Source: Bacteroidales bacterium
GTDB taxonomy: Bacteria > Bacteroidota > Bacteroidia > Bacteroidales > P3
DNA length: 58,069 nucleotides
Assembly (NCBI GenBank): GCA_017455205.1
Contig: JAFTBM010000059.1
Coordinates: 1-58,069, forward strand
Reading direction: 5' to 3'
Made by a program: the position numbers and the translations under genes. Positions 1-58,069 of the stretch are shown piece by piece. Every line of letters begins with the position of its first letter. Within the stretch, counting starts at the first letter, position 1. The notes beneath the pieces are model-generated. The model was not told where the DNA came from. It saw only the letters and a program-made list of their open reading frames with translations, and did not search any database.

Positions 1-2
1 CT

Positions 3-122
3 TTCTCCTGGCTTGAGAAGTGCAGAAGACTCACATCGGATTTCGAGTTCTTCTCTAATTCTCTACAGGCTATGGTACAACTGGCTTTCATCAGGCTTAT
101 GCTTAACAGATTTATTGTATAA
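3..122 (+). mobile_element. C-terminal tail of an IS transposase (partial)
   Basis: Reading from base 3, a frame open from the window edge encodes about 39 residues and stops with TAA at 120-122. It contains WLEKCRRLTSDFEFF and then AFIRLMLNRF. That arrangement (aromatic-W, (E)RCRRLxxDFE, then a hydrophobic helix with IRLMLxR) is what I know from the end of IS5-family DDE transposases of the IS427 type. The rest of the element lies left of the window. About 8 nt after the stop comes CAAAACAGTTTC (126-137), a plausible right terminal inverted repeat, and DUF4160 coding sequence begins immediately after. I infer that the element inserted into that gene. The family assignment rests on a short stretch only. 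Confidence 0.6.
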
Positions 123-137
123 AATCAAAACAGTTTC

Positions 138-285
138 TAAAGACGGGCATATTACAGGCTCTCTTCCTCGACGGGCTCTCCGCTTGGTTTACGAGTGGCT
201 TGACCTGCACAAGGAAGAGCTTCTTGAGAATTGGACCCAACTGAAAAGCAGTGGTGCGATACGAAAGATTGAACCCCTCAAATAG
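138..285 (+). pseudogene. DUF4160 protein, 3' half, disrupted by IS
   Basis: Codons from about 139 to the TAG at 283-285 encode the C-terminal half of a DUF4160 protein: (K)DGHITGSLPRRALRLVYEW followed by LDLHKEELLENW. It matches the intact copy at 40143-40406 (GTIKGEMPGRALRMILEW, LDIHRAELLEAW). The N-terminal half, which carries the NDHxPPHFHxxY motif in the intact copy, is missing. The open frame upstream of 138 is transposase sequence in another register. The gene is therefore truncated, and its first half is expected on the far side of the IS, outside this window. It ends 6 nt before a DUF2442 gene, as in the intact pair. The paired genes are often predicted to be toxin-antitoxin-like; that is not established. 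Confidence 0.7.
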
Positions 286-291
286 TTTGCC

Positions 292-543
292 ATGAATAAT
301 GTGTTTTTTTTGAAAGTCGTATCTGCCGAGTATGTCCGAGACTATATTCTTAAGCTCACATTTAACAATGGTACGATAAAGTTGGTGGATTTTACACCGC
401 TGATGCAGAAAGGTGTTTGCCGAAAGTTGCAGGACTTGGACTATTTCCGCAATTTCACGCTTGACCCATACACCGTCGATTGGAACAACGAAATCGGTTT
501 TGCTCCCGAGTCCCTTTATGAGCGAGGTCTGACTGTCTGCTGA
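292..543 (+). CDS. DUF2442 domain protein
   Basis: An 83-residue protein with the DUF2442 layout: an N-terminal beta strand pair (YILKLTFNNGTIKLVDFTP), a middle PxxxLxDxxYFRNFTLD segment, and the family ending TVDWNNEIGFAPESLYE. It follows the truncated DUF4160 gene by 6 nt and would have been translated from the same message. DUF2442 proteins are small soluble proteins, many encoded beside DUF4160 and sometimes predicted as antitoxins or regulators; no biochemical role is certain. Since its upstream partner is interrupted, it may be expressed only from an IS-borne promoter or not at all. A second, intact pair lies at 40143-40656. Family call is firm, function unknown. Confidence 0.8.
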   Translation: MNNVFFLKVVSAEYVRDYILKLTFNNGTIKLVDFTPLMQKGVCRKLQDLDYFRNFTLDPYTVDWNNEIGFAPESLYERGLTVC

Positions 544-634
544 TGTCCTCCCCCCAAGGTAGGTCTATGGAATCCAACTATACCGATGTGGGGGCGATGG
601 GACACGAGGCGTGGGTTTTGTCAAATTTATTGCG

Positions 635-642
635 TATCTTTG
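635..642 (+). promoter_or_regulatory. Bacteroidota -7 box TATCTTTG
   Basis: TATCTTTG matches the Bacteroidota -7 consensus TAnnTTTG and ends 6 nt before the ATG at 649. The string TATCTTTGCAGATTATG is identical to that before the O-antigen-ligase-like gene at 38176 on the other strand. Transcription would start at or within a few bases of the start codon. Confidence 0.65.
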
Positions 643-648
643 CAGATT

Positions 649-2592
649 ATGAAGAAGTATGCACGATTTAATTACCTGCTGATAGTCTATCTGTTAGGTG
701 TTTTGTATTTCACGCTTTTCCGCCTGGTGGAGACGTGGGTCTTCTGCTCGCAGGCCGCCGAGCCCATTGATATGAAGGGGCTTTTCGGCTATGCGCTCTA
801 CACGGGGTGGCGGTTCGACACGGTGGTCAGCTGCTACATCTTGGCCTTGCCGGCGCTGATGATGCTGGTGGGTGAGTATACGCGCTGGAGGGCAAGAGCT
901 TTCTACCAAGTGGCACACTACTTCATCAACGTCTGCTACACGGTGGCCTTCTTCGCCTGTGCTGCCGACATTCCCTATTTCTGCTACTTCTATTCGCGGC
1001 TCGACGTGGTGTCGCTCACGTGGGGGGACACGCCCGACATGGTGCTTGGGATGATCTTCGGCGAGTGGAAATACGTGTTGGCGCTGCTGGCCTTTGTGGT
1101 GGTGGCAGTGTCGTGGTGGTTGGCCACGCGGTGGGTGTTCCGCAGGGTGCTCGACAGGGGATTGCTGCGTGCCGAAGGCGAGGTGAAGCCAGCACCGCTC
1201 TATGCCACCATCCCCTTGGCACTGGTGTTGATATTCTTGACTTTCACCGGAATGCGAGGGAGGCTCAACCGCAAGAGTCCGATTCGTGTGGGGACGGCCT
1301 CGTTTTGTGAAGTTCCGTTCCTTAATCAGATAGGTCTCAACCCAGCCTTCACCTTCATCAAGAGCGTGGAGGAGCTGAACAAGAGCCGCAACAAGCCCGT
1401 GGAGTTGATTGCGGTGGAGGAGGCCGAGCGGGTGTGGGCAGAGCAGCAGGCGTGGGTGGAGGATAGCGCGCTGGCGGAGCGCGCGGTGGTGCTTCCCGAG
1501 CGGACCAACGTGGTGCTGGTCATCATGGAGAGCATGGCCACCGAGAAGACCTCGCTGGCCGAGAGCGGCCAGTCGCTGACGCCCTGCCTCGACAGCCTGA
1601 TGGCGGGCGGTAGGCTCTACACCAATGCTTGGTCGGCAGGTATCCATACGTATAACGGCATCTACTCCTCGCTCTACGGCCATCCGGCCATCATGCATCG
1701 CCACACGATGAAGCAGGCCACCATCTTCCGCATGTGCGGCCTGCCGCAGGCTCTGCGTGCCGCAGGCTATACCACCTCCTATTTTATGCCCCACGACGCC
1801 GACTTTGACAATATGCGAGGCTTCCTCTACAACAACGGCTTCAACGAAGTCTACGGACAGAGCGAGTATAAGGCTTCCGAGGTGGTGGGCACCTGGGGAG
1901 TGCCTGACCACACGCTCTTCGACTACGCCCTTGAGCGCGGACGCAAGGCTTACGCCGAGGGAGAGCCTTTCTTCACTACGGTGATGACCTGCAGCGACCA
2001 TTCGCCCTACGTCATCCCCGAGGGGATAAGCTTCAAGGCCAAGAATAGTGAGATGAACAAAGCCATCGTGGAGTATGCCGATTGGAGCATCGGACGCTTC
2101 ATGCGGATGGCAGAGAAGGAGCCCTGGTTCGGGCAGACACTCTTTGTCTTCGTGGGCGACCACGGTGCTGCTCGCCCTTGTATCTACGACATCTCGTTGC
2201 CCTACAATCACGTGCCGATTTTGTTTTATGCACCATGGTGCATAAAGGCATCGCGGGAGCAAGCTCCCGCGATGCAATTGGACATAGCAGCCACTGTGCT
2301 GGGCATGTTGCCACAAGGTCCTGCTGCCAGAACGCTGGGTGTGGACTTGCAGCGCATCAGTCGCCCCTATGCCTACTTCAGTGCCGACGACAAGGTGGGG
2401 GTGGTCAGCCGCAGCGGCTGGTTCTACCTCTGGCGTGTCAAAGAGGAGCGCGAGAGCCTCTACCGCATGGGAGAAACCACCGATATGATAGGCCAATATG
2501 CCGACACGGCAGCCGCCATGCGGCGCTACGCCTTCGGCATGGTGCAGCTCAGCCAGCAGATGCTGCTCGACCACACTACAGACTGCCGATAG
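649..2592 (+). CDS. LTA synthase-like membrane sulfatase/phosphotransferase
   Basis: 647 residues. The start at 649 (MKKYARFNYLL) fits the promoter; the frame is open further upstream but would cross it. The N-terminal ~200 residues hold about five hydrophobic spans (YLLIVYLLGVLYF, ILALPALMMLV, YVLALLAFVVVAV, IPLALVLIFL). The extracytoplasmic alkaline-phosphatase/sulfatase fold follows: NVVLVIMESMATEKT with the probable nucleophilic Thr, GIYSSLYGHP, YFMPHDADFDNM, and FVGDHGAA as metal-ligand motif near the end. In Bacteroidota such enzymes are thought to move phospho-groups onto lipids or glycans of the envelope. A perfect 22-bp palindrome and a 13-bp stem-loop interrupt the catalytic domain at 2225-2275, adding residues around APWCIKASREQAPA. 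It precedes uvrB by 18 nt, probably as first gene of a long operon. Confidence 0.85.
   Translation: MKKYARFNYLLIVYLLGVLYFTLFRLVETWVFCSQAAEPIDMKGLFGYALYTGWRFDTVVSCYILALPALMMLVGEYTRWRARAFYQVAHYFINVCYTVAFFACAADIPYFCYFYSRLDVVSLTWGDTPDMVLGMIFGEWKYVLALLAFVVVAVSWWLATRWVFRRVLDRGLLRAEGEVKPAPLYATIPLALVLIFLTFTGMRGRLNRKSPIRVGTASFCEVPFLNQIGLNPAFTFIKSVEELNKSRNKPVELIAVEEAERVWAEQQAWVEDSALAERAVVLPERTNVVLVIMESMATEKTSLAESGQSLTPCLDSLMAGGRLYTNAWSAGIHTYNGIYSSLYGHPAIMHRHTMKQATIFRMCGLPQALRAAGYTTSYFMPHDADFDNMRGFLYNNGFNEVYGQSEYKASEVVGTWGVPDHTLFDYALERGRKAYAEGEPFFTTVMTCSDHSPYVIPEGISFKAKNSEMNKAIVEYADWSIGRFMRMAEKEPWFGQTLFVFVGDHGAARPCIYDISLPYNHVPILFYAPWCIKASREQAPAMQLDIAATVLGMLPQGPAARTLGVDLQRISRPYAYFSADDKVGVVSRSGWFYLWRVKEERESLYRMGETTDMIGQYADTAAAMRRYAFGMVQLSQQMLLDHTTDCR
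2225..2275 (+). repeat. Two adjacent perfect palindromes inside a coding sequence
   Basis: 2225-2246 is a perfect 22-bp palindrome centred on CCATGG. It is followed at 2248-2275 by GCATCGCGGGAGC-AA-GCTCCCGCGATGC, a perfect 13-bp stem with a two-base loop. Both lie inside the sulfatase frame and keep it open. They sit between the strand VPILFYAP and the helix QLDIAATVLG, which are normally separated by only a short stretch in this enzyme family. Confidence 0.85.
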
Positions 2593-2610
2593 CCTTCAAC
2601 GCACGAGGAT

Positions 2611-4698
2611 ATGGATTTTGAACTCAAGTCGGATTTCGCCCCCATGGGCGACCAGCCAGAGGCCATCCGCCAGCTGGTGGAAGGGGTGAGGCATGGCCAG
2701 CGGGCACAGGTGCTACAGGGCGTTACTGGCAGCGGCAAGACCTTCACCGTGGCCAACGTCATCAAGGAGTTGAATCGCCCCACCCTGGTGATGAGCCACA
2801 ACAAGACCCTCGCTGCACAGCTCTACGGCGAGTTCCGCCAGTTCTTCCCCAACAATGCGGTGGAATACTTCGTCAGCTACTACGACTACTATCAGCCCGA
2901 AGCCTATATAGCCGCCACCAATACTTATATTGAGAAAGACCTCGCCATCAATGATGAACTCGACAAGCTCCGTCTGCGTGCCAGCTCGGCACTGCTCAGC
3001 GGGCGGAGGGATGTCATCGTGGTCAGCAGTGTCAGTTGCATCTATGGCATCGGCAACCCAGAGGAATTTAAGCGAGGAACGATAACGCTTAGGGTGGGAG
3101 AGAGGCTGCATCGCGACGACCTGCTGATGCACCTGCTTGAAGGGCAGTATGTGCGCAATGAGATAGAGTTCACCAACGGTAGGTTTAGGGTCAAGGGCGA
3201 CACAGTGGACGTCTTCCCCTCGTTTGCCGACTTCTGCTACCGCATCTCCTTCTGGGACGATGAGATTGAAAGCCTCGAAAGCTTCGACCCCATCAGCGGG
3301 CAGCGGATAGAACACTTCGACGAGGTGGTTATCTACCCCGCCAGCAACTTCCTCACCAGCAAGGAACACATGGGAGACGCCCTGCTGCAGATACAGCGCG
3401 ACATGTACGAGCGGCGGGATTACCTCTACTCCATCGGCAAGAACCTCGAAGCCAAGCGGCTGGAGGAGAGGGTGAACTACGACGTGGAGATGATTCAAGA
3501 GCTCGGCTACTGCTCTGGCATTGAGAACTACAGCCGCTACTTCGATGGGCGTGCACCTGGTACCCGTCCGTTCTGCCTGATAGATTATTTCCCCGATGAT
3601 TTCCTGCTGGTGGTGGACGAGAGCCACGTGACGGTGCCACAGATAGGGGCTATGTACGGCGGCGACCGGAGCCGCAAGACCAGCCTGGTGGAGTATGGCT
3701 TCCGCCTGCCTTCGGCATTGGACAACCGACCGCTGACCTACGAAGAGTTTTATAACCTCACGGGACAGACCATCTACATCAGTGCCACCCCCGCCGACTA
3801 CGAGCTGGCCGAGGCCGGTGGGGTGGTGGTGGAGCAGGTGATACGTCCCACAGGGCTGCTCGACCCCGTGGTAGAGGTGCGCCCAGCCGTCAGCCAAGTC
3901 GATGACCTGCTGGATGAGATTGAGAATACTGTGGACAAGGGTGAGCGAGTGCTGGTGACCACGCTCACCAAGCGCATGGCCGAAGAGCTGACCGCCTACT
4001 TGACCAATCTGGGTATCCGTAGCAAGTATATCCACAGCGATGTGGACACACTGGAGCGGGTGGAGATTATGCGCGACCTGCGGATGGGCGTATTCGATGT
4101 GCTGGTGGGGGTAAACCTCCTGCGCGAAGGCCTCGACCTGCCCGAGGTGAGCCTCGTGGCCATCCTCGATGCCGACAAGGAGGGCTTCCTGCGCTCGGAT
4201 AGGGCATTGATTCAGACCATCGGACGTGCAGCCCGCAATGTGCATAGCAAGGCCATCCTCTACGGCGACAGCATCACAGGCAGCATGCAACGTGCCATCG
4301 ACTTGACCAATCGCCACCGCGAAAAGCAGATTAGGTATAACATGGAGCATGGCATCGTGCCGCGCCAGATAGTGAAAAGCACCGAGGCTATACTCGGCAC
4401 CACCAGCGTCATTGAGCGGGCTGCCGAGGAGGGTGCAGAGCTGCCGAAGTCACAGCCACGAGCCTACTCCCATGAGCCGAACAACCCACCACATGCAGCC
4501 GACCCCGATCCCAAATTGGAGGCAAAGCCTACCCTTGATGCCAAGTTTATGGCCATGACCAAGGAGCAGCTTCGCAAGGAGATAAAGGAGCGGCAGCGCA
4601 AAATGCAGCTGGCTGCCAAGGAACTCGACTTCATGGTGGCTGCCCGCTTGAGGGATGAGATTAAGGAATTGCAGGGATTGCTCGAAAGTGCCAGATAG
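2611..4698 (+). CDS. uvrB: UvrABC excision nuclease subunit B
   Basis: 695 residues, a normal UvrB length. UvrB takes the damage site from UvrA, unwinds and verifies it, and recruits UvrC for incision. Visible: Walker A GVTGSGKTF (37-45); the beta-hairpin region YYDYYQPEAY that clamps DNA; RVLVTTLTKRMAEELT and LLREGLDLPEVSLVAILDADKEGFLRS of the second helicase domain; QTIGRAARN (motif VI); and a C-terminal UVR motif (KELDFMVAARLRDEI) that contacts UvrC. A purine-rich ribosome site (ACGAGGAT) precedes the ATG. It lies 18 nt after the sulfatase gene and 10 nt before the ABC permease, so it is probably co-transcribed with both although the functions are unrelated. Confidence 0.98.
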   Translation: MDFELKSDFAPMGDQPEAIRQLVEGVRHGQRAQVLQGVTGSGKTFTVANVIKELNRPTLVMSHNKTLAAQLYGEFRQFFPNNAVEYFVSYYDYYQPEAYIAATNTYIEKDLAINDELDKLRLRASSALLSGRRDVIVVSSVSCIYGIGNPEEFKRGTITLRVGERLHRDDLLMHLLEGQYVRNEIEFTNGRFRVKGDTVDVFPSFADFCYRISFWDDEIESLESFDPISGQRIEHFDEVVIYPASNFLTSKEHMGDALLQIQRDMYERRDYLYSIGKNLEAKRLEERVNYDVEMIQELGYCSGIENYSRYFDGRAPGTRPFCLIDYFPDDFLLVVDESHVTVPQIGAMYGGDRSRKTSLVEYGFRLPSALDNRPLTYEEFYNLTGQTIYISATPADYELAEAGGVVVEQVIRPTGLLDPVVEVRPAVSQVDDLLDEIENTVDKGERVLVTTLTKRMAEELTAYLTNLGIRSKYIHSDVDTLERVEIMRDLRMGVFDVLVGVNLLREGLDLPEVSLVAILDADKEGFLRSDRALIQTIGRAARNVHSKAILYGDSITGSMQRAIDLTNRHREKQIRYNMEHGIVPRQIVKSTEAILGTTSVIERAAEEGAELPKSQPRAYSHEPNNPPHAADPDPKLEAKPTLDAKFMAMTKEQLRKEIKERQRKMQLAAKELDFMVAARLRDEIKELQGLLESAR

Positions 4699-4708
4699 AG
4701 AACAGGAA

Positions 4709-5380
4709 ATGACCACATTGGGGAGTATACAAGGAGCATTGCAGCAGGCACTGATAGAGGAGTCGCGCTGGATGCTGATTGTGGAAGGGCTGTGGGCGAC
4801 GGTGGTCATCACGTTCTTCTCGCTGCTGATAGGCACACTTCTTGGGGGGGGGGTATATGCCATGCAGTGCAGCCGCAGGCGTTGGGTGCGCGAGGTGGCA
4901 CGGTGGTGGAAAGTAGTGGTGCGTGGCACACCGATACTGGTGCTGATGCTGATAGCATTTAATGTCATACTGGGTGGGCGGCACGGCATGGTGGCTGCGG
5001 TGGCCGCGTTTGCCATCAACTTCTCCAATATGTCTGCCTCGCTCTTCCAGTCGTCGATTGAGTCGGTGGGGCGAGGGCAGATGGATGCTGGCCGTGCCCT
5101 CGGATTGAGCAATATGCAGGTGCTGCGGTGGGTGGTAGCTCCGCAGGCCATGCACAACGCACTTCCCGCCTATAAGTTTCAGGCTGTTACGCTGCTGAAG
5201 GGTACCTCCGTGGTGGGCTACGTAGCCATTCAGGACCTCACCAATGCCACCAACATGATACGCTCCACCACAGGCGAACACCTGCTTTCCCTATTGCTGG
5301 TAACGGCCATCTACTTCCTGCTGGCATGGCTGCTCGTAAAGGGGTTGGATTGCATAGTAAAGAAAACCTCACGCGTATGA
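4709..5380 (+). CDS. Polar amino-acid ABC transporter permease (HisM/GlnP type)
   Basis: 223 residues with four or five membrane spans. The EAA loop, which docks on the ATPase, is visible (DAGRALGLSNMQVLRWVVAPQA). The N-terminal WLATVVITFFSLLIGTLLGG matches the start of HisMQ/GlnP permeases. The ATG at 4709 follows CAGGAA directly; the longer open frame to 4655 would overlap uvrB. The stop overlaps the ATPase start (ATGA). No periplasmic binding protein is encoded nearby and none is fused to this permease, unlike several Bacteroidota homologues. Codons for LGGGV contain a run of ten G (4844-4853), a slippage-prone tract that could switch the gene off and on. Confidence 0.9.
   Translation: MTTLGSIQGALQQALIEESRWMLIVEGLWATVVITFFSLLIGTLLGGGVYAMQCSRRRWVREVARWWKVVVRGTPILVLMLIAFNVILGGRHGMVAAVAAFAINFSNMSASLFQSSIESVGRGQMDAGRALGLSNMQVLRWVVAPQAMHNALPAYKFQAVTLLKGTSVVGYVAIQDLTNATNMIRSTTGEHLLSLLLVTAIYFLLAWLLVKGLDCIVKKTSRV
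4844..4853 (+). repeat. G10 homopolymer inside permease gene
   Basis: Ten consecutive G residues encode the LGGGV segment at the end of the first membrane span. Gain or loss of one G would shift the frame early in the gene. The other GGG codons in this window are not in long runs. Confidence 0.9.
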
Positions 5381-6462
5381 TAGAGACCAGCCATCTGCAC
5401 AAAAGTGTCGTCCAACCCGACGGCAGTCAGCTTGAGGTGCTGCACGACGTGAGTTTCCACGTAGAGAGGGGCGAGGTGGTCAGCATCATAGGCCCGTCGG
5501 GTAGCGGGAAAAGTATGCTCCTCAAATGCCTCAACCTGCTGGAGCGACCCACCAGTGGCGACATCCGCGTGGGAGGCGACTTGATAACCGACATCGATTA
5601 CCCCCTCGTGCAACTCAGGCAGCGGATGGGTATGGTCTTCCAAAGTTTCAACCTCTTCGCCCACCTCTCGGTGCTGGACAATGTGGCCTTGGCTCCTATG
5701 AAGGTGAAAGGAATGGCGAGGGAGGAAGCAGAGGCTCTGGCGATGCACCACCTGCGGCGCGTAGGTTTGGCCGACAAAGCTCATGCTATGCCCACCATCC
5801 TCTCGGGCGGGCAGCAGCAGCGCACGGCTATCGCCCGCTGCTTGGCCATGGAGCCCGAGATAGTGCTCTTCGACGAACCCACCTCGCAGCTTGACCCCAC
5901 TATGGTGGGCGAGGTGCAGGGCGTCATCCGATCGCTGGCGCAGGATAACCTAACCATGATTATCGTTACCCACGAAATGCGCTTCGCCAGCGATGTGAGT
6001 AGCCACACACTCTTCCTCGCCGATGGGCAAATTGTGGAGCAAGGCGAGACGAAGAGCCTTTTCGCCCAACCCCAGCACGAGGCCACCCGCGCTTTCATCC
6101 GCCGAATAAGCCGTCTGGTGTTCGATATCGCCAGCCGCGACTTCGACTTCTACGACATGACCTCGCAAATCAAGCAATTCTGCATCCGCTGCTCGATAGC
6201 CGACAAGATGAACCCCATCACCCACATCGTGGAGGAAATGCTCGTGCTTCTTGCGCACCGCGAAGGCCCAGTGCGCATCGAGGTGGACCACAGCGAGATG
6301 GAGCAATTCACCACCGTTTCGGTGCTCCACCGCGGGCAGACCCTTTCGCCCTTCGATTGGCCCGAGGTCGACGAGCTGGCCGTGATGATTATCCGTGGCA
6401 TGAGTAGCGAAATCAGCGAAGAGCAGACACCCGAAGGAATCAAACTAACCCTACACTTATAG
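5377..6462 (+). CDS. Amino-acid ABC transporter ATPase with C-terminal GHKL-like domain
   Basis: 361 residues, about 120 longer than a typical GlnQ/HisP. The ATPase part is complete: Walker A GPSGSGKS (39-46), Q-loop MVFQSFN, signature LSGGQQQ (142-148), Walker B VLFDEPTS (163-170), switch TH (198-199). From about 247 an extra domain follows. It has the order of a GHKL (RsbW-like) ATP-binding fold: a helix with IVEEMLVLLA in place of the N-box, strands RIEVDH and TTVSVLHRG, SPFD, then ELAVMIIRGMSSEIS and IKLTLHL. The N-box Asn and the DxG motif are not visible, so it may no longer bind ATP. Start chosen by the ATGA overlap with the permease. Next gene, a SpoIIE phosphatase, begins 1 nt after the stop, which suggests transporter and partner-switch proteins interact. 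Confidence 0.88.
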   Translation: MIETSHLHKSVVQPDGSQLEVLHDVSFHVERGEVVSIIGPSGSGKSMLLKCLNLLERPTSGDIRVGGDLITDIDYPLVQLRQRMGMVFQSFNLFAHLSVLDNVALAPMKVKGMAREEAEALAMHHLRRVGLADKAHAMPTILSGGQQQRTAIARCLAMEPEIVLFDEPTSQLDPTMVGEVQGVIRSLAQDNLTMIIVTHEMRFASDVSSHTLFLADGQIVEQGETKSLFAQPQHEATRAFIRRISRLVFDIASRDFDFYDMTSQIKQFCIRCSIADKMNPITHIVEEMLVLLAHREGPVRIEVDHSEMEQFTTVSVLHRGQTLSPFDWPEVDELAVMIIRGMSSEISEEQTPEGIKLTLHL

Positions 6463-6463
6463 T

Positions 6464-8245
6464 ATGAAGATAGACAGAACGGTTAAACACTGGTGGCAGA
6501 CGTTGCAGGCTCGCAGCGGCATGGCCATTTTGCTTGTGGCAGCACTCTCGGTACAGGTGATTGCTGCGGTGCAATACATCTTCGCCCGCGATGGCATCCG
6601 CGACGAAGTGAACCGCCGAGCCCGATCCGAGCTCCACGTGAAAAACCTCGAAATTCAGCGCGTGGTGGGCGATGTGGAGACCGCCGTGGGCAACATGCAG
6701 TGGGCACTTGAACGCTCCATCGCCCACAAGGACTCCATCTATGGCGTACTCCAACGCTTGGTGGAGAACAACAGCGAAATTCGGGGCTGCGCCGTAGCCT
6801 TCGAGCCTAACTACTTCGCCAAAGAAGGCCGCTGGTTTGAACCCTACGTCGGTCGCGACAGCACGGGCATCGTCAGTCGCCAGATAGGCTCCAGCCAGCA
6901 TGACTACCACCAGGCCGAATGGTATCGCACAGCCCTCGCAGCCGATGGTGGCCTTTGGTCGGAACCCTACATCGACGATGCTGGCTCGCTCACCACCGTC
7001 TGCTCCTATACGCTTCCCCTCCACGATCGGCAGGGTCGTACCGTCGGTGTCCTCTGCTGCGACCTCTCGCTCGACTGGCTGACCGACCGCTTCGGCCTGC
7101 AGGATAACGCCGCCATGATACTCGCCAGCCGCGAAGGTCGCATCCTCGCCTGCCCCGACAAGACGCAGGTGATGCAAGTAACCCTTCAAGAAGCCTCGCA
7201 ATACAGCAACGACTCAATGGTGGGCCACGTCAACCGAGCCATGCTCGCTGGCGATAGTGGCCACGCAGTCGTCAGCGGTAACGACGGTGAAAAGGGCTAC
7301 ATCTACTACGCCCCCGTCGAAGGCAACACTGGCTGGTCGATGGCCGTCATCTTCCCCGACAAGGACATCTACGCCGGTCTCCGCCGCGTAGGCTCCTACC
7401 TCACCATCTTCTGGATATTCTGCCTCCTGCTGCTGGCCTTTATCATCTGGCGCACAGTGGTCAACGTCAGAAAACTCCAAGCCGTCAGTGCCGAGAAGGA
7501 ACGCATCGGCAGCGAACTCAAAATAGCCAGCGGCATCCAGATGGGTATGCTTCCCAAGACCTTCCCCCCATTCCCCGACTGCGACGAGGTGGAAATGCAC
7601 GGCATGCTCGTCCCAGCCAAGGAGGTCGGAGGCGACCTCTTCGACTTCCACCTGCGCGACGGCAGCCTCTTCTTCTGCGTGGGCGATGTCAGCGGCAAAG
7701 GTGTCCCGGCCTCGCTCGTGATGGCCGTCTCGCGGAGCCTCTTCCGCACCATCTCCGCCCGACTCGACAGCCCCGACCAAATCATGACCCAGATGAACGA
7801 TGCCATGTCGGAAATGAACGAAAGCTCGATGTTCATCACCCTCTTCATCGGTGTGCTCGACCTGCAGACCGGTGCCCTCGCCTACTCCAACGCTGGCCAC
7901 TGCCCCCCAGTCGTCCTCGGCTCCAACGTCGCCCCGCTCTCCCTCGATGCCAACATCCCCGTCGGCGTGATGCCCAGCTGGCAATTCAGCCTCCAGCAGA
8001 CCTTCATCACCCCCGGCACCCTCGTCTTCCTCTACACCGATGGCCTCACCGAAGCCGAAAATGCTGTCCACGGCCAATTCGGCGAACAGCGCATGGCAGA
8101 AGTCTTGCAAGCCAATACTACAGCCTCCCCCCACCAGCTCATTGACCAAATGAACGCCACGGTGCAGCACTTCGTCGACGGTGCACAGCAGAGCGACGAC
8201 CTCACCATGCTCGCCATCAAATACGTCAAACCCTTGAACCGATAG
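6464..8245 (+). CDS. Membrane SpoIIE-type PP2C phosphatase with periplasmic Cache sensor
   Basis: 593 residues. TM1 at about 20-40, a periplasmic region at about 41-305 with dCache features (FEPNYF, GRWFEPYVGRD, YRTALAADGGLWSEPYID, TTVCSYTLPL, GVLCCDLSLDWLTD), TM2 at about 311-330, a short helix, then the SpoIIE/PP2C domain (365-590). Metal-binding motifs are EVGGDLFDF (about residues 386-394), VGDVSGKGVPASL, and FLYTDGLTEA. Such enzymes dephosphorylate a STAS anti-anti-sigma factor in response to a ligand. The dCache class often binds amino acids, which fits the transporter genes just upstream. The two genes immediately downstream encode the expected kinase and STAS substrate. Confidence 0.92.
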   Translation: MKIDRTVKHWWQTLQARSGMAILLVAALSVQVIAAVQYIFARDGIRDEVNRRARSELHVKNLEIQRVVGDVETAVGNMQWALERSIAHKDSIYGVLQRLVENNSEIRGCAVAFEPNYFAKEGRWFEPYVGRDSTGIVSRQIGSSQHDYHQAEWYRTALAADGGLWSEPYIDDAGSLTTVCSYTLPLHDRQGRTVGVLCCDLSLDWLTDRFGLQDNAAMILASREGRILACPDKTQVMQVTLQEASQYSNDSMVGHVNRAMLAGDSGHAVVSGNDGEKGYIYYAPVEGNTGWSMAVIFPDKDIYAGLRRVGSYLTIFWIFCLLLLAFIIWRTVVNVRKLQAVSAEKERIGSELKIASGIQMGMLPKTFPPFPDCDEVEMHGMLVPAKEVGGDLFDFHLRDGSLFFCVGDVSGKGVPASLVMAVSRSLFRTISARLDSPDQIMTQMNDAMSEMNESSMFITLFIGVLDLQTGALAYSNAGHCPPVVLGSNVAPLSLDANIPVGVMPSWQFSLQQTFITPGTLVFLYTDGLTEAENAVHGQFGEQRMAEVLQANTTASPHQLIDQMNATVQHFVDGAQQSDDLTMLAIKYVKPLNR

Positions 8246-8248
8246 TCT

Positions 8249-8665
8249 ATGGCAGACCTACTCGTGTTGCACAACGACGTGCAGGAAATCCCACAGTTGG
8301 CTGACTTCATTGACAGCTTTGCCACCCAGCATAGCATCCCTCCCGCACTCTCCATGAGCCTCAACCTCGCCCTCGAAGAGGCCGTGGTCAACGTCATGAA
8401 CTACGCCTATCCCGCAGGCACAGTGGGTGAAGTCCACCTCTCGGCCGAAGCCGCCGATGGCACTGCCACCTTCGTCCTAACCGACTCAGGAACTCCCTTC
8501 GACCCCACCGCCACCCCACCGCCCGACCTCACCCTCGGTGCCGACGACCGACCCATCGGTGGCCTCGGCATCTTCCTCGTCGGCCAAATCATGGACACCG
8601 TCGCCTACCAGCGGCAGGACGACAAAAACATATTAACAATGACCAAAAACATCAAGCAGATATGA
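8249..8665 (+). CDS. RsbW-like serine kinase / anti-sigma factor
   Basis: 138 residues, a single HATPase_c_2 (GHKL) domain. The N-box is ALEEAVVNVMNYAYP (Glu43-44, Asn48). FVLTDSGTPFDPTA gives the DxGxPF motif and GGLGIFLV the glycine-rich box. These proteins bind ATP and either phosphorylate a STAS partner or hold a sigma factor or other target. It begins 3 nt after the phosphatase gene and its stop overlaps the STAS gene by 4 nt. No sigma factor gene is present in the window, so the output target is unknown. It could be a non-sigma partner such as the GHKL-like tail of the ABC ATPase; that is inference. Confidence 0.92.
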   Translation: MADLLVLHNDVQEIPQLADFIDSFATQHSIPPALSMSLNLALEEAVVNVMNYAYPAGTVGEVHLSAEAADGTATFVLTDSGTPFDPTATPPPDLTLGADDRPIGGLGIFLVGQIMDTVAYQRQDDKNILTMTKNIKQI

Positions 8666-8964
8666 ACACAACCATCAAAGAACAGAACGGCGAGCTGGTA
8701 GCCACGCTCGAAGGCCGCCTCGACACCGCCGCTGCACCCCAGACCGAAAAAGACCTTGCTCCGCTGATGGCAGCCGCAGGGAAAAACGTCGTCCTCGACT
8801 GCACCAAGCTGGAATACATCTCCTCCAGCGGCCTGCGCATCTTCCTCGCCCTCCTCAAAGCCGTAAAGCCTGCAGGCGGACACGTCTTCATCGAAGGCAT
8901 GAGCGACGACATCCGCAGCGTCTTCGCCATGACAGGCTTCACCCAGCTCTTCGAGTTCCGATAG
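8662..8964 (+). CDS. STAS-domain anti-sigma factor antagonist
   Basis: 100 residues, one STAS domain: TIKEQNGELVATLEGRLD at the start, VVLDCTKLEYISSSGLRIF in the middle. By alignment with SpoIIAA/RsbV the phosphorylated serine should be Ser55 in ISSSGL. Phosphorylation by the upstream GHKL kinase would free the kinase's other partner to be bound; the SpoIIE phosphatase reverses it. Four-nt ATGA overlap with the kinase gene indicates translational coupling. It is the last gene of the probable run starting at 649; the intergenic stretch downstream carries an 11-nt-phased repeat. Confidence 0.93.
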   Translation: MNTTIKEQNGELVATLEGRLDTAAAPQTEKDLAPLMAAAGKNVVLDCTKLEYISSSGLRIFLALLKAVKPAGGHVFIEGMSDDIRSVFAMTGFTQLFEFR

Positions 8965-9078
8965 GCTCCCGCCATCGGCATCCGTCAATGGGCAAAAGCC
9001 CTGCTCTCCCCACCTGCGGAGGGCAGGCTCTCTTTCAGCACCTACGGGCATCCCACAGAATGCAATCCCCGCTCCTGA

Positions 9079-9188
9079 TTTAGCCCGTGTTTAGCCCGTG
9101 TTTGGACCGTGTTTGGTTCGTGTTAGGTCCGACTCCACTCGGAGGTGACACGGAGGTGACACGGACATGACACGGAGATGACACGGAC
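9079..9188 (+). repeat. 11-nt phased intergenic element, type 1, copy A
   Basis: Ten consecutive 11-nt units with no register slip. The left half is TTTAGCCCGTG twice, TTTGGACCGTG, TTTGGTTCGTG, TTAGGTCCGAC. The centre is TCCACTCGGAG. The right half is GTGACACGGAG, GTGACACGGAC, ATGACACGGAG, ATGACACGGAC, then CAAGTG. The halves are roughly inverted relative to each other (CCGTGTTT against GACACGG). It occupies most of the 471-bp gap between the STAS gene and the next gene. Confidence 0.9.
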
Positions 9189-9205
9189 CAAGTGGGTAGA
9201 AAAAA

Positions 9206-9262
9206 GGTTACAGGTTATGGGTTATGGGTTATAGAGAATTGAGTATTGAGAATTGAAAATTG
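9206..9262 (+). repeat. GGTTATG tandem plus AATTGAG/AATTGAAAATTG repeat
   Basis: 9206-9233 is a degenerate 7-nt tandem (GGTTACA, GGTTATG, GGTTATG, GGTTATA). It is followed at 9234-9262 by GAGAATTGAGTATTGAG and AATTGAAAATTGG. The second part recurs in inverted orientation at 56615-56647, again beside a type 1 phased element. The first part resembles 24369-24407. The rest of the gap 8965-9435 shows no gene. Confidence 0.75.
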
Positions 9263-9435
9263 GTTGGGAGCAGGTCGAATTGGGGGCGGGATGCGGTCGG
9301 TGGAATAAAAAAATGTGGCCACAGGCAATATCGGCAGGCTGGGAGCGTTATGAGGGTAATAGAATTCAGGCAGGGAGTCTCCCACGTGCGTGCCCGCTGA
9401 AGCATTGTAGTTACAAACAAAAAAACAAAAAGGAC

Positions 9436-10473
9436 ATGGAGAAAAAAGACCTCCTGAAAGAGACCGTCAAACACATTGACATTAAGAAGTACGACTCGAC
9501 CGAGCTCATCAACGCTATGCGCAGCATGAGCTTCACCAGCCGCGACACAGCACGTGCAGCCGACATCCTCTGCCAGATGTTGGCCGAGAAGGATTGCACC
9601 AACATCCTGACCATCGCGGGTTCCACCTCGGCGGCAGGCTGCATGCAGGTGTATGTGGACATGGTGCGAAGCAAGATGGTGGATGCGGTCGTGAGCACGG
9701 GTGCGAGCATCATTGATATGGACCTCTTCGAGGCGCTGGGCTTCAAGCACTACATTGGTACCAAGGAGAACGTCATCCCCGACACCAAGCTGCGCGAGCT
9801 CTACATCGACCGTATCTACGACACCTTCATCGACGAGGAGGAGCTGCAAGCCTGCGACCAAGCCACTTGCGATGTGGCCGACAGCCTCGAGCCGCGTCCC
9901 TACAGCAGCCGTGAGTTCCTCTACGAGGTGGGCAAATGGTTGGCCGAAGGGCACGGTGTGAAGAAAGAGAGTCTCATCCAGACATGCTATGAGTGTGGGG
10001 TGCCGATATTCTGCCCCGCGTTTAGCGATAGCTCGGCGGGATTTGGCATCGGTAAACACCAGTGGCTGCGCAAGAAAGCGGGCAAGCCCTACGTCAGCAT
10101 CGACTCGGTGGCCGACTTCCTTGAGCTGACCGAGATCAAGATGAACGCCCCCGAGAGTGGCCTGTTTATGGTCGGTGGTGGCACGCCGAAGAATTTTGCG
10201 CAGGACACGGTGGTGTGTGCAGAAATCCTCGGGAAAGAAGTTCCCATGCACAAATATGCTATCCAGATCACCGTGGCCGATGTGCGCGACGGTGCCTGCT
10301 CTTCCAGCACGCTGCTCGAGGCAGGCAGCTGGGGCAAAGTGAGCGAGGAATTGCAGCAGATGGTATATGCCGAAGGCACCACCGTCATTCCCGCCATCGT
10401 CAGCTATGCCTACCACAATGGGGCTTGGCGCGAGCGCGAGTATAAGAACTGGCAGAAACTGTTCAAAAAATAA
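9436..10473 (+). CDS. Deoxyhypusine synthase-family protein (NAD-dependent aminobutyltransferase)
   Basis: 345 residues, matching deoxyhypusine synthase along its length: AGSTSAAGCM, DAVVSTGASIIDMD, CYECGVPIFCPAFSDSSAGFGIG, VGGGTPKNFAQDT. The active-site lysine motif is SWGKV with Lys301, equivalent to the SWGKI lysine of eukaryotic enzymes. Bacteria lack eIF5A, so the substrate is probably a polyamine (for example homospermidine formation from spermidine or putrescine), not a protein. The ATG at 9436 follows AAAAAGGAC; the frame is open further upstream through repeats, which I exclude. A terminator lies 54 nt after the stop. No other polyamine gene is in the window. Confidence 0.85.
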   Translation: MEKKDLLKETVKHIDIKKYDSTELINAMRSMSFTSRDTARAADILCQMLAEKDCTNILTIAGSTSAAGCMQVYVDMVRSKMVDAVVSTGASIIDMDLFEALGFKHYIGTKENVIPDTKLRELYIDRIYDTFIDEEELQACDQATCDVADSLEPRPYSSREFLYEVGKWLAEGHGVKKESLIQTCYECGVPIFCPAFSDSSAGFGIGKHQWLRKKAGKPYVSIDSVADFLELTEIKMNAPESGLFMVGGGTPKNFAQDTVVCAEILGKEVPMHKYAIQITVADVRDGACSSSTLLEAGSWGKVSEELQQMVYAEGTTVIPAIVSYAYHNGAWREREYKNWQKLFKK

Positions 10474-10526
10474 CGTTGGCCAGTAGGGCGGATAGTTTGT
10501 CTACATCTTATTGAAGTGGCATCGCT

Positions 10527-10545
10527 GCGGCGGTGCCGCTTTTTT
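10527..10545 (+). terminator. Intrinsic terminator after the DHS-like gene
   Basis: GCGGC-GGT-GCCGC followed by six T. It lies between the DHS-like gene and the Nudix gene, whose start at 10559 is 13 nt further on, so the Nudix gene may depend on read-through or its own promoter. Confidence 0.75.
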
Positions 10546-10558
10546 GGAGAACAAGGCA

Positions 10559-10969
10559 ATGATGCAATGCGAAGCAGGTGAGCGGAGGGTGGTGGAGGTG
10601 GTGGCAGCGGCCATCATCGACGGCGCACGGGTGCTGGCCACGCAGCGCGGCTATGGCGAGTGGGACGGATGGTGGGAATTCCCGGGTGGGAAAGTGGAAC
10701 AGGGAGAGGGTAGGGAAGAGGCTTTACGGCGGGAGCTGCGTGAAGAGTTGCGGCTCGAGGTGGAAGTGGGGGAAAGGCTGGCCTCGGTGGATTACGACTA
10801 TCCGCAGTTCCACTTGAGGATGCACCTCTACCAGTGTCGCCCACTGGGCAGAGCCACGCTTGGCGAGCATCGTGCTGCTCGTTGGCTTGGGGCGGACGAG
10901 TTGGAAAGCGTGGAGTGGTTGCCTGCCGACCTCGAGCTGCTCCCACGGCTAAAAGCATTATTGGCGTAG
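10559..10969 (+). CDS. Nudix hydrolase, MutT/8-oxo-dGTP type
   Basis: 136 residues. The Nudix box GKVEQGEGREEALRRELREEL (10687-10749 region) fits Gx5Ex7REUxEE, with Arg in place of the usual Gly near the end. EFPGG precedes it and the N-terminus RRVVEVVAAAIIDGARVLATQRGYG is that of MutT-like (8-oxo-dGTP diphosphatase) enzymes, which clear oxidised nucleotides. The end WLGADELESVEWLPADLELL is also typical. I take the ATG at 10559 (AAGGCA just before) or the next one at 10562. The frame extends to 10511 but that would run through the terminator. Genes on both sides are unrelated. Confidence 0.88.
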   Translation: MMQCEAGERRVVEVVAAAIIDGARVLATQRGYGEWDGWWEFPGGKVEQGEGREEALRRELREELRLEVEVGERLASVDYDYPQFHLRMHLYQCRPLGRATLGEHRAARWLGADELESVEWLPADLELLPRLKALLA

Positions 10970-11030
10970 ACAATAAGATAAGCAAAGCATCGTTACCCCA
11001 AAGATAGAAACAATAAATTACATCCAAAAT

Positions 11031-12305
11031 ATGCTCCAACTGCAATATATCAAAGAACACACCGCCGAGGTGGTGGAGAGGCTGAAGATAAAGAATGTGG
11101 CCAATGTGGAAGAACGCATAGCCGAGATTATAGCCTTGGACGAAGAGCGTCGTGGCCTGCAGGCAAAGCTCGACGCAGTCAAAGCCGATGCCAATCGCTT
11201 GGCCAAAGAGATAGGTGCGCTGATGAAGCAAGGTAAGCGAGAGGAAGCCGAGACGGCCAAAACGCGCACGGCGGCACTCAAGGCCGAGGAACGCTCGCTC
11301 GACGAGAAGTGGACTGCCATCGGCAGCGACTTGGAGGCCAAACTCATCTCGCTCCCCAATGCCCCCCACATCAGTGTGCCCAAAGGCAAGAGCGAGGCCG
11401 ACAACGTGGTGGTGGGTGAATATGGCCAAAAGCCAGTCCTCCCCGAAGGTGCACTGCCCCACTGGGAACTTTGTGCGAAATACGACATTGTGGACTTTGA
11501 GCTCGGCAATAAAATCACAGGTGCGGGTTTCCCAGTCTACAAAGGGAAAGGTGCCAGGCTGCAGCGTGCCCTGATCAACTTCTTCCTCGACGAGGCCGCC
11601 GCTGCAGGGTTCACCGAGATACAACCCCCGCTGATGGTCAATGAGGCCAGCGGACTCGGCACCGGGCAACTGCCCGACAAAGAGGGGCAGATGTACGCCA
11701 TACCGCTCGATGGCTACTACATGATACCCACGGCCGAGGTGCCTATCACCAATATCTACCGCGGTTGCGTGGTAGATGCCCGCCAGTTCCCCATTCGCCA
11801 TGTGGGCTACAGCGAATGTTTCCGCCGCGAAGCGGGAAGTTACGGCAAAGATGTGCGCGGATTGAACCGCCTGCACGAGTTCTCGAAGGTGGAGATAGTG
11901 GTCATTGAGCATCCAGAGCGAAGCTATGAGCAGCTGGAGGAGATGAAACAGCACGTGGGAGGATTGCTCAACAAGCTCGGCCTGCCCTACCATATTCTCA
12001 AACTCTGCGGTGGGGATATCAGCTTCACCAGTGCTATGACCTTCGACTTCGAGGTGTGGAGTGCCGCCCAGGGGCGTTGGCTTGAGGTGAGCTCGGTGAG
12101 CAACTTTGAGACCTTCCAAGCCAACCGGATGAAACTTCGCTTCCGCGACGACAACGGCAAGATGCAACTGGCTCACACCCTCAACGGGTCGGCGCTTGCG
12201 CTGCCGCGCATCATGGCAGCCCTGCTGGAAAACAACCAGACGGCAGAAGGAATAGTGATGCCGAAATGTCTGACCCCCTATCTTGGTTTTGAAAAGATAG
12301 ATTGA
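11031..12305 (+). CDS. serS: Seryl-tRNA synthetase
   Basis: 424 residues, the usual length. It charges tRNA-Ser (and tRNA-Sec where present). An N-terminal antiparallel coiled coil (about 1-110, rich in Lys/Glu/Ala), which grips the long variable arm of tRNA-Ser, precedes the class II core. Core motifs: motif 1 region FTEIQPPLMVNE, TAEVPITN, motif 2 ECFRREAGSYGKDVRGLNRLHEFSKVE (quoted here only as landmark; key residues FRxE and HEFxKVE), and motif 3 LNGSALALPRIMAALLENNQ. The gene starts 61 nt after the Nudix gene and ends 20 nt before a strong perfect hairpin. Single-gene unit by appearance. Confidence 0.98.
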   Translation: MLQLQYIKEHTAEVVERLKIKNVANVEERIAEIIALDEERRGLQAKLDAVKADANRLAKEIGALMKQGKREEAETAKTRTAALKAEERSLDEKWTAIGSDLEAKLISLPNAPHISVPKGKSEADNVVVGEYGQKPVLPEGALPHWELCAKYDIVDFELGNKITGAGFPVYKGKGARLQRALINFFLDEAAAAGFTEIQPPLMVNEASGLGTGQLPDKEGQMYAIPLDGYYMIPTAEVPITNIYRGCVVDARQFPIRHVGYSECFRREAGSYGKDVRGLNRLHEFSKVEIVVIEHPERSYEQLEEMKQHVGGLLNKLGLPYHILKLCGGDISFTSAMTFDFEVWSAAQGRWLEVSSVSNFETFQANRMKLRFRDDNGKMQLAHTLNGSALALPRIMAALLENNQTAEGIVMPKCLTPYLGFEKID

Positions 12306-12325
12306 GGAGAGAGAGCAGATAGCGT

Positions 12326-12360
12326 GGGAGGGGGCAAAGGCGCAGCCTTTGCCCCCTCCC
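12326..12360 (+). terminator. Perfect 16-bp hairpin after serS
   Basis: GGGAGGGGGCAAAGGC, loop GCA, then the exact complement. Only a weak T stretch (ATTTCC) follows, so it is either a terminator or an mRNA 3'-end stabiliser. Its perfect stem resembles the hairpin at 22879-22916. Confidence 0.75.
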
Positions 12361-12498
12361 ATTTCCATTGGATGATAGATAATTGGGCAAAAGTGCTATC
12401 GCCAATTTCACCATACAAGGGCAACAAAATAACACCCGCTGCGTCTACTATGCGGACAAAGAAAAGCATTTTTTTTATGACTTATTAAAAAAATAATT

Positions 12499-12506
12499 TA
12501 TCTTTG
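12499..12506 (+). promoter_or_regulatory. -7 box TATCTTTG for the giant surface-protein gene
   Basis: TATCTTTG lies in an AT-rich stretch within the 343-bp gap 12306-12648. It predicts a leader of about 135 nt before the ATG at 12649. I see no other gene in the gap. Confidence 0.6.
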
Positions 12507-12648
12507 TACGTTGCATTTGCAAACTAAATATAGGATAACGGAATAAAAAACAGACATATAGGGCAACCGATACAAGGTGAATTGTGGTGGTGAATGTCGG
12601 CCAAATGCTGGCTATATGCCTATTTGATAGAAACAAAAAGATAAAGTC

Positions 12649-15600
12649 ATGAGACGGAAGATTTCATTTGTTGTTGTTGGATTGCTGTTGGCATGGGTGC
12701 TGCCGATGAAGGTTGAGGCACAGGGGAGTGGGTTGTCGTCGTATATCTTTTCAACGGGTGTAAGTACAGCGAAGTGGAAGACGCTGACCGCCTCAACCAA
12801 TATTCTGCCAGAGGATGATGATGAGGTTACGAGTGCGCTGTACCCGATTGGTTTTTCGTTTCCGTTTGGAGGAACTTCGTATACCCACTTTTCGGTGACA
12901 GAAAACGGAGCGATGCGATTGGGAGCGGTGAACTCCGTTTTTCCGTATAGTTCGCCGCTATCGAGTAGCAATGCGGCCAAGGATGCACCCAAGATTGTGG
13001 GTAGGGGAGCGGATGGGTATTCGTTCAGCGGCGTAAACCATGTGTATTACCAAACGTTTGGTGATACAATGCTGGTGGTGGATTGGGTGCTATCGCCTTA
13101 TCGTGACGAAGATATACTGATGCCTTTTCAGGTACAGTTGTTTTTGAGTGGGAAAATACTGATAGTGTATAAAACAGCGACTGGTACACCATCATCGTTT
13201 CAGGTGGGAATGTGTATTGACGCGACGGATGGTTGGGTAATAGATGAGTCGGGGACGACATCAACACATTTCACTAATGGGAGTTCTACGGAGGTGGACG
13301 ATTGGCCAGCCAATGGTCGGTGGTATCAGTGGAGGCCGCGGAACAACTGCTCGTATCCGACAAATGTGGTAGTCTCGGGGGTGAATTCGAGCGGATATAC
13401 GGTTACGTGGGATGCAGTAACAGGAGCACAGGGATATGTACTATATAATAATTTGACGGAGCATTCGGTTACGGGGACTTCGTATACTGTTAGCGGACTT
13501 GCAGGGTGCGAAGGCGACTATACGATGTCGGTGATGGCCGTTTGTGGTACGAGCGAGGGCGATACCTCGGTACCATATACAACCATTGTAAACCTTGGGG
13601 GAACGGTGTCGTATCACGAGGATTTTGATTCATATACAGGTGGCGGCGTTAGCACAGACTGCACCTGGGATGGCATCTCCACCGACTACTCCTCACGCAC
13701 ACTGCCCACCGGGTGGATATTCCCCGGTGCCTACGCAGGCAACAACCCGAGCGATGCAACCAGCAACATCTGGCTCAGTCAGGAAACCTGCTCTGGACCA
13801 GACCCATTGACGGGTAGTGTAACCCACATGGAATTTAAGCACGCATCTCCCAGCCTGAAGACTTATGCTGCAATGCCGACCTTTGGGATTTCGGCGGCGA
13901 GCATAAATCTGGAGTTTAAGTATATGATTGAGAACAGTTGTGTTACCATGTATTTGGGTATCATGACTGACCTCAGCAGCGAGTCGGCAGCCATAGCCTC
14001 CTACCAGCGGCTGAAGACCCTTGATACGAGGAATGCGTGGACTACCGTGCAGGCGGATCTTTCCACGCTGCTCAATGCCGACTACCCAGCAAACTCGTAT
14101 CGCATCGTGTTTGAATATGCCAACTCGTGCAGCGGTCTTGGATATAGAGGCTATATCGACGAGTTGAAGATAGGGCGAGAAACTTGTGTGTCGCCCACTG
14201 GGGTGGAGTTTACCAACGTCACGGCTAATAGTCTGCGAGTGGGTTGGAGCAGTTCAGCTCCTTCATCGGCTACCTACACTATCTACCTTGACGGGGTGGA
14301 GTATGCCACCACGGCGGCAGGGGCTACCTATTACGACATTACGGGGCTTACCCCGTTGAGCCGCCACTCGGTAGGGGTGCGTACCAACTGCGTGGCTTGC
14401 GAACAGAACAGTCAAACCGTTACTATAAACACCCGCACCATGTGCGACGGTACAGTTACGCTGCCCTACAGCGAGAACATGGATGCCTACAGCTATGGAG
14501 TCTCTACCAGCACTTCTGCTCCCTCGGTCTACCCCAACAATTTGCTGCCTGCTTGCTGGACATTCACAGGCCTCAGCAGTTCGGCCAGCACCTACCCGCA
14601 GGCTTTCTTCTCCACAGCCAATGCGCATCAAACCAACAGCCTGATGTTTGTCAATTCATCGAGCAGCAATGTGAGCTATGCTGCCTTGCCATTAGTGTCG
14701 GGTGTGAACGTGGAGCACCAGCGGCTCGACTTCTGGTATCGCAACAGTGCCACCAGCACAGCATCGGGCGAGATCACCATCGGCACTATGGTTGACCCCA
14801 GCGATGCCTCCACCTTTGTGCCGCTGCGGACGCTCTCCAAGGTAACCTCGTGGACGAGAATACAGGACACCATCGGCCTCCACGACCCAGCAGCCAATGC
14901 TCGCTACGTGGCATTCCGCTACTCGGGCGGGACGAGCAGCTCGGGTTGGGCGGCGATAGACAGCGTGCGGGTAACCGAGGTACAGTGCCTCCCCGTTAGT
15001 GGCCTTACCACCACTAACGTAACCTCAACAAGCATGCGCCTCACGTGGAAAGACCACAACCACGGGACAACAACCTACACTATCACCTTCAATGGCAACA
15101 CCTACACCACCGCTGCCGGAGCCACCTACTACGACTTCAACGGCCTTGGAAAAGGGCAAGCCTGCGCTTTTACTATCAGGACGAATTGTAGCGGCCTCAG
15201 TAGCGATGAGCGAATACTCTACACCGCTACGACCTGCTCCGAGGGTGTCTCGCTGACCTACAACGAGCCGTTTGACTACTATGGTGGCAGCATTAGCACA
15301 GGCACTGGTGCACCTTCTGGCTACCCCAGCACACACACTTTGCCCAACTGCTGGGACTTCATCAACCTCAGCACCAGCAGCAGCACCTATCCACAAGCCT
15401 TCTTGACCAACAGCTCCACCTATCGCCTTAGTGCCAACAGCCTACTCTTCAAGAGCAACAGTCTCCGTCCGCTCTATGCCGTCCTGCCTCTACCTACGGG
15501 GACTGTACCTACCAATCGCCTGGAGCTCCAGTTCCAATACAAGCAGTCGGTAACTACCGACAATGTGGGCGTGCTCTCCTATGGCGTGATAGGCAACACA

Positions 15601-18600
15601 TCGGATACACGCACCTTTGTGCAGCTCGGCAAGCTCGAGCGCACCACTGATTGGACTACCATTACCGTCGCCATCGGGGCCTTTGATGCCTACAAAGCAG
15701 CCTTCAGTGGCACCGACCGTCCGCGCGTGGCTTTCCGCTATGATGGGGGCGCATCGGACGGTGCTTACACAGCCATCGAGAACGTCGTCCTGCGCGAGAT
15801 ATGCTTTGGTGGCCTCTATGCCGACAGCGTGGTACCCACGGCCTGTATGCTCCACTGGAGCGACTTCAGTGGTGGCACAAACACCTACACCATATCGCGC
15901 AACGGAAGCGTCATCGCCACCACTGCAGCTGGTGCAGAGCAGTATGAGGTAACTGGACTGATGTCAAGCACCGACTACACCTTCACCGTCCGCCCCAACG
16001 GAGCAGGATGCGATGAGCTGACAGTGCAGGTTCACACCCCCTGCGCAGGCGGCTCACTGCCCTACGCGGAAGACTTCAACGTCTTCACCACCGCGCAAGG
16101 CGTCTCCACTGGTACAGGTGCTCCTACCACCTCAGGCCACCACTATAATGATTACGCCAACGCCATGCCCAACTGCTGGTATCTGATCAACCGCAGTGCC
16201 ACCACCTCCACATACCCGCAGATGTTCCTGACGAGCAGTTCCACTTACCGCGTCAGCGGCAACGGCTTCCTCTTTAGGAGCAACAACTACACACCTGCCT
16301 ATGCCGTGGTGGCCACCAACTTTGGAGTGCCAGCCAGCAAGATGGCCTTCTCGTTCCAATACAAGGTAACCAACGCCACCTACCCGAAGCTGGAATACGG
16401 CGTGATGACCAACCCGGGCGACCCCTCGTCGTTCATCACCCTCGGCTATACCAAGGCCACCAGCTGGCAAGCAGTATCGGACACCCTGCTCAACTACCCC
16501 GACCTCCCCGCTCGCCCCCTCTACCTCGCCTTCCGCTACACCAACGGCAGCACCTCGACCTACTATGGTGCCCTCGATGATGTCCAAATCACCCTCCTGC
16601 CCGAATGTGGTGTCTACGGGCTGACGGCAGTCCCTGTCAGCTCCACCTCCGCCCGCCTCACTTGGCGTAATCCCTATAATTCATCTTATATATACACCGT
16701 CAAGCAGAACGGCGTTACCATAGGGACTACCGCCGCAGGCGACACTACCTATACCGTCACTGGCCTCTCCCTCGGCACCGAATATACCTTTACCGTCGAG
16801 GCCAGCTGCGGAGCCTCTGCTTCTACTAACTTCATCCTCGCTGGCTACGGCTGCATTGACCCTACAGACCTTACAGCCAGCTACACCTCGGCCTACTATG
16901 GCGTCTATGCTAACCCCTATGCCACGCGCGGAGTGGTGAACAACGGCCCTTCGAGCAACTCCAGCCGCCACACTATCCACACCGACATAAACGAATACGA
17001 TGCCCGCACCAACAACGGCCTCCACACGGTTCCCCCAGGACACACCAAGTCCGTCCGCCTTGGCAACTGGAGCACCAGCCGCCAAGCCGAAGCACTGGTC
17101 TATTCCCTAACCGTCGACACCCTTGTCAGCGACCTTCTTATCCTCAAGTATGCAGCCGTGCTGCAAGCCGCAGGCCATACCGCCTCGCAACAGCCCCGTT
17201 TCACCCTTGAAATCCTTGACGAGGATATGGTGCAAATCGACCCCACCTGCGGCTCGGTAGACTTCATCGCATCCACCAGCCTCGGCTGGAATCAAGTGGG
17301 CTCTGGCAGCAGTGCCGTGCTGTGGAAAGACTGGACGAGCATCGGTATTGACCTCAAGGCATACCATGGGCGGCCTGTATTTATCCGCCTGACCACCTAT
17401 GATTGTGCACAAGGAGCCCACTACGGCTACGCCTACTTCACCCTCGAATGCCAGCGGCGCAACATTGCCTCCACCAGCTGTGGTGAAAGCCAGTTGAGCA
17501 ACACCTTCACCGCCCCCGACGGCTTCAGCTACCAGTGGTATACCGACACCACAACGGCCCCCGTCAGCACCAGCCGCTCTATCACCGTTAGCGGCACAGA
17601 CAACCACATCTACTACTGCCGCCTGACCTTCGTGGACATTCCAGGCTGCACCTTCATGACCAGTGCTTATGCTGGCACGCGCTACCCCCTCGCCCTGTTC
17701 GACACCGTGGTCTCGACCAGCAACTGCCAATTCGACGTGAGCTTTGTCAATCATAGCACCATCACCGCCGATGGCATCAACCCCGTCGGCACGGGCGAAG
17801 GCGTGGAATCAGCCGAATGGAGCTTCCCTGGCAGCACAGGAGATGCCACCTCCAACCAGTATCACGCTACTGCTCACTACAGCAGCCCTGGCACCTACTC
17901 CGCCACCCTCATCGCAAAACTGGCAGGTGGCTCCTGCACCGACACCCTCACCAAGTCCTTCACCCTCGCGGGTGCCATGCCTCCGCTGCTCGAAGGCCCG
18001 CAGCCGCATTGTGCCTCCACCGTCCCCGACACCCTCGTGGTCAAACGCGCCCTCACCACCTCGTGGGGAAGCGACACCATGATTGTCAATCCACAGACCA
18101 CCACCACCTACAACGTGGTAGCCACCGACAGCAACGGCTGCACCTACAACCTCTCCTACACCATTACCATCCAAGCCACCACGCTGGTTGATACCAACGC
18201 CGTCAAATGCGACACCTACACCTGGCGTGGCACCACCTACACCACCAGCGGCGACTATGTCTACCAGAACACCAACGCCTCTGGCTGCGACAGCAACATC
18301 ACGCTCCACCTGACCATCAACAACAGCAACACTGGCGACACCAACGCAACCGAATGCAACACCTTCGCTTGGCACGGCACTACCTACACCGCTACCCCCA
18401 CGCCCGAGCCTACCCACGTCTACACCAACGCTGCAGGCTGCGACAGCACCGTAACCCTCCACCTCACCGTCACCCACTCCAACACTGGCGACACCACCGC
18501 CGTCGTTACCACCAACTTCACCTGGTACGGCACCACCTACACCGAGACCCCCCAAGTAGCCCCCACCCACACCTTCACCAACGCCGCAGGCTGCGACAGC

Positions 18601-20685
18601 GTGGTAACCCTCCACCTCACCATCAACAAGAGCACTGTGGGCTTCGACACCCTCACCGTCTGCGACAGCCTCCATTGGAAAGGCAGAACCCTCAACATCT
18701 CGGGCGACTACCAGTTCGATACACTCAACGTGGCTGGTGCCGACAGCACACTCTTCTTCCACCTCACCGTCATCTACTCCACCGATAGCACCTTCTTCGA
18801 CACCATCGTTGAGAACCAACTCCCCTACATCTTCAACGGTCGCACCTACACCGCATCCGTCGCTTCCGACACCATCATCATCCCCAACGCAATCGCTTGC
18901 GACAGCATCATGGTCTACAATCTCCACGTCTACCTCAATCGCTACGCCACTGCCGACAGCACCGTCTGCGACAACTGGCTGCCTCTCGTCTGGAACGGCG
19001 AGACCTTCACCGATGCCGGCACTGCTACCGCTACCCTCACCGCACAGCACGGCGAGGACAGCATCCTCACGATGAATGTCCACGTCAGCCCCACCTATAC
19101 TATCGACGACTACGACACCATCGTCGAAAACCAGCTCCCCTACCTTTGGCACGGCCTCACCTTCACTGACTCCGACGACCAAACCACCACCCTCACCAGC
19201 CGCGCCCACTGCGACAGCACCGTAACTATGCACCTCTATGTGTGGCACAACCTCACCGCCACCGACGACAGCACCGTCTGCGAAAACCACTTCCCAGTCC
19301 TCTGGAACAACGTCATCTTCAACGATGCAGGCGTCAAATCAGCCACCCTCACCGCACAACACGGCGAGGACAGCGTCGTTACCATGACCCTCCACGTCCA
19401 ACCCACCTACGCCACCACCGAGTACGCTACCATCTGCGACAACCAGTCCTACCCCTTCGGTGGACGCAACTACAACACCGAAGGCACCTATCGCAACCCC
19501 ATGCACACCGTCCGTCACCACTGCGACAGCATCGCAACCCTCATCCTCTCCGTCAACCCCACCTACCGCTTCGACTTCACCGACGACATCTGTGCTAGCC
19601 AAAACTACCAGTGGGAAACCTTCTCCTGGACAGCCATGCAGGCCGATGCCTCCGGTGCCTCGCAGACCCGCACATTCAACGAAACCTACAACGGCACCAG
19701 TCGCCACGGCTGCGACAGCATCCGCTCCCTCCGCCTCACCGTCCACGGCCTCTACTTCAACGCCGCGCAGGACATCTTCTGCTTCGGCGAACCCTACTCC
19801 TGGCGCGGACGTACCATCAACCTCAACAGCGAACGCGACAACACCGAAAAGACCACTACCCTCCGCGACACCCTAAAGACTAACCTATTCCACTGCGACT
19901 CTGTCTTCCAAATCACTCTCACCCAGCGTGCGCACCCCGTCGTCAGCCTCACCTACGACAAAGGCTGCGTCTACCGTATCCACCTCCTCACCGACGCTCC
20001 CTACCACGTCATCACCGCAGACCCCACCGACCCCAACCTCGCTGGCTTCGAGTATAGCACCTCCTTCTCCACCTCCATCGAGGTACCCACTGAGTACACC
20101 GTCCATGCCGACTTCGCCGAAACCCCCACCTGTCCCTACACCGCTACCCTCCGCCTCAACCCCATCGAACCCCTCCGCGCACAGCTCAGCTTCAGCCCCG
20201 AAGTCCTCACTGCCGACAACCTCGAATACAACCTCTACGATCTCGGTCAAGCCTCCCACTCGCGCCGCTGGTATATCGACGACATCCTCCAGCCCGACAC
20301 CGCTTGGCATCTTATCCGCCACGCCGACTACGCCCACGACAGCATCCGCGTCGAACTCCAAGTCTTCTTCGATGGCTGCTCCGACACCACCCGTGCCGTC
20401 ATCCCTATCCGCCACAGCGCCATCTTCGTCCCCAACGTCTTCACCCCAACGCGTCCCGACGAGCAAAACCGCCAGTTCTGCATCCAAGGCCAAGACATCG
20501 TCTCGGGCGAGCTCCGCATCTACAACCGCGAAGGTCTCCTCGTCTTCCAAACCGACAACTACACCGACTGCTGGGACGGCGCCGACCTCCCGCAAGGCGT
20601 CTACATCTGGTACTTCTCCTACTACATCAAAGGCCAACCCAACGCCAACTTCACCGAGACTGGCAGCGTTCTCCTCCTCCGCTAA
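12649..20685 (+). CDS. Giant T9SS-secreted surface protein with FN3, MAM-like, PKD and Cys-repeat domains
   Basis: 2678 residues. A signal peptide occupies about 1-25. Up to about 230 there is a beta-rich domain (YPIGFSFPFGGTSY). FN3 modules (for example about 235-310, 510-595, 780-860, 1057-1125, 1320-1400) then alternate with four choice-of-anchor-J/MAM-like domains that open with (Y)xEDFDxY or LPYSENMDAY and contain LPxCWxFxNLS. About 1690-1785 is PKD-like (SAEWSFPG, GTYSATL). About 1840-2420 holds some eleven repeats of roughly 40-55 residues, many with W-x-G-x-T-Y and GCDS-x-x-T-L-x-L. The end, IFVPNVFTPTRPDEQN ... GELRIYNREGLLVFQ ... CWDG ... QGVYIWYF, is the CHU_C/gliding-motility type (type B) T9SS signal. 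The first ~330 codons use AT-rich codons, then composition turns GC-rich abruptly near 13640. Role likely adhesion or cell-surface matrix. Confidence 0.9.
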   Translation: MRRKISFVVVGLLLAWVLPMKVEAQGSGLSSYIFSTGVSTAKWKTLTASTNILPEDDDEVTSALYPIGFSFPFGGTSYTHFSVTENGAMRLGAVNSVFPYSSPLSSSNAAKDAPKIVGRGADGYSFSGVNHVYYQTFGDTMLVVDWVLSPYRDEDILMPFQVQLFLSGKILIVYKTATGTPSSFQVGMCIDATDGWVIDESGTTSTHFTNGSSTEVDDWPANGRWYQWRPRNNCSYPTNVVVSGVNSSGYTVTWDAVTGAQGYVLYNNLTEHSVTGTSYTVSGLAGCEGDYTMSVMAVCGTSEGDTSVPYTTIVNLGGTVSYHEDFDSYTGGGVSTDCTWDGISTDYSSRTLPTGWIFPGAYAGNNPSDATSNIWLSQETCSGPDPLTGSVTHMEFKHASPSLKTYAAMPTFGISAASINLEFKYMIENSCVTMYLGIMTDLSSESAAIASYQRLKTLDTRNAWTTVQADLSTLLNADYPANSYRIVFEYANSCSGLGYRGYIDELKIGRETCVSPTGVEFTNVTANSLRVGWSSSAPSSATYTIYLDGVEYATTAAGATYYDITGLTPLSRHSVGVRTNCVACEQNSQTVTINTRTMCDGTVTLPYSENMDAYSYGVSTSTSAPSVYPNNLLPACWTFTGLSSSASTYPQAFFSTANAHQTNSLMFVNSSSSNVSYAALPLVSGVNVEHQRLDFWYRNSATSTASGEITIGTMVDPSDASTFVPLRTLSKVTSWTRIQDTIGLHDPAANARYVAFRYSGGTSSSGWAAIDSVRVTEVQCLPVSGLTTTNVTSTSMRLTWKDHNHGTTTYTITFNGNTYTTAAGATYYDFNGLGKGQACAFTIRTNCSGLSSDERILYTATTCSEGVSLTYNEPFDYYGGSISTGTGAPSGYPSTHTLPNCWDFINLSTSSSTYPQAFLTNSSTYRLSANSLLFKSNSLRPLYAVLPLPTGTVPTNRLELQFQYKQSVTTDNVGVLSYGVIGNTSDTRTFVQLGKLERTTDWTTITVAIGAFDAYKAAFSGTDRPRVAFRYDGGASDGAYTAIENVVLREICFGGLYADSVVPTACMLHWSDFSGGTNTYTISRNGSVIATTAAGAEQYEVTGLMSSTDYTFTVRPNGAGCDELTVQVHTPCAGGSLPYAEDFNVFTTAQGVSTGTGAPTTSGHHYNDYANAMPNCWYLINRSATTSTYPQMFLTSSSTYRVSGNGFLFRSNNYTPAYAVVATNFGVPASKMAFSFQYKVTNATYPKLEYGVMTNPGDPSSFITLGYTKATSWQAVSDTLLNYPDLPARPLYLAFRYTNGSTSTYYGALDDVQITLLPECGVYGLTAVPVSSTSARLTWRNPYNSSYIYTVKQNGVTIGTTAAGDTTYTVTGLSLGTEYTFTVEASCGASASTNFILAGYGCIDPTDLTASYTSAYYGVYANPYATRGVVNNGPSSNSSRHTIHTDINEYDARTNNGLHTVPPGHTKSVRLGNWSTSRQAEALVYSLTVDTLVSDLLILKYAAVLQAAGHTASQQPRFTLEILDEDMVQIDPTCGSVDFIASTSLGWNQVGSGSSAVLWKDWTSIGIDLKAYHGRPVFIRLTTYDCAQGAHYGYAYFTLECQRRNIASTSCGESQLSNTFTAPDGFSYQWYTDTTTAPVSTSRSITVSGTDNHIYYCRLTFVDIPGCTFMTSAYAGTRYPLALFDTVVSTSNCQFDVSFVNHSTITADGINPVGTGEGVESAEWSFPGSTGDATSNQYHATAHYSSPGTYSATLIAKLAGGSCTDTLTKSFTLAGAMPPLLEGPQPHCASTVPDTLVVKRALTTSWGSDTMIVNPQTTTTYNVVATDSNGCTYNLSYTITIQATTLVDTNAVKCDTYTWRGTTYTTSGDYVYQNTNASGCDSNITLHLTINNSNTGDTNATECNTFAWHGTTYTATPTPEPTHVYTNAAGCDSTVTLHLTVTHSNTGDTTAVVTTNFTWYGTTYTETPQVAPTHTFTNAAGCDSVVTLHLTINKSTVGFDTLTVCDSLHWKGRTLNISGDYQFDTLNVAGADSTLFFHLTVIYSTDSTFFDTIVENQLPYIFNGRTYTASVASDTIIIPNAIACDSIMVYNLHVYLNRYATADSTVCDNWLPLVWNGETFTDAGTATATLTAQHGEDSILTMNVHVSPTYTIDDYDTIVENQLPYLWHGLTFTDSDDQTTTLTSRAHCDSTVTMHLYVWHNLTATDDSTVCENHFPVLWNNVIFNDAGVKSATLTAQHGEDSVVTMTLHVQPTYATTEYATICDNQSYPFGGRNYNTEGTYRNPMHTVRHHCDSIATLILSVNPTYRFDFTDDICASQNYQWETFSWTAMQADASGASQTRTFNETYNGTSRHGCDSIRSLRLTVHGLYFNAAQDIFCFGEPYSWRGRTINLNSERDNTEKTTTLRDTLKTNLFHCDSVFQITLTQRAHPVVSLTYDKGCVYRIHLLTDAPYHVITADPTDPNLAGFEYSTSFSTSIEVPTEYTVHADFAETPTCPYTATLRLNPIEPLRAQLSFSPEVLTADNLEYNLYDLGQASHSRRWYIDDILQPDTAWHLIRHADYAHDSIRVELQVFFDGCSDTTRAVIPIRHSAIFVPNVFTPTRPDEQNRQFCIQGQDIVSGELRIYNREGLLVFQTDNYTDCWDGADLPQGVYIWYFSYYIKGQPNANFTETGSVLLLR
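18181..19923 (+). repeat. About eleven tandem protein repeats (WxGxTY ... GCDS) within the giant gene
   Basis: Successive units of roughly 40-55 codons share a Cys or Val near the start, W-x-G-x-x-Y/F, and (G)CDSxxTLxLxV at the end. Units two and three are the most alike. Two alternating sub-types occur in the middle: one with ENQLPYxxxG and one with STVCxNxxPxxWN and AQHGEDS, each present twice. This suggests duplication of a two-unit block. Confidence 0.8.
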
Positions 20686-20803
20686 TCCCACCGCCCGCGA
20701 CGACAAAGCCAAGGTCGCCGTTGCCCGCACTGAAAGCATGGCAGCGGCGACCTGTCGTTTTCCCCCTAATTCCCCCTCCTACCGACCTGCCACTTCCGCC
20801 GTG

Positions 20804-20902
20804 TTTAGTCCGCGTTAAGTCCGTATTTGGTTCGTGTTTGGTCCGTATGGAGTCGGAGGTGACACGGACCTGACACGGAGATGACACGGAGATGACACGG
20901 AC
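20804..20902 (+). repeat. 11-nt phased intergenic element, type 1, copy B
   Basis: Nine 11-nt units in register: TTTAGTCCGCG, TTAAGTCCGTA, TTTGGTTCGTG, TTTGGTCCGTA, centre TGGAGTCGGAG, then GTGACACGGAC, CTGACACGGAG, ATGACACGGAG, ATGACACGGAC and CAAGTG. Same orientation as copy A. It lies in the 384-bp gap after the giant gene; nothing else is recognisable there. Confidence 0.9.
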
Positions 20903-21069
20903 CAAGTGCCTCCCCGCAGCGTGCTTCGTCTCCATAGTCAAGTGTATTATTTAAGTTTTTTTAACATAAGAAAAGCGCAATATCGGATTTCAGTGGGCGT
21001 TAATAGGGCAAATTGGTTCGGAGCAGTATGCTTCGGCAAGGCATAAGAAAACAAATAAAGGATAAAGAT

Positions 21070-21942
21070 ATGAAGAAAATCAGTTTGGCACTGGGGCTGC
21101 TGGCCATGATGGCTGGCTTTACGGCGTGCAACCAAAAGGAACTCGACACCCGTCAGGGCGTGATTGACTCGCTGCAGGCGGTGGTGGATGCAAAGGAAGG
21201 GGAGTTGGACGAGTTGTTCCAGATGCTCAACGAGATTGAGGGCAACCTCTCGACCATCAACTCGAAATACAGCAGCGTGCAGGAAATGCGCCGCAACGGC
21301 ACCGAAGGGTCGTACAGCCGCAAGCAAGAAATTGCGGGGCAGATCAGCTCGATAGACAGCATCATGTCCAGCAACAAGGAGAAGATCGCGCAGCTCAGCT
21401 CGCGGGTGGGGGTGCTCAGCAGGAAGAATGCCGACCTCAAAGCCTACGTGGCCAAGCTCGAAGAACGTAGTGCCGCGCAGGAAAGTCAGATTGCCGAGCT
21501 GCTGACCGAGCTGGAGAACAGCAAGGTGGTCATCAAGGGCTTGAACAAGAACATCAGCGAGTTGACTTCGGCCAACCAAGAAAAGGATGAATACATCGCG
21601 CGGCAGATAGCCGATGCCAATCGTGCCTACTACGTAGTGGGCAGCTACAGCGAGTTGAAGAAAGCTGGCATCGTGAACAAGTCGGGCGGATTTATCGGCA
21701 TCGGTCGCCGCCAAGGGACGATGGCCGATATGTCGACCGAGATGTTCAACGAGATTGACCGCTCGAAGATTACCACCATTGCCGTCAATCAGAAAAAGGC
21801 CAAGGTAGTCTCGAAGCACCCCGAGGCCAGCTACGAGTTGGTAACCGACGAGAAGGAGACCTCGCTGGTGCTCTTCCTGCGCATCCTCGACCCCGCGCAA
21901 TTCTGGAAATACACCGACTACTTGGTCATTTCCACCAAATAG
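21070..21942 (+). CDS. Coiled-coil lipoprotein (Cbp1-like adhesin family)
   Basis: 290 residues. The signal peptide ends in the lipobox GFTAC, so mature Cys20 should be lipidated. A long alpha-helical region (about 25-190) is rich in heptad-like Leu/Ile, Gln and Glu, typical of coiled coil. The last ~90 residues form a small domain (ANRAYYVVGSYSELKKAGIV, SGGFIGIGRRQG, DRSKITTIAVNQKKAKVVS, ILDPAQFWKYTDYLVISTK). I know this layout from Bacteroidales proteins annotated as Cbp1 family collagen-binding adhesins. Binding to collagen is not implied by the sequence alone. Start at the ATG following AAAGAT; the upstream extension has no signal. It precedes an outer-membrane barrel gene by 116 nt. Confidence 0.8.
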   Translation: MKKISLALGLLAMMAGFTACNQKELDTRQGVIDSLQAVVDAKEGELDELFQMLNEIEGNLSTINSKYSSVQEMRRNGTEGSYSRKQEIAGQISSIDSIMSSNKEKIAQLSSRVGVLSRKNADLKAYVAKLEERSAAQESQIAELLTELENSKVVIKGLNKNISELTSANQEKDEYIARQIADANRAYYVVGSYSELKKAGIVNKSGGFIGIGRRQGTMADMSTEMFNEIDRSKITTIAVNQKKAKVVSKHPEASYELVTDEKETSLVLFLRILDPAQFWKYTDYLVISTK

Positions 21943-22058
21943 CCGCGGGATGATAAAAAACAAGGTAAGGCATTGCTTCGGGCAGGGGTGTGAAGTGCAG
22001 CCGGCAGGAAGCGGACCTTACACAGAACAAAGATATTAACCCCAAAAACAAACAAATT

Positions 22059-22832
22059 ATGAAAAAAGCATTATTTACTTTGGCACTTGCTGGCTTTGCT
22101 TTCGCAGCCAACGCACAGTTCGTAGTCGGCGGACAGCTGGGATTCAACACCACTGGTGGTACCAACAGCTATGAGCAGAATGGTGCAGCTGCAGCGTATG
22201 ATGTCCCCAACACAAAGACTACTGGGCTTACCATTGCCCCCTCGGTCGGTTATGTACTCAATGAAAAGATGCAGGCTGGTTTGAGCATTAACTATACGTT
22301 CGGAACCACAACCACTTATACTGCTCTTGCTTACGCTAACGATAAAGAGACTTATTCCAAAATAAACAGAAACACGTTTGAGATTGCTCCTTACTTCCGT
22401 TATTATTTTGCCACGGTGGGCAAGTTCAATTTCTTCTGCCAAGCAGAGTTAGGATTGGCATTGCAGCCCCGCACAAGCGGTCATAACTATAACAACAATG
22501 TCGCCCCAAACACCCCAGTTACTGATGTAGATACTAAAGGTGCCACGAGTACTACTACGTTGCGCTTTTCTGTTACCCCTGGCGTGAACTACCGCATCAA
22601 CGAACGTTTCTCCGCCGACCTCTACATTGACCTCGCTGGTCTCACCTTCGAACACACCAGCACTAAGACCTATGGTGCAAACGTTGGTACTGGTGCAAGT
22701 GCCCATTGGGATGAAGACTTCCTCGTGAACACCAATAAAGACAATACCTTTCGTCTGAACGCAAATACCAGCGACCAGACATTGATGGCTCATCTGAACA
22801 ACTTCCGTCTTGGCTTCAACTATCACTTTTAA
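22059..22832 (+). CDS. Outer-membrane beta-barrel protein
   Basis: 257 residues. A signal peptide ends at AANAQ, followed by FVVGGQLGFNTTGG and alternating strands ending in the C-terminal FRLGFNYHF typical of barrels inserted by the BAM complex. Strand content suggests a small 8-stranded barrel of the OMP_b-brl type. No transport or binding function can be inferred. It has exactly the same length and the same start and end style as the gene at 57009-57782, so the two are likely paralogues. A strong hairpin terminator follows 46 nt later. Its codon use is less GC-rich than that of neighbouring housekeeping genes. Confidence 0.85.
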   Translation: MKKALFTLALAGFAFAANAQFVVGGQLGFNTTGGTNSYEQNGAAAAYDVPNTKTTGLTIAPSVGYVLNEKMQAGLSINYTFGTTTTYTALAYANDKETYSKINRNTFEIAPYFRYYFATVGKFNFFCQAELGLALQPRTSGHNYNNNVAPNTPVTDVDTKGATSTTTLRFSVTPGVNYRINERFSADLYIDLAGLTFEHTSTKTYGANVGTGASAHWDEDFLVNTNKDNTFRLNANTSDQTLMAHLNNFRLGFNYHF

Positions 22833-22878
22833 GCCATACTTTTAGCAAAGAGAACATATTCTCCCCAAGGTTTGATAA

Positions 22879-22916
22879 CAGCGAGGGGGCTTGCCGCACG
22901 GCAAGCCCCCTCGCTG
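22879..22916 (+). terminator. Perfect 18-bp hairpin after the barrel gene
   Basis: CAGCGAGGGGGCTTGCCG and its exact complement separated by CA, ending at 22916, with TCTTGG and scattered T after it. It is probably a terminator. Its perfect pairing is similar in style to the serS hairpin. Confidence 0.8.
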
Positions 22917-22983
22917 TCTCTTGGATGTCTTTTGGTGGCTGTATGTACAATATTACGCCCTATGCCTCGTTATACGTTGCAGA

Positions 22984-23193
22984 ATGGATAAAATACGATA
23001 TATCAATCTTTGCATTGTGGAGTTCGGCAAGCGTTACGGCTTCCCGCCAAAGTGGGCATTCAATTACTTGAATAGTCATCAAGGTATCGCCTTTCTTGAC
23101 CGAAATTATGAGGCCGAGCATTTACTCCCCTTAGACGATACAGTGGCCGACCTCGCCGACTATTGCAAGCGTAATGGAGGTTCTCGGCTATGA
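22984..23193 (+). CDS. DUF3791 family small protein
   Basis: 69 residues, small and soluble. The sequence MDKIRYINLCIVEFGKRYG ... PKWAFNYLNSHQGIAFLDRNYEAEHLLPLDD follows the DUF3791 pattern (I-x-x-C-I-E at the start, AF-x-x-L in the middle, Y-x-x-x-H near the end). Its stop overlaps the start of a DUF3990 gene by 4 nt. DUF3791 genes are regularly found immediately before DUF3990 genes in Bacteroidota and Firmicutes, and I infer an antitoxin or chaperone-like role. The open frame extends upstream to 22891 but that would run through the terminator hairpin. Lower GC than flanking genes. Confidence 0.7.
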   Translation: MDKIRYINLCIVEFGKRYGFPPKWAFNYLNSHQGIAFLDRNYEAEHLLPLDDTVADLADYCKRNGGSRL

Positions 23194-23669
23194 TTCTTTA
23201 TTACGGCACGAACATAGACTTTAGCGAGATTCATCTCTCAAAATGCCGTCCCAACAAGGATTTCGGGTGTGGGTTTTATTTGACCGATATTCTCAGTCAG
23301 GCTCGGGCGATGGCCGTGAGACGTTGTGATTGGGAAGAGACAGGAAGTCCAGTTGTGCAGGTGTATGACTTCGACGAGGCACTGCTATGCAGTGGCGAGT
23401 TTAGGGTTAAGGTGTTTGAAAAGGTGAGTGTGGAGTGGGCAAATTTCATTATGCTTAACAGAAGTGCCAATGGCAAAATGATGCATAACTATGATATTGT
23501 TGTCGGGCCAGTGGCGGATGATGGGGTTGTGTTCCAGTTGAATCTTTATGCACAACATTTGATTAGCATAGAGAACTTGGCTGAAGCATTAACCTATCGC
23601 CAGTTGAATAGTCAGTATTATTTCGGCACCGAGCGTGCTGTGCAGCAGTTGCATAGGATATGGAATTGA
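23190..23669 (+). CDS. DUF3990 protein, putative ADP-ribosyltransferase-type toxin
   Basis: 159 residues. Family landmarks: MILYYGTN at the start, CRPNKDFGCGFYLTD, QARAMAVRR, VSVEWANFIMLNR, and HNYDIVVGPVADD. DUF3990 is considered distantly related to ADP-ribosyltransferase folds, with YxGT and GFYxT acting like the NAD-binding strands; I know of no proven substrate. It overlaps the DUF3791 gene by 4 nt upstream and the next small gene by 10 nt downstream, so three proteins are translationally coupled. Composition is less GC-rich than the chromosome average here, consistent with transfer. Toxin assignment is inference. Confidence 0.78.
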   Translation: MILYYGTNIDFSEIHLSKCRPNKDFGCGFYLTDILSQARAMAVRRCDWEETGSPVVQVYDFDEALLCSGEFRVKVFEKVSVEWANFIMLNRSANGKMMHNYDIVVGPVADDGVVFQLNLYAQHLISIENLAEALTYRQLNSQYYFGTERAVQQLHRIWN

Positions 23670-23872
23670 CGAAAGAACAGCAGCAGTTTATCATCAATTG
23701 CGACGTGGAGCATATGGTCTATCGTCTCTGCGAGGAGGAGGGGATGGGAATTGAAGATGCGTTTGAAAAGGTATACAACTCCACTATCTACAGGATATTG
23801 CAAGATACAGGCAATGGGCTGTACGAGCAGAGTGCGGATTACCTATACGATAGGTTGATGCGTGAAGGGTGA
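23660..23872 (+). CDS. Small acidic partner of the DUF3990 protein
   Basis: 70 residues, acidic, predicted helical (TKEQQQFIINCDVEHMVY, EGMGIEDAFEKVYNSTIYRILQD, GLYEQSADYLYDRLMRE). Such proteins with YNSxxYxxLxD and GLYxQSxxYxxD are common next to DUF3990 genes. I cannot assign it to a named family with confidence. It overlaps the DUF3990 stop by 10 nt and ends 1 nt before the convergent luxS stop. Together with the gene at 22984 it brackets the putative toxin. This gives a three-gene arrangement rather than the usual pair, in which either small protein could be the antitoxin. Confidence 0.65.
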   Translation: MELTKEQQQFIINCDVEHMVYRLCEEEGMGIEDAFEKVYNSTIYRILQDTGNGLYEQSADYLYDRLMREG

Positions 23873-24367
23873 TTAGGCATCGGCAAAGACCATGCCGTCC
23901 TTCAGCGTTACCTGCAGCTTGGAGTATTCGGAGTGGAAGTCGTTGCGCAGGCGGTTGGCGTAGCGGCGGCACTCCCACTTGCACATGGGAAGGTCGTGCA
24001 TCAGGTAGTTGCCGCAGGTAGAGGGGGTGGTGGCTGGCACTTCGTCCTGCGTGAGTATCCACTCAAGGCATTCGATGGTGAGGCGGCGCATGTCCTCCAC
24101 GGTGTAGTTGCCTGTCATGATGACATACATGCCCGTCAGACATCCCATAGGGCCGACGTAGACCACATCGTCCTTGGCAGCGGAGTTGCGGAACCAAGTG
24201 GCCATCAAGTGCTCAATGCTGTGCATCGCGGCCACTCCGACGGCAGGCTCACGGTTGGGGGCGGTGATGCGGAGGTCGAAGGTGGTGAAGCCTTTGTCCT
24301 GACGCGAGACGTAGATACCTGGCATAAGGCAGGTATGGTCGATAGTGAAGCTCTGTATTACTTCCAT
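23873..24367 (-). CDS. luxS: S-ribosylhomocysteine lyase
   Basis: 164 residues. It cleaves S-ribosylhomocysteine to homocysteine and DPD, the precursor of AI-2. The metal site is visible: H49-S-I-E-H53 (HxxEH) and Cys118 in STCGNYLMHD; GCLTG with Cys76 is the catalytic cysteine region. It lies 40 nt downstream of mtnN, which makes the substrate, so the two genes form the two-step route that recycles S-adenosylhomocysteine. The gap holds a GGTTATAG tandem. The stop is adjacent to the end of the DUF3990 operon (convergent). Confidence 0.97.
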   Translation of the reverse strand: MEVIQSFTIDHTCLMPGIYVSRQDKGFTTFDLRITAPNREPAVGVAAMHSIEHLMATWFRNSAAKDDVVYVGPMGCLTGMYVIMTGNYTVEDMRRLTIECLEWILTQDEVPATTPSTCGNYLMHDLPMCKWECRRYANRLRNDFHSEYSKLQVTLKDGMVFADA

Positions 24368-24368
24368 A

Positions 24369-24407
24369 GGGGTTATAGGTTAAGGGTTATAGGTTATAGA
24401 ATAGGGG
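24369..24407 (+). repeat. GGTTATAG-like tandem between mtnN and luxS
   Basis: GGGTTATAGGTTAAGGGTTATAGGTTATAG units fill the short gap, similar to 9206-9233. It is probably a simple dispersed repeat. Confidence 0.7.
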
Positions 24408-25100
24408 TTACAGGGTTTCAAGAAATGCTTTGATGAAGCGGAAGGAGCGGTCGCACATGGAGGCGAGGAAGCTGTCCCACTGCTGCTGGTGGTCGTCGGT
24501 GTTGCCGGGGGTGTCGCTGATGACGCGTAGGCTGAGGAAAGGGATATGCTCAAGGTAGCAGGTCTGCGCGATGGCGGCACTCTCCATATCGCAGGCCAGT
24601 CCGTCGGGGAAGTTGCTCTTGATAACGCTTTGCCGCTCGCGGTCGGTGATGAATTGGTCGCCAGTGCATATTAGGCCTGTGCGAAGTACGGGAGCGGTGG
24701 TGCCGTCCAACGGCTGCTTTGCAGTGGCAAGGGCGTGAGCGAGCAGACGGGTATCGGCTTCGTAGCGAGCGGGAAGCCCCTGCACCTGCCCGAGGGGGCA
24801 GACTTCATCGCTGCCACTGATGCCGCCGCAGTCCACATCGTGGTAGACGCACTCTGCCGCGGCGAAGATGTCCATCACCTGCACTTTCGGGTCGATGCCG
24901 CCTGCCAGGCCGGTGCTGACGATGGCGTCAGGGTGATGCATCTGGATAAGACGCATTGTGCCTACGGCAGCGTTCACCTTGCCGATGCCGCATTGCCAAA
25001 GCACGATTTCGTTGCCTCCCAGCTGCCCACAGTCGCCATCGAGGACATCGTGCATCTGGCGGTATTCCACGTCCATAGCTATAATTACTCCAATTTTCAT
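24408..25100 (-). CDS. mtnN: 5'-methylthioadenosine/S-adenosylhomocysteine nucleosidase
   Basis: 230 residues. It hydrolyses MTA and SAH to adenine plus the S-ribosyl product used by LuxS. Family motifs: MKIGVIIAMDVEYR at the start, CGIGKVNAA, VSTGLAGGI, TGDQFI, and CDMESAAIAQTC with the substrate-binding Met-Glu; the catalytic Asp is in SDTPGN. The ATG at 25100 is chosen because a -7 box lies 31 nt upstream; a long open frame to 26402 runs antisense through the histidine-kinase gene and is not coding. It is followed by luxS, and divergent from the kinase gene. Confidence 0.96.
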   Translation of the reverse strand: MKIGVIIAMDVEYRQMHDVLDGDCGQLGGNEIVLWQCGIGKVNAAVGTMRLIQMHHPDAIVSTGLAGGIDPKVQVMDIFAAAECVYHDVDCGGISGSDEVCPLGQVQGLPARYEADTRLLAHALATAKQPLDGTTAPVLRTGLICTGDQFITDRERQSVIKSNFPDGLACDMESAAIAQTCYLEHIPFLSLRVISDTPGNTDDHQQQWDSFLASMCDRSFRFIKAFLETL

Positions 25101-25130
25101 TGCTTTCTTTGTTTGGGTTGAATTGCGGTG

Positions 25131-25138
25131 CAAAGATA
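25131..25138 (-). promoter_or_regulatory. -7 box TATCTTTG for mtnN-luxS
   Basis: On the minus strand TATCTTTG, matching TAnnTTTG, is followed by GCACC and about 25 nt of leader before the mtnN ATG. It lies in the 129-bp divergent gap shared with the histidine kinase gene. Confidence 0.65.
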
Positions 25139-25229
25139 GCACTTTTTCTCCATATATGGTGCATCGGGAGCAATATTTTTTGCAGGGTGGGCGTTTGTGG
25201 GGATGGAAGTAGAATAACGGAAACAAGCT

Positions 25230-26471
25230 ATGAGGCGACGGCTTTCTTTTCTTGTCATCACGGTCTTCTCCCTTGCGGCTGTGAGTTTGATCATTATTCA
25301 GTTTGTGCAGACAAGGCGCACGTTCTCCATCAGCGACAATATGTTCAACGTCAGTGTGAACAATGCGGTGGACGAGGTTATCCAGCAGCTTGGTGGCGAC
25401 ATGCCGAAGTCGGGCGATGGGCATTCTGGGGCGTTCAGTTTTCAGGAGCTGGACTCGCTGGTGGCGGAGGAACTGCTGATTAACGGTATTGACATTCACC
25501 CAGCGATAGGAATCTACGATGGCTACATGGGGTCTTTCCTCTACAGCTCCGACCCTGCAAAGGAGGATGAACTCGAGGTTTCGCCCTATCGTTATACCTT
25601 CGGTTCCAGTATCCCCACGGTCTCCAATCAGACGTTTCTTATCCTCTGCTTCCCACGCACCGAGCTTTTCCTCCAGCGCAACACCCGACTCTACACCTAC
25701 ATCAGCCTCTTCCTCATCTTGGTGATAGCCACTATGTTTATCATCTCCCTGCGTACTATATCGGTGCAGCGTAAGCTCGACCAGATGAAAAGTGAGTTCA
25801 TCAACAATATGACCCACGAAATCAAGACCCCTATTTCCACCATTGCCTTGGCCTGCGAGATGCTCAAAGATAGGAGCATCAATCAAGACGCTGCCTCGCG
25901 AGACAATTTCATTGATATTATCGACACCGAGAACCACCGTATGCGCATTCTGGCCGAGACGATACTGCTCAGCGCCAAGATGTCTAACCGCAACTTCAGC
26001 CTCAACATCCGCCCTGTGGATATTCACCCTGTGGTGGAGCGGGTGGTGCAGAGCTTCCAACTGGCGGTGGGCAATCGTGGCGGACAGCTGGAGGTGCACC
26101 TTGATGCTCGCCCCTCCGTCATCAATGCCGATGAACTGCACCTGACCAACCTGATATACAACTTGGTGGACAATGGGGTGAAGTACTCCGTGGGCAAACC
26201 ACATATCACCATCAGCACCGAGCGGCAGGGCGATATGCTGCTGCTGCGCATTCGCGACAGGGGCATTGGCATCGACAAGGCCGACCAGAAGCACATCTTC
26301 GAGAAGTTCTATCGCGTGTCGACGGGCGATGTCCACGACGTCAAAGGCTTCGGCATCGGGCTCAACTATGTGGCGCAGGTGGTGAACCTTCATCATGGCC
26401 ACATCTCACTCGAGAGCGAGCTGGGGCAAGGGTCGGTCTTCACAGTCAGTTTTCCAGCCTTGCCCGAATAG
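25230..26471 (+). CDS. Orphan membrane sensor histidine kinase
   Basis: 413 residues. TM1 about 5-25, a periplasmic segment about 26-155, TM2 about 157-177, then a HisKA dimerisation domain with H196 in NNMTHEIKTPIST. The HATPase has N-box NLIYNLVDNGVKYS, G1 RDRGIGID, F-box FEKFYRV and G2 KGFGIGLNYV. It is a full catalytic kinase of the class I type. No response regulator gene adjoins it: upstream is divergent mtnN, downstream the convergent VWA gene. The partner must be encoded elsewhere. The signal sensed is unknown; the periplasmic region has no motif I recognise. Confidence 0.9.
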   Translation: MRRRLSFLVITVFSLAAVSLIIIQFVQTRRTFSISDNMFNVSVNNAVDEVIQQLGGDMPKSGDGHSGAFSFQELDSLVAEELLINGIDIHPAIGIYDGYMGSFLYSSDPAKEDELEVSPYRYTFGSSIPTVSNQTFLILCFPRTELFLQRNTRLYTYISLFLILVIATMFIISLRTISVQRKLDQMKSEFINNMTHEIKTPISTIALACEMLKDRSINQDAASRDNFIDIIDTENHRMRILAETILLSAKMSNRNFSLNIRPVDIHPVVERVVQSFQLAVGNRGGQLEVHLDARPSVINADELHLTNLIYNLVDNGVKYSVGKPHITISTERQGDMLLLRIRDRGIGIDKADQKHIFEKFYRVSTGDVHDVKGFGIGLNYVAQVVNLHHGHISLESELGQGSVFTVSFPALPE

Positions 26472-26484
26472 GGCAAAGCCGCTG

Positions 26485-27894
26485 TCAAAATCCCACTCGG
26501 GTGGTCTGTCCGCTTTCGATGATGAAGCGTTGGGATAGCACTTGTGTGTAGGCAGTGGCTTGCTGCTGATGGAGGACGACTTCGTAGTGGCCAGGCTGCA
26601 GGGTGATGCGCTCGGCGATGGTGCTGGAATTGAGCCGACAGACATATTCAGCACGCCCGTCGACGATGCGGAGGATGACCCCCGTGGTGATGCCCCGAGG
26701 CTTGCCCAACTGCAACAGACCTGCCGTGGGGAGGGAGAGTTCGGTCTGGTAGCCACCCCGTATTTCAACGCCGTGGAACAGCGTTGGGGGGAGGGTCTGC
26801 ACCTCTACGTCGTACTTCCCCGCCAGTAGCCGTCCCTCTTCGCCAGCCGATAGGCTTGCTACCCGTCGGCTGAAGCCTGCCTCTCGTACCACTACGGGTA
26901 CTTGCCACTGCTGCCCTTGGAGTGGCATCCCAGCGAGGTTTACCAGCAGTGCCCCCTCGGAGGCAACCACCACGAGGCGGTTGAGGCTGTCGGCGCTGAA
27001 CTGCAGGGCTGTGCGGTGCAATGGGGGATGGGTGAAGAGGGTGAGGTCGTAGCTGACCAAGGGGTCAAGCAGGAGGGTGTCGGGGCGAAGGTGCTCGTCT
27101 GTGCGATAGAGGGTGTTCAGCTGGCAGGCAGCAGTGCGGTGGTCGGCGAGGGAGAGGGCATACTCGGTAGGGTAGAGGCTTCCGTGGTCGTCCACCACCT
27201 GCAGCAGCACCTTCGCTTTCTGTCCGCTGAGGCGGAAAATGCGGTGCAGGGTATGAGCGAAATCCTCTTCGTGTGGCACTTCAAACACTGGGCCAGCGCA
27301 TTCGGCCTGCGTCGGGGGGCGGCTACCGATGCTGACCACAAAGGTCTGCACCACCACGCCGCTGAGCTGCACCTGCCGTGCCACCCCGCAGATTTCGGCC
27401 TCGCAGTCGGCCATACCGTCGGTGATGATCAGTATCAGGTTGCGGCTATCGTGGGTGGAGGGGAAATCGCCCAAGGCATCGGTGAGGGCAGCAGCAGCGG
27501 TGCACCCGCCTTGAGGCACGAGCGTCTTGATTTTGCTTTGCAACTGGTAGATATTGTCGCCTCCGAAAGGCACCTCCAGCCGCGTGCCGAATTGCCCTTT
27601 GTTGAGGTGCCCGAACACGCGCAGTGCCACCTCCGTCTGGCTTTGGGGCAGACCGTTGAGGCTGTCGAGGAAGGAGAGCAGCACCTGCTGGGTGATCTTG
27701 ATTTTGGCGTTGCTCTGCCAGTGATCCCACATCGAGTGGGAGCAGTCGAGAATCAGCAGCAGGCGTGTCCGCTCGGAGGGCTGGGGGGCGGTGGTCTGCC
27801 CTTGGGAGGCTGGCCACCACAATAGCATTGCTATCAGCATTCCGAGGGGATGCCATTTCCGCACAAAGGCAAGGGGTTGCGTGGACTTCATCAT
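26485..27894 (-). CDS. Secreted von Willebrand factor A domain protein
   Basis: 469 residues. The N-terminus has basic residues and a hydrophobic segment (GMLIAMLLWW) ending near GQT, consistent with export. The VWA domain starts at about 44 with the MIDAS D50-C-S52-H-S54, continues with VALRVFGHLNKGQFGT and GGCTAAAALTDAL (third-site Thr), and LILIITDGMADCE. About 220-469 is beta-rich without a family I recognise, with PEGA-like pieces (LQPGHYEVVLHQQQ). Two possible starts (27894, 27891). It is the last gene of the operon with an ABC-2 exporter, 14 nt after the permease gene, so it might be a surface partner or substrate-handling protein of that exporter. Confidence 0.8.
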   Translation of the reverse strand: MMKSTQPLAFVRKWHPLGMLIAMLLWWPASQGQTTAPQPSERTRLLLILDCSHSMWDHWQSNAKIKITQQVLLSFLDSLNGLPQSQTEVALRVFGHLNKGQFGTRLEVPFGGDNIYQLQSKIKTLVPQGGCTAAAALTDALGDFPSTHDSRNLILIITDGMADCEAEICGVARQVQLSGVVVQTFVVSIGSRPPTQAECAGPVFEVPHEEDFAHTLHRIFRLSGQKAKVLLQVVDDHGSLYPTEYALSLADHRTAACQLNTLYRTDEHLRPDTLLLDPLVSYDLTLFTHPPLHRTALQFSADSLNRLVVVASEGALLVNLAGMPLQGQQWQVPVVVREAGFSRRVASLSAGEEGRLLAGKYDVEVQTLPPTLFHGVEIRGGYQTELSLPTAGLLQLGKPRGITTGVILRIVDGRAEYVCRLNSSTIAERITLQPGHYEVVLHQQQATAYTQVLSQRFIIESGQTTRVGF

Positions 27895-27908
27895 TAGGGT
27901 GTGGTGGA

Positions 27909-29084
27909 TTATCGGCGGAACATCACGCGCTCGCTGTTGAACATTCGGGTCAGCACCCACACAGCAGCAGCGGTGTAGGCCACATTGGCCGCCAGCGTGG
28001 TCAGCACCATGAGCGGTTGCATCTGGTGGGAAAAGATGGCCGTCATGGCCTCAATAGAGTTGTAGAACGGAATGAGGCTCACTCCCCACGACACCTCGGC
28101 ATCGCCTTGGAACATAGGCAGCAGCCCCACCAGCATCACCAGCAGCATCAGTGGGGTAACCATCGTGCCAGCATTCTTCACATCCTTGGCCCAAGCCGAG
28201 AGTATACTCACCAGAGCCACCAGCAGCAGCATAGTGGAGAATATCACCAGCAGCAGGGCGAGGTAGTCGGCTGCGGCGTAGTGGACCGCCATGCCGATAG
28301 TCCCGCCGTCGGCCTGCATCATCCGAGGGAGCGAAAGGGCTATGCCAATGAAGCTGGACAACCCGCTCAGCAGCGACAGGCATGAGAGCGAGAGCACCTT
28401 CCCCAACGCCAATTCGCTGCGGCGCATGGGCGTTACCAGCAGCGTAGCAATCGTGCCACGCTCTTTCTCGCCCGCAATCGAACTGGGTGCGAGCGACATC
28501 ACGCCGCTGAACAGCAGCATCACTATCAGCATCGGCAGCAGCTTGCTCCACACCATGGCCCCGATGGCATCGGGGGTGGCCTGGTCGTAGTGCTGCCCTT
28601 CAAACTGGGGGGCATTGACTGTGTAGGCACTATAGCGTTGCTCCAGCATCTGGGTCAGCTGCGTGTAGGCTCGCGAGGCTGCATTGTTGGTGCTGTTGTA
28701 GTAAATCTCCACGTTGGGCACCTCCCCTGCGGGAAAGGCCGCCACCAGCGAGTCGAACCCCGCAGGGAATCGCACCAGCACGGCATTGATATCCTTGTCG
28801 GCCAGCGAATCCACGCTGCCCTGCCCAAACGCACGCTCCACCACCACCATGCTGCCTTCGCCCCCCTCGGGCATCCACGACAGCCCAGCCGGCATATTTT
28901 CCACCCAGACGGCCACCACCTCGTCCTGCCCCTGGCTCACCATCTGGCTGATGCCGCTCCCCATGAGGCTGTAGATGATATATATCAGCAGCCCTGGCAG
29001 CAGCACTGTGTTGAACAGCATCTGCCGGTCGCCGAAAAAGCGAGCCATCTCCTTCTGCATAATGGCTGCAATGTTGCCTCTCAT
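27909..29084 (-). CDS. ABC-2 type exporter permease (NatB-like)
   Basis: 391 residues. One TM near the N-terminus (NTVLLPGLLIYIIYSLM), a large extracytoplasmic loop (about 45-190), then five or so spans in the C-terminal half (MLIVMLLFSGVMSL, LSLLSGLSSFIGIAL, YLALLLVIFSTMLLLVAL, MVTPLMLLVMLVGLL, VAYTAAAVWVLTRMF). The EKERGTIATLLVTP sequence after the loop is the diagnostic element of the NatB/ABC2_membrane_3 group. NatAB-type systems export Na+ or small molecules; the substrate here is unknown. It overlaps the ATPase gene by 4 nt. Confidence 0.88.
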   Translation of the reverse strand: MRGNIAAIMQKEMARFFGDRQMLFNTVLLPGLLIYIIYSLMGSGISQMVSQGQDEVVAVWVENMPAGLSWMPEGGEGSMVVVERAFGQGSVDSLADKDINAVLVRFPAGFDSLVAAFPAGEVPNVEIYYNSTNNAASRAYTQLTQMLEQRYSAYTVNAPQFEGQHYDQATPDAIGAMVWSKLLPMLIVMLLFSGVMSLAPSSIAGEKERGTIATLLVTPMRRSELALGKVLSLSCLSLLSGLSSFIGIALSLPRMMQADGGTIGMAVHYAAADYLALLLVIFSTMLLLVALVSILSAWAKDVKNAGTMVTPLMLLVMLVGLLPMFQGDAEVSWGVSLIPFYNSIEAMTAIFSHQMQPLMVLTTLAANVAYTAAAVWVLTRMFNSERVMFRR

Positions 29085-29869
29085 TGCTCACCTCCTTTCT
29101 GCCGTTGGTAAATCTCAAAAAAGCGATCCTCCATACTTAATCCATCGGCCACCTCGGCCAGCTGCCCGCAGGCTGCCATCCGCCCATCGATAAGCACCCC
29201 CACGCGGTCGCACAGCTTCTCCACCAGCGAGAAAATATGGGTGGAAAGAATAATCGACTTTCCTGCCTCGCGCTGCTCCCGCAGGTAGTCGGTAACCACT
29301 CGTGCCGTCAGCACATCCAGCCCATTGGTCGGCTCATCGAAGATAATCACCTCTGGGTCGTGCACCAGCGAGACGGCAATGCTCAACTTCTGCTTCATGC
29401 CCGTCGAAAGGTTGGCCACCCTGACTTCGGCAAATTCGCCTATGCCAAAGCGATCGAAAAGCTGCGCTTTGCGCCGATGGCACTCCTCTTGTGGCACCCC
29501 GTGCAGCCGACTGAAGAAATCAAATAAGTAGTTAGGCGTGAAGAAATCCTCCAGCCGCAGCTCCGAGGTGAGAAAACCAATCTTCTCCCTCACTCGTGCA
29601 GGCTGCTCCACCACGCTCAATCCCTCCACCAACGCATCGCCGCTGTCGGGACGGATGAGGGTCGAAAGCATCCGCAGGGTGGTAGTCTTGCCTGCCCCAT
29701 TGGAGCCCAGCAGGCCGAAAATCTCGCCCCTGCGGGTGCTGAAACTCACCCCGTCCACCGCCACGCGCACCCGCGAGGCCGTCCGCTCAATCCGCTGCTG
29801 CTTGCGCGAGAGGGTGAACGTCTTGCGAAGCCCTTTCGCCTGCAGCACAATGTTCTCTTCGTCTGTCAT
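29081..29869 (-). CDS. ABC exporter ATPase (NatA-like)
   Basis: 262 residues. Walker [10 protein letters not shown] (55-63), [16 protein letters not shown] between Q-loop and signature, signature [13 protein letters not shown], Walker [13 protein letters not shown], and switch [16 protein letters not shown]. This is the NatA/CcmA style that pairs with ABC-2 permeases. It is the first gene of the operon natA-like, natB-like, VWA; a -7 box lies about 190 nt upstream. The order and 4-nt overlap leave little doubt that it powers the next gene's permease. Confidence 0.92.
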
Positions 29870-30058
29870 CGGTCAATACCTCGTTTGCTTTCGTATTCGT
29901 TGTCTGGTTCGTTGCCCACAGGGGCTTCTCCTCGAGCCGCACGTGGGCAATTGCCATCGGGAAGCAGTGGTATCAGTAGGGTCTATCCCTCTTCTATGTG
30001 TCCTTAATCCGCTTGCATTCAGTGCGCTGAAGAAACTGTTCCCAGAGCATCAACAATG

Positions 30059-30066
30059 CAAATATA
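30059..30066 (-). promoter_or_regulatory. -7 box TATATTTG for the ABC-2/VWA operon
   Basis: On the minus strand TATATTTGC matches TAnnTTTG and predicts a leader of roughly 180 nt. It lies in the divergent gap 29870-30506, which also holds a type 2 phased element and no gene. Confidence 0.5.
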
Positions 30067-30177
30067 CGCTTTTTCCCTCTATCCTCCAACAAATATCCGA
30101 TTTCGCCATCGGCTGTCCATCCGCCACCCTTTTTCCACCCCTTCCCAGCCAGTTTTCGCCCCCCTGTGGATAGGCAC

Positions 30178-30254
30178 CCGCTCCGTATCCGCTCCGTATC
30201 CGCTCCGTATCCACTCCGTATCAAGTCCGTATCCGAGCGGTGAGCATACGGCTT
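30178..30254 (-). repeat. 11-nt phased intergenic element, type 2, copy E
   Basis: Seven 11-nt units in register. As printed: CCGCTCCGTAT three times, CCACTCCGTAT, CAAGTCCGTAT, CCGAGCGGTGA, GCATACGGCTT. Its reverse complement aligns unit by unit with copy F at 47061-47137. It lies in a divergent intergenic region. Confidence 0.88.
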
Positions 30255-30506
30255 ATTTCCGCGGGTTATGCGTCCCAAGTCCTTGCCGATGGCATTGGCA
30301 GGAATAACTTCGACGGGAAGGACTGCCGTCGGCTTTGCTGCCCACTTGGGCTTCCGTGGTGAGCGTTTTGCGACAATTGCCGACCGAGCGAATTATTTTG
30401 TCCAGTCGGCACAATAGAGAGGGGGCAGTGGCGTTAGTAGGGGGTGTGTATTGCCCCCTGGCAGGGCAGCACATGGAGTAATTATCAACGCAAAACTTTG
30501 GGCATC

Positions 30507-31895
30507 ATGTTCAGCAAAGAGACCTATATTGCACGCCGCGAGCAGCTTCGACGCGACGTGGGCAAGGGCATTATCATCATTCCAGGCAACCACGAAGCTC
30601 CCTGCAATTATCGCGACAATACCTACTGGTTTCGGCAGGACAGCACGTTCCTCTACTTCTTCGGCTTGCAGCGCGAAGATATGGTGGGGGTGCTGGATTG
30701 CGAGAGCGGCAAGGATTACCTCTTTGCCGATGACTACGACATTGAAGACATCGTCTGGACAGGGCCGCTGCCCTCGGTGGGCGAGTTGGCGGCGAGCGTG
30801 GGAGTGGAGCATAGTGGCTCGATGAAGGAGCTTGGTGCTTTTATTGCCTCGCACTGTGGCCGTGGGATGATGCCAGCCTATATTGCTCCCTATCGGGCCG
30901 ACACACGCGCTGACCTTGCCGAATGGCTCGGCCTGCGCCCCTCGCAGGTGGACCGCTACGCCTCGCTGCCGCTGGTGAAGGCATGCGTAGGGCAGCGCAG
31001 CATCAAAAGCGACGAGGAGGTGGCCGAGATTGAGAAGGCCATTGCCACCGCCTACCAGATGCACGTGGGGGCGATGCGCCTTGCACAGCCTGGCCGCTAC
31101 GAGTACGAGTTGGCTGGCTTCATGGAGGGAGAGGCTCGCAAGGGCAACGGCCCAGTGAGCTTCCCGGTGATCATGACCGTCCACGGCGAAACGCTCCACA
31201 ACCACGGCCACTCGGGCAGGTTGGAGGTGGGGCGGATGCTGGTGATGGACGCTGGGTGCGAGACGGCGATGAACTACTGCTCCGACATCACGCGCTCGGT
31301 GCCCGTCGGCGGGCGTTTCGACAGTCGGCAGCGAGCTATCTACGAGATAGTGCTGGCGGCCAACCTCGAGGCTGCTCGGCTGGCTCGGCCAGGCATCACC
31401 TATCAGGAGGTGCACACCGCAGCCAGCCGCGTGCTGGCCGAGGGGTACAAAGGGCTGGGAATACTCCACGGGGCGGTGGACGACATAGTGGCCGCTGGTG
31501 CGCACAGCCTGCTTATGCCCCACGGCTTGGGGCACATGATGGGGCTCGACGTACATGATATGGAGAACTACGGTCAGGTCTACGTGGGCTACGACGAGGA
31601 GACTCGCCCGAGCAGCCAGTTCGGCCTCGGCAGCCTCCGCTGCGGGCGGAAGCTGCAGGCGGGGTTTGTGGTTACCGACGAGCCTGGTTGCTACTTCATC
31701 CCTGCACTGATCGACAAGTGGCGCGCCGAGGGCAAACACGCCGACTTCGTCGACTACGACGAGCTTGAGAAGTGGAAAGACTTCGGCGGCATCCGCATCG
31801 AGGACGACCTGCTGATTACCCCCGATGGCGCACGTGTGCTGGGCAAACCAATCCCCAAGACAGTCGAAGAAATCGAAGAAACAATGGCAATATGA
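30507..31895 (+). CDS. Xaa-Pro aminopeptidase (M24B)
   Basis: 462 residues, the length of PepP-type enzymes. An N-terminal AMP_N domain (FSKETYIARREQLRRD, IIIIPGNHEAPCNYRDNTYWFRQDSTFLYFFG) precedes a pita-bread M24 domain. Metal ligands can be placed in VMDAGCETAMNYCSDITRSVPV, HGLGHMMGLDVHD, TDEPGCYFIP and GGIRIEDDLL. It removes an N-terminal residue before proline. I take the ATG at 30507; the frame is open to 30444 without a ribosome site. Its stop overlaps the next gene by ATGA, so it is co-translated with the nucleoside kinase. Confidence 0.93.
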   Translation: MFSKETYIARREQLRRDVGKGIIIIPGNHEAPCNYRDNTYWFRQDSTFLYFFGLQREDMVGVLDCESGKDYLFADDYDIEDIVWTGPLPSVGELAASVGVEHSGSMKELGAFIASHCGRGMMPAYIAPYRADTRADLAEWLGLRPSQVDRYASLPLVKACVGQRSIKSDEEVAEIEKAIATAYQMHVGAMRLAQPGRYEYELAGFMEGEARKGNGPVSFPVIMTVHGETLHNHGHSGRLEVGRMLVMDAGCETAMNYCSDITRSVPVGGRFDSRQRAIYEIVLAANLEAARLARPGITYQEVHTAASRVLAEGYKGLGILHGAVDDIVAAGAHSLLMPHGLGHMMGLDVHDMENYGQVYVGYDEETRPSSQFGLGSLRCGRKLQAGFVVTDEPGCYFIPALIDKWRAEGKHADFVDYDELEKWKDFGGIRIEDDLLITPDGARVLGKPIPKTVEEIEETMAI

Positions 31896-33583
31896 GCAAA
31901 GTGGAGATAGTGCTTGCCAACACTGGCGAGCGAATGGAAATCGAGCAAGGCACCCAACTGGCCGACCTTGCGGCAGAATACATCAAAAGGCGCACCCTCG
32001 AGGAGGGCAAAATGCCCCGCCCGATACTGGGGGCACTGGTCAATAACAAAGTCGAGGCACTCCAATACCGCATCTATAATCCCAAGACCATACGGCTGCT
32101 CGACATCACCTCGCGGCAGGGATTCCGCATGTATCGCAATGCGCTCTGCTTTATGCTCTACACGGCAGTCCACGACTGCTACCCCAAAGCGGTGCTCGAC
32201 TTCGACCATTCGCTGCAGAATGGCTTCTACTGCCGCATCACCTCGGCGGTGGAGGACTTTGAACTGCCGAGCCAGATGGAGGTGTGCCGCACGGTGAGGG
32301 AACGCATGATTGAACTTCAGGAGCAGGATTTGCCGTTCACCTCGCGCACCATGCTGCTCACTGATGCCATCGAGCTCATCCGCCCTCGGCACATGCCGAA
32401 GACGCTCTACATTCTCGAACACCTGCGGCAGCTCTACATAGAGATGAACTTCCTCGGCGAGACTGTCCACAAAATCAACGGCAAGCTAGCTCCGAGTACG
32501 GGATGCCTCACCACGTGGGACTTTAGGCAGTATGAGGAGGGGTACGTGCTGATGTGTGCCGACCCTGCACATCCCGACAAGCTCTCGCTCTTCCAGCAGA
32601 CCCCTAAGCTCTTCGCCATTTTCCGCGAGCACCACCAGTGGGTCGACCTGCTGCACACCCCCACTGTGGGCGACTACAACCGCATTGTCTACAAAGGTGG
32701 CGGTCAGCAGCTCATACTGCTCTCGGAGGCACTGCACGAGAAGAAGTATGCCGAGATAGCCGAGCAGGTGAAGCAGCACGGGGCACGCGTGGTGCTGCTG
32801 GCAGGGCCATCGAGTAGCGGCAAGACCACCTCGTGCCGCCGATTGAGCGTGCAGTTAAGCGTGCTGGGATACGATGTCAATCAGCTCTCGCTCGACGACT
32901 ACTTCCTCAGCCGCACGCTCACGCCACGCTTACCCAACGGTGAGCTTGACTTCGAGGGGGTGGATGCTCTCGACATTCCCCTGCTCAACGACCACTTGGC
33001 TGCCCTCATCCGTGGCGAGGAGGTGAAGGTTCCTACCTACGACTTCATCAAAGGTGAGCCCTACTACACGGGCAAGACCCTGCAGCTTGGCCCACGCAGT
33101 ATTTTGGTTGTGGAGGGCATCCACGCACTCAATCCCAAGCTGACGGCGGAAATTGACGATAGCCTTAAGTTCAAGGTCTACGTCAGTGCCCTCACCCAGC
33201 TGGCAATCGATGGGCAAAACATCATCCATGGCACCGACAATCGGCTGGTACGCCGCATAGTGCGCGACAACAACTTCCGCGGCTGGAACGCTTACGAGAC
33301 CCTCCGCCGCTGGCCCGAGGTGGTGCGCGGCGAGCGTATCCATATCTTCCCCTACCAGGAGAATGCCGATGTGATGTTCAACTCGGCTCTGCTCTATGAG
33401 CTTGGCGTGCTCAAACGCTATGCAGAGCCACTGCTTAAGCAGGTGCCCGAGGACTGCGAAGAGTACTCCATCGCCCAGCAACTGCTTGGATTTTCAGAGC
33501 TGCTGCTACCTATTGACGACAAGTTCATCCCCTACAACAGCATCATACGCGAGTTCCTCGGTGGCAGTGCCTTCAAGTACTGA
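31892..33583 (+). CDS. TGS-domain nucleoside (uridine-like) kinase
   Basis: 563 residues. An N-terminal TGS-like/ThrRS-like region (VEIVLANTGERMEIEQGTQLADLAAEYIK; then a domain with HDCYPKAVLDFDHSLQNGFY related to the second additional domain of ThrRS) is fused to a P-loop kinase of the uridine kinase/phosphoribulokinase family. Its Walker A is GPSSSGKTTS (about 305-314), followed by SLDDYF and ILVVEGIHALNP. This fusion is common in Bacteroidota and Firmicutes and is annotated nucleoside kinase; the substrate is likely uridine/cytidine but is unproven. ATGA overlap with the peptidase gene. A bidirectional hairpin lies 44 nt downstream. Confidence 0.88.
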   Translation: MSKVEIVLANTGERMEIEQGTQLADLAAEYIKRRTLEEGKMPRPILGALVNNKVEALQYRIYNPKTIRLLDITSRQGFRMYRNALCFMLYTAVHDCYPKAVLDFDHSLQNGFYCRITSAVEDFELPSQMEVCRTVRERMIELQEQDLPFTSRTMLLTDAIELIRPRHMPKTLYILEHLRQLYIEMNFLGETVHKINGKLAPSTGCLTTWDFRQYEEGYVLMCADPAHPDKLSLFQQTPKLFAIFREHHQWVDLLHTPTVGDYNRIVYKGGGQQLILLSEALHEKKYAEIAEQVKQHGARVVLLAGPSSSGKTTSCRRLSVQLSVLGYDVNQLSLDDYFLSRTLTPRLPNGELDFEGVDALDIPLLNDHLAALIRGEEVKVPTYDFIKGEPYYTGKTLQLGPRSILVVEGIHALNPKLTAEIDDSLKFKVYVSALTQLAIDGQNIIHGTDNRLVRRIVRDNNFRGWNAYETLRRWPEVVRGERIHIFPYQENADVMFNSALLYELGVLKRYAEPLLKQVPEDCEEYSIAQQLLGFSELLLPIDDKFIPYNSIIREFLGGSAFKY

Positions 33584-33627
33584 CCGCAGGTGCATGAGGC
33601 GATAATTCAGCCTCGCACCCGAAAAAC

Positions 33628-33657
33628 AAGGAGGATGCCCTGCAGGACATCCTCCTT
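33628..33657. terminator. Bidirectional terminator between convergent genes
   Basis: AAGGAGGATG..CC-TGCA-GG..CATCCTCCTT: a 12-pair stem with one C/A mismatch and a 4-nt loop, followed by ACTTTTGG on the plus strand and preceded by GAAAAAC. It can end both the kinase and the M16 peptidase transcripts. Confidence 0.8.
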
Positions 33658-33681
33658 ACTTTTGGCCATCGTGGACAGATG

Positions 33682-36570
33682 CTATTCGGCACTGCCGGCA
33701 TCAGGGTCTTCTGGACGGAGCGTTACGCTGACGTAGTTGCCAAGGTTGATGTAGCGCTTGGCCAGAGCTTTGATGTCCTTCGAGGTAACGGCTTTGACCA
33801 TTTGGTCGTAGCGCTCGATGTGGTCGCGGCTCTCGGCATAGCGGTAGCTGCCCGAGATTTGGCCGAGCCAGAAGCCGTTGTTCTGACGACTCTTGCCACG
33901 GTTTACAATCAACTGCTCCTGCACCTTGCCGAGGGTCTTGCTGTCGCATCCGCGGCGCATATACTGCTTGAGGATGCCGATGCAGTCCTTTTCTATTTTG
34001 GCAGCCTTTTCGGGGTCGCAACCAATGTAGAACTGCCAGCTCACCTTGCCCACTGGGGTGATTTCGTAGTCGAAGCCGGCCGAGGGGCTATAGGCATCGC
34101 CATTCTTCTCGCGGATGATTTCGGTGACAGTGATAGCCAGTGCATCGCCGAGTTCGGTGAGGGCGATACGGGTCTGCGGGGTCAGCTCGGCAGCATCGAT
34201 TTCCATCTCGCCAGTGAGCAGAAGCATACCCTGACGCTCAATGCCCTTGACGGCTTCAGCGTGCTGTATGCCGCTGGCGAACTGGGCGTTGCGGTTCTTA
34301 AAGGTCTCACCTTTCTGCCGACCATTGACGGGAAGGTGGTTGAGGTAGCGTGCGATGAGGTCGATGGCACTATCGCTGACGTTGCCCACGAAGAAGAAGG
34401 TTTGACTGCCAGCATCGGCAAAGCGCTCGCGGTAGATGCCGTACATCTTATCAAGGTCGAGGCTACGCACTTTCTCCTCGGAGGGAATGAGTACCGTGCG
34501 CTTGTCGTTGGGGTAGGCTGTGCGGTAGTAGGTCAGGACGAAGGCCACTTGGGGGTTCTCGTGGACATACTTGATTTGCTGCAGCAGGTTTTCAATCTTG
34601 CGTTCGTAGGCCTCGGTGTCCTTGCGCGGGGCGGTATAGTAGAGGTTAAGCAGCTGAAGGGTAGTCTCAAGGTCTTTGGGCGAGCAGGAGCCGCTGAAGC
34701 CTTGCGTTTCGGTACTGATATAGGGGCTGAGGCTGAGGTTCATGCCAGTGAGTTTCTTGCCCAGCTGGGTGGCATTGAAGTTGGCTATGCCACCTGCATC
34801 GATAAAGCTGGCTGCATTGGCTGCTTGGTAGAAGTCGGCATCGTCGTAGAGCGAGGTTCCACCGAGGCTGAACGATTGCACCAGTATCTCATCGGCTTTG
34901 AGCTCGGTCTGCTTGACCACGAACTTGATGCCATTGGGGCAGGTATATTCGGTGTAGTCGAGCACGCTGTTGTATTTGCTGACGGTGTAGTCGGTCTCTG
35001 GCACCTCCTCGCTGAAGAGCGGCTCATCGCTGACGTTGTCCTCCCAAGGCTGGGTCTCTGCCTTGCGGCTGCGGGCAATGATTTCGAGGGCTTCTTGTTC
35101 GGTGATGATTTGGTAGTCGTCGTTTTCGGGAGCGGTCAGGTAGAATATCATGTTCTCATCGGTAATCCAGGTGCGTACGAGGGCGTTGCACTCTTCAAGC
35201 GTGATGGTGGGAAGGAACTCTTTGGCGTAGCGCCACTCCTGACGGATGCCAGGGCAAGGCTCGTTGTTGAGGTAATGGCGTGTGTATTCGCTGGCCAGCG
35301 AGTTGCTTTGGGTCTTGTTCTCCTCCTTGGCAGCCTTGGTGTAGTAGCTGAGCAAGTCCTCTTTCTGGCGGTCAAGCTCCGACTGCAGGAAGCCGTGGTC
35401 TTCCGCCTGCTTCATCACCGTCAGCAGCATTTCCACGCTCTCGCCTATGCGGTTCTGCTTGGGCGAGGCACTGACATGGAACACGTCCACTTCGCGCCCC
35501 AAGAAGCCGCCATAGCCACCACCAGCATACATCACTGGTACAGTCGGCTTTTGGCACAATTCGCTGAAGCGGTCGTTTATCATCCCGCTGATGAGCGAGC
35601 GAACCAGCGACTGGCGGAACTCGCCCACCGACCCTTGTGGTGCACGCTTGTGCTTCCAGTAGAGTACCAGGCTGGTGCTGGATGCCTCCTTGTCGGTGGC
35701 GATGCAGACCAGCGGCTCCACGTTGTCGGGGATGGCATAGCTCTCGCGAGGCATGGGGTTGACGGCTGCAGGATGGCTGCTGAACACGTCTTTCACTTGC
35801 TGCTCCATGGCTTTGGCACCTTTCTGCCCATTGTATTCAAAGTTCTCAAGGTCGCCCACGATGACGATGGCCTGCAGGTCGGGGCGATACCAGTCGTTGA
35901 AGAAGTCGACGATACTCTGGCGCTTGAAGTTCATAATGACCTCCTCCTTGCCGATAGGCAACCGCTCGGCGTAGAGCGACCCTTTGAGCATGATGGGCCA
36001 AGTCTTCTGCCGCAGACGGTCGCCATGGCCCACGCCACCGCGCCACTCTTCGTGTATCACGCCGCGTTCCTCCTCTATCTCTTTCTCGTCGAAGAGGATA
36101 TTTCCTGCCCAGCCATCAAGTATCTCTATGCCCATCTTCACCATCTCGGGGTCGTCGGCGGGCATATTGACGAAGTAGACAGTCTCGTCGAACGAAGTGT
36201 AGGCGTTGATGTCGCGGCCAAACTCCACGCCATGCTGCTGGAGCTTGTCTATCATCGTGTTGCCAGGGTAGCCCTTGATACCGTTGAAGGCCATGTGTTC
36301 GCAGAAGTGAGCCAGGCCACGCTGGTCCTCACGTTCCATGATAGAGCCGGCGTTGCTGACCAGTCGGAACTGAATCATGTTCTCTGGCTTCTTGTTGTTG
36401 CGGATGTAGTAGGTGAAGCCATTGTCGAGCTTGCCGTGGATAATCTTCTTGTCGAGAGGCACCTGCGCTGCAAGGTCGCTCTTCTTCTCCTTAGTGCTGC
36501 TCGGCGATTGAGCCAGCACCACGCTTCCAACGGTCAGCGCCATGAGAAGCATCATTAGGGTCTTTTTCAT
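33682..36570 (-). CDS. Periplasmic M16 (pitrilysin/insulinase) zinc peptidase
   Basis: 962 residues. The signal peptide ends near VVLAQ (about residue 21). The N-terminal half has the inverted zinc motif H88-F-C-E91-H92 followed by MAFNG and YPGNTM, with the third ligand Glu expected about 70-75 residues later in the EERGVIHEEWR region. Four M16 half-domains fit the length; the second half lacks the zinc motif, as in active pitrilysin-type enzymes. It likely degrades peptides in the periplasm. The gene stands alone, with a -7 box about 88 nt upstream and a hairpin after its stop. A 959-codon open frame on the opposite strand is a shadow. Confidence 0.94.
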   Translation of the reverse strand: MKKTLMMLLMALTVGSVVLAQSPSSTKEKKSDLAAQVPLDKKIIHGKLDNGFTYYIRNNKKPENMIQFRLVSNAGSIMEREDQRGLAHFCEHMAFNGIKGYPGNTMIDKLQQHGVEFGRDINAYTSFDETVYFVNMPADDPEMVKMGIEILDGWAGNILFDEKEIEEERGVIHEEWRGGVGHGDRLRQKTWPIMLKGSLYAERLPIGKEEVIMNFKRQSIVDFFNDWYRPDLQAIVIVGDLENFEYNGQKGAKAMEQQVKDVFSSHPAAVNPMPRESYAIPDNVEPLVCIATDKEASSTSLVLYWKHKRAPQGSVGEFRQSLVRSLISGMINDRFSELCQKPTVPVMYAGGGYGGFLGREVDVFHVSASPKQNRIGESVEMLLTVMKQAEDHGFLQSELDRQKEDLLSYYTKAAKEENKTQSNSLASEYTRHYLNNEPCPGIRQEWRYAKEFLPTITLEECNALVRTWITDENMIFYLTAPENDDYQIITEQEALEIIARSRKAETQPWEDNVSDEPLFSEEVPETDYTVSKYNSVLDYTEYTCPNGIKFVVKQTELKADEILVQSFSLGGTSLYDDADFYQAANAASFIDAGGIANFNATQLGKKLTGMNLSLSPYISTETQGFSGSCSPKDLETTLQLLNLYYTAPRKDTEAYERKIENLLQQIKYVHENPQVAFVLTYYRTAYPNDKRTVLIPSEEKVRSLDLDKMYGIYRERFADAGSQTFFFVGNVSDSAIDLIARYLNHLPVNGRQKGETFKNRNAQFASGIQHAEAVKGIERQGMLLLTGEMEIDAAELTPQTRIALTELGDALAITVTEIIREKNGDAYSPSAGFDYEITPVGKVSWQFYIGCDPEKAAKIEKDCIGILKQYMRRGCDSKTLGKVQEQLIVNRGKSRQNNGFWLGQISGSYRYAESRDHIERYDQMVKAVTSKDIKALAKRYINLGNYVSVTLRPEDPDAGSAE

Positions 36571-36657
36571 TGTGCTTAATGTGTTGTTAATATTTAAGTG
36601 GTTTTCATTTGCTTTGCATCCAGCACACTATATCCAGCACACCTACAATTGCAGGTG

Positions 36658-36665
36658 CAAATTTA
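36658..36665 (-). promoter_or_regulatory. -7 box TAAATTTG for the M16 peptidase gene
   Basis: On the minus strand TAAATTTGC matches TAnnTTTG, about 88 nt before the ATG at 36570, in an AT-rich gap between the tRNA terminator and the gene. Confidence 0.5.
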
Positions 36666-36770
36666 CACAAAAAACCTGAATTATTCAGAAGCAACCGAAA
36701 ATAATCTACACTTATATCATCATACTTCAGAAAACAACCTATGGCAATAGGGAACTTTTTCGGTCATAAG

Positions 36771-36802
36771 AAAAGCCGCAACTGATTGATGTTCAGCTGC
36801 GG
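36771..36802 (-). terminator. Intrinsic terminator of tRNA-Gln
   Basis: On the minus strand CCGCAGCTGA-ACATCAA-TCAGTTGCGG (one A/C mismatch) is followed by CTTTTC. It begins 2 nt after the tRNA's CCA. Confidence 0.8.
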
Positions 36803-36803
36803 T

Positions 36804-36877
36804 TGGTTGTCCCACCTGGATTCGAACCAAGACAAACAGAACCAAAATCTGGTGTGCTACCATTACACCATGGGACA
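36804..36877 (-). tRNA. tRNA-Gln (anticodon TTG)
   Basis: On the minus strand: acceptor TGTCCCA pairs with TGGGACA; the D-arm is TGGTGTAATGGTAGCACA; the anticodon loop TTTTGGT gives anticodon TTG (reads CAA). The T-arm contains GGTTCGAATCC. Discriminator A and a genome-encoded CCA end at 36804. The 5' end is at 36877. A -7 box lies 38 nt upstream and a terminator directly after. Confidence 0.95.
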
Positions 36878-36914
36878 TCCTCGCTTCGGCCTAACCCTCG
36901 GCCGAAAAGCGGTG

Positions 36915-36922
36915 CAAAGGTA
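36915..36922 (-). promoter_or_regulatory. -7 box TACCTTTG for tRNA-Gln
   Basis: On the minus strand TACCTTTGC matches TAnnTTTG, 38 nt upstream of the tRNA. It directly follows the stop codon of the O-antigen-ligase-like gene. Confidence 0.65.
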
Positions 36923-38176
36923 CTAACTTTCTGCCAAGCGGCCAAATTTATTTTCGGCACGGCTGATTATCAACGCCATCGCCACATACACCGCACTGAT
37001 AAAAAGTATCCCCGACTGCTTGTTGAGCATCGATTCGAATAGTAGACTGAACATCACTATGAAGGTTAAGGCCACCACCGCCCACGGCCACTTTCTTTCG
37101 TGCCAGCACATCGCCAACGGCGCAACGAGGTACAGCAACAGCAGCAGCACGCCCACCACCCCCGACGACAGGGCCACCTCCAAGTACTGGTTGTGGGCAT
37201 TGTAGCGACTCTCTTTGCCGGTTTCATATCCATCGGCTTCGTATTGTCGGACGAGGGCTGCATTGTAGTCGCCCAATCCGTAGCCGAAGAGAGGGCGCCC
37301 GGCTATCGTCCTAACTGCCGACTGCATGATGAGGTAGCGCGCATCGCGGGTGTAGCCAGCTGCAGATTCTTCCACGACAGCCTGCCCCGCTTCAGATGGC
37401 TCATCCGCTGCCTCCTCCTGTGCCACCAGTGCCTCCAGTCGGTTCACATGCCCTGGCAGGCAGCGGGCACCGAGCCACACTCCACCCACCAGCAGCACCA
37501 CTGCCACCAGCATTGCCTTCCAGTTCCAGCGCACAGCCAGCCAACCCGCAAACAGCACATTCAGGCCATACAGACACAATATCCCCGCCCGTGAGTTGGC
37601 GTAGATGATATACAGCGTCAGCACCACTACCGAGGCAGCCCAAACACTCCTCTCCCACACCTTCACCTGCTTCCACCTCAACCCCACTTCGCTATAGACA
37701 AATGTCAGCGCCACAAGGGCATACAGCGAGGAGTAGGAGTGGTGCACCTGCTCGAAATTGCCTTCCGCTATCCCCACCCCAAGCAGCACCACCACCGACA
37801 GCACCAGTGCATAGCCCAGCAGCTGGACATGCCGACGGCCGAGGTAGCCAGTGTCGGTCAGCAGGGCGCAGAGCGGCAGCAGAAGCACTGCAGCCCTGTG
37901 CCCCAATATCACAAGTGCCTCCTCTTTGTCGGCACTATAGATCACCCCCGCTGCAAGCATTAGAAAGTAAGCTATCGGCGTGGCGATGCTCCATTTTGCC
38001 ACCTTCCCGATGGAGGGGTTTCCTATGCGCTTTTCCGCTACCACCTTTGCCACCGAGGCTGCCACTACCAGCAGTGAGGCCATCACCGCCCAGCGCCACG
38101 AGAAGGGTAGAATCAGCACCGTTGCCAATACGCAGCTGAATTGCAGCCGATTGTACCATTTCTCCTGTTCTTCCAT
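36923..38176 (-). CDS. O-antigen ligase / Wzy-like polytopic membrane protein
   Basis: 417 residues with about ten hydrophobic spans. A large extracytoplasmic loop precedes the last spans and contains the WaaL/Wzy_C signature region: GRPLFGYGLGDYNAAL, then ESRYNAHNQYLEVALSSGVVG with the conserved His-Asn. Such proteins ligate or polymerise lipid-linked glycans at the periplasmic face. I choose MEEQEKWYN at 38176, because the -7 box TATCTTTG sits 7-14 nt upstream; the frame opens further to 38218 but would include the promoter. No glycan gene adjoins it; the GDP-heptose cluster is 5 kb to the right. Confidence 0.85.
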   Translation of the reverse strand: MEEQEKWYNRLQFSCVLATVLILPFSWRWAVMASLLVVAASVAKVVAEKRIGNPSIGKVAKWSIATPIAYFLMLAAGVIYSADKEEALVILGHRAAVLLLPLCALLTDTGYLGRRHVQLLGYALVLSVVVLLGVGIAEGNFEQVHHSYSSLYALVALTFVYSEVGLRWKQVKVWERSVWAASVVVLTLYIIYANSRAGILCLYGLNVLFAGWLAVRWNWKAMLVAVVLLVGGVWLGARCLPGHVNRLEALVAQEEAADEPSEAGQAVVEESAAGYTRDARYLIMQSAVRTIAGRPLFGYGLGDYNAALVRQYEADGYETGKESRYNAHNQYLEVALSSGVVGVLLLLLYLVAPLAMCWHERKWPWAVVALTFIVMFSLLFESMLNKQSGILFISAVYVAMALIISRAENKFGRLAES

Positions 38177-38182
38177 AATCTG

Positions 38183-38190
38183 CAAAGATA
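38183..38190 (-). promoter_or_regulatory. -7 box TATCTTTG with almost no leader
   Basis: On the minus strand TATCTTTGCAGATTATG runs from the -7 box into the start codon, identical over 17 nt to that at 635-651. Transcription should begin at or near the ATG. Confidence 0.65.
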
Positions 38191-38623
38191 AGCATTTTTG
38201 CTCTATCCACCTAATCACCTTGCCTTACCACCCAATAGTGCCCGAAATATTTTTGTGAATAATCTTCACCAAGATGTGTAGGTGCCAAGCTTTCGAGGCC
38301 ACCGTCCACAGTGATGAAATCAAGTTACCCCCACCACACTTGGCTTCACCACATTAATATAAGGTGGGGCTTCGGCGATGGAGAAGGCGGCATCAATGCC
38401 AATGGCGGAGGGTGGTCGGGCGAACCTCTTGTGCCTGTATGAATGCACCAAGTTGGAAATATCAAGCTCTTGGGAAGTATGGGGGAGAAGGTCTCCCCTG
38501 TGTCGCATCACGAAAGAAACCCCTCAGCAGCCCCCAATTATGCAGAGGGAAGGTTTCAGACTTCTGCTATGATGCAGCGAGGGAGAACTCTCACCCCGAA
38601 GGCGAAGGAGCTGCCGCGAGGGA

Positions 38624-38733
38624 CTTGACCCGTGCTTGATGCGTTTCTGGCACGTGTTAGCCCCGTGTGATGTCCGACTCGAGTCGGAGGTGACACGGAC
38701 CTGACACGGAGTTGACACGGAGTTGACACGGAC
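38624..38733 (+). repeat. 11-nt phased intergenic element, type 1, copy C
   Basis: Ten 11-nt units: CTTGACCCGTG, CTTGATGCGTT, TCTGGCACGTG, TTAGCCCCGTG, TGATGTCCGAC, TCGAGTCGGAG, GTGACACGGAC, CTGACACGGAG, TTGACACGGAG, TTGACACGGAC, then CAAGTC. The centre contains CCGACTCGAGTCGG (38674-38687), a perfect 14-bp palindrome. The rest of the 1.1-kb divergent gap 38191-39299 shows no gene I can support, only short spurious frames. Confidence 0.9.
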
Positions 38734-39269
38734 CAAGTCCCTCCCACTACGGGGTAAAATCTTTCCCATTGCGAAATTTATAGTAGCGCGTTTAGGACGC
38801 GATTGCCTATCACCTACGCTTCACGATCAAAATTTTTCAATCGTCTTCCTACCCACCTCCACTGTGCGGATACCCCTTTGACGGCATCCGATGCGTCGGC
38901 CATTGCAGCCCTCTTCGCATCCTCATCTTCCTCGCAAAAGGTGGGCTGGGAGAGAGGAAAAAGTGTAAGTGTAGAGTGTTTTTATACCATATTGATATCC
39001 AGTTTTCTATTGATAGATAAGAAAGCAACACGGAGGTTGAATTCTGGGGATGGGGAGTGGAAACAAGGGTTAAAAAGAGGGTTGAGGGAGAGGGGGAGAG
39101 AGGCTGTGCGAGAGGGGAGGGTAGGCTAGGGTGGGGCAGTTAAGAGACGGGCTTAACGAAGGCGGGTTTCGTCGGTAGCGGCCTTGCGACGGGAGGCAAC
39201 AATGAGGAAAATGTGGGGCGTTGCACAATAAATTTGCACTGCTGTTGTTCTACTTTGCAAAAAAATGTG

Positions 39270-39277
39270 TAACTTTG
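39270..39277 (+). promoter_or_regulatory. -7 box TAACTTTG
   Basis: TAACTTTGC, matching TAnnTTTG, lies 22 nt before the ATG at 39300. The same string GTGTAACTTTGCA precedes the barrel gene at 57009. Confidence 0.65.
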
Positions 39278-39299
39278 CACCGAAAATAAAGCACCGATT

Positions 39300-40127
39300 A
39301 TGAAGAGAAATATAGCACTCGCACTGCTGATGCTGGCCGCTACGGCAGTCTTTGCTGCACCGAAGAGCCACAAGAATTCACGCACCGAGATGGGAATTCA
39401 TGGCAACGCTATCTACGTGATTGAATACACCTACAACCTGCGAGGAGGACGCGACGGGGGGCGCCAGTTGATATGTATAGATAGTATCACCTTCGACAAG
39501 CGTGGCAACCTCAGCGACAAGTTCCGCACCAAGGCCGATGACTACACGTGGTATAGTTATTTTTTCGACGTCAATGGCTACAGCCTTGGCTGGAACGAGT
39601 ACAACCGCGAGAAGATGCTCACTGGGCGCACGGCCTACCTCAACGACAAGGAGGGCAACCGCATAGAGCGCACCGTCTTCCTCGGCAACCAGATGACCAA
39701 GCGCGAGAGTAGCACCTTCCGCAACGGCCTCAAGATGGAGGAGCAGAGCTTCGACCCAGACGGGGCGATGACCGAAAAGCGCGTCTACAAGTATGACCAG
39801 AAGGGCAACTGCACCGAGATGGAGTTCTACAACCGCAACGGCGAGTTGATGCAGCACTATCTCTACAAATACGACACCCGAGGCAACTGCATCGAGTGGC
39901 GCTTCTATGATGCCGACGAGTTCCTCTCGGCACTGACCACTTACTACTACGACGACCATGACAACCTGATAGAGGTCTCCTCGTTCAACTACGATGAGCA
40001 TCTCAACTGGAAGCACAGCTACGTCTACGAGTATGACGAGGACGACAACTGGGTGCGCAAGACGATCTACCGCAACAACGTCCCCTATCAAGTCATCGAG
40101 CGCGAGATAGCATTCCCGGTGGATTGA
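39300..40127 (+). CDS. Secreted YD-repeat-like protein of unknown function
   Basis: 275 residues with a signal peptide ending near AVFAA. The body consists of repeated short strand pairs of the form YDxxGNxxExxxYNxxGExxxxxxYKYDxRGNxxEWRFY, like the YD/RHS motif: TFDKRGN, YDQKGNCTEME, YDTRGNCIEWR, YDDHDNLIEVS, YDEDDNWVRKT. It is therefore likely a small beta-structured periplasmic or surface protein. It is too short to be an Rhs toxin and has no toxin tip. It has its own -7 box and is followed 15 nt later by a DUF4160 gene, perhaps by chance. No function is known to me. Confidence 0.75.
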   Translation: MKRNIALALLMLAATAVFAAPKSHKNSRTEMGIHGNAIYVIEYTYNLRGGRDGGRQLICIDSITFDKRGNLSDKFRTKADDYTWYSYFFDVNGYSLGWNEYNREKMLTGRTAYLNDKEGNRIERTVFLGNQMTKRESSTFRNGLKMEEQSFDPDGAMTEKRVYKYDQKGNCTEMEFYNRNGELMQHYLYKYDTRGNCIEWRFYDADEFLSALTTYYYDDHDNLIEVSSFNYDEHLNWKHSYVYEYDEDDNWVRKTIYRNNVPYQVIEREIAFPVD

Positions 40128-40142
40128 AAAACAGGAATTGGA

Positions 40143-40406
40143 ATGCCACAGGTCAGTGATTTCTACGGGATAACGATCTTCATGAACTTCAATGATCATG
40201 TGCCGCCCCATTTCCACGCGTGGTACAATCACGGGGAGTATAAGGTGATGGTTGATATAAGCACTGGTACGATAAAAGGGGAGATGCCTGGGCGTGCGTT
40301 GCGTATGATACTGGAATGGCTTGACATCCACCGTGCAGAATTGCTTGAGGCTTGGGAGCGGACGTGTAGAGGAGTAAACCCTGGCAAAATAGCCCCATTG
40401 CATTAG
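40143..40406 (+). CDS. DUF4160 domain protein (intact)
   Basis: 87 residues. It begins MPQVSDFYGITIFMNFNDHVPPHFHAWY, containing the family's conserved NDHxPPHFHxxY. It ends GRALRMILEWLDIHRAELLEAWER, which aligns with the truncated copy at 138-285. The clustered His residues suggest metal or nucleic-acid binding; the activity is not established. The next gene, DUF2442, starts 4 nt after the stop. This pairing occurs twice in the window and is widespread in bacteria; TA function is a prediction. Confidence 0.85.
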   Translation: MPQVSDFYGITIFMNFNDHVPPHFHAWYNHGEYKVMVDISTGTIKGEMPGRALRMILEWLDIHRAELLEAWERTCRGVNPGKIAPLH

Positions 40407-40410
40407 ACTT

Positions 40411-40656
40411 ATGGACAGCATGTTCTTGGAAATAAAAAAAGCCTCCTATGATGGCGATTACCGGCTCCACCTTTGGTTTAACAATGGTGAAGAGAGGGTG
40501 GTGAACCTTGCCGATAAGTTAAATGGCGAAGTTTTTACGCCGTTGAAAGACAAAGTTTATTTTCAGCGGTTTAGCATACCTTTCAACACCATAGAGTGGC
40601 CTAACGGTGCTGATTTTGCACCAGAGTATCTTTACGAGCACAGCGTCAGTGTTTAA
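40411..40656 (+). CDS. DUF2442 domain protein
   Basis: 81 residues: YDGDYRLHLWFNNGEERVVNLADKLNG at the start and NTIEWPNGADFAPEYLYE at the end, the DUF2442 hallmark. It is 4 nt downstream of DUF4160 and is the intact counterpart of the protein at 292-543 (NNGTIKLVDFTP; VDWNNEIGFAPESLYE). The pair is less GC-rich than the surrounding genes. Function unknown; plausible regulator or antitoxin of the DUF4160 protein. Confidence 0.82.
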   Translation: MDSMFLEIKKASYDGDYRLHLWFNNGEERVVNLADKLNGEVFTPLKDKVYFQRFSIPFNTIEWPNGADFAPEYLYEHSVSV

Positions 40657-40778
40657 GGCAAGAGCATGCAAGGCTCAAATTAATTTTTACGCTGCCAACG
40701 TTGGAGTCGCAGGCAGATGGGCGTGCGAAACCTTGTCCGATTGTTGATTGTTGTACTGATGAGTTATCTGTAGACCCT

Positions 40779-41165
40779 ATGCATACACTTCCTATTCAAA
40801 TTCGTTTCAACGATGTAGACCCGATGGGGCATGTCAATAATGCTGTCATCATGGAGTATTTCGACCTCGGCAAGGAGGCTTTTTTCCTCTCGCATGGTCT
40901 TTCGCCCGAGGAGGGCGACTTCACGGTGGTGGTGGTCCACTGCGAGGTGGACTTCCGCAGGCAAATCCACCATCGCGATAGTATCGCCGTCGGCACTACG
41001 TTGGAGCATATTGGCCATAAAAGCCTCACGTTGCGGCAGTCGGTGTTCGACACTGCGAGCGGTACACCCTATGCCGAGTGCCGCACTGTCCTTTCGGGCT
41101 ACCGCCGCTCGACAGCCGCTGCCGAGGTTATCCCCGATGAAGTGCGCCAATGGATCAACGCCTAA
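40779..41165 (+). CDS. Hotdog-fold acyl-CoA thioesterase (YbgC/4HBT type)
   Basis: 128 residues. RFNDVDPMGHVNNAVIMEYFD is the 4-hydroxybenzoyl-CoA thioesterase signature with catalytic Asp in DVDPMGHVNN. FTVVVVHCEVDFRRQIHHRDSI and SGYRR complete the hotdog strands. It hydrolyses an acyl-CoA or acyl-ACP thioester; the substrate cannot be read from sequence. The ATG at 40779 gives the family's usual N-terminus (LPIQIRFND). The frame to 40701 adds an atypical extension. The next gene, an ABC ATPase, may begin inside its 3' end (41150) or 14 nt after it (41180). Confidence 0.88.
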   Translation: MHTLPIQIRFNDVDPMGHVNNAVIMEYFDLGKEAFFLSHGLSPEEGDFTVVVVHCEVDFRRQIHHRDSIAVGTTLEHIGHKSLTLRQSVFDTASGTPYAECRTVLSGYRRSTAAAEVIPDEVRQWINA

Positions 41166-41179
41166 ACACCGCCTGCACG

Positions 41180-42883
41180 ATGAACCTAGAGAATATACTG
41201 GAGGTGAATGGCCTGACGGTAGCCTTTGGCCAGCAGGTAGTGGTAGACAATATAAGTTATGCCCTGCGGCGCGGCACCACGATGGGCATTGTGGGCGAGA
41301 GTGGTAGTGGCAAGTCGGTGTCGAGCATGGCGTTGATGGGATTGCTCCCAGTGCAGGCTACGGTCGGTGGGCAGGCACTGTTAGGAGGCGGCACCGCAGG
41401 TGCCGCCCCTACCGACCTCCTCCGCCTTGGCGAGAAAGAGCTCTCCCACCTGCGAGGCAAGCGGCTCGCTATGGTCTTCCAAGAACCTATGACCAGCCTC
41501 AATCCTTATCATCGCTGTGGTCAGCAGGTGGTGGAAATGCTGCGCAGGCACGAGAATATTCCCCCAAAAGAAGCCCAGAGCCGTGTGCTGGATATGTTCC
41601 ACGAGGTGCTGCTCCCTCGTCCAGAGAAGATATTCCGCAGCTATCCTCACGAACTCAGTGGCGGACAAAAACAGCGCGTGATGATAGCTATGGCCCTCAT
41701 CTGCCATCCCGACATCGTTATTGCCGACGAGCCGACCACTGCCCTCGACGTTACGGTGCAACGCACTATCCTCGACCTCCTCAAAAGCTTGCAACAACGC
41801 TATGGTATCAGCATCATCTTTATCAGCCACGACCTCGGGGTGGTGGGACAGATAGCCGACGAGGTGATGGTGATGTACCGCGGCAAAGTGGTTGAGCAAG
41901 GTTCAACCGACCAGGTGCTGCACTTCCCACAGCATCCTTACACGCAGGGGCTGCTCGCCTGCCGTCCTCCGCTCGATAGCCGTCCTCGCCGCCTTCCCAC
42001 GGTGGAGGAATACATGGATACCTCCTTCGAGAAGCCTTTCGAAGAACCCACCGTGGCCGTGCCAACTGATTCGGAGGCACCTTCCCAGCGGGTACTGATG
42101 CGTGTGGAAAATCTTGGGGTGGACTACGCATTGCGAAAGAACCTCCTTGGCAAGCCCACCCAACTGCTTAAGGCTGTGGACGGGCTTACCTTCGATATCT
42201 ACGAGGGCGAGACCCTCGGACTGGTGGGAGAAAGTGGCTGTGGAAAGTCCACTCTCGGACGAGCCTTGTTGCACCTCATTGCCCACTCCTCGGGCAGCAT
42301 TACCTACCTCGGGCAGCCGCTCGACCAGATGTCTTCCCACCAGCTTCGCGACCTCCGCACTCAGCTTCAGATTGTCTTTCAAGACCCCTATTCTTCGCTC
42401 AACCCACGCATTCCTATCGGCGAAGCCATCCTTGAGCCCCTGCTTGTCCACCGCCGGCGTATGGATTCTGGTAAAAAAAACTCCCTACGTCAGCAGGCTC
42501 TCGATCTCATGCAACAGGTGGGGCTGCAGACTGACTGGTATCATCGCTATCCCCACGAACTCAGTGGCGGGCAGCGGCAGCGCGTCTGCATCGCCCGTGC
42601 GCTGATAGTACACCCTCGGCTGGTAGTCTGCGACGAAAGCGTTTCGGCCCTCGATGTCAGTGTGCAGGCTCAAGTGCTTAATCTCCTCAATGAACTGAAG
42701 GAACGCTATCGCTACACCTATCTCTTCATCACCCACGACCTCTCGGTGGTGCACTATATGGCCGACCGCATACTTGTCATGCAGCAAGGGCGCATTGTGG
42801 AAAGCGGCACTGCCGACCAGCTCTTCGCCCATCCGCAGACGGCCTACACCCAGACGTTGCTTGACGCTATTCCTCGCCTCTGA
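41180..42883 (+). CDS. Oligopeptide/dipeptide ABC transporter, fused double ATPase
   Basis: 567 residues: two complete peptide-transporter ATPases in one chain (DppD-DppF fusion). First: [43 protein letters not shown], and an oligo_HPY tail ([13 protein letters not shown]). Second: [66 protein letters not shown]. The second Walker B has Ser after DE rather than Pro-Thr, a common variant in this family. No permease or binding-protein gene is adjacent, so the rest of the transporter is elsewhere. A hairpin-forming insert lies at 41387-41407 and an A8 run at 42473-42480. The start is 41180 or 41150. Confidence 0.9.
41387..41407 (+). repeat. Palindromic insert in ABC ATPase gene
   Basis: GGCGGCACC-GCA-GGTGCCGCC, a perfect 9-bp stem, lies in frame and codes for a Gly/Ala-rich stretch (GGTAGAAPT) between QALLG and TDLLRLG, a place where the family usually has no extra residues. 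Confidence 0.65.
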
Positions 42884-43403
42884 CGCGGATGTTCAACCAG
42901 CGTGCATAGCCGAGAAGCGTAGCGAAATGGTAATCCACCAAGTGTGGTTTTTCTCTCCCCACTGGATTGTCTTCGCCGATGAGTACGGTGGTCATCCCCG
43001 CTCGGCGGCCAAAGAGCATATCGGTCATAGAATCGCCCACCATCGTGCATTCTTTCAGCCGCAGGCTGGGATAGTCGTGTCGTGCCTGCAGGGCCATACC
43101 GATGTTGGGTTTTCGATTGAAGCTCCTCGAATGCGCCAAGTCGGGGCAATGGTAGATGCGGTCAATGCCAGGTGCCTCGGCAGCGAGCTTGCTATGCACG
43201 GCAGCGAGGTCGGCCTCGGTCATTAGGCCTTTGCCTATGCCCTGCTGGTTGGTGGCTACCAGCACAAGGTCGAAGCACCTGTGCAGCAGCCTCACAGCCT
43301 CTGCCACCCCAGGCAGCAGCACCAACTCTTCGGGCGACTTGACGTAGTCGTCCCGTCGCAGCTCGTTGAGCACTCCATCGCGGTCGAGGAAAACAGCCTT
43401 CAT
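42867..43403 (-). CDS. gmhB: D-glycero-D-manno-heptose 1,7-bisphosphate 7-phosphatase
   Basis: 178 residues, HAD superfamily of the HisB-N/GmhB type. Motif I is FLDRDGVLNELR with the nucleophile Asp and DGV; motif II is LVATNQQGIGKG; motif IV is VGDSMTDML. The Cys-rich zinc loop of the classic E. coli enzyme is reduced here: only YHCPDLAH remains and the CxC half is not seen. It removes the 7-phosphate from heptose 1,7-bisphosphate. Last gene of the heptose operon; 4-nt overlap with the nucleotidyltransferase upstream and 17-nt tail overlap with the convergent ABC ATPase gene. Confidence 0.88.
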   Translation of the reverse strand: MKAVFLDRDGVLNELRRDDYVKSPEELVLLPGVAEAVRLLHRCFDLVLVATNQQGIGKGLMTEADLAAVHSKLAAEAPGIDRIYHCPDLAHSRSFNRKPNIGMALQARHDYPSLRLKECTMVGDSMTDMLFGRRAGMTTVLIGEDNPVGREKPHLVDYHFATLLGYARWLNIRVRGEE

Positions 43404-44107
43404 AGCAGCGGTAGTTCATGCTGGGCGCGTGCGTAGTCGGCTGGCACGCCAATGTCGATAAAATAGCCACTCTCGGCATAGGCGAAGAAGGGTTGCGAGG
43501 CGTACTGCCGCTGCATGAGGTCGGTTTCAAACGAGAAGGCTTGGCCGAGACTATAGCCTTCCAGGAGGCTACGCCGAAGTCGGTAGATGCCCCCATTAAT
43601 CAGACTGCTCCCAGCTGTGGCCGACTTCTCACGGAATGCCACCACGCGCCCTTCGGCATTGCACTCCACTGCACCATAGCGCCCCGCATCCTCCACCCGT
43701 CGCAGCACCAGTGCCAGTGGCGTATCGTGCTGCTCGGCGAAAGCGATGAGGCGGCTATGGTCGATGCGAAAGAGCGTGTCGCCATTGAGCACCGTAATCG
43801 CGTCCTCGCAGCAGTGCTCCAGTGCGTTGCGCATAGCTCCACCAGTGCCGAGGGGGGTATGCTCCACTGCATAGTCAATCTTCAGCGAGTGGTAGGCGCA
43901 GCCGAAGTAGGCTTCCACCTGTTCATGCAGGTAGCCCGTGGCGAGCACCACGTGGCGGTAGCCACCACGCAGCAGCTCGTCGAGCAGGTAGCCGAGGAAT
44001 GGTCTTCCTCCCACTGGAGCCATCGGCTTGGGTACTCCCTCCACCGCTGGACGCAGGCGTGTGCCAAATCCGCCTGCCAGCACTATGGCTTCTCTCACTG
44101 CTTCCAT
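43400..44107 (-). CDS. hddC: D-glycero-alpha-D-manno-heptose 1-phosphate guanylyltransferase (HddC-like)
   Basis: 235 residues. A nucleotidyltransferase fold with AGGFGTRLRP (signature GGxGTRL), VPKPMAPVGGRPFL, LLNGDTLF-like VLNGDTLFRID with the metal-binding Asp, and SLINGGIYRLR. Alone it could be any sugar-1-phosphate nucleotidyltransferase; context (heptokinase, sedoheptulose isomerase, GmhB) makes it HddC, which makes GDP-D-glycero-alpha-D-manno-heptose. It overlaps the isomerase gene by 13 nt and the phosphatase gene by 4 nt. Confidence 0.85.
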   Translation of the reverse strand: MEAVREAIVLAGGFGTRLRPAVEGVPKPMAPVGGRPFLGYLLDELLRGGYRHVVLATGYLHEQVEAYFGCAYHSLKIDYAVEHTPLGTGGAMRNALEHCCEDAITVLNGDTLFRIDHSRLIAFAEQHDTPLALVLRRVEDAGRYGAVECNAEGRVVAFREKSATAGSSLINGGIYRLRRSLLEGYSLGQAFSFETDLMQRQYASQPFFAYAESGYFIDIGVPADYARAQHELPLL

Positions 44108-44694
44108 TCTCCAAACAGGCTCTTTTCCACCAGCTCACAGATGATGTGTCCCAACATGATGTGGCACTCCTGGATGCGCGGCGTGTCGGTGCTGGGCACA
44201 TTGAGCAGCAGCCCTCCCATCTCCTTCATCTTGCCGCCCGTGGCACCAGTGAGCGAAATGGTTTGCACTCCCAATTCGCGACACACCTTGTAGGCTTCCA
44301 CGATGTTGGCACTATTGCCCGATGTGGAGATGCCCACCAGCACGTCGCCCTGCCGAGCCGTGCCTCGGAGCAGACGGGCAAACACCTGGTCGTAGCCATA
44401 GTCGTTGCCCACGGCGGTCAGGTAGGAGCTGTTGCAGTGGAGGGCTTCGGCGTTCAAAGGTGGGCGGTCGAAGTAGAATCTTCCGCTCAACTCGGCTGCC
44501 AGGTGCTGGGCATCGGCTGCCGAGCCACCGTTGCCGCAGAAGTGTATCTTGCCCCCAGCACGCAACGTGGCCTCTATCATTTGTGCTGCACGCCCCACAC
44601 GCGACATCAATTCCTCATCGGATAGCACCGCCTGCTTGACGGCTATGCTTTGCCCGATGGCTTCTTTGATACGATTTATCTCCATGGCTACCAA
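44095..44694 (-). CDS. gmhA: Sedoheptulose 7-phosphate isomerase (GmhA-like SIS protein)
   Basis: 199 residues, one SIS domain: GGKIHFCGNGGSAADAQHLAAELSGRFYFDRPPL, GDVLVGISTSGNSANIVEA, TISLTGATGGKM. HFCGNGGSAADAQH is characteristic of GmhA/DiaA. It converts sedoheptulose 7-phosphate to D-glycero-D-manno-heptose 7-phosphate, the first step of the pathway in this operon. The gene starts directly after the kinase gene (1 nt) and overlaps hddC by 13 nt. Confidence 0.9.
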   Translation of the reverse strand: MVAMEINRIKEAIGQSIAVKQAVLSDEELMSRVGRAAQMIEATLRAGGKIHFCGNGGSAADAQHLAAELSGRFYFDRPPLNAEALHCNSSYLTAVGNDYGYDQVFARLLRGTARQGDVLVGISTSGNSANIVEAYKVCRELGVQTISLTGATGGKMKEMGGLLLNVPSTDTPRIQECHIMLGHIICELVEKSLFGEWKQ

Positions 44695-45717
44695 TTAGTG
44701 TATTGTCCAAGTCTTCAGCCCCTCGGCGGTGAAGTCGTAGCGCTTGGTCTCGCCACCGAAGCGACCCAACGCCTCGCGCACGGCGAAACGCGACAGCCCA
44801 GGGCAGTAGAAGAACATGAATCCACCACCACCCGCACCGCTTATCTTTCCCCCCGTGGCACCTGCCGCGATGGCCGCCTCGTAGATGGCATCGATGCGGG
44901 GATTGCTCACGCTGCTGGCCATCTGCTTTTTGTGTTCCCACCCGAAGCGAAGTATCTCGCCGATATCGTCCACACGGCCTTTGAGCAATGCCTCTTTCAT
45001 CTGCTGCGCCTGTTCCTTGAGGCGGTGCATGCTCTCGATGCTCTGCTGGTTGCCACCGCGGACGTTGCGCTGCTGCTCGCGGATGATGTCGGCACTGACG
45101 TGGCTGGTGTCCGTCCAGTAGAGCAGCAGGTTGTGGTTAAGCTCGTCAATATAGCGCTGGCGCACCCGCAGGGGGTTCACTATCACGTTCTCGCCGTGAA
45201 ACTCCATGTAGTTGAACCCGCCGAAGGTGGCTGCATACTGGTCCTGCTTGCCCCCCTCGAGCCCGAGGTCTTGGCGCTCAATCTCGTAGGCCAAGCGGGC
45301 GATATCGTATTCGCCCAGTGGCAGTTTGAGCCATTCCACGTAGGCCCCGAGAATCGAGACCACCAGCGTAGACGAGGTGCCCAAGCCTCCCCCCACGGGT
45401 GCATCCACAAACGAGGCTATCCGCAGCGACAGCGGATGGTGGACGTACTGCTTCACTATGCGGTTATACACTCCCTTGTGCAGCACAAAGTAGCCCTCGG
45501 TGTCCACCTCCATGGCATCGGTGTAGACTTCGCGAAGCCCCATGTCGGGAGCGAGGAACTCCACCCTGCCATCGTCGGTGGGTTCAATGGTGGTGTAGGC
45601 TGCCATGCTGATGGTGGCATTGAGGATGGCCCCGCCGTAGAGGTCGGAGTAGGGGGAGACGTCGGTGCCTCCACCGGCCAACCCCAGCCGCAATGGCGCT
45701 TTGCTTCTGATGGTCAT
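44695..45717 (-). CDS. hddA: D-glycero-alpha-D-manno-heptose 7-phosphate kinase (HddA-like)
   Basis: 340 residues, GHMP kinase: LRLGLAGGGTDVSPYSD at the start, ATP-binding PVGGGLGTSSTLVVSILGA in the middle, and SGAGGGGFMFFYC at the end. The start and glycine motifs are those of HddA and related sugar kinases. It phosphorylates C1 of heptose 7-phosphate to the alpha-1,7-bisphosphate. This route, rather than HldE, leads to GDP-heptose used in S-layer or surface glycans, not the ADP-heptose of LPS core. 4-nt overlap with the glycosyltransferase gene. Confidence 0.9.
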   Translation of the reverse strand: MTIRSKAPLRLGLAGGGTDVSPYSDLYGGAILNATISMAAYTTIEPTDDGRVEFLAPDMGLREVYTDAMEVDTEGYFVLHKGVYNRIVKQYVHHPLSLRIASFVDAPVGGGLGTSSTLVVSILGAYVEWLKLPLGEYDIARLAYEIERQDLGLEGGKQDQYAATFGGFNYMEFHGENVIVNPLRVRQRYIDELNHNLLLYWTDTSHVSADIIREQQRNVRGGNQQSIESMHRLKEQAQQMKEALLKGRVDDIGEILRFGWEHKKQMASSVSNPRIDAIYEAAIAAGATGGKISGAGGGGFMFFYCPGLSRFAVREALGRFGGETKRYDFTAEGLKTWTIH

Positions 45718-46865
45718 GGCTTTGAGGTTGATTGAATTTCACCAGCGAGCTGGCTAATAGTGTCGGTCATGCGGCTCCAAGCATATTTCTTCCGCTCTTC
45801 GGCCACCCCCGCTTCGAGCCTCTGCTGCCATCCCTCGTCGTAGAAACGCGCCATGGCGTTGGCGATAGCACCCGCCTCGGGCGGCACCACGAAGCCCACC
45901 TGCCCATCGGGCACCGTCTCGGGCAACCCGCCCACGTTGGTAACCACCATCGGGCGGACAAAGTGGAAGGCTATCTGTGTCACGCCACTCTGCGTGGCGC
46001 TCTTGTAGGGTTGCACCACCAAGTCGGCAGCGCAGAAGCAGCGGTTCACCTCGCTGTCGGGGATAAAGTCGGTCAGCATCACCAAGCGGTCGGCGATGCC
46101 CAGCCGCTCAATCTGCTCCATATAGGGGGCGGGATTGCCGTAGAACTCGCCAGCCACTATGAGCTTCACGCCCAATGCGGCCAAGCGGCTGTCGGCCATA
46201 GCCTCAAGCAGCAGGTCGAGCCCCTTGTAGTCGCGGATAAAGCCGAAGAAGATTGCATACCGCCCCTCGGGAGCGAGACCCAGCAGTCGGCGTGCCTCGG
46301 CGCGTGGGAGCGTGGCACCATAGTGGTCGTAGAGCGGATGGGGGCAGAAGGCACGCGGCTTGCAGTGCCGAGGGTCGAACTGGTCGGCATCTTCCAGTAC
46401 CGACCGGCTCATGGCCACCATGCCATCCACCGACCCTACGAAGTAGCGGGCAAAGGCTTGGTCGCCCACGCGGTGCTCGTGGGGAATCAGATTGTCGAGG
46501 ATGCTAATTCTGGCCCCCACACCGCGACGTGCCACGCGGTTCACCGTCCCCAGCGCTGGCGCCATGAAAGGCAGCCAGAACTTGGTGATGAGCAAGTCGG
46601 GTCGCTGCCTGCGGATATAACGCCCCGTGCGCCACCAGCTCAGCGGGTTGATGGCATTGAGCATCCTGCGGATGCGGAGTCCCTCGGGGGCGGGCTCGGT
46701 GCTGTACTGCGTCTTCCCTGGGAAGAGCAGCGAGGGGTACTGCAGCGTGAAGGTTACCACCTCCACCTCGGCTCCCAAGGCTTGGTACTCACGAGCCAGC
46801 CGCTCGTTGAACGCGGTCAGCCCGCCACGGTAGGGCCACGCTGTCCCCAGTATGATGACTTTCAT
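45714..46865 (-). CDS. GT4-family glycosyltransferase
   Basis: 383 residues, GT-B fold. The N-terminus has GTAWPYRGGLTAFNERLAREY, typical of glycosyltransferases of the GT4/GT1 type. The C-terminal half holds YAIFFGFIRDYKGLDLLLEAMA and DLVVQPYKSATQSGVTQIAFHF; the latter corresponds to the EPFGxxxxEA nucleotide-sugar site in altered form. No signal peptide; cytoplasmic or membrane-peripheral. As first gene of the GDP-heptose operon it may transfer heptose or assemble the glycan that carries it; the donor cannot be proven from sequence. Type 2 phased element F lies about 200 nt upstream in the divergent gap. Confidence 0.85.
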   Translation of the reverse strand: MKVIILGTAWPYRGGLTAFNERLAREYQALGAEVEVVTFTLQYPSLLFPGKTQYSTEPAPEGLRIRRMLNAINPLSWWRTGRYIRRQRPDLLITKFWLPFMAPALGTVNRVARRGVGARISILDNLIPHEHRVGDQAFARYFVGSVDGMVAMSRSVLEDADQFDPRHCKPRAFCPHPLYDHYGATLPRAEARRLLGLAPEGRYAIFFGFIRDYKGLDLLLEAMADSRLAALGVKLIVAGEFYGNPAPYMEQIERLGIADRLVMLTDFIPDSEVNRCFCAADLVVQPYKSATQSGVTQIAFHFVRPMVVTNVGGLPETVPDGQVGFVVPPEAGAIANAMARFYDEGWQQRLEAGVAEERKKYAWSRMTDTISQLAGEIQSTSKP

Positions 46866-47060
46866 AACGCTATTGCCAGTGGCTTACTTCGACTTGCTTT
46901 TTTCCTTCTAATAACTCCGTTTTCCCCTTTTTATTGCCCCCGACTGCAAAAAATGGTGCCCCCCGAATAACATTGCCTCGAAACAGGTGTCCGGACAAAC
47001 TATTTCGCACACGAACTAATTTCACCCCCCAACCACCCTCCGCACTTCACCCCCGCATTC

Positions 47061-47137
47061 GCCCCGTATCTTCACCGCCCGGATACGGACTTGATACGGA
47101 GCGGATACGGAGTGGATACGGAGTGGATACGGAGCGG
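47061..47137 (+). repeat. 11-nt phased intergenic element, type 2, copy F
   Basis: Seven 11-nt units: GCCCCGTATCT, TCACCGCCCGG, ATACGGACTTG, ATACGGAGCGG, ATACGGAGTGG twice, ATACGGAGCGG. It matches copy E (30178-30254) in reverse orientation, including TCACCGCyCGG and ATACGGACTTG. It lies in the 605-bp divergent gap 46866-47470; no gene is seen in the rest. Confidence 0.88.
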
Positions 47138-47451
47138 ATGCCTACCTATGATTGATTTCCAGGATATTAGATGCTTATTCGATGTCTATTGCTTTGATAT
47201 TTCGATGTTTGAGGATGGGAAATGAGTCTGTCGGCGGGGCGAAGTTGAAGTGGGGAAAATGGGGGCGAAAAATAAAGTAGTTCGCGCACGAAGTAATTTT
47301 CGGGGGCGTTTCGGGAGCTATTTTGGGGCATTCGGGCGGTTGGAAAGTCGGTGGAGGGGGGACGGCTGCGGTGGGCGGGGAACGAGGTGCATTTGTGGAG
47401 GAAACGGAGTTGGCAGAGTGAAATTTCGGCTGGCGGAAATAAAAAAATGTG

Positions 47452-47459
47452 TATATTTG
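47452..47459 (+). promoter_or_regulatory. -7 box TATATTTG for the PorD-like gene
   Basis: TATATTTGCAGATGAGAGG lies just ahead of the ATG at 47471. It gives a very short leader that would begin around the GAGAGG ribosome site. Confidence 0.65.
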
Positions 47460-47470
47460 CAGATGAGAGG

Positions 47471-48394
47471 ATGAGAAGATTGTTGCTCATAACGTTGATA
47501 ATGAGTGGACTGTGCGTAGCCAAGGCGCAAGAGTTCCGCTGCAATGTGCAGGTGAATAGTCAGAAACTGATGACCACCACGCAGGCTTACGAGTCGGCGG
47601 GCGACAAGAAGGTGTTTGAGAATATGCAGCATGCCATAGAGGACTTCGTCAATGGGCGGAAGTGGACCAACCTCAAGATGGAGCAGGTGGAGCAGATTGA
47701 ATGCTCGATAGCGCTGATACTCAACACCCGCTCGTCGGCCACCGACTTTGCGGGTCAGCTTCAGGTGCAGCTCAAGCGCCCTGTCTACAATTCCACCTAC
47801 ACCACGGGCTTGTTCAACTACATGGAGAGTGGCAACTTCAATTTCAGCTTTAACGAGACGCAGCCGCTCGACTTCGACCTCAATAGCTTCTACGGCAACC
47901 TATCGTCGACGGTGGGCTACTACTGCTACCTGCTGCTGGGCATCTACTTCGACAGTTATATGCCCGATGGAGGCGAGCCGTTCTATCAGTTGGCGCAGCA
48001 GGTGCAGCAGTCGGCAGAGGGAAGTGGATACGTGGGTTGGCGAGGTGGCGAGGGCTCCAAGAGCCGCTATTGGTTTATGGAGAACCACACCAACAGTGCC
48101 TATGCTGCCCTGCACGAGGCTTATTACAGCTATCATCGGCTGGGGCTCGACATGATGACCAAAGACCAGCCAGCGGCACGCAAGGCCATCATCGAGGCCC
48201 TGCGAAGCCTGCGGCAGGTCCACAGCAAGCGGAGCAACTTGCTCTCGGTGCAGCAGTTTATGGATGTCAAGATACAGGAGATAGTCTCCATCTTCACGCC
48301 CGCCCCGGCGCAGGAGCAGAAGGAGGTGTATGACCTGGTGAAGGAGATTGCGCCGATACATGTGGTGAAACTCAACAATTTCAATACAAAATAA
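47471..48394 (+). CDS. porD: PorD-like protein (DUF4835), T9SS-associated
   Basis: 307 residues with a signal peptide ending near VAKAQ, then EFRCNVQVNSQKL, the start typical of DUF4835. Further landmarks: FVNGRKWTNLKMEQVEQIECS, LNTRSSATDFAGQLQVQLKRPVYNSTY, ETQPLDFDLNSFYGNLSSTVGYYCYLLLGIYFDSY, GGEPFYQLAQQV. DUF4835 includes PorD, found in genomes with the type IX secretion system and periplasmic or outer-membrane-associated; its exact role is unsettled. This fits the T9SS-sorted giant protein at 12649. The start at 47471 matches the promoter; the frame upstream would cross it. Next gene starts 16 nt after the stop. Confidence 0.88.
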   Translation: MRRLLLITLIMSGLCVAKAQEFRCNVQVNSQKLMTTTQAYESAGDKKVFENMQHAIEDFVNGRKWTNLKMEQVEQIECSIALILNTRSSATDFAGQLQVQLKRPVYNSTYTTGLFNYMESGNFNFSFNETQPLDFDLNSFYGNLSSTVGYYCYLLLGIYFDSYMPDGGEPFYQLAQQVQQSAEGSGYVGWRGGEGSKSRYWFMENHTNSAYAALHEAYYSYHRLGLDMMTKDQPAARKAIIEALRSLRQVHSKRSNLLSVQQFMDVKIQEIVSIFTPAPAQEQKEVYDLVKEIAPIHVVKLNNFNTK

Positions 48395-48410
48395 ATACCC
48401 AACCCAAAAC

Positions 48411-49727
48411 ATGACACAGATACCGATACAACGAGAGACGATAGACCGCATAGCGGCGGCCAACAAGATTGCCAACCCTGGCAAGGCGAGCATCCGTGAG
48501 ATGCGCAAGATGATACAGGACGTGGAGGCCGAGACGGGCATCCGCTTCGTGAAGATGGAGATGGGCATCCCTGGCCTGCCGGCACCGCAGGTGGGTGTGG
48601 AGGCACAGATAGAGGCACTGCGCAGCGGTGTGGCCAGCATCTACCCCGAGATTTACGGCACGGCCGACTTCAAGCGGGAGGCAGCCCGATTTGTGAAGAA
48701 TTTCCTCGACGTGGAGGTAACGCCCGATTGCTGTGTGCCGACGGTGGGGTCGATGCAGGCTGGCTTCGCCTCGTTCCTCACGCTGACGCGCTATGATGCA
48801 CGCAAGACCAAGGTGCTTTTCATCGACCCAGGTTTCCCCGTGCAGAAGCAGCAGTGCCGTGTGCTGGGCATTGAGATGAAGGCATTCGACGTCTATGAAT
48901 ACCGCGGCGACCGCCTGCGTGAGAAGCTGGAAGAGGAGCTTCGCGACGGCGATGTGGCCTGCTTGATTTACAGTTCGCCCAACAATCCCGCCTGGTTCTG
49001 CTTCACCGACCATGAGCTTCGCATCATCGGCGAGATGGCCAACAAATACGGTGTGGTGGTGATTGAGGATGCAGCCTACTTCCTGATGGACTTCCGCAAA
49101 GATTACTCCGTGCCAGGGAAGGCACCATTCCAGCCGACGGTGGCCAAGTATACCGACCGCTATGTGCTGATGATCAGTGGGTCGAAGAGCTTCAGCTATG
49201 CTGGCGAGCGTATTGCCATGATGGTGTGCAGCCCGATGCTCTACAATATGGAGTGCCCCGACCTCGGGCGCTACTACAGCCAAACCCAGTTGGGTCGTGC
49301 CTTGATATTTGGCACACTCTATTGCCTTTCCAGTGGCACTGCACATAGTGTCCAGTACGCCATGGCCGCTATGCTTAAAGGAGCCAACGAGGGTACGTTC
49401 AACTTCGTCAAGGACATCAAGGAGTATGGAGAGAAGGCGGGTGTGATGAAGCGGCTGTTTACCGACAACGGGTTCTACATCGTCTACGACAAGGATATGG
49501 GCGAGGATATCGGCGACGGTTTCTATTTCACCTTCTGCTACCCCGGATTCGGCGGTGTGGAGCTGCTGAACGAGCTGATACGCTATGGCATCAGTGCCAT
49601 AGCCCTTGACATCACGGGTAGCCACAAGGAGGGCATCCGAGCCTGTGTGGCACTGGTGCAGCGCGATCAGTTCCCCGACATGAAGGAGCGGCTGGAGGCA
49701 TTCCACCGCGACCATCCTGTGGCGTAA
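48411..49727 (+). CDS. PLP-dependent class I/II aminotransferase
   Basis: 438 residues. Fold-type I features: EIYGTADFKREAARFV, SPNNPAWFCF, VVVIEDAAYFLMDF with the PLP-binding Asp, and SGSKSFSYAGERI with the Schiff-base lysine (SxSKxxxxxGxR). It resembles aspartate/aromatic aminotransferases of Bacteroidota. The YAGERIAMM stretch and the missing N-terminal arm point to the subgroup often called pyridoxal phosphate-dependent aminotransferase, without a known substrate. Begins 16 nt after porD, possibly co-transcribed; ends 3 nt before the convergent cls stop. Confidence 0.85.
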   Translation: MTQIPIQRETIDRIAAANKIANPGKASIREMRKMIQDVEAETGIRFVKMEMGIPGLPAPQVGVEAQIEALRSGVASIYPEIYGTADFKREAARFVKNFLDVEVTPDCCVPTVGSMQAGFASFLTLTRYDARKTKVLFIDPGFPVQKQQCRVLGIEMKAFDVYEYRGDRLREKLEEELRDGDVACLIYSSPNNPAWFCFTDHELRIIGEMANKYGVVVIEDAAYFLMDFRKDYSVPGKAPFQPTVAKYTDRYVLMISGSKSFSYAGERIAMMVCSPMLYNMECPDLGRYYSQTQLGRALIFGTLYCLSSGTAHSVQYAMAAMLKGANEGTFNFVKDIKEYGEKAGVMKRLFTDNGFYIVYDKDMGEDIGDGFYFTFCYPGFGGVELLNELIRYGISAIALDITGSHKEGIRACVALVQRDQFPDMKERLEAFHRDHPVA

Positions 49728-49730
49728 GGC

Positions 49731-51143
49731 TCACAGCAATGGTGTGAGCAACCGAGCGAAGCCGTTGGCAAACTTGCGGGTGAGGGGGCGGCGGGGCCAG
49801 TCGGCGGGGCTGACGGCGGTGCATTCTGCCATATCAGCAAGGAATATCTCGCGCTGGTGGATGGCGAGCTCGGGGGAATAGATGAAGGCATTCACCTCGA
49901 AGTTCTGACCAAAGGAGCGGCTGTCGATATTGGTGGAGCCGATGGTGAGGAAATCATCGTCGCAGACCATCGTCTTGGCGTGTAGGTAGCCTTTATGGTA
50001 GAGGTAGACTTTGACGCCAGCATCGAGGACATCCTGGAAGTAGGATTCGGATGCGTAGAGCATAATGACACCGCGGTCGTCGGTGTCGGGTAGCATGAGG
50101 CGGACGTCGACTCCGGCGAGGGCAGCGTTGCGCAGGGCAAGTAGAATCGGTTCGCTGGGAATGAAGTAAGGGGATTGGAGGTAGAGGTAGCGTCGGCTTT
50201 GGGCGATGATTTGCACCATGCCCTGCATGACGGTGTCCCATTCGTCCATCGGCCCAGAGGTAACAATCTGCACTGGTGCGGGCGAGGTGGCGAGGTGGCT
50301 TACCTGAGGGAAGAAGTCGGGTCGGTCGAGCAGCTCTTTGGTGCAGAAGCGCCAGTCGGCCAGCAAGGCCACTTCGAGCTGTGCGGCGGCAGACCCCTCA
50401 ATGCGGATGTGGGTGTCGCGCCAGATGCCGTGGTGGATGCCGTCGCGGTAGCGGCGAGCGATGTTCATGCCCCCAGTGTAGCCGATATGGCCATCGATGA
50501 CGACGATTTTGCGGTGGGTACGGCAATTGACATCGCGCGTGAACATTGAGGGGATGAATTTGAGGAAGGATTTCACCTTGACGCCACCCTGGCTCATGTG
50601 GTCGTAGTAGCGGCGGCGGACAAAGAGGTTGGCGAAGCTGTCGTACATCAGGCGAACATCGAGTCCCTGTTGTGCTTTTGCAATCAGGAGGTTGGCCAAT
50701 TCTCGCCCTACCTCGTCGTCCTCAATCTTATAGAATTGAATGTGGACGTAGCGGGTGGCGTGGGAAATATCGTCGAGCAGGGATTGGAACATGGGGGTGA
50801 AGTCGGTGAAGATGCGTACGTCGTTGTCGAGGAAGAGGGGGGCATCGTTAGCGTTGTGCATCATGTCGGCGAGCTTGGTATACTTGTCGTCGGGGGGGTG
50901 GTTGGTGATGTGCGATTGGCATGCTTTGTTGCGGAGGTCAGCGAGGATGCGCATTTCGTCGGGGCGGATAACGCGCGTGCTGCGGTGGTTCTTCCCAAAA
51001 ATGAAGTAGAAGACGAGGCCGATAGCTGGCAGGAAGATGAGAATCATCACCCAAAAGATAGCGATGCCAGGTTTGCGGTTCTCCATAATGACCAGCACAA
51101 TGGAGCTGATGATAATCAGGAGGTAGAGGATTTCAAATATCAT
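49731..51143 (-). CDS. cls: Cardiolipin synthase (PLD family)
   Basis: 470 residues. Two N-terminal membrane spans (ILYLLIIISSIVLVIM; IAIFWVMILIFLPAIGLVFYFIFG) are followed by two HKD motifs, HRKIVVID and HAKTMVCDDDFLTIGSTNID, which form the phosphatidyl-transfer site. It joins two phosphatidylglycerol molecules, or PG and PE, to make cardiolipin. It is the last gene of an eight-gene minus-strand run. Its start overlaps a 75-residue protein gene by 11 nt, and its stop lies 3 nt from the convergent aminotransferase stop. Confidence 0.93.
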   Translation of the reverse strand: MIFEILYLLIIISSIVLVIMENRKPGIAIFWVMILIFLPAIGLVFYFIFGKNHRSTRVIRPDEMRILADLRNKACQSHITNHPPDDKYTKLADMMHNANDAPLFLDNDVRIFTDFTPMFQSLLDDISHATRYVHIQFYKIEDDEVGRELANLLIAKAQQGLDVRLMYDSFANLFVRRRYYDHMSQGGVKVKSFLKFIPSMFTRDVNCRTHRKIVVIDGHIGYTGGMNIARRYRDGIHHGIWRDTHIRIEGSAAAQLEVALLADWRFCTKELLDRPDFFPQVSHLATSPAPVQIVTSGPMDEWDTVMQGMVQIIAQSRRYLYLQSPYFIPSEPILLALRNAALAGVDVRLMLPDTDDRGVIMLYASESYFQDVLDAGVKVYLYHKGYLHAKTMVCDDDFLTIGSTNIDSRSFGQNFEVNAFIYSPELAIHQREIFLADMAECTAVSPADWPRRPLTRKFANGFARLLTPLL

Positions 51144-51360
51144 GGTGGCTATGTTTTATGCGGTTCTGAAGGTCGGCCACGCGGGCTGTGAGCTGCGCAA
51201 TCTGCATGTCGATGAAGTCCTGGCTGTACTTGCTGTCGCAGAAGCCGTTGCCGCGGGCGATGAAACTGGGGTCGTCGGCCTGGTCGGTGTCGAGGTCGCG
51301 GTAGCTTTCGAGCTGGCGTAGGGCTTGGTCGAGTTGCTGTTCGAGGGTGAGTGGGGTCAT
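51133..51360 (-). CDS. Small helical protein of unknown function
   Basis: 75 residues, predicted mostly helical with a C-terminal heptad-like part (DFIDMQIAQLTARVADLQNRIK). No family recognised. It is very likely real because it fills the space between the HAD phosphatase (4-nt overlap at its start) and cls (11-nt overlap at its end), with codon use like its neighbours. It might assist the membrane enzyme downstream, but nothing in the sequence shows that. Confidence 0.6.
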   Translation of the reverse strand: MTPLTLEQQLDQALRQLESYRDLDTDQADDPSFIARGNGFCDSKYSQDFIDMQIAQLTARVADLQNRIKHSHHDI

Positions 51361-52124
51361 GATAGGAGTTGGTTTATGGTTTGTTCGATGCCCTCGTGGT
51401 CGGCATCGGCTGTAACGAGGTCGGCGGCCTGCTTGACTTCTGGGCTGGCATTGCCCATGGCGATGCCGATGCCTGCCCAGCGGAGCATTTCGATATCGTT
51501 GGCACCGTCGCCGAAAGCAATGGTGTCGGCCTGCGCGATGCCCACCTGATGGCAGAGGACTTCCATGCCACGCGCTTTGCTATTGCCGCGTGCCACAATG
51601 TCGGTGAACTGCGGATGCCAGCGTGGCAGGCGGCAGTTGGGCAGCAGGGCGGAGACTTCGCCATCGCGGTTGGCCTCCATCAAGGCGATGATTTGGAAGG
51701 TTTCGATGCCGTGCAAGCTCTGGATGTCGGCCACAGGCGGCATGGTGAAGCCCAGCTGGTCTCGCAGGGCGATGCCAGCGGCGTTGATTTGCGAGGCGAT
51801 CATACTATCGGCGGTGAACAGCATGGTGCAGAGCTTATGCTGGGCAGCATAATCGATCCAATGCTCGGTGTCAGTCTGGGGAATGGGGTTGGAGAGGAGA
51901 TGCTCTCCTCGCTTGCCCAGCACGAGGGCGCCGTTCATAGTGATCAGCCCGTCCACCTCGAAGGGTAGGGGAGGGATAAGCACCTTTGGGCGACCTGTGG
52001 AAAGGAATATTTGCGTTCCGTTTTGCCGCAGCTTGCTGATGGCACGGAGGGTGCCTGCGGACACTTGGTGGGTGCGGAAGCTGAGGAGTGTGCCGTCAAT
52101 GTCGAAGAATGCAGCGCGTATCAT
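51357..52124 (-). CDS. Cof/YidA-type HAD phosphatase
   Basis: 255 residues. Motif I FFDIDGTLLSF with nucleophile and acid Asp; IFLSTGRPK (motif II); KARGMEVLCHQVGI with the motif III lysine; IAFGDGANDIEMLRWAGIGIAMGNA as motif IV. The C2-type cap in the middle marks the Cof subfamily, which dephosphorylates sugar phosphates or FMN. Its start overlaps the transporter gene by 4 nt and its stop overlaps the small gene by 4 nt. Confidence 0.93.
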   Translation of the reverse strand: MIRAAFFDIDGTLLSFRTHQVSAGTLRAISKLRQNGTQIFLSTGRPKVLIPPLPFEVDGLITMNGALVLGKRGEHLLSNPIPQTDTEHWIDYAAQHKLCTMLFTADSMIASQINAAGIALRDQLGFTMPPVADIQSLHGIETFQIIALMEANRDGEVSALLPNCRLPRWHPQFTDIVARGNSKARGMEVLCHQVGIAQADTIAFGDGANDIEMLRWAGIGIAMGNASPEVKQAADLVTADADHEGIEQTINQLLS

Positions 52125-53011
52125 TTGCGTTGGGCTTTGGATATTTGATGTGCGTTGTAAAGGTTTTGATAGACGCTATAAGTGGCCATAAACACCGAGG
52201 AGAGGGGTGTGAGGAAGGTGTTGGCCATCCAGATGCCCATGGCCGAGTTTTTTTGTGCCATCATCTGTGCTCCAGCCACGGGGTCGGCATGGCGGCGACC
52301 CAGCCGTCGCCCCACATAGAACTGAACGATGCAGACGGCCAGCGACAGGACTGCCAGCCATGCGATTAGGTGCCAGTGGCCTGCTCCTTGGGTGAAAATG
52401 TAGTGGATTGTCTGTCCGAGGGTGAGGAAGAGGGCTATGGCCCAAACGTAGTAGCTCCAGCCTGTGCGTCGGGCAATGGTGGCATTCACCTTGGGGAAGC
52501 ACAGTTGCATTAGGAACACTATCAAGAATGGCAGGGCGAGGGTTGCTACAATCTTGCCGAATGTGAGCAGGTAGGCTGTGCCGAGACTACGCTCGGGATG
52601 GTCGCCGAGAAGGGTTAGGAGGATGGGTGCGACGATAGCTACCATCAGGTTGCTCGCAATGGTGAAGGTTGTTACCCGCTCGCGGTTGGCACCGAGCATG
52701 CAACTGACCACCGTGGACGAGGCTGCTACTGGGCAGAGAAATCCCATCATAAGCCCTTCGGCCACTATTTTGCTGCCACCGCAGAAGCGGATGGCGAAGT
52801 AGGCCACAATAGCCCCCACCACCTGCCAGAGCATCAGCTCGTAGTCGAACCTCGTGAGCCTCAACTTGCGGAGGTCAACTGCCGAGAAAGTCAGCAGCAG
52901 GATGGTGAATATCAGCACAGGCACCAGTGGCGAGAGCAGTCGGCAGAAGTCGTGGAATAGTAGGCCAAGCACTATGGCCACGGGGAGTACATATTGCTTG
53001 AACTTGGCCAT
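52121..53011 (-). CDS. Bile acid:sodium symporter-family (BASS) transporter
   Basis: 296 residues, nine or ten hydrophobic spans. Landmarks of the BASS fold: GLMMGFLCPVAASSTVVSCMLGANRE in the crossover helix region, LMVAIVAPILLTLLG, and near the end QKNSAMGIWMANTFLTPL. Members carry bile acids, pantoate or other organic anions with Na+; the substrate here is unknown. 3 nt downstream of the purine nucleoside phosphorylase gene and overlapping the HAD gene by 4 nt. Confidence 0.82.
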   Translation of the reverse strand: MAKFKQYVLPVAIVLGLLFHDFCRLLSPLVPVLIFTILLLTFSAVDLRKLRLTRFDYELMLWQVVGAIVAYFAIRFCGGSKIVAEGLMMGFLCPVAASSTVVSCMLGANRERVTTFTIASNLMVAIVAPILLTLLGDHPERSLGTAYLLTFGKIVATLALPFLIVFLMQLCFPKVNATIARRTGWSYYVWAIALFLTLGQTIHYIFTQGAGHWHLIAWLAVLSLAVCIVQFYVGRRLGRRHADPVAGAQMMAQKNSAMGIWMANTFLTPLSSVFMATYSVYQNLYNAHQISKAQRK

Positions 53012-53014
53012 CGG

Positions 53015-53833
53015 CTATGCAATGCTAATCAGTCGGGCGAAGAGCCGCGTCATGTTGTCGGCAGCGGCATCGGCTTGGCGTACCACATCGTCGGCATCGT
53101 TCACCACGCCATCCTTGAGGTCGCTTGCTTGGTTGGTAATTACGCTCATGCCGAATACCTCCATGCCGCAATGCCGTGCCACGATGACCTCGGGCACTGT
53201 GCTCATGCCCACGGCGTCGGCTCCAAGCGTGCGGTACATGCGGTACTCGGCTGGTGTCTCGTAGGCAGGGCCAGTTTGGGCGGCATAGACGCCGTGGTGC
53301 AGAGCGATTTGAAGCTCCTGCGCTATGCTGTCGGCAGCTTCGCGTAGGCGTGGGCTGTAGGTGTAGGTCATGTCGGGGAAGCGGGGGCCGAAGGCATCCT
53401 TGTTGGGTCCGATGAGTGGATTGGGCATAAAGTTCAGGTGGTCGGTGATGACCATTAGGTCGCCCACTCGGAAGCTGGGGTTCACTCCACCGGCTGCGTT
53501 GCTGACCAGCAGGGTGCGTATACTCATGCGGGCAAACACCCTGACGGGGAAGGTTACCTGCTCCATCGAGTGGCCTTCATAGTAGTGTAGGCGACCCTGC
53601 ATGGCCATGATTGGGGTGCCATCGAGGAAGCCAATGATTAGGTTGCCTCGATGCCCTACGGCCGTTGGGCATTGGAAATGGGGGATGTCGGCATAGGGAA
53701 TGACGAGGGCATCCGCAATATGCTCTGCCATTTTGCCGAGGCCACTGCCCAGCACCACCGCCGTGCGGGGCATCGGGAGCGACCGTCCGCTGATGCGGTT
53801 GGCTATGTAGTTGGCTGACTGGTCGTAGTCCAT
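53015..53833 (-). CDS. punA: Purine nucleoside phosphorylase
   Basis: 272 residues, trimeric PNP-I type. VVLGSGLGKMAEHI, VGHRGNLIIGFLDG, MQGRLHYYEGH (phosphate and purine binding), LLVSNAAGGVNPSF, GPAYETPAEYRM, and VGMSTVPEVIVARH. It splits inosine and guanosine to base plus ribose 1-phosphate for salvage. It lies within the operon just after the bifunctional nuclease (23 nt) and 3 nt before the BASS transporter. Confidence 0.95.
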   Translation of the reverse strand: MDYDQSANYIANRISGRSLPMPRTAVVLGSGLGKMAEHIADALVIPYADIPHFQCPTAVGHRGNLIIGFLDGTPIMAMQGRLHYYEGHSMEQVTFPVRVFARMSIRTLLVSNAAGGVNPSFRVGDLMVITDHLNFMPNPLIGPNKDAFGPRFPDMTYTYSPRLREAADSIAQELQIALHHGVYAAQTGPAYETPAEYRMYRTLGADAVGMSTVPEVIVARHCGMEVFGMSVITNQASDLKDGVVNDADDVVRQADAAADNMTRLFARLISIA

Positions 53834-53856
53834 AGGTCTCTCTGCTATTGTGTTGG

Positions 53857-54384
53857 TTATCGTTCCATTTGTTCGAGTAGAGCCTGAATTTCGGCGGCAC
53901 GCTCGTATTCCTCGTTGGCCTCGCAGCGATGTAGCTCTTCCTTTAGGCTTTCAATGCTTGCTTCCTGTTGCATAGCGGGGGTGGGGAGTGGCACACCGCA
54001 CTCTTCCACTACCTGCTCGCTTGCATACATCGGTGCACCTGCTAACAGGGCGAGGGTAACGGCATCGGTGGCACGGCTGTCGATGGCTTTGCTGTTGAAT
54101 CCATCGCTCACGTGCAGTGTGGCAAAGAAGATGCCCTCCTCCACGCGGTCGATGCTGACGCTTTCCACCGCGAGGCCGAAAGTGTCCATCACCGCCTTGA
54201 GCAGCTGGTGCGTCTTCGGACGCTGCGAGGCCACTCCGTTTTTGGCCACCAGCAGGCTGTTGGCTTCATGTGGACCAATCACAACGGGAATGCACGACTG
54301 CCCATCGGCTGTGGCCAATTGCAACACGCAGCTTCCCGTCTGCGAAAATCCCCCCTCGATGCTGTGAAGCACTATTTCGATCAT
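53857..54384 (-). CDS. DUF151 bifunctional nuclease with UVR motif
   Basis: 175 residues. The DUF151 (BFN) domain spans about 1-135: CVLQLATADGQSCIPVVIGPHEANSLL, LLKAVMDTFGLAVESVSIDRVEEGIFFATLHV, IDSRATDAVTLALLAGAPMY. The end (about 140-175, EELHRCEANEEYERAAEIQALLEQME) is a UVR-like helical hairpin. Related plant and bacterial proteins have RNase/DNase activity. Four nt downstream of rdgB in the same operon. The physiological target is unknown. Confidence 0.85.
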   Translation of the reverse strand: MIEIVLHSIEGGFSQTGSCVLQLATADGQSCIPVVIGPHEANSLLVAKNGVASQRPKTHQLLKAVMDTFGLAVESVSIDRVEEGIFFATLHVSDGFNSKAIDSRATDAVTLALLAGAPMYASEQVVEECGVPLPTPAMQQEASIESLKEELHRCEANEEYERAAEIQALLEQMER

Positions 54385-54388
54385 AAGA

Positions 54389-55012
54389 CTAACGTTTGCT
54401 GTGGGTGAGGTAATCTGTCAGTTCCCTGACTGCACAGGCGCGGTGGCTGATGCGGTTTTTCACCTCGAGGGGCATTTCGGCGAAGCTCACGGCGAAGCGG
54501 TCGGGCATAAACACTGGGTCGTAGCCAAATCCCTCGCCAGCGGTGTGCCGCTCGGTCAGTATGAGGCCCTCTACCTGCCCCGTATGGTAGCTTATCATCG
54601 GGTGTGCATCGTCGCCCGTAGGCTCAATCAGGCATATCACCGTGCGGAAGCGTGCTTTGCGGTTGTCCTTGCCTGCGAGGGCGGATAGCAGCTTGTCAAT
54701 ATTGTCGTCGAATGAGCAATGCTCGCCTGCATAGCGAGCCGAGTAGACGCCAGGCGCACCGCCCAAAGCATCCACTTCGAGACCCGTATCGTCGGCGAAG
54801 CAGGTGGCGTGCATCCGTTGCCACACCCACATCGCTTTCTGCAGGGCGTTGCCCTCGAGCGTGTCCGCAGTCTCGGGTATCTCGCCTTGCAAGCCCACTT
54901 CCTCCAAGCCGACAACTCGCAGCTGCCCGTCGAGTGCTGCCCTTACCTCCTGCAACTTGTGTTTGTTGTTGGTCGCAAACACCAGTTCTGCGTACTTCTT
55001 CGTGTTGTCCAT
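54389..55012 (-). CDS. rdgB: Non-canonical purine NTP pyrophosphatase (RdgB/HAM1)
   Basis: 207 residues. VFATNNKHKLQEV holds the family's (S/A)TxNxxK motif; DTLEGNALQKA, CFADDTGLEVDALGGAPGVYSARYAG and GFGYDPVFMPD with FAEM later complete it. It removes ITP, XTP and dITP from the pool. The gap to the MBL gene upstream is 11 nt, to the nuclease gene downstream 4 nt. Its closeness to a purine salvage enzyme fits nucleotide housekeeping. Confidence 0.96.
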   Translation of the reverse strand: MDNTKKYAELVFATNNKHKLQEVRAALDGQLRVVGLEEVGLQGEIPETADTLEGNALQKAMWVWQRMHATCFADDTGLEVDALGGAPGVYSARYAGEHCSFDDNIDKLLSALAGKDNRKARFRTVICLIEPTGDDAHPMISYHTGQVEGLILTERHTAGEGFGYDPVFMPDRFAVSFAEMPLEVKNRISHRACAVRELTDYLTHSKR

Positions 55013-55023
55013 TCTCCCAATAG

Positions 55024-56424
55024 TTATAATGTTACTTCCTCGCGGAATTCAGGGATACTCACCGCTTTCCAGCCAGCCTCGCCCAGCGTGACGGCAAAGT
55101 GCTGCTGCGTTTCGGCTTCGCCGTGGACAAGGAATATCTGCTTCATGCGTTTCGGGTCTTGACACGAGATGTAGCGAATCATCTCGCCGTAGTCGCCATG
55201 TCCCGAGAGACCTTCAATCCGGCGCAGCTCGGCTCGCACAGAGTGCGTCTGGCCGAAAATAGAGACCGTCTTGTCGCCACGCATGATTTTGGCACCAAGC
55301 GTGGAGGGTTCACAATAGCCCACGCATAGCACCGTGGTGGATGGATTTTCGATATGATTGGCCAGGTGGTGCTTCACGCGCCCAGCCTCCATCATGCCGC
55401 TGGCTGCGATGATGACGCAGGGCTTATGCCGAATGTTGAGCTGCTTGCTTTCCATCACACTTTGGATATAGTGCAGGCGGTCGAACCCGAAGGGGTCGGG
55501 GTCGGTCTTGCAGTACTCGCCGATGGCTTCGTTGAAACACTCGGTGTGGAGCCGCATAATGTTGGTGGCACTGACCGAGAGTGGACTATCCACAAACACG
55601 TCGATATCGGGTAGCAACTTGGCATGTTCCAGCCGGTCGAGTGCATAGATAATCTCCTGTGCTCGGCCAATGGCAAAACTGGGGATGATAAGCTTGCCTT
55701 TCTTTTTGGTGCAAGTGTCGAGTACTGCCATCAGCAGTTCTTGCTCGGCATTTTGCAGCGTCTCGTGCAGGCGGTCGCCGTAGGTGCTTTCCATAATCAG
55801 GTAGTCTACCTGTGGAAATGGTTCGGGATCCTTCAAAATTTGCTTGTCGTAGCGTCCGATATCGCCCGTAAAGCCTAACCTCACTGTGCGTCGCCCTTCT
55901 TTGATTTCGAGGTAGACCAGTGCCGACCCGAGTATATGGCCAGCATCAAAGAACTCCACCGTCACCTCACCTTCGATGTTGAACTTTTTGTGGTAGGGTA
56001 CACTGATAAAGCAGCTCATGCACTGCTGCGCATCCTGCTCATCATAAATAGGCTCCACAGGCTCCAGTCCCTGTGCTTTGCGTTTCTTGTTGAAGGTGTA
56101 GGTATCCTGCATCTGGATACGTCCGGCATCGGCCAGCATGATGGCGCAGAGGTCGCGCGTGGCAGGTGTGCAAAGCACCGTACCGCGAAACCCATTTTTG
56201 TAGATGTAGGGTATCAAGCCGCTATGGTCGATATGTGCATGGCTCAGGATAAGGTAGTCCACTTCCGAGGGGTCGAACCCGAGGTCGCGGTTCATAGCAT
56301 CGGTTTCAAGTCCTTTGCCTTGATACATACCGCAGTCGAGCAGTATCTTCAAGCCGCTCCGAGTGGTGAGCAGGTGTTTGCTACCAGTAACCTCGCGTGT
56401 GGCACCCATAAATTGTAGTTTCAT
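55024..56424 (-). CDS. Metallo-beta-lactamase-fold RNA exonuclease (CPSF73/Ysh1-like)
   Basis: 466 residues. The zinc motif SHAHIDHSG (61-69) and the beta-CASP region: SFAIGRAQEIIYAL (motif A), VDSPLSVSATNIM, IAASGMMEAGRVKHH (motif B), and near the end GLSGHGDYGEM (motif C) give a full MBL/beta-CASP/RMMBL enzyme. Such bacterial proteins process or degrade RNA. It is the first gene of the eight-gene minus-strand run through cls. The 584-bp divergent gap upstream holds a type 1 phased element; I find no clear -7 box for it. Confidence 0.92.
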   Translation of the reverse strand: MKLQFMGATREVTGSKHLLTTRSGLKILLDCGMYQGKGLETDAMNRDLGFDPSEVDYLILSHAHIDHSGLIPYIYKNGFRGTVLCTPATRDLCAIMLADAGRIQMQDTYTFNKKRKAQGLEPVEPIYDEQDAQQCMSCFISVPYHKKFNIEGEVTVEFFDAGHILGSALVYLEIKEGRRTVRLGFTGDIGRYDKQILKDPEPFPQVDYLIMESTYGDRLHETLQNAEQELLMAVLDTCTKKKGKLIIPSFAIGRAQEIIYALDRLEHAKLLPDIDVFVDSPLSVSATNIMRLHTECFNEAIGEYCKTDPDPFGFDRLHYIQSVMESKQLNIRHKPCVIIAASGMMEAGRVKHHLANHIENPSTTVLCVGYCEPSTLGAKIMRGDKTVSIFGQTHSVRAELRRIEGLSGHGDYGEMIRYISCQDPKRMKQIFLVHGEAETQQHFAVTLGEAGWKAVSIPEFREEVTL

Positions 56425-56614
56425 ATCGCTTTATGTTTGTTTTCAAAAGGCTTTCTTTTGGGATGCATTGCTCCCTCGCCATAACTAACGGCTACACCTC
56501 TTTTTTATTTTGCAAACCCATAGCGACGAAGAAAAAAGGTTTGGGAAAGCAAAAGTGCCCTAACCGTTTTATCAGAAACTTCGTAAAGGAAAAGATTTTT
56601 TCCTTGTGGAGGGT

Positions 56615-56647
56615 GAATTTTCAATTCTCAATTTTCAATTTTCAATT
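56615..56647 (-). repeat. AATTTTCAATT repeat beside phased element D
   Basis: GAATTTTCAATTCTCAATTTTCAATTTTCAATT is the inverted counterpart of 9234-9262. In both places it lies on the CCAAGT side of a type 1 element. Confidence 0.75.
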
Positions 56648-56655
56648 AGGACTTG

Positions 56656-56765
56656 GTCCGTGTCATCTCCGTGTCATCTCCGTGTCATCTCCGTGTCATC
56701 TCCGTGTCACCTCCGACTCCATACGGACCATACACGGACCATACACGGGCCATGTACGGCCTAAA
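56656..56765 (-). repeat. 11-nt phased intergenic element, type 1, copy D (inverted)
   Basis: As printed: GTCCGTGTCAT, CTCCGTGTCAT three times, CTCCGTGTCAC, CTCCGACTCCA, TACGGACCATA, CACGGACCATA, CACGGGCCATG, TACGGCCTAAA. Ten units in register, preceded by ACTTG (CAAGT on the other strand), as in copies A-C. It lies in the divergent gap 56425-57008. Confidence 0.9.
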
Positions 56766-56976
56766 TACGCTCCATCTCCCTACCGCCTGCCCCTCCGCTT
56801 TCCAGTCTCATGCGTTCTCAAACTTATATGGTTTATTCAAAAGCCTTGCATTTATGGCTCTTGGAACTGATTGCTTCAGGAGGCTATTGGTAAAAGGTGG
56901 GGTTGAGAAAGGGGTAGGAATAGGTTCCGAGGTGAAAATATTTTTGAGGTTGCGGCTGCAATTCAAGAAAATTGTG

Positions 56977-56984
56977 TAACTTTG
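56977..56984 (+). promoter_or_regulatory. -7 box TAACTTTG
   Basis: TAACTTTGC matches TAnnTTTG and lies 24 nt before the ATG at 57009. The upstream GTG is shared with the promoter at 39270. Confidence 0.65.
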
Positions 56985-57008
56985 CAAACTGAAACTAACG
57001 CAGCGTTG

Positions 57009-57782
57009 ATGATGAAGACAATGAAAAGAGCGGTGCTTTTGGCAGTGGCAGTAGCAATGGCGGTAGCAGCCAATGCGCAGTTTGTTACAGGCATACAAGG
57101 TGGCTATCACTACGAGAAGCAGTCCTATTCGTGGACGACCGATGAGCAGGTGCAGACGAGTTATTTGGGCGGTGTGCAATTGGGCTATCAAGTCTCGCCC
57201 AAGCTGTATGTGGGGGTGATGGGTGGTTTTTTGAGCCATACAGAAGACCGCTTGTGGGAGCATGATTCGCTGACGATGTACCACGGGGTGTACAACGTCA
57301 AGGTGGATAATCATCGCATTGTTACCGACCGAAAGGGTTGGACGGTGCGTCCAGTGGTTCGCTACGAGGTGTTCGGCTACGGCAATATGCATTTCCACTT
57401 GATGCTTCAGGGGTCGATAACCTCAAGCGGGTATGCTACGGTGAAAGAGGAATTTAACACGCCAGGAATCAACAACGGAGAGTATATAGAACAAGACCCC
57501 GTGGAAGATAGCATAAGTCGCTTTTCCTGGAGCGTCAGTCTGCGGCCTACGCTGACTTATGAGTTTTCCACTCACTTGAGTGCAGAGCTTTCGCTTGATT
57601 TCTTGAGTATTGGGTATGCCCAGAGCGTGGAGAAGCGGGATGCGGAATATCACATGGTGGATGGAGAACGCCAGTCGGCGGAGCTTAACACCAGCACGTT
57701 TTACGCTGGACTCAATTCGCTGATGGAGACGCTACGCTGGGAGAGCCCGATGCTGCGGTTGGGGTTCAACTATAAGTTCTGA
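57009..57782 (+). CDS. Outer-membrane beta-barrel protein
   Basis: 257 residues from the first of two adjacent ATGs (57009 or 57012). The signal peptide (MKRAVLLAVAVAMAVAANAQ) is followed by FVTGIQGGYHY and alternating strands such as YLGGVQLGYQVSPKLYVGVMGGFL and VRPVVRYEVFGYGNMHFHLML. It ends with PMLRLGFNYKF, a C-terminal aromatic barrel signal. Same length and plan as the gene at 22059-22832 but with quite different middle strands; a diverged paralogue. Single gene with its own promoter and terminator. No function can be assigned. Confidence 0.85.
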   Translation: MMKTMKRAVLLAVAVAMAVAANAQFVTGIQGGYHYEKQSYSWTTDEQVQTSYLGGVQLGYQVSPKLYVGVMGGFLSHTEDRLWEHDSLTMYHGVYNVKVDNHRIVTDRKGWTVRPVVRYEVFGYGNMHFHLMLQGSITSSGYATVKEEFNTPGINNGEYIEQDPVEDSISRFSWSVSLRPTLTYEFSTHLSAELSLDFLSIGYAQSVEKRDAEYHMVDGERQSAELNTSTFYAGLNSLMETLRWESPMLRLGFNYKF

Positions 57783-57807
57783 CAGGAAGCGAAAAAGGGA
57801 AGTACGA

Positions 57808-57844
57808 GAGGGTGCCTCCAAGGTTTTGGGGTATCCTCTTTTTT
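57808..57844 (+). terminator. Intrinsic terminator after the barrel gene
   Basis: GAGGGTGCC-CCAA pairs with TTGGGGTATCCTC (two G-T pairs, one bulged T, loop GGTT), followed by six T. It lies 26 nt after the stop codon. Confidence 0.8.
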
Positions 57845-57932
57845 ATGGTAACCTCTAAAAATTAAATATCAAATATTCAACAATATAAATTCATAAATCT
57901 ACGTTATATATGTTATAAAAACAACATTACTG

Positions 57933-58069
57933 ATGAGCAAGTACAAGACCACAGGCAAACAGACCCTCTTCGATGCCGAGAATGCGGCACAGAAACTCTC
58001 CGAGATAGGCAATCCGCTGGAGAAACTGGAGAGTGTGATAGACTTCGAGATGTTCCGCAGTAGGTTCGA
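57933..58069 (+). mobile_element. IS5-family transposase, N-terminal fragment (cut by window edge)
   Basis: The frame MSKYKTTGKQTLFDAENAAQ, then LSEIGNPLEKLESVIDFEMFR, is the characteristic start of long Bacteroidota IS5-family transposases (K-x-TGQxxLFDxEN, GNPLExLxxVIDFExFR). The ATG follows an AT-rich stretch without obvious ribosome site. The left inverted repeat should lie between the terminator at 57844 and 57930, but I cannot place it without the other end. The gene runs past the window. Confidence 0.85.

What the first reader, a model, noticed from the sequence alone, without database searches (positions are those of the whole stretch)
9079..56765. Four copies of a 99-110 bp intergenic element built in exact 11-nt register (GACACGGA type)
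Copies at 9079-9188, 20804-20902, 38624-38733 and 56656-56765 (inverted) each split into 9 or 10 consecutive 11-nt units with no indel. Left-half units are of the TTTGGTCCGTG type, right-half units of the NTGACACGGAS type, all ending CACGGACCAAGT. The unit sequences vary, so the period is conserved more strongly than the letters. Eleven nt is about one DNA turn, so the varying bases would sit on one face with the conserved CGG/CCG on another. This suggests a cooperatively bound nucleoid-type or regulatory protein, or a structured RNA. I know of no named Bacteroidota element with this plan.
Basis: seen in the sequence. Interest (0 to 1): 0.85.

Follow-up and report, generated by a model that had tools for sequence, protein, structure and literature searches.

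The report
Evenly spaced 11-base DNA arrays
Chromosomes of a group of uncultured rumen bacteria carry, about every 10,000 bases between genes, a roughly 100-base element built of repeats exactly 11 bases long, whose period, spacing and in part place are kept while its letters are replaced, which suggests that it organises the chromosome through DNA shape rather than sequence.

Summary
All four window copies check out, and the window holds two more of a second family (30171-30251, 47064-47144). A scan that knows only a period finds 41 period-11 arrays in 408 kb of this genome; all are intergenic, and periods 8, 10, 12 and 13 give none. They have several unrelated unit sequences yet keep clear of one another: 35 spacings, mean 10.6 kb, minimum 5.9 kb, CV 0.33; 0 of 5000 null placements are as regular. 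Eight of ten other species of the genus have arrays, mostly with other units; spacing was as even in the five that could be tested. An orthologous gap is about ten times likelier to hold an array if its counterpart does; at one gap 7 of 9 species do, with five unit types. Arrays favour divergent gaps and nearly avoid convergent ones. Stretches from 20 other families had none. Best reading: a non-transcribed architectural element, a phased, dyad-symmetric platform for a DNA-wrapping or bridging protein. No binder was sought or shown. Gyrase sites resemble it but fit only in part; a mobile palindrome with cross-family exclusion is the main rival.

The parts
9079..9193 (+). family A element, 5 left + 5 right 11-nt units; between a STAS gene and a deoxyhypusine synthase-family gene (tandem)
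20799..20907 (+). family A element; between a 2660-codon gene with a CHU_C type IX secretion domain and the next gene (tandem)
38618..38738 (+). family A element, left arm more decayed; in a divergent gap (Wzy_C-domain gene minus, gene 39300-40127 plus)
56651..56766 (-). family A element, inverted; in a divergent gap (metallo-hydrolase gene minus, beta-barrel protein gene plus)
30171..30251 (-). family B element (GATACGGAG units); divergent gap (ABC ATPase minus, M24 peptidase plus)
47064..47144 (+). family B element; divergent gap (glycosyltransferase minus, DUF4835 plus)
9213..9262 (+). AT-rich heptanucleotide arrays (GGTTATG, GAGAATT) just right of copy 1; a companion in this genome, not in the others compared
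56616..56647 (-). AT-rich heptanucleotide array on the right side of the inverted copy 4

Best explanation
These are DNA-level architectural elements. Each is a stretch of about 80-135 bp of intergenic, probably little-transcribed DNA in which a step such as CpG recurs once every 11 bp, about one helical turn, in two arms mirrored about a dyad. A twofold-symmetric protein complex, as yet unknown, is proposed to recognise the phasing (indirect readout) and to wrap, bend or bridge the DNA there, so that the elements punctuate the chromosome about every 10 kb as domain or insulator sites. Because shape and not letters is read, unit sequences are free to drift, to be homogenised within a species and to be swapped between families, while period, symmetry, spacing and, in part, place are kept. 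Shown here: period, dyad symmetry of most arrays, intergenic location, even spacing across families, partial positional conservation with sequence replacement, divergent-gap bias, absence from the sampled stretches of other families. Inferred: binding protein, wrapping, lack of transcription, topological or insulating role.
For: Period-only scan: 41 of 41 period-11 arrays intergenic in 408 kb, 0 intergenic at periods 8, 10, 12, 13. Even spacing across unrelated families, 0 of 5000 null placements as regular, also when gap type is weighted. Families A and B mix in proportion (AB 40, AA 26, BB 14), and none of the 80 spacings among 136 listed copies is below 4.5 kb. Spacing also even in five other species after merging pairs under 1 kb (sd 5 of 5000 simulations, minimum 0 of 5000) and for one family over the G010 contigs (1 of 69 spacings below 3 kb, 11.5 expected). 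Array at the orthologous gap: 58 of 207 pairs when the query gap has one, 82 of 3083 when not; with both gaps at least 250 bp 58 of 115 and 59 of 1247. One gap with arrays in 7 of 9 species and five unit clusters. In the variable left arm of 72 family A copies 348 of 394 CpG sit in one of 11 phases; in 37 B copies 102 of 179. In L303 the two arms have different units but the same mirrored CCG/CGG register. Divergent gaps enriched, convergent avoided: divergent/tandem/convergent 39/26/2 with arrays against 91/344/82 without.
Against: No binding protein was sought or identified. Unit sequences are not more bend-prone than their own permutations (Fisher p 0.20 for roll, 0.42 for GC). The dyad offset of the roll/GC maximum agrees among the better-sampled clusters but not significantly over nine clusters (p 0.24 and 0.45). 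27 of 82 arrays do not pass the 95% null for dyad symmetry. Some species lack arrays in the part scanned (0 in 80 kb of G139 and of G076), so they seem dispensable. Four pairs of arrays only 92-801 bp apart occur among the 80 named loci (three of them lie in one gap each, the fourth was not checked) and one in G066. In the B left arm the register fades beyond the inner units. Near-identical copies within G029 look like recent copying.
Confidence: 0.45

Rival explanations
1. Non-autonomous mobile palindromes (MITE- or REP-like) that spread by an unknown transposase or by gene conversion; insertion near any existing array is disfavoured (target immunity that acts on structure, not on letters), which gives the even spacing.
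For: Terminal motifs in G000 (GTAGGGACTT left of 25 of 74 copies, AGTCCCTACC right of 10) and on both sides in G029. In G029 686 pattern matches, about six per array in the 100 printed rows, hence by estimate about a hundred arrays, with the same order of unit variants in many printed copies. Species-specific places exist (arrays at 0 of 9, 0 of 72, 0 of 8 and 0 of 7 orthologous gaps for L285, L315, L337, L327).
Against: Exclusion holds between unrelated families. Arrays recur at orthologous gaps. Y1 transposases have no match in 9 of 20 searched genomes, among them G029, 97% complete. In the G010/G141 gaps that differ, more than the array differs. No autonomous copy or target duplication came up, but none was searched for systematically. 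A fixed 11-nt period is not needed for transposition.
Confidence: 0.25
2. Cruciform or hairpin DNA that absorbs negative supercoiling between divergent promoters; the arms matter because they pair.
For: Near-perfect palindromes in L288, L290, L362 and G029, with unit changes mirrored between the arms in L288 and L290. Preference for divergent gaps, where negative supercoiling builds up (the physics is recalled).
Against: In family A 2461 of 3960 mirrored cells form Watson-Crick pairs, mostly the CGTG core, the rest does not covary; in family B and G010 complementarity is weak while the register is partly kept. A stem does not need an 11-nt tandem period.
Confidence: 0.12
3. Strong DNA gyrase sites: gyrase wraps about 130 bp with periodic arms on both sides of the cleavage site.
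For: Published motif: 130 bp, symmetric, arms with 10.75-bp GC periodicity (PMC6379681, passages and section 23); the gyrases tested there have a 10-11 bp GC period (PMC12324340, section 12). Similar length, symmetry and period here.
Against: Core bases at the inferred dyad of 72 family A copies only partly fit: -4G 0, +8C 0, +1G 0, +4C 0, -2A 53, +6T 72. Arrays avoid convergent gaps, where positive supercoils gather (physics recalled).
Confidence: 0.1
4. Structured RNA or transcription terminator.
For: Very stable predicted stems in some copies (RNA mfe -107.2 and -101.7 kcal/mol for 145 nt of L288 and L290); 11 bp is the turn of A-form RNA (recalled).
Against: Divergent-gap bias and near absence from convergent gaps; no covariation in family A; weak predicted folding of L295 (-12.7); no Rfam hit at the elements.
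Confidence: 0.04

Closest known systems
DNA gyrase motif / strong gyrase sites (E. coli Topo-Seq, Mu SGS)
   Same: about 130 bp, dyad-symmetric, arms with a period near 11 bp, read through DNA shape
   Different: gyrase sites are degenerate, not exact 11-nt tandem repeats, and not known to me to be evenly spaced; core bases only partly fit here
REP / BIME elements with RAYT (TnpA-REP) transposases
   Same: many copies, intergenic, palindromic; BIME-2 sites are bound by gyrase (PMC6379681 passage); a GTAG stretch at the left end of some copies in G000
   Different: REPs are 20-40 bp (abstract start of PMC3733652) and defined by sequence; here the sequence is free, the period is fixed, copies are evenly spaced, and Y1 transposases have no match in 9 of 20 genomes
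MITEs and other small interspersed repeats (RUP, BOX, ERIC, RU-1)
   Same: intergenic, often inverted repeats, about 100-170 bp, tens to hundreds of copies (partly recalled; RU sizes from an abstract start)
   Different: none of them, as recalled, keeps a fixed internal period while the letters are replaced, or shows exclusion between families
parC of plasmid R1 (11-bp repeats in two groups, bound by ParR; recalled)
   Same: 11-bp units in two groups of five
   Different: direct repeats at one plasmid site beside the par genes; here inverted arms, by extrapolation about 200 chromosomal places, free sequence
Heptanucleotide short tandem repeats of cyanobacteria and others (recalled)
   Same: tandem short intergenic arrays; heptads abut arrays in G000
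   Different: period 7, and not tied to the 11-nt arrays in the other genomes compared

Membership tests
DNA gyrase strong site | two arms with a period near 10.75 bp around a centre | tested here: met
   period exactly 11 with mirrored arms; 55 of 82 arrays pass the dyad null; caveat: GC amplitude of units no greater than in permutations
DNA gyrase strong site | core preference -4G/+8C, -2A/+6T, +1G/+4C | tested here: not met
   family A, 72 copies: -4G 0, +8C 0, +1G 0, +4C 0, -2A 53, +6T 72; the dyad position is inferred
DNA gyrase strong site | gyrase binds and cleaves there | not testable with these tools
   needs Topo-Seq or purified enzyme
REP/RAYT | a Y1 (TnpA-REP) transposase in the genome | tested here: not met
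   3 matches in G000, but none in 9 of 20 searched same-genus genomes, among them G029, 97% complete
REP/RAYT | one short conserved palindrome with a GTAG or CGTC tag | tested here: not met
   GGTAGGGACT at the left end of 21 of 74 family A copies; 29 unit clusters among 121 arrays
MITE | terminal inverted repeats and target duplications | tested here: inconclusive
   terminal motifs mostly at the left end in G000, on both sides in G029; no clean empty site among six G010/G141 places inspected
MITE | an autonomous parent element | not tested
   no search for a transposase between array ends was made
Known structured RNA | match to an Rfam family | tested here: not met
   only one tRNA in the window at gathering thresholds
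parC/ParR centromere | adjacent par genes | not tested
   the neighbours examined in the window match other families; no genome-wide search

The most novel reading that the evidence does not exclude
A sequence-free chromosome code: in this genus some 200 sites per genome (extrapolated from 41 in 408 kb), each defined only by an 11-bp helical phase and a dyad, are set out every 10 kb or so between transcription units as topological domain boundaries; many sites hold their place over speciation while their letters are wholly replaced, and lost sites are made good nearby.
Probability: 0.4. Interest if true: 0.95.

Novelty: categorically new. Interest (0 to 1): 0.83.

Why it matters
Topological domains of about 10 kb have long been inferred in bacterial chromosomes (recalled; the abstract start of PMC3820752, seen in a listing, speaks of 400-500 supercoiled domains in E. 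coli), but no DNA element with such even spacing was known to me. If these arrays are domain boundaries, domain organisation becomes directly testable by sequence. They would also be a clear case of selection on helical phase with the letters left free, and a natural comparison exists: species of the same genus in which no arrays were found in the part scanned.

Tried and rejected
Rfam: nothing but a tRNA at gathering thresholds. A family A end pattern in the genome collection and a three-unit pattern in viral contigs: 0 exact matches, with the caveat that the own genome may be left out. RAYT mobilisation: no Y1 match in 9 of 20 searched genomes. Bendability of units against permutations: not significant. 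Phase of GC and roll relative to the dyad: R 0.50 (p about 0.002) and R 0.61 (p about 0.0002) if 24 species-by-cluster rows are counted as independent, not significant at cluster level; a first attempt used poor dyads. Gene context of family A alone showed no strict rule (55 placed copies: divergent 19, tandem 29, convergent 7; 19 of 74 at contig edges). Heptads as a general companion: in G000 10 of 13 period-7 arrays lie within 150 bp of an 11-nt array, in the other ten genomes 0 of 11 (the 80 named loci were not checked for this). Literature: ten paper searches; nothing in the listings describes such arrays, which is a statement about these searches only. Papers opened: PMC6379681 (passages, section 23), PMC12393610 (passages), PMC12324340 (abstract and outline, section 12). 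Others are known from listings only.

Dropped or merged rows: arrays closer than 1 kb were merged (one pair, G066). In one search the B list holds the 52 exact places plus 5 picked from its printed one-mismatch rows; the A list (79) joins 77 of the 80 places (three rows were the other arm of listed copies) with one place each. In one search pairs above 88% identity were left out, and pairs are not independent. In one search the G010 spacing used 88 places from the 100 rows printed (118 matches counted); contigs with one place and rows 11 nt from another were left out. One search drew on all fetched sequence, so some of its 84 A-type arrays come from other species; one search repeats it on this genome alone (72 copies), and I cite that.
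Full report
Check of the finding. The four places were read directly. Each splits into 11-nt units without indel; left units end in CGTG or a variant, right units are of type TGACACGGA, and the right end is ACCAAGT. Two more elements of another family (GATACGGAG units) lie at 30171-30251 and 47064-47144. In the own genome (2.17 Mb, 69 contigs) 80 places match the 26-nt end of family A with up to 3 mismatches (72 exactly), 0 the backward control. For family B, 52 places match a 19-nt pattern exactly.

Anatomy. Between 72 and 84 family A copies were collected in different calls (17, 29, 43, 70, 77, 87). In the 72 copies the left arm is variable but keeps C and G at unit positions 2 and 3 in 67-72 copies in each of five units; 348 of 394 CpG in the left arm fall in one phase of eleven. 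In 37 family B copies it is 102 of 179, and the register fades outward. The right arm is nearly invariant. The register runs through the centre. In family A 2461 of 3960 mirrored cells pair, mostly in the CGTG core; the other positions do not covary (22 cells changed on both sides).

A scan without a sequence model. I scanned 408 kb of the genome (window plus contigs C14, C26, C64, C49, C67) for self-match at shifts 7 to 13, at least 75% over 44 positions. Shift 11 gives 41 segments, all 41 intergenic; shifts 8, 10, 12 and 13 give none, shift 9 one intergenic and three in genes, shift 7 six intergenic. Beyond families A and B the scan found ATTGAAGAACG units with inverted left arm (three places), a CCATCTCCTTA type and a GAAGAAGGGGA type. 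So unrelated sequences in one genome share the period.

Spacing. The 35 spacings between neighbouring arrays have mean 10.6 kb, sd 3.5 kb, minimum 5.9 kb, maximum 19.2 kb, CV 0.33. Random choice among the 116 intergenic gaps of at least 130 bp gives CV 0.76 on average and never reaches 0.33 in 5000 trials; weighting gaps by orientation and length does not change this. Counting the listed A and B copies over the whole draft, 80 spacings have a minimum of 4.5 kb, and neighbours are AB 40, AA 26, BB 14, as expected from free mixing. The families thus keep away from each other as well as from themselves. In the five other species with at least five arrays in 80 kb the minimum was 4.3 kb after merging one close pair (5 of 5000 trials as regular, 0 of 5000 with such a minimum). 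In G010 one family alone gives 69 spacings with one below 3 kb, 11.5 expected. Against this: four pairs 92-801 bp apart were seen among 80 named loci; three of them lie within one gap each (L321, L339, L352), the fourth (L308) was not checked.

Distribution. By pattern, 66 of 120 genus genomes have at least one CGG-type 11-nt run; the backward control also matches in 23, so single matches may be chance. By period alone (70% over 44), 8 of 10 genus genomes have arrays in 80 kb: 41 arrays, 41 intergenic; G139 and G076 have none. Among 80 named loci of related uncultured Bacteroidales, mostly rumen assemblies and one from Candidatus Hemicellulosilyticus sp. P3, 29 have arrays: 39 arrays, 39 intergenic; period 11 is the commonest period from 5 to 25 (39), next 7 (26). 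Twenty stretches from 20 other families of the order (272 kb in all, some only a few kb or less) have none. The 121 arrays fall into 29 unit clusters at a circular distance of at most 2 by single linkage, one of them with 75 arrays.

Orthologous places. Comparing gaps whose flanks align between species, a target gap has an array in 58 of 207 pairs when the query gap has one and in 82 of 3083 when it has not. The first number is dominated by one gap where L284, L288, L290, L291, L295, L301 and L303 have arrays that fall into five unit clusters (L290 and L301 share one, L284 and L303 another), L305 has a weaker one and L296 none. G010 and G141 share two places with different units, one of them with only the left flank aligned, and differ at others that lie a few kb apart. 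G036 and G064 share both places in common synteny, one of them almost letter for letter. Many places are species-specific: 0 of 72, 0 of 9, 0 of 8 and 0 of 7 orthologous gaps in four cases. So place is kept in part and turns over in part.

Gene context. In G000, gaps of at least 150 bp with arrays are 13 divergent, 22 tandem, 1 convergent, without arrays 7, 54, 7 (p 0.004). In the other genomes and loci the numbers are 39, 26, 2 against 91, 344, 82 (p 3e-13; orthologous gaps are counted more than once). Family A copies by themselves include 7 convergent of 55 placed. Genes were called with a simple Markov gene finder trained on the window, so single calls may err. Avoidance of convergent gaps speaks against terminators and for DNA that should not be transcribed; transcription itself was not measured.

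Palindromes. Several arrays are near-perfect palindromes of about 100 bp (G029, L288, L290, L362), and in L288 and L290 unit changes are mirrored between the arms. Others have little complementarity left (family B, G010, L295). 55 of 82 arrays pass the 95% null for a dyad. I read this as birth by inverted copying and later drift of one arm under a constraint on register only; that is inference.

Mechanism. A complex with twofold symmetry that reads helical phase explains period, dyad, free letters and, if it organises the chromosome, spacing. The gyrase motif is the nearest published analogue: 130 bp, symmetric, 10.75-bp arms (PMC6379681), a 10-11 bp period in gyrases of three species (PMC12324340). 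Its core bases are only partly met at the dyad of family A, and units are not more bendable than permutations, so I do not file the arrays as gyrase sites. The distance of the GC/roll maximum from the dyad is 4.5-5.8 bp in five clusters but differs in four others, and the nine-cluster test is not significant.

Mobility. Near-identical copies in one genome (G029) and terminal motifs point to copying. Yet Y1 transposases have no match in 9 of 20 genomes searched, exclusion acts across families, and places recur between species. A structure-reading mobile element with immunity stays possible.

Verdict. Chromosome architecture is the best-supported class of explanation, at 0.45.

Noticed in passing
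window 9213-9262, 24370-24414, 56616-56647: AT-rich heptanucleotide arrays (GGTTATA/GGTTATG, TTGAGAA/TTGAAAA); in this genome most lie directly beside an 11-nt array, in the other genomes compared not.
   Followed up: partly
own genome, contig ends: 23 of 124 listed arrays lie within 600 bp of a contig end (3.2% expected), so repeats next to arrays probably break the assembly.
   Followed up: no
genus genomes G128, G134: The backward control pattern matches often (55/49 and 131/96 matches), which suggests 11-nt arrays of yet another type there.
   Followed up: no
G010:C1:1-342, 1270-1688, 3315-3414, 13234-13500 (L236): Tandem arrays of period 7, 8 and 9 between genes, apart from the 11-nt arrays.
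   Followed up: no
window 12706-20685: Gene for a very large protein with fibronectin III domains, a CHU_C (type IX secretion) end and repeats of about 153 bp.
   Followed up: no
window 36807-36877: tRNA gene on the minus strand.
   Followed up: no
window 9436-10473: A deoxyhypusine synthase-family protein (PF01916), unusual for a bacterium as far as I recall.
   Followed up: no
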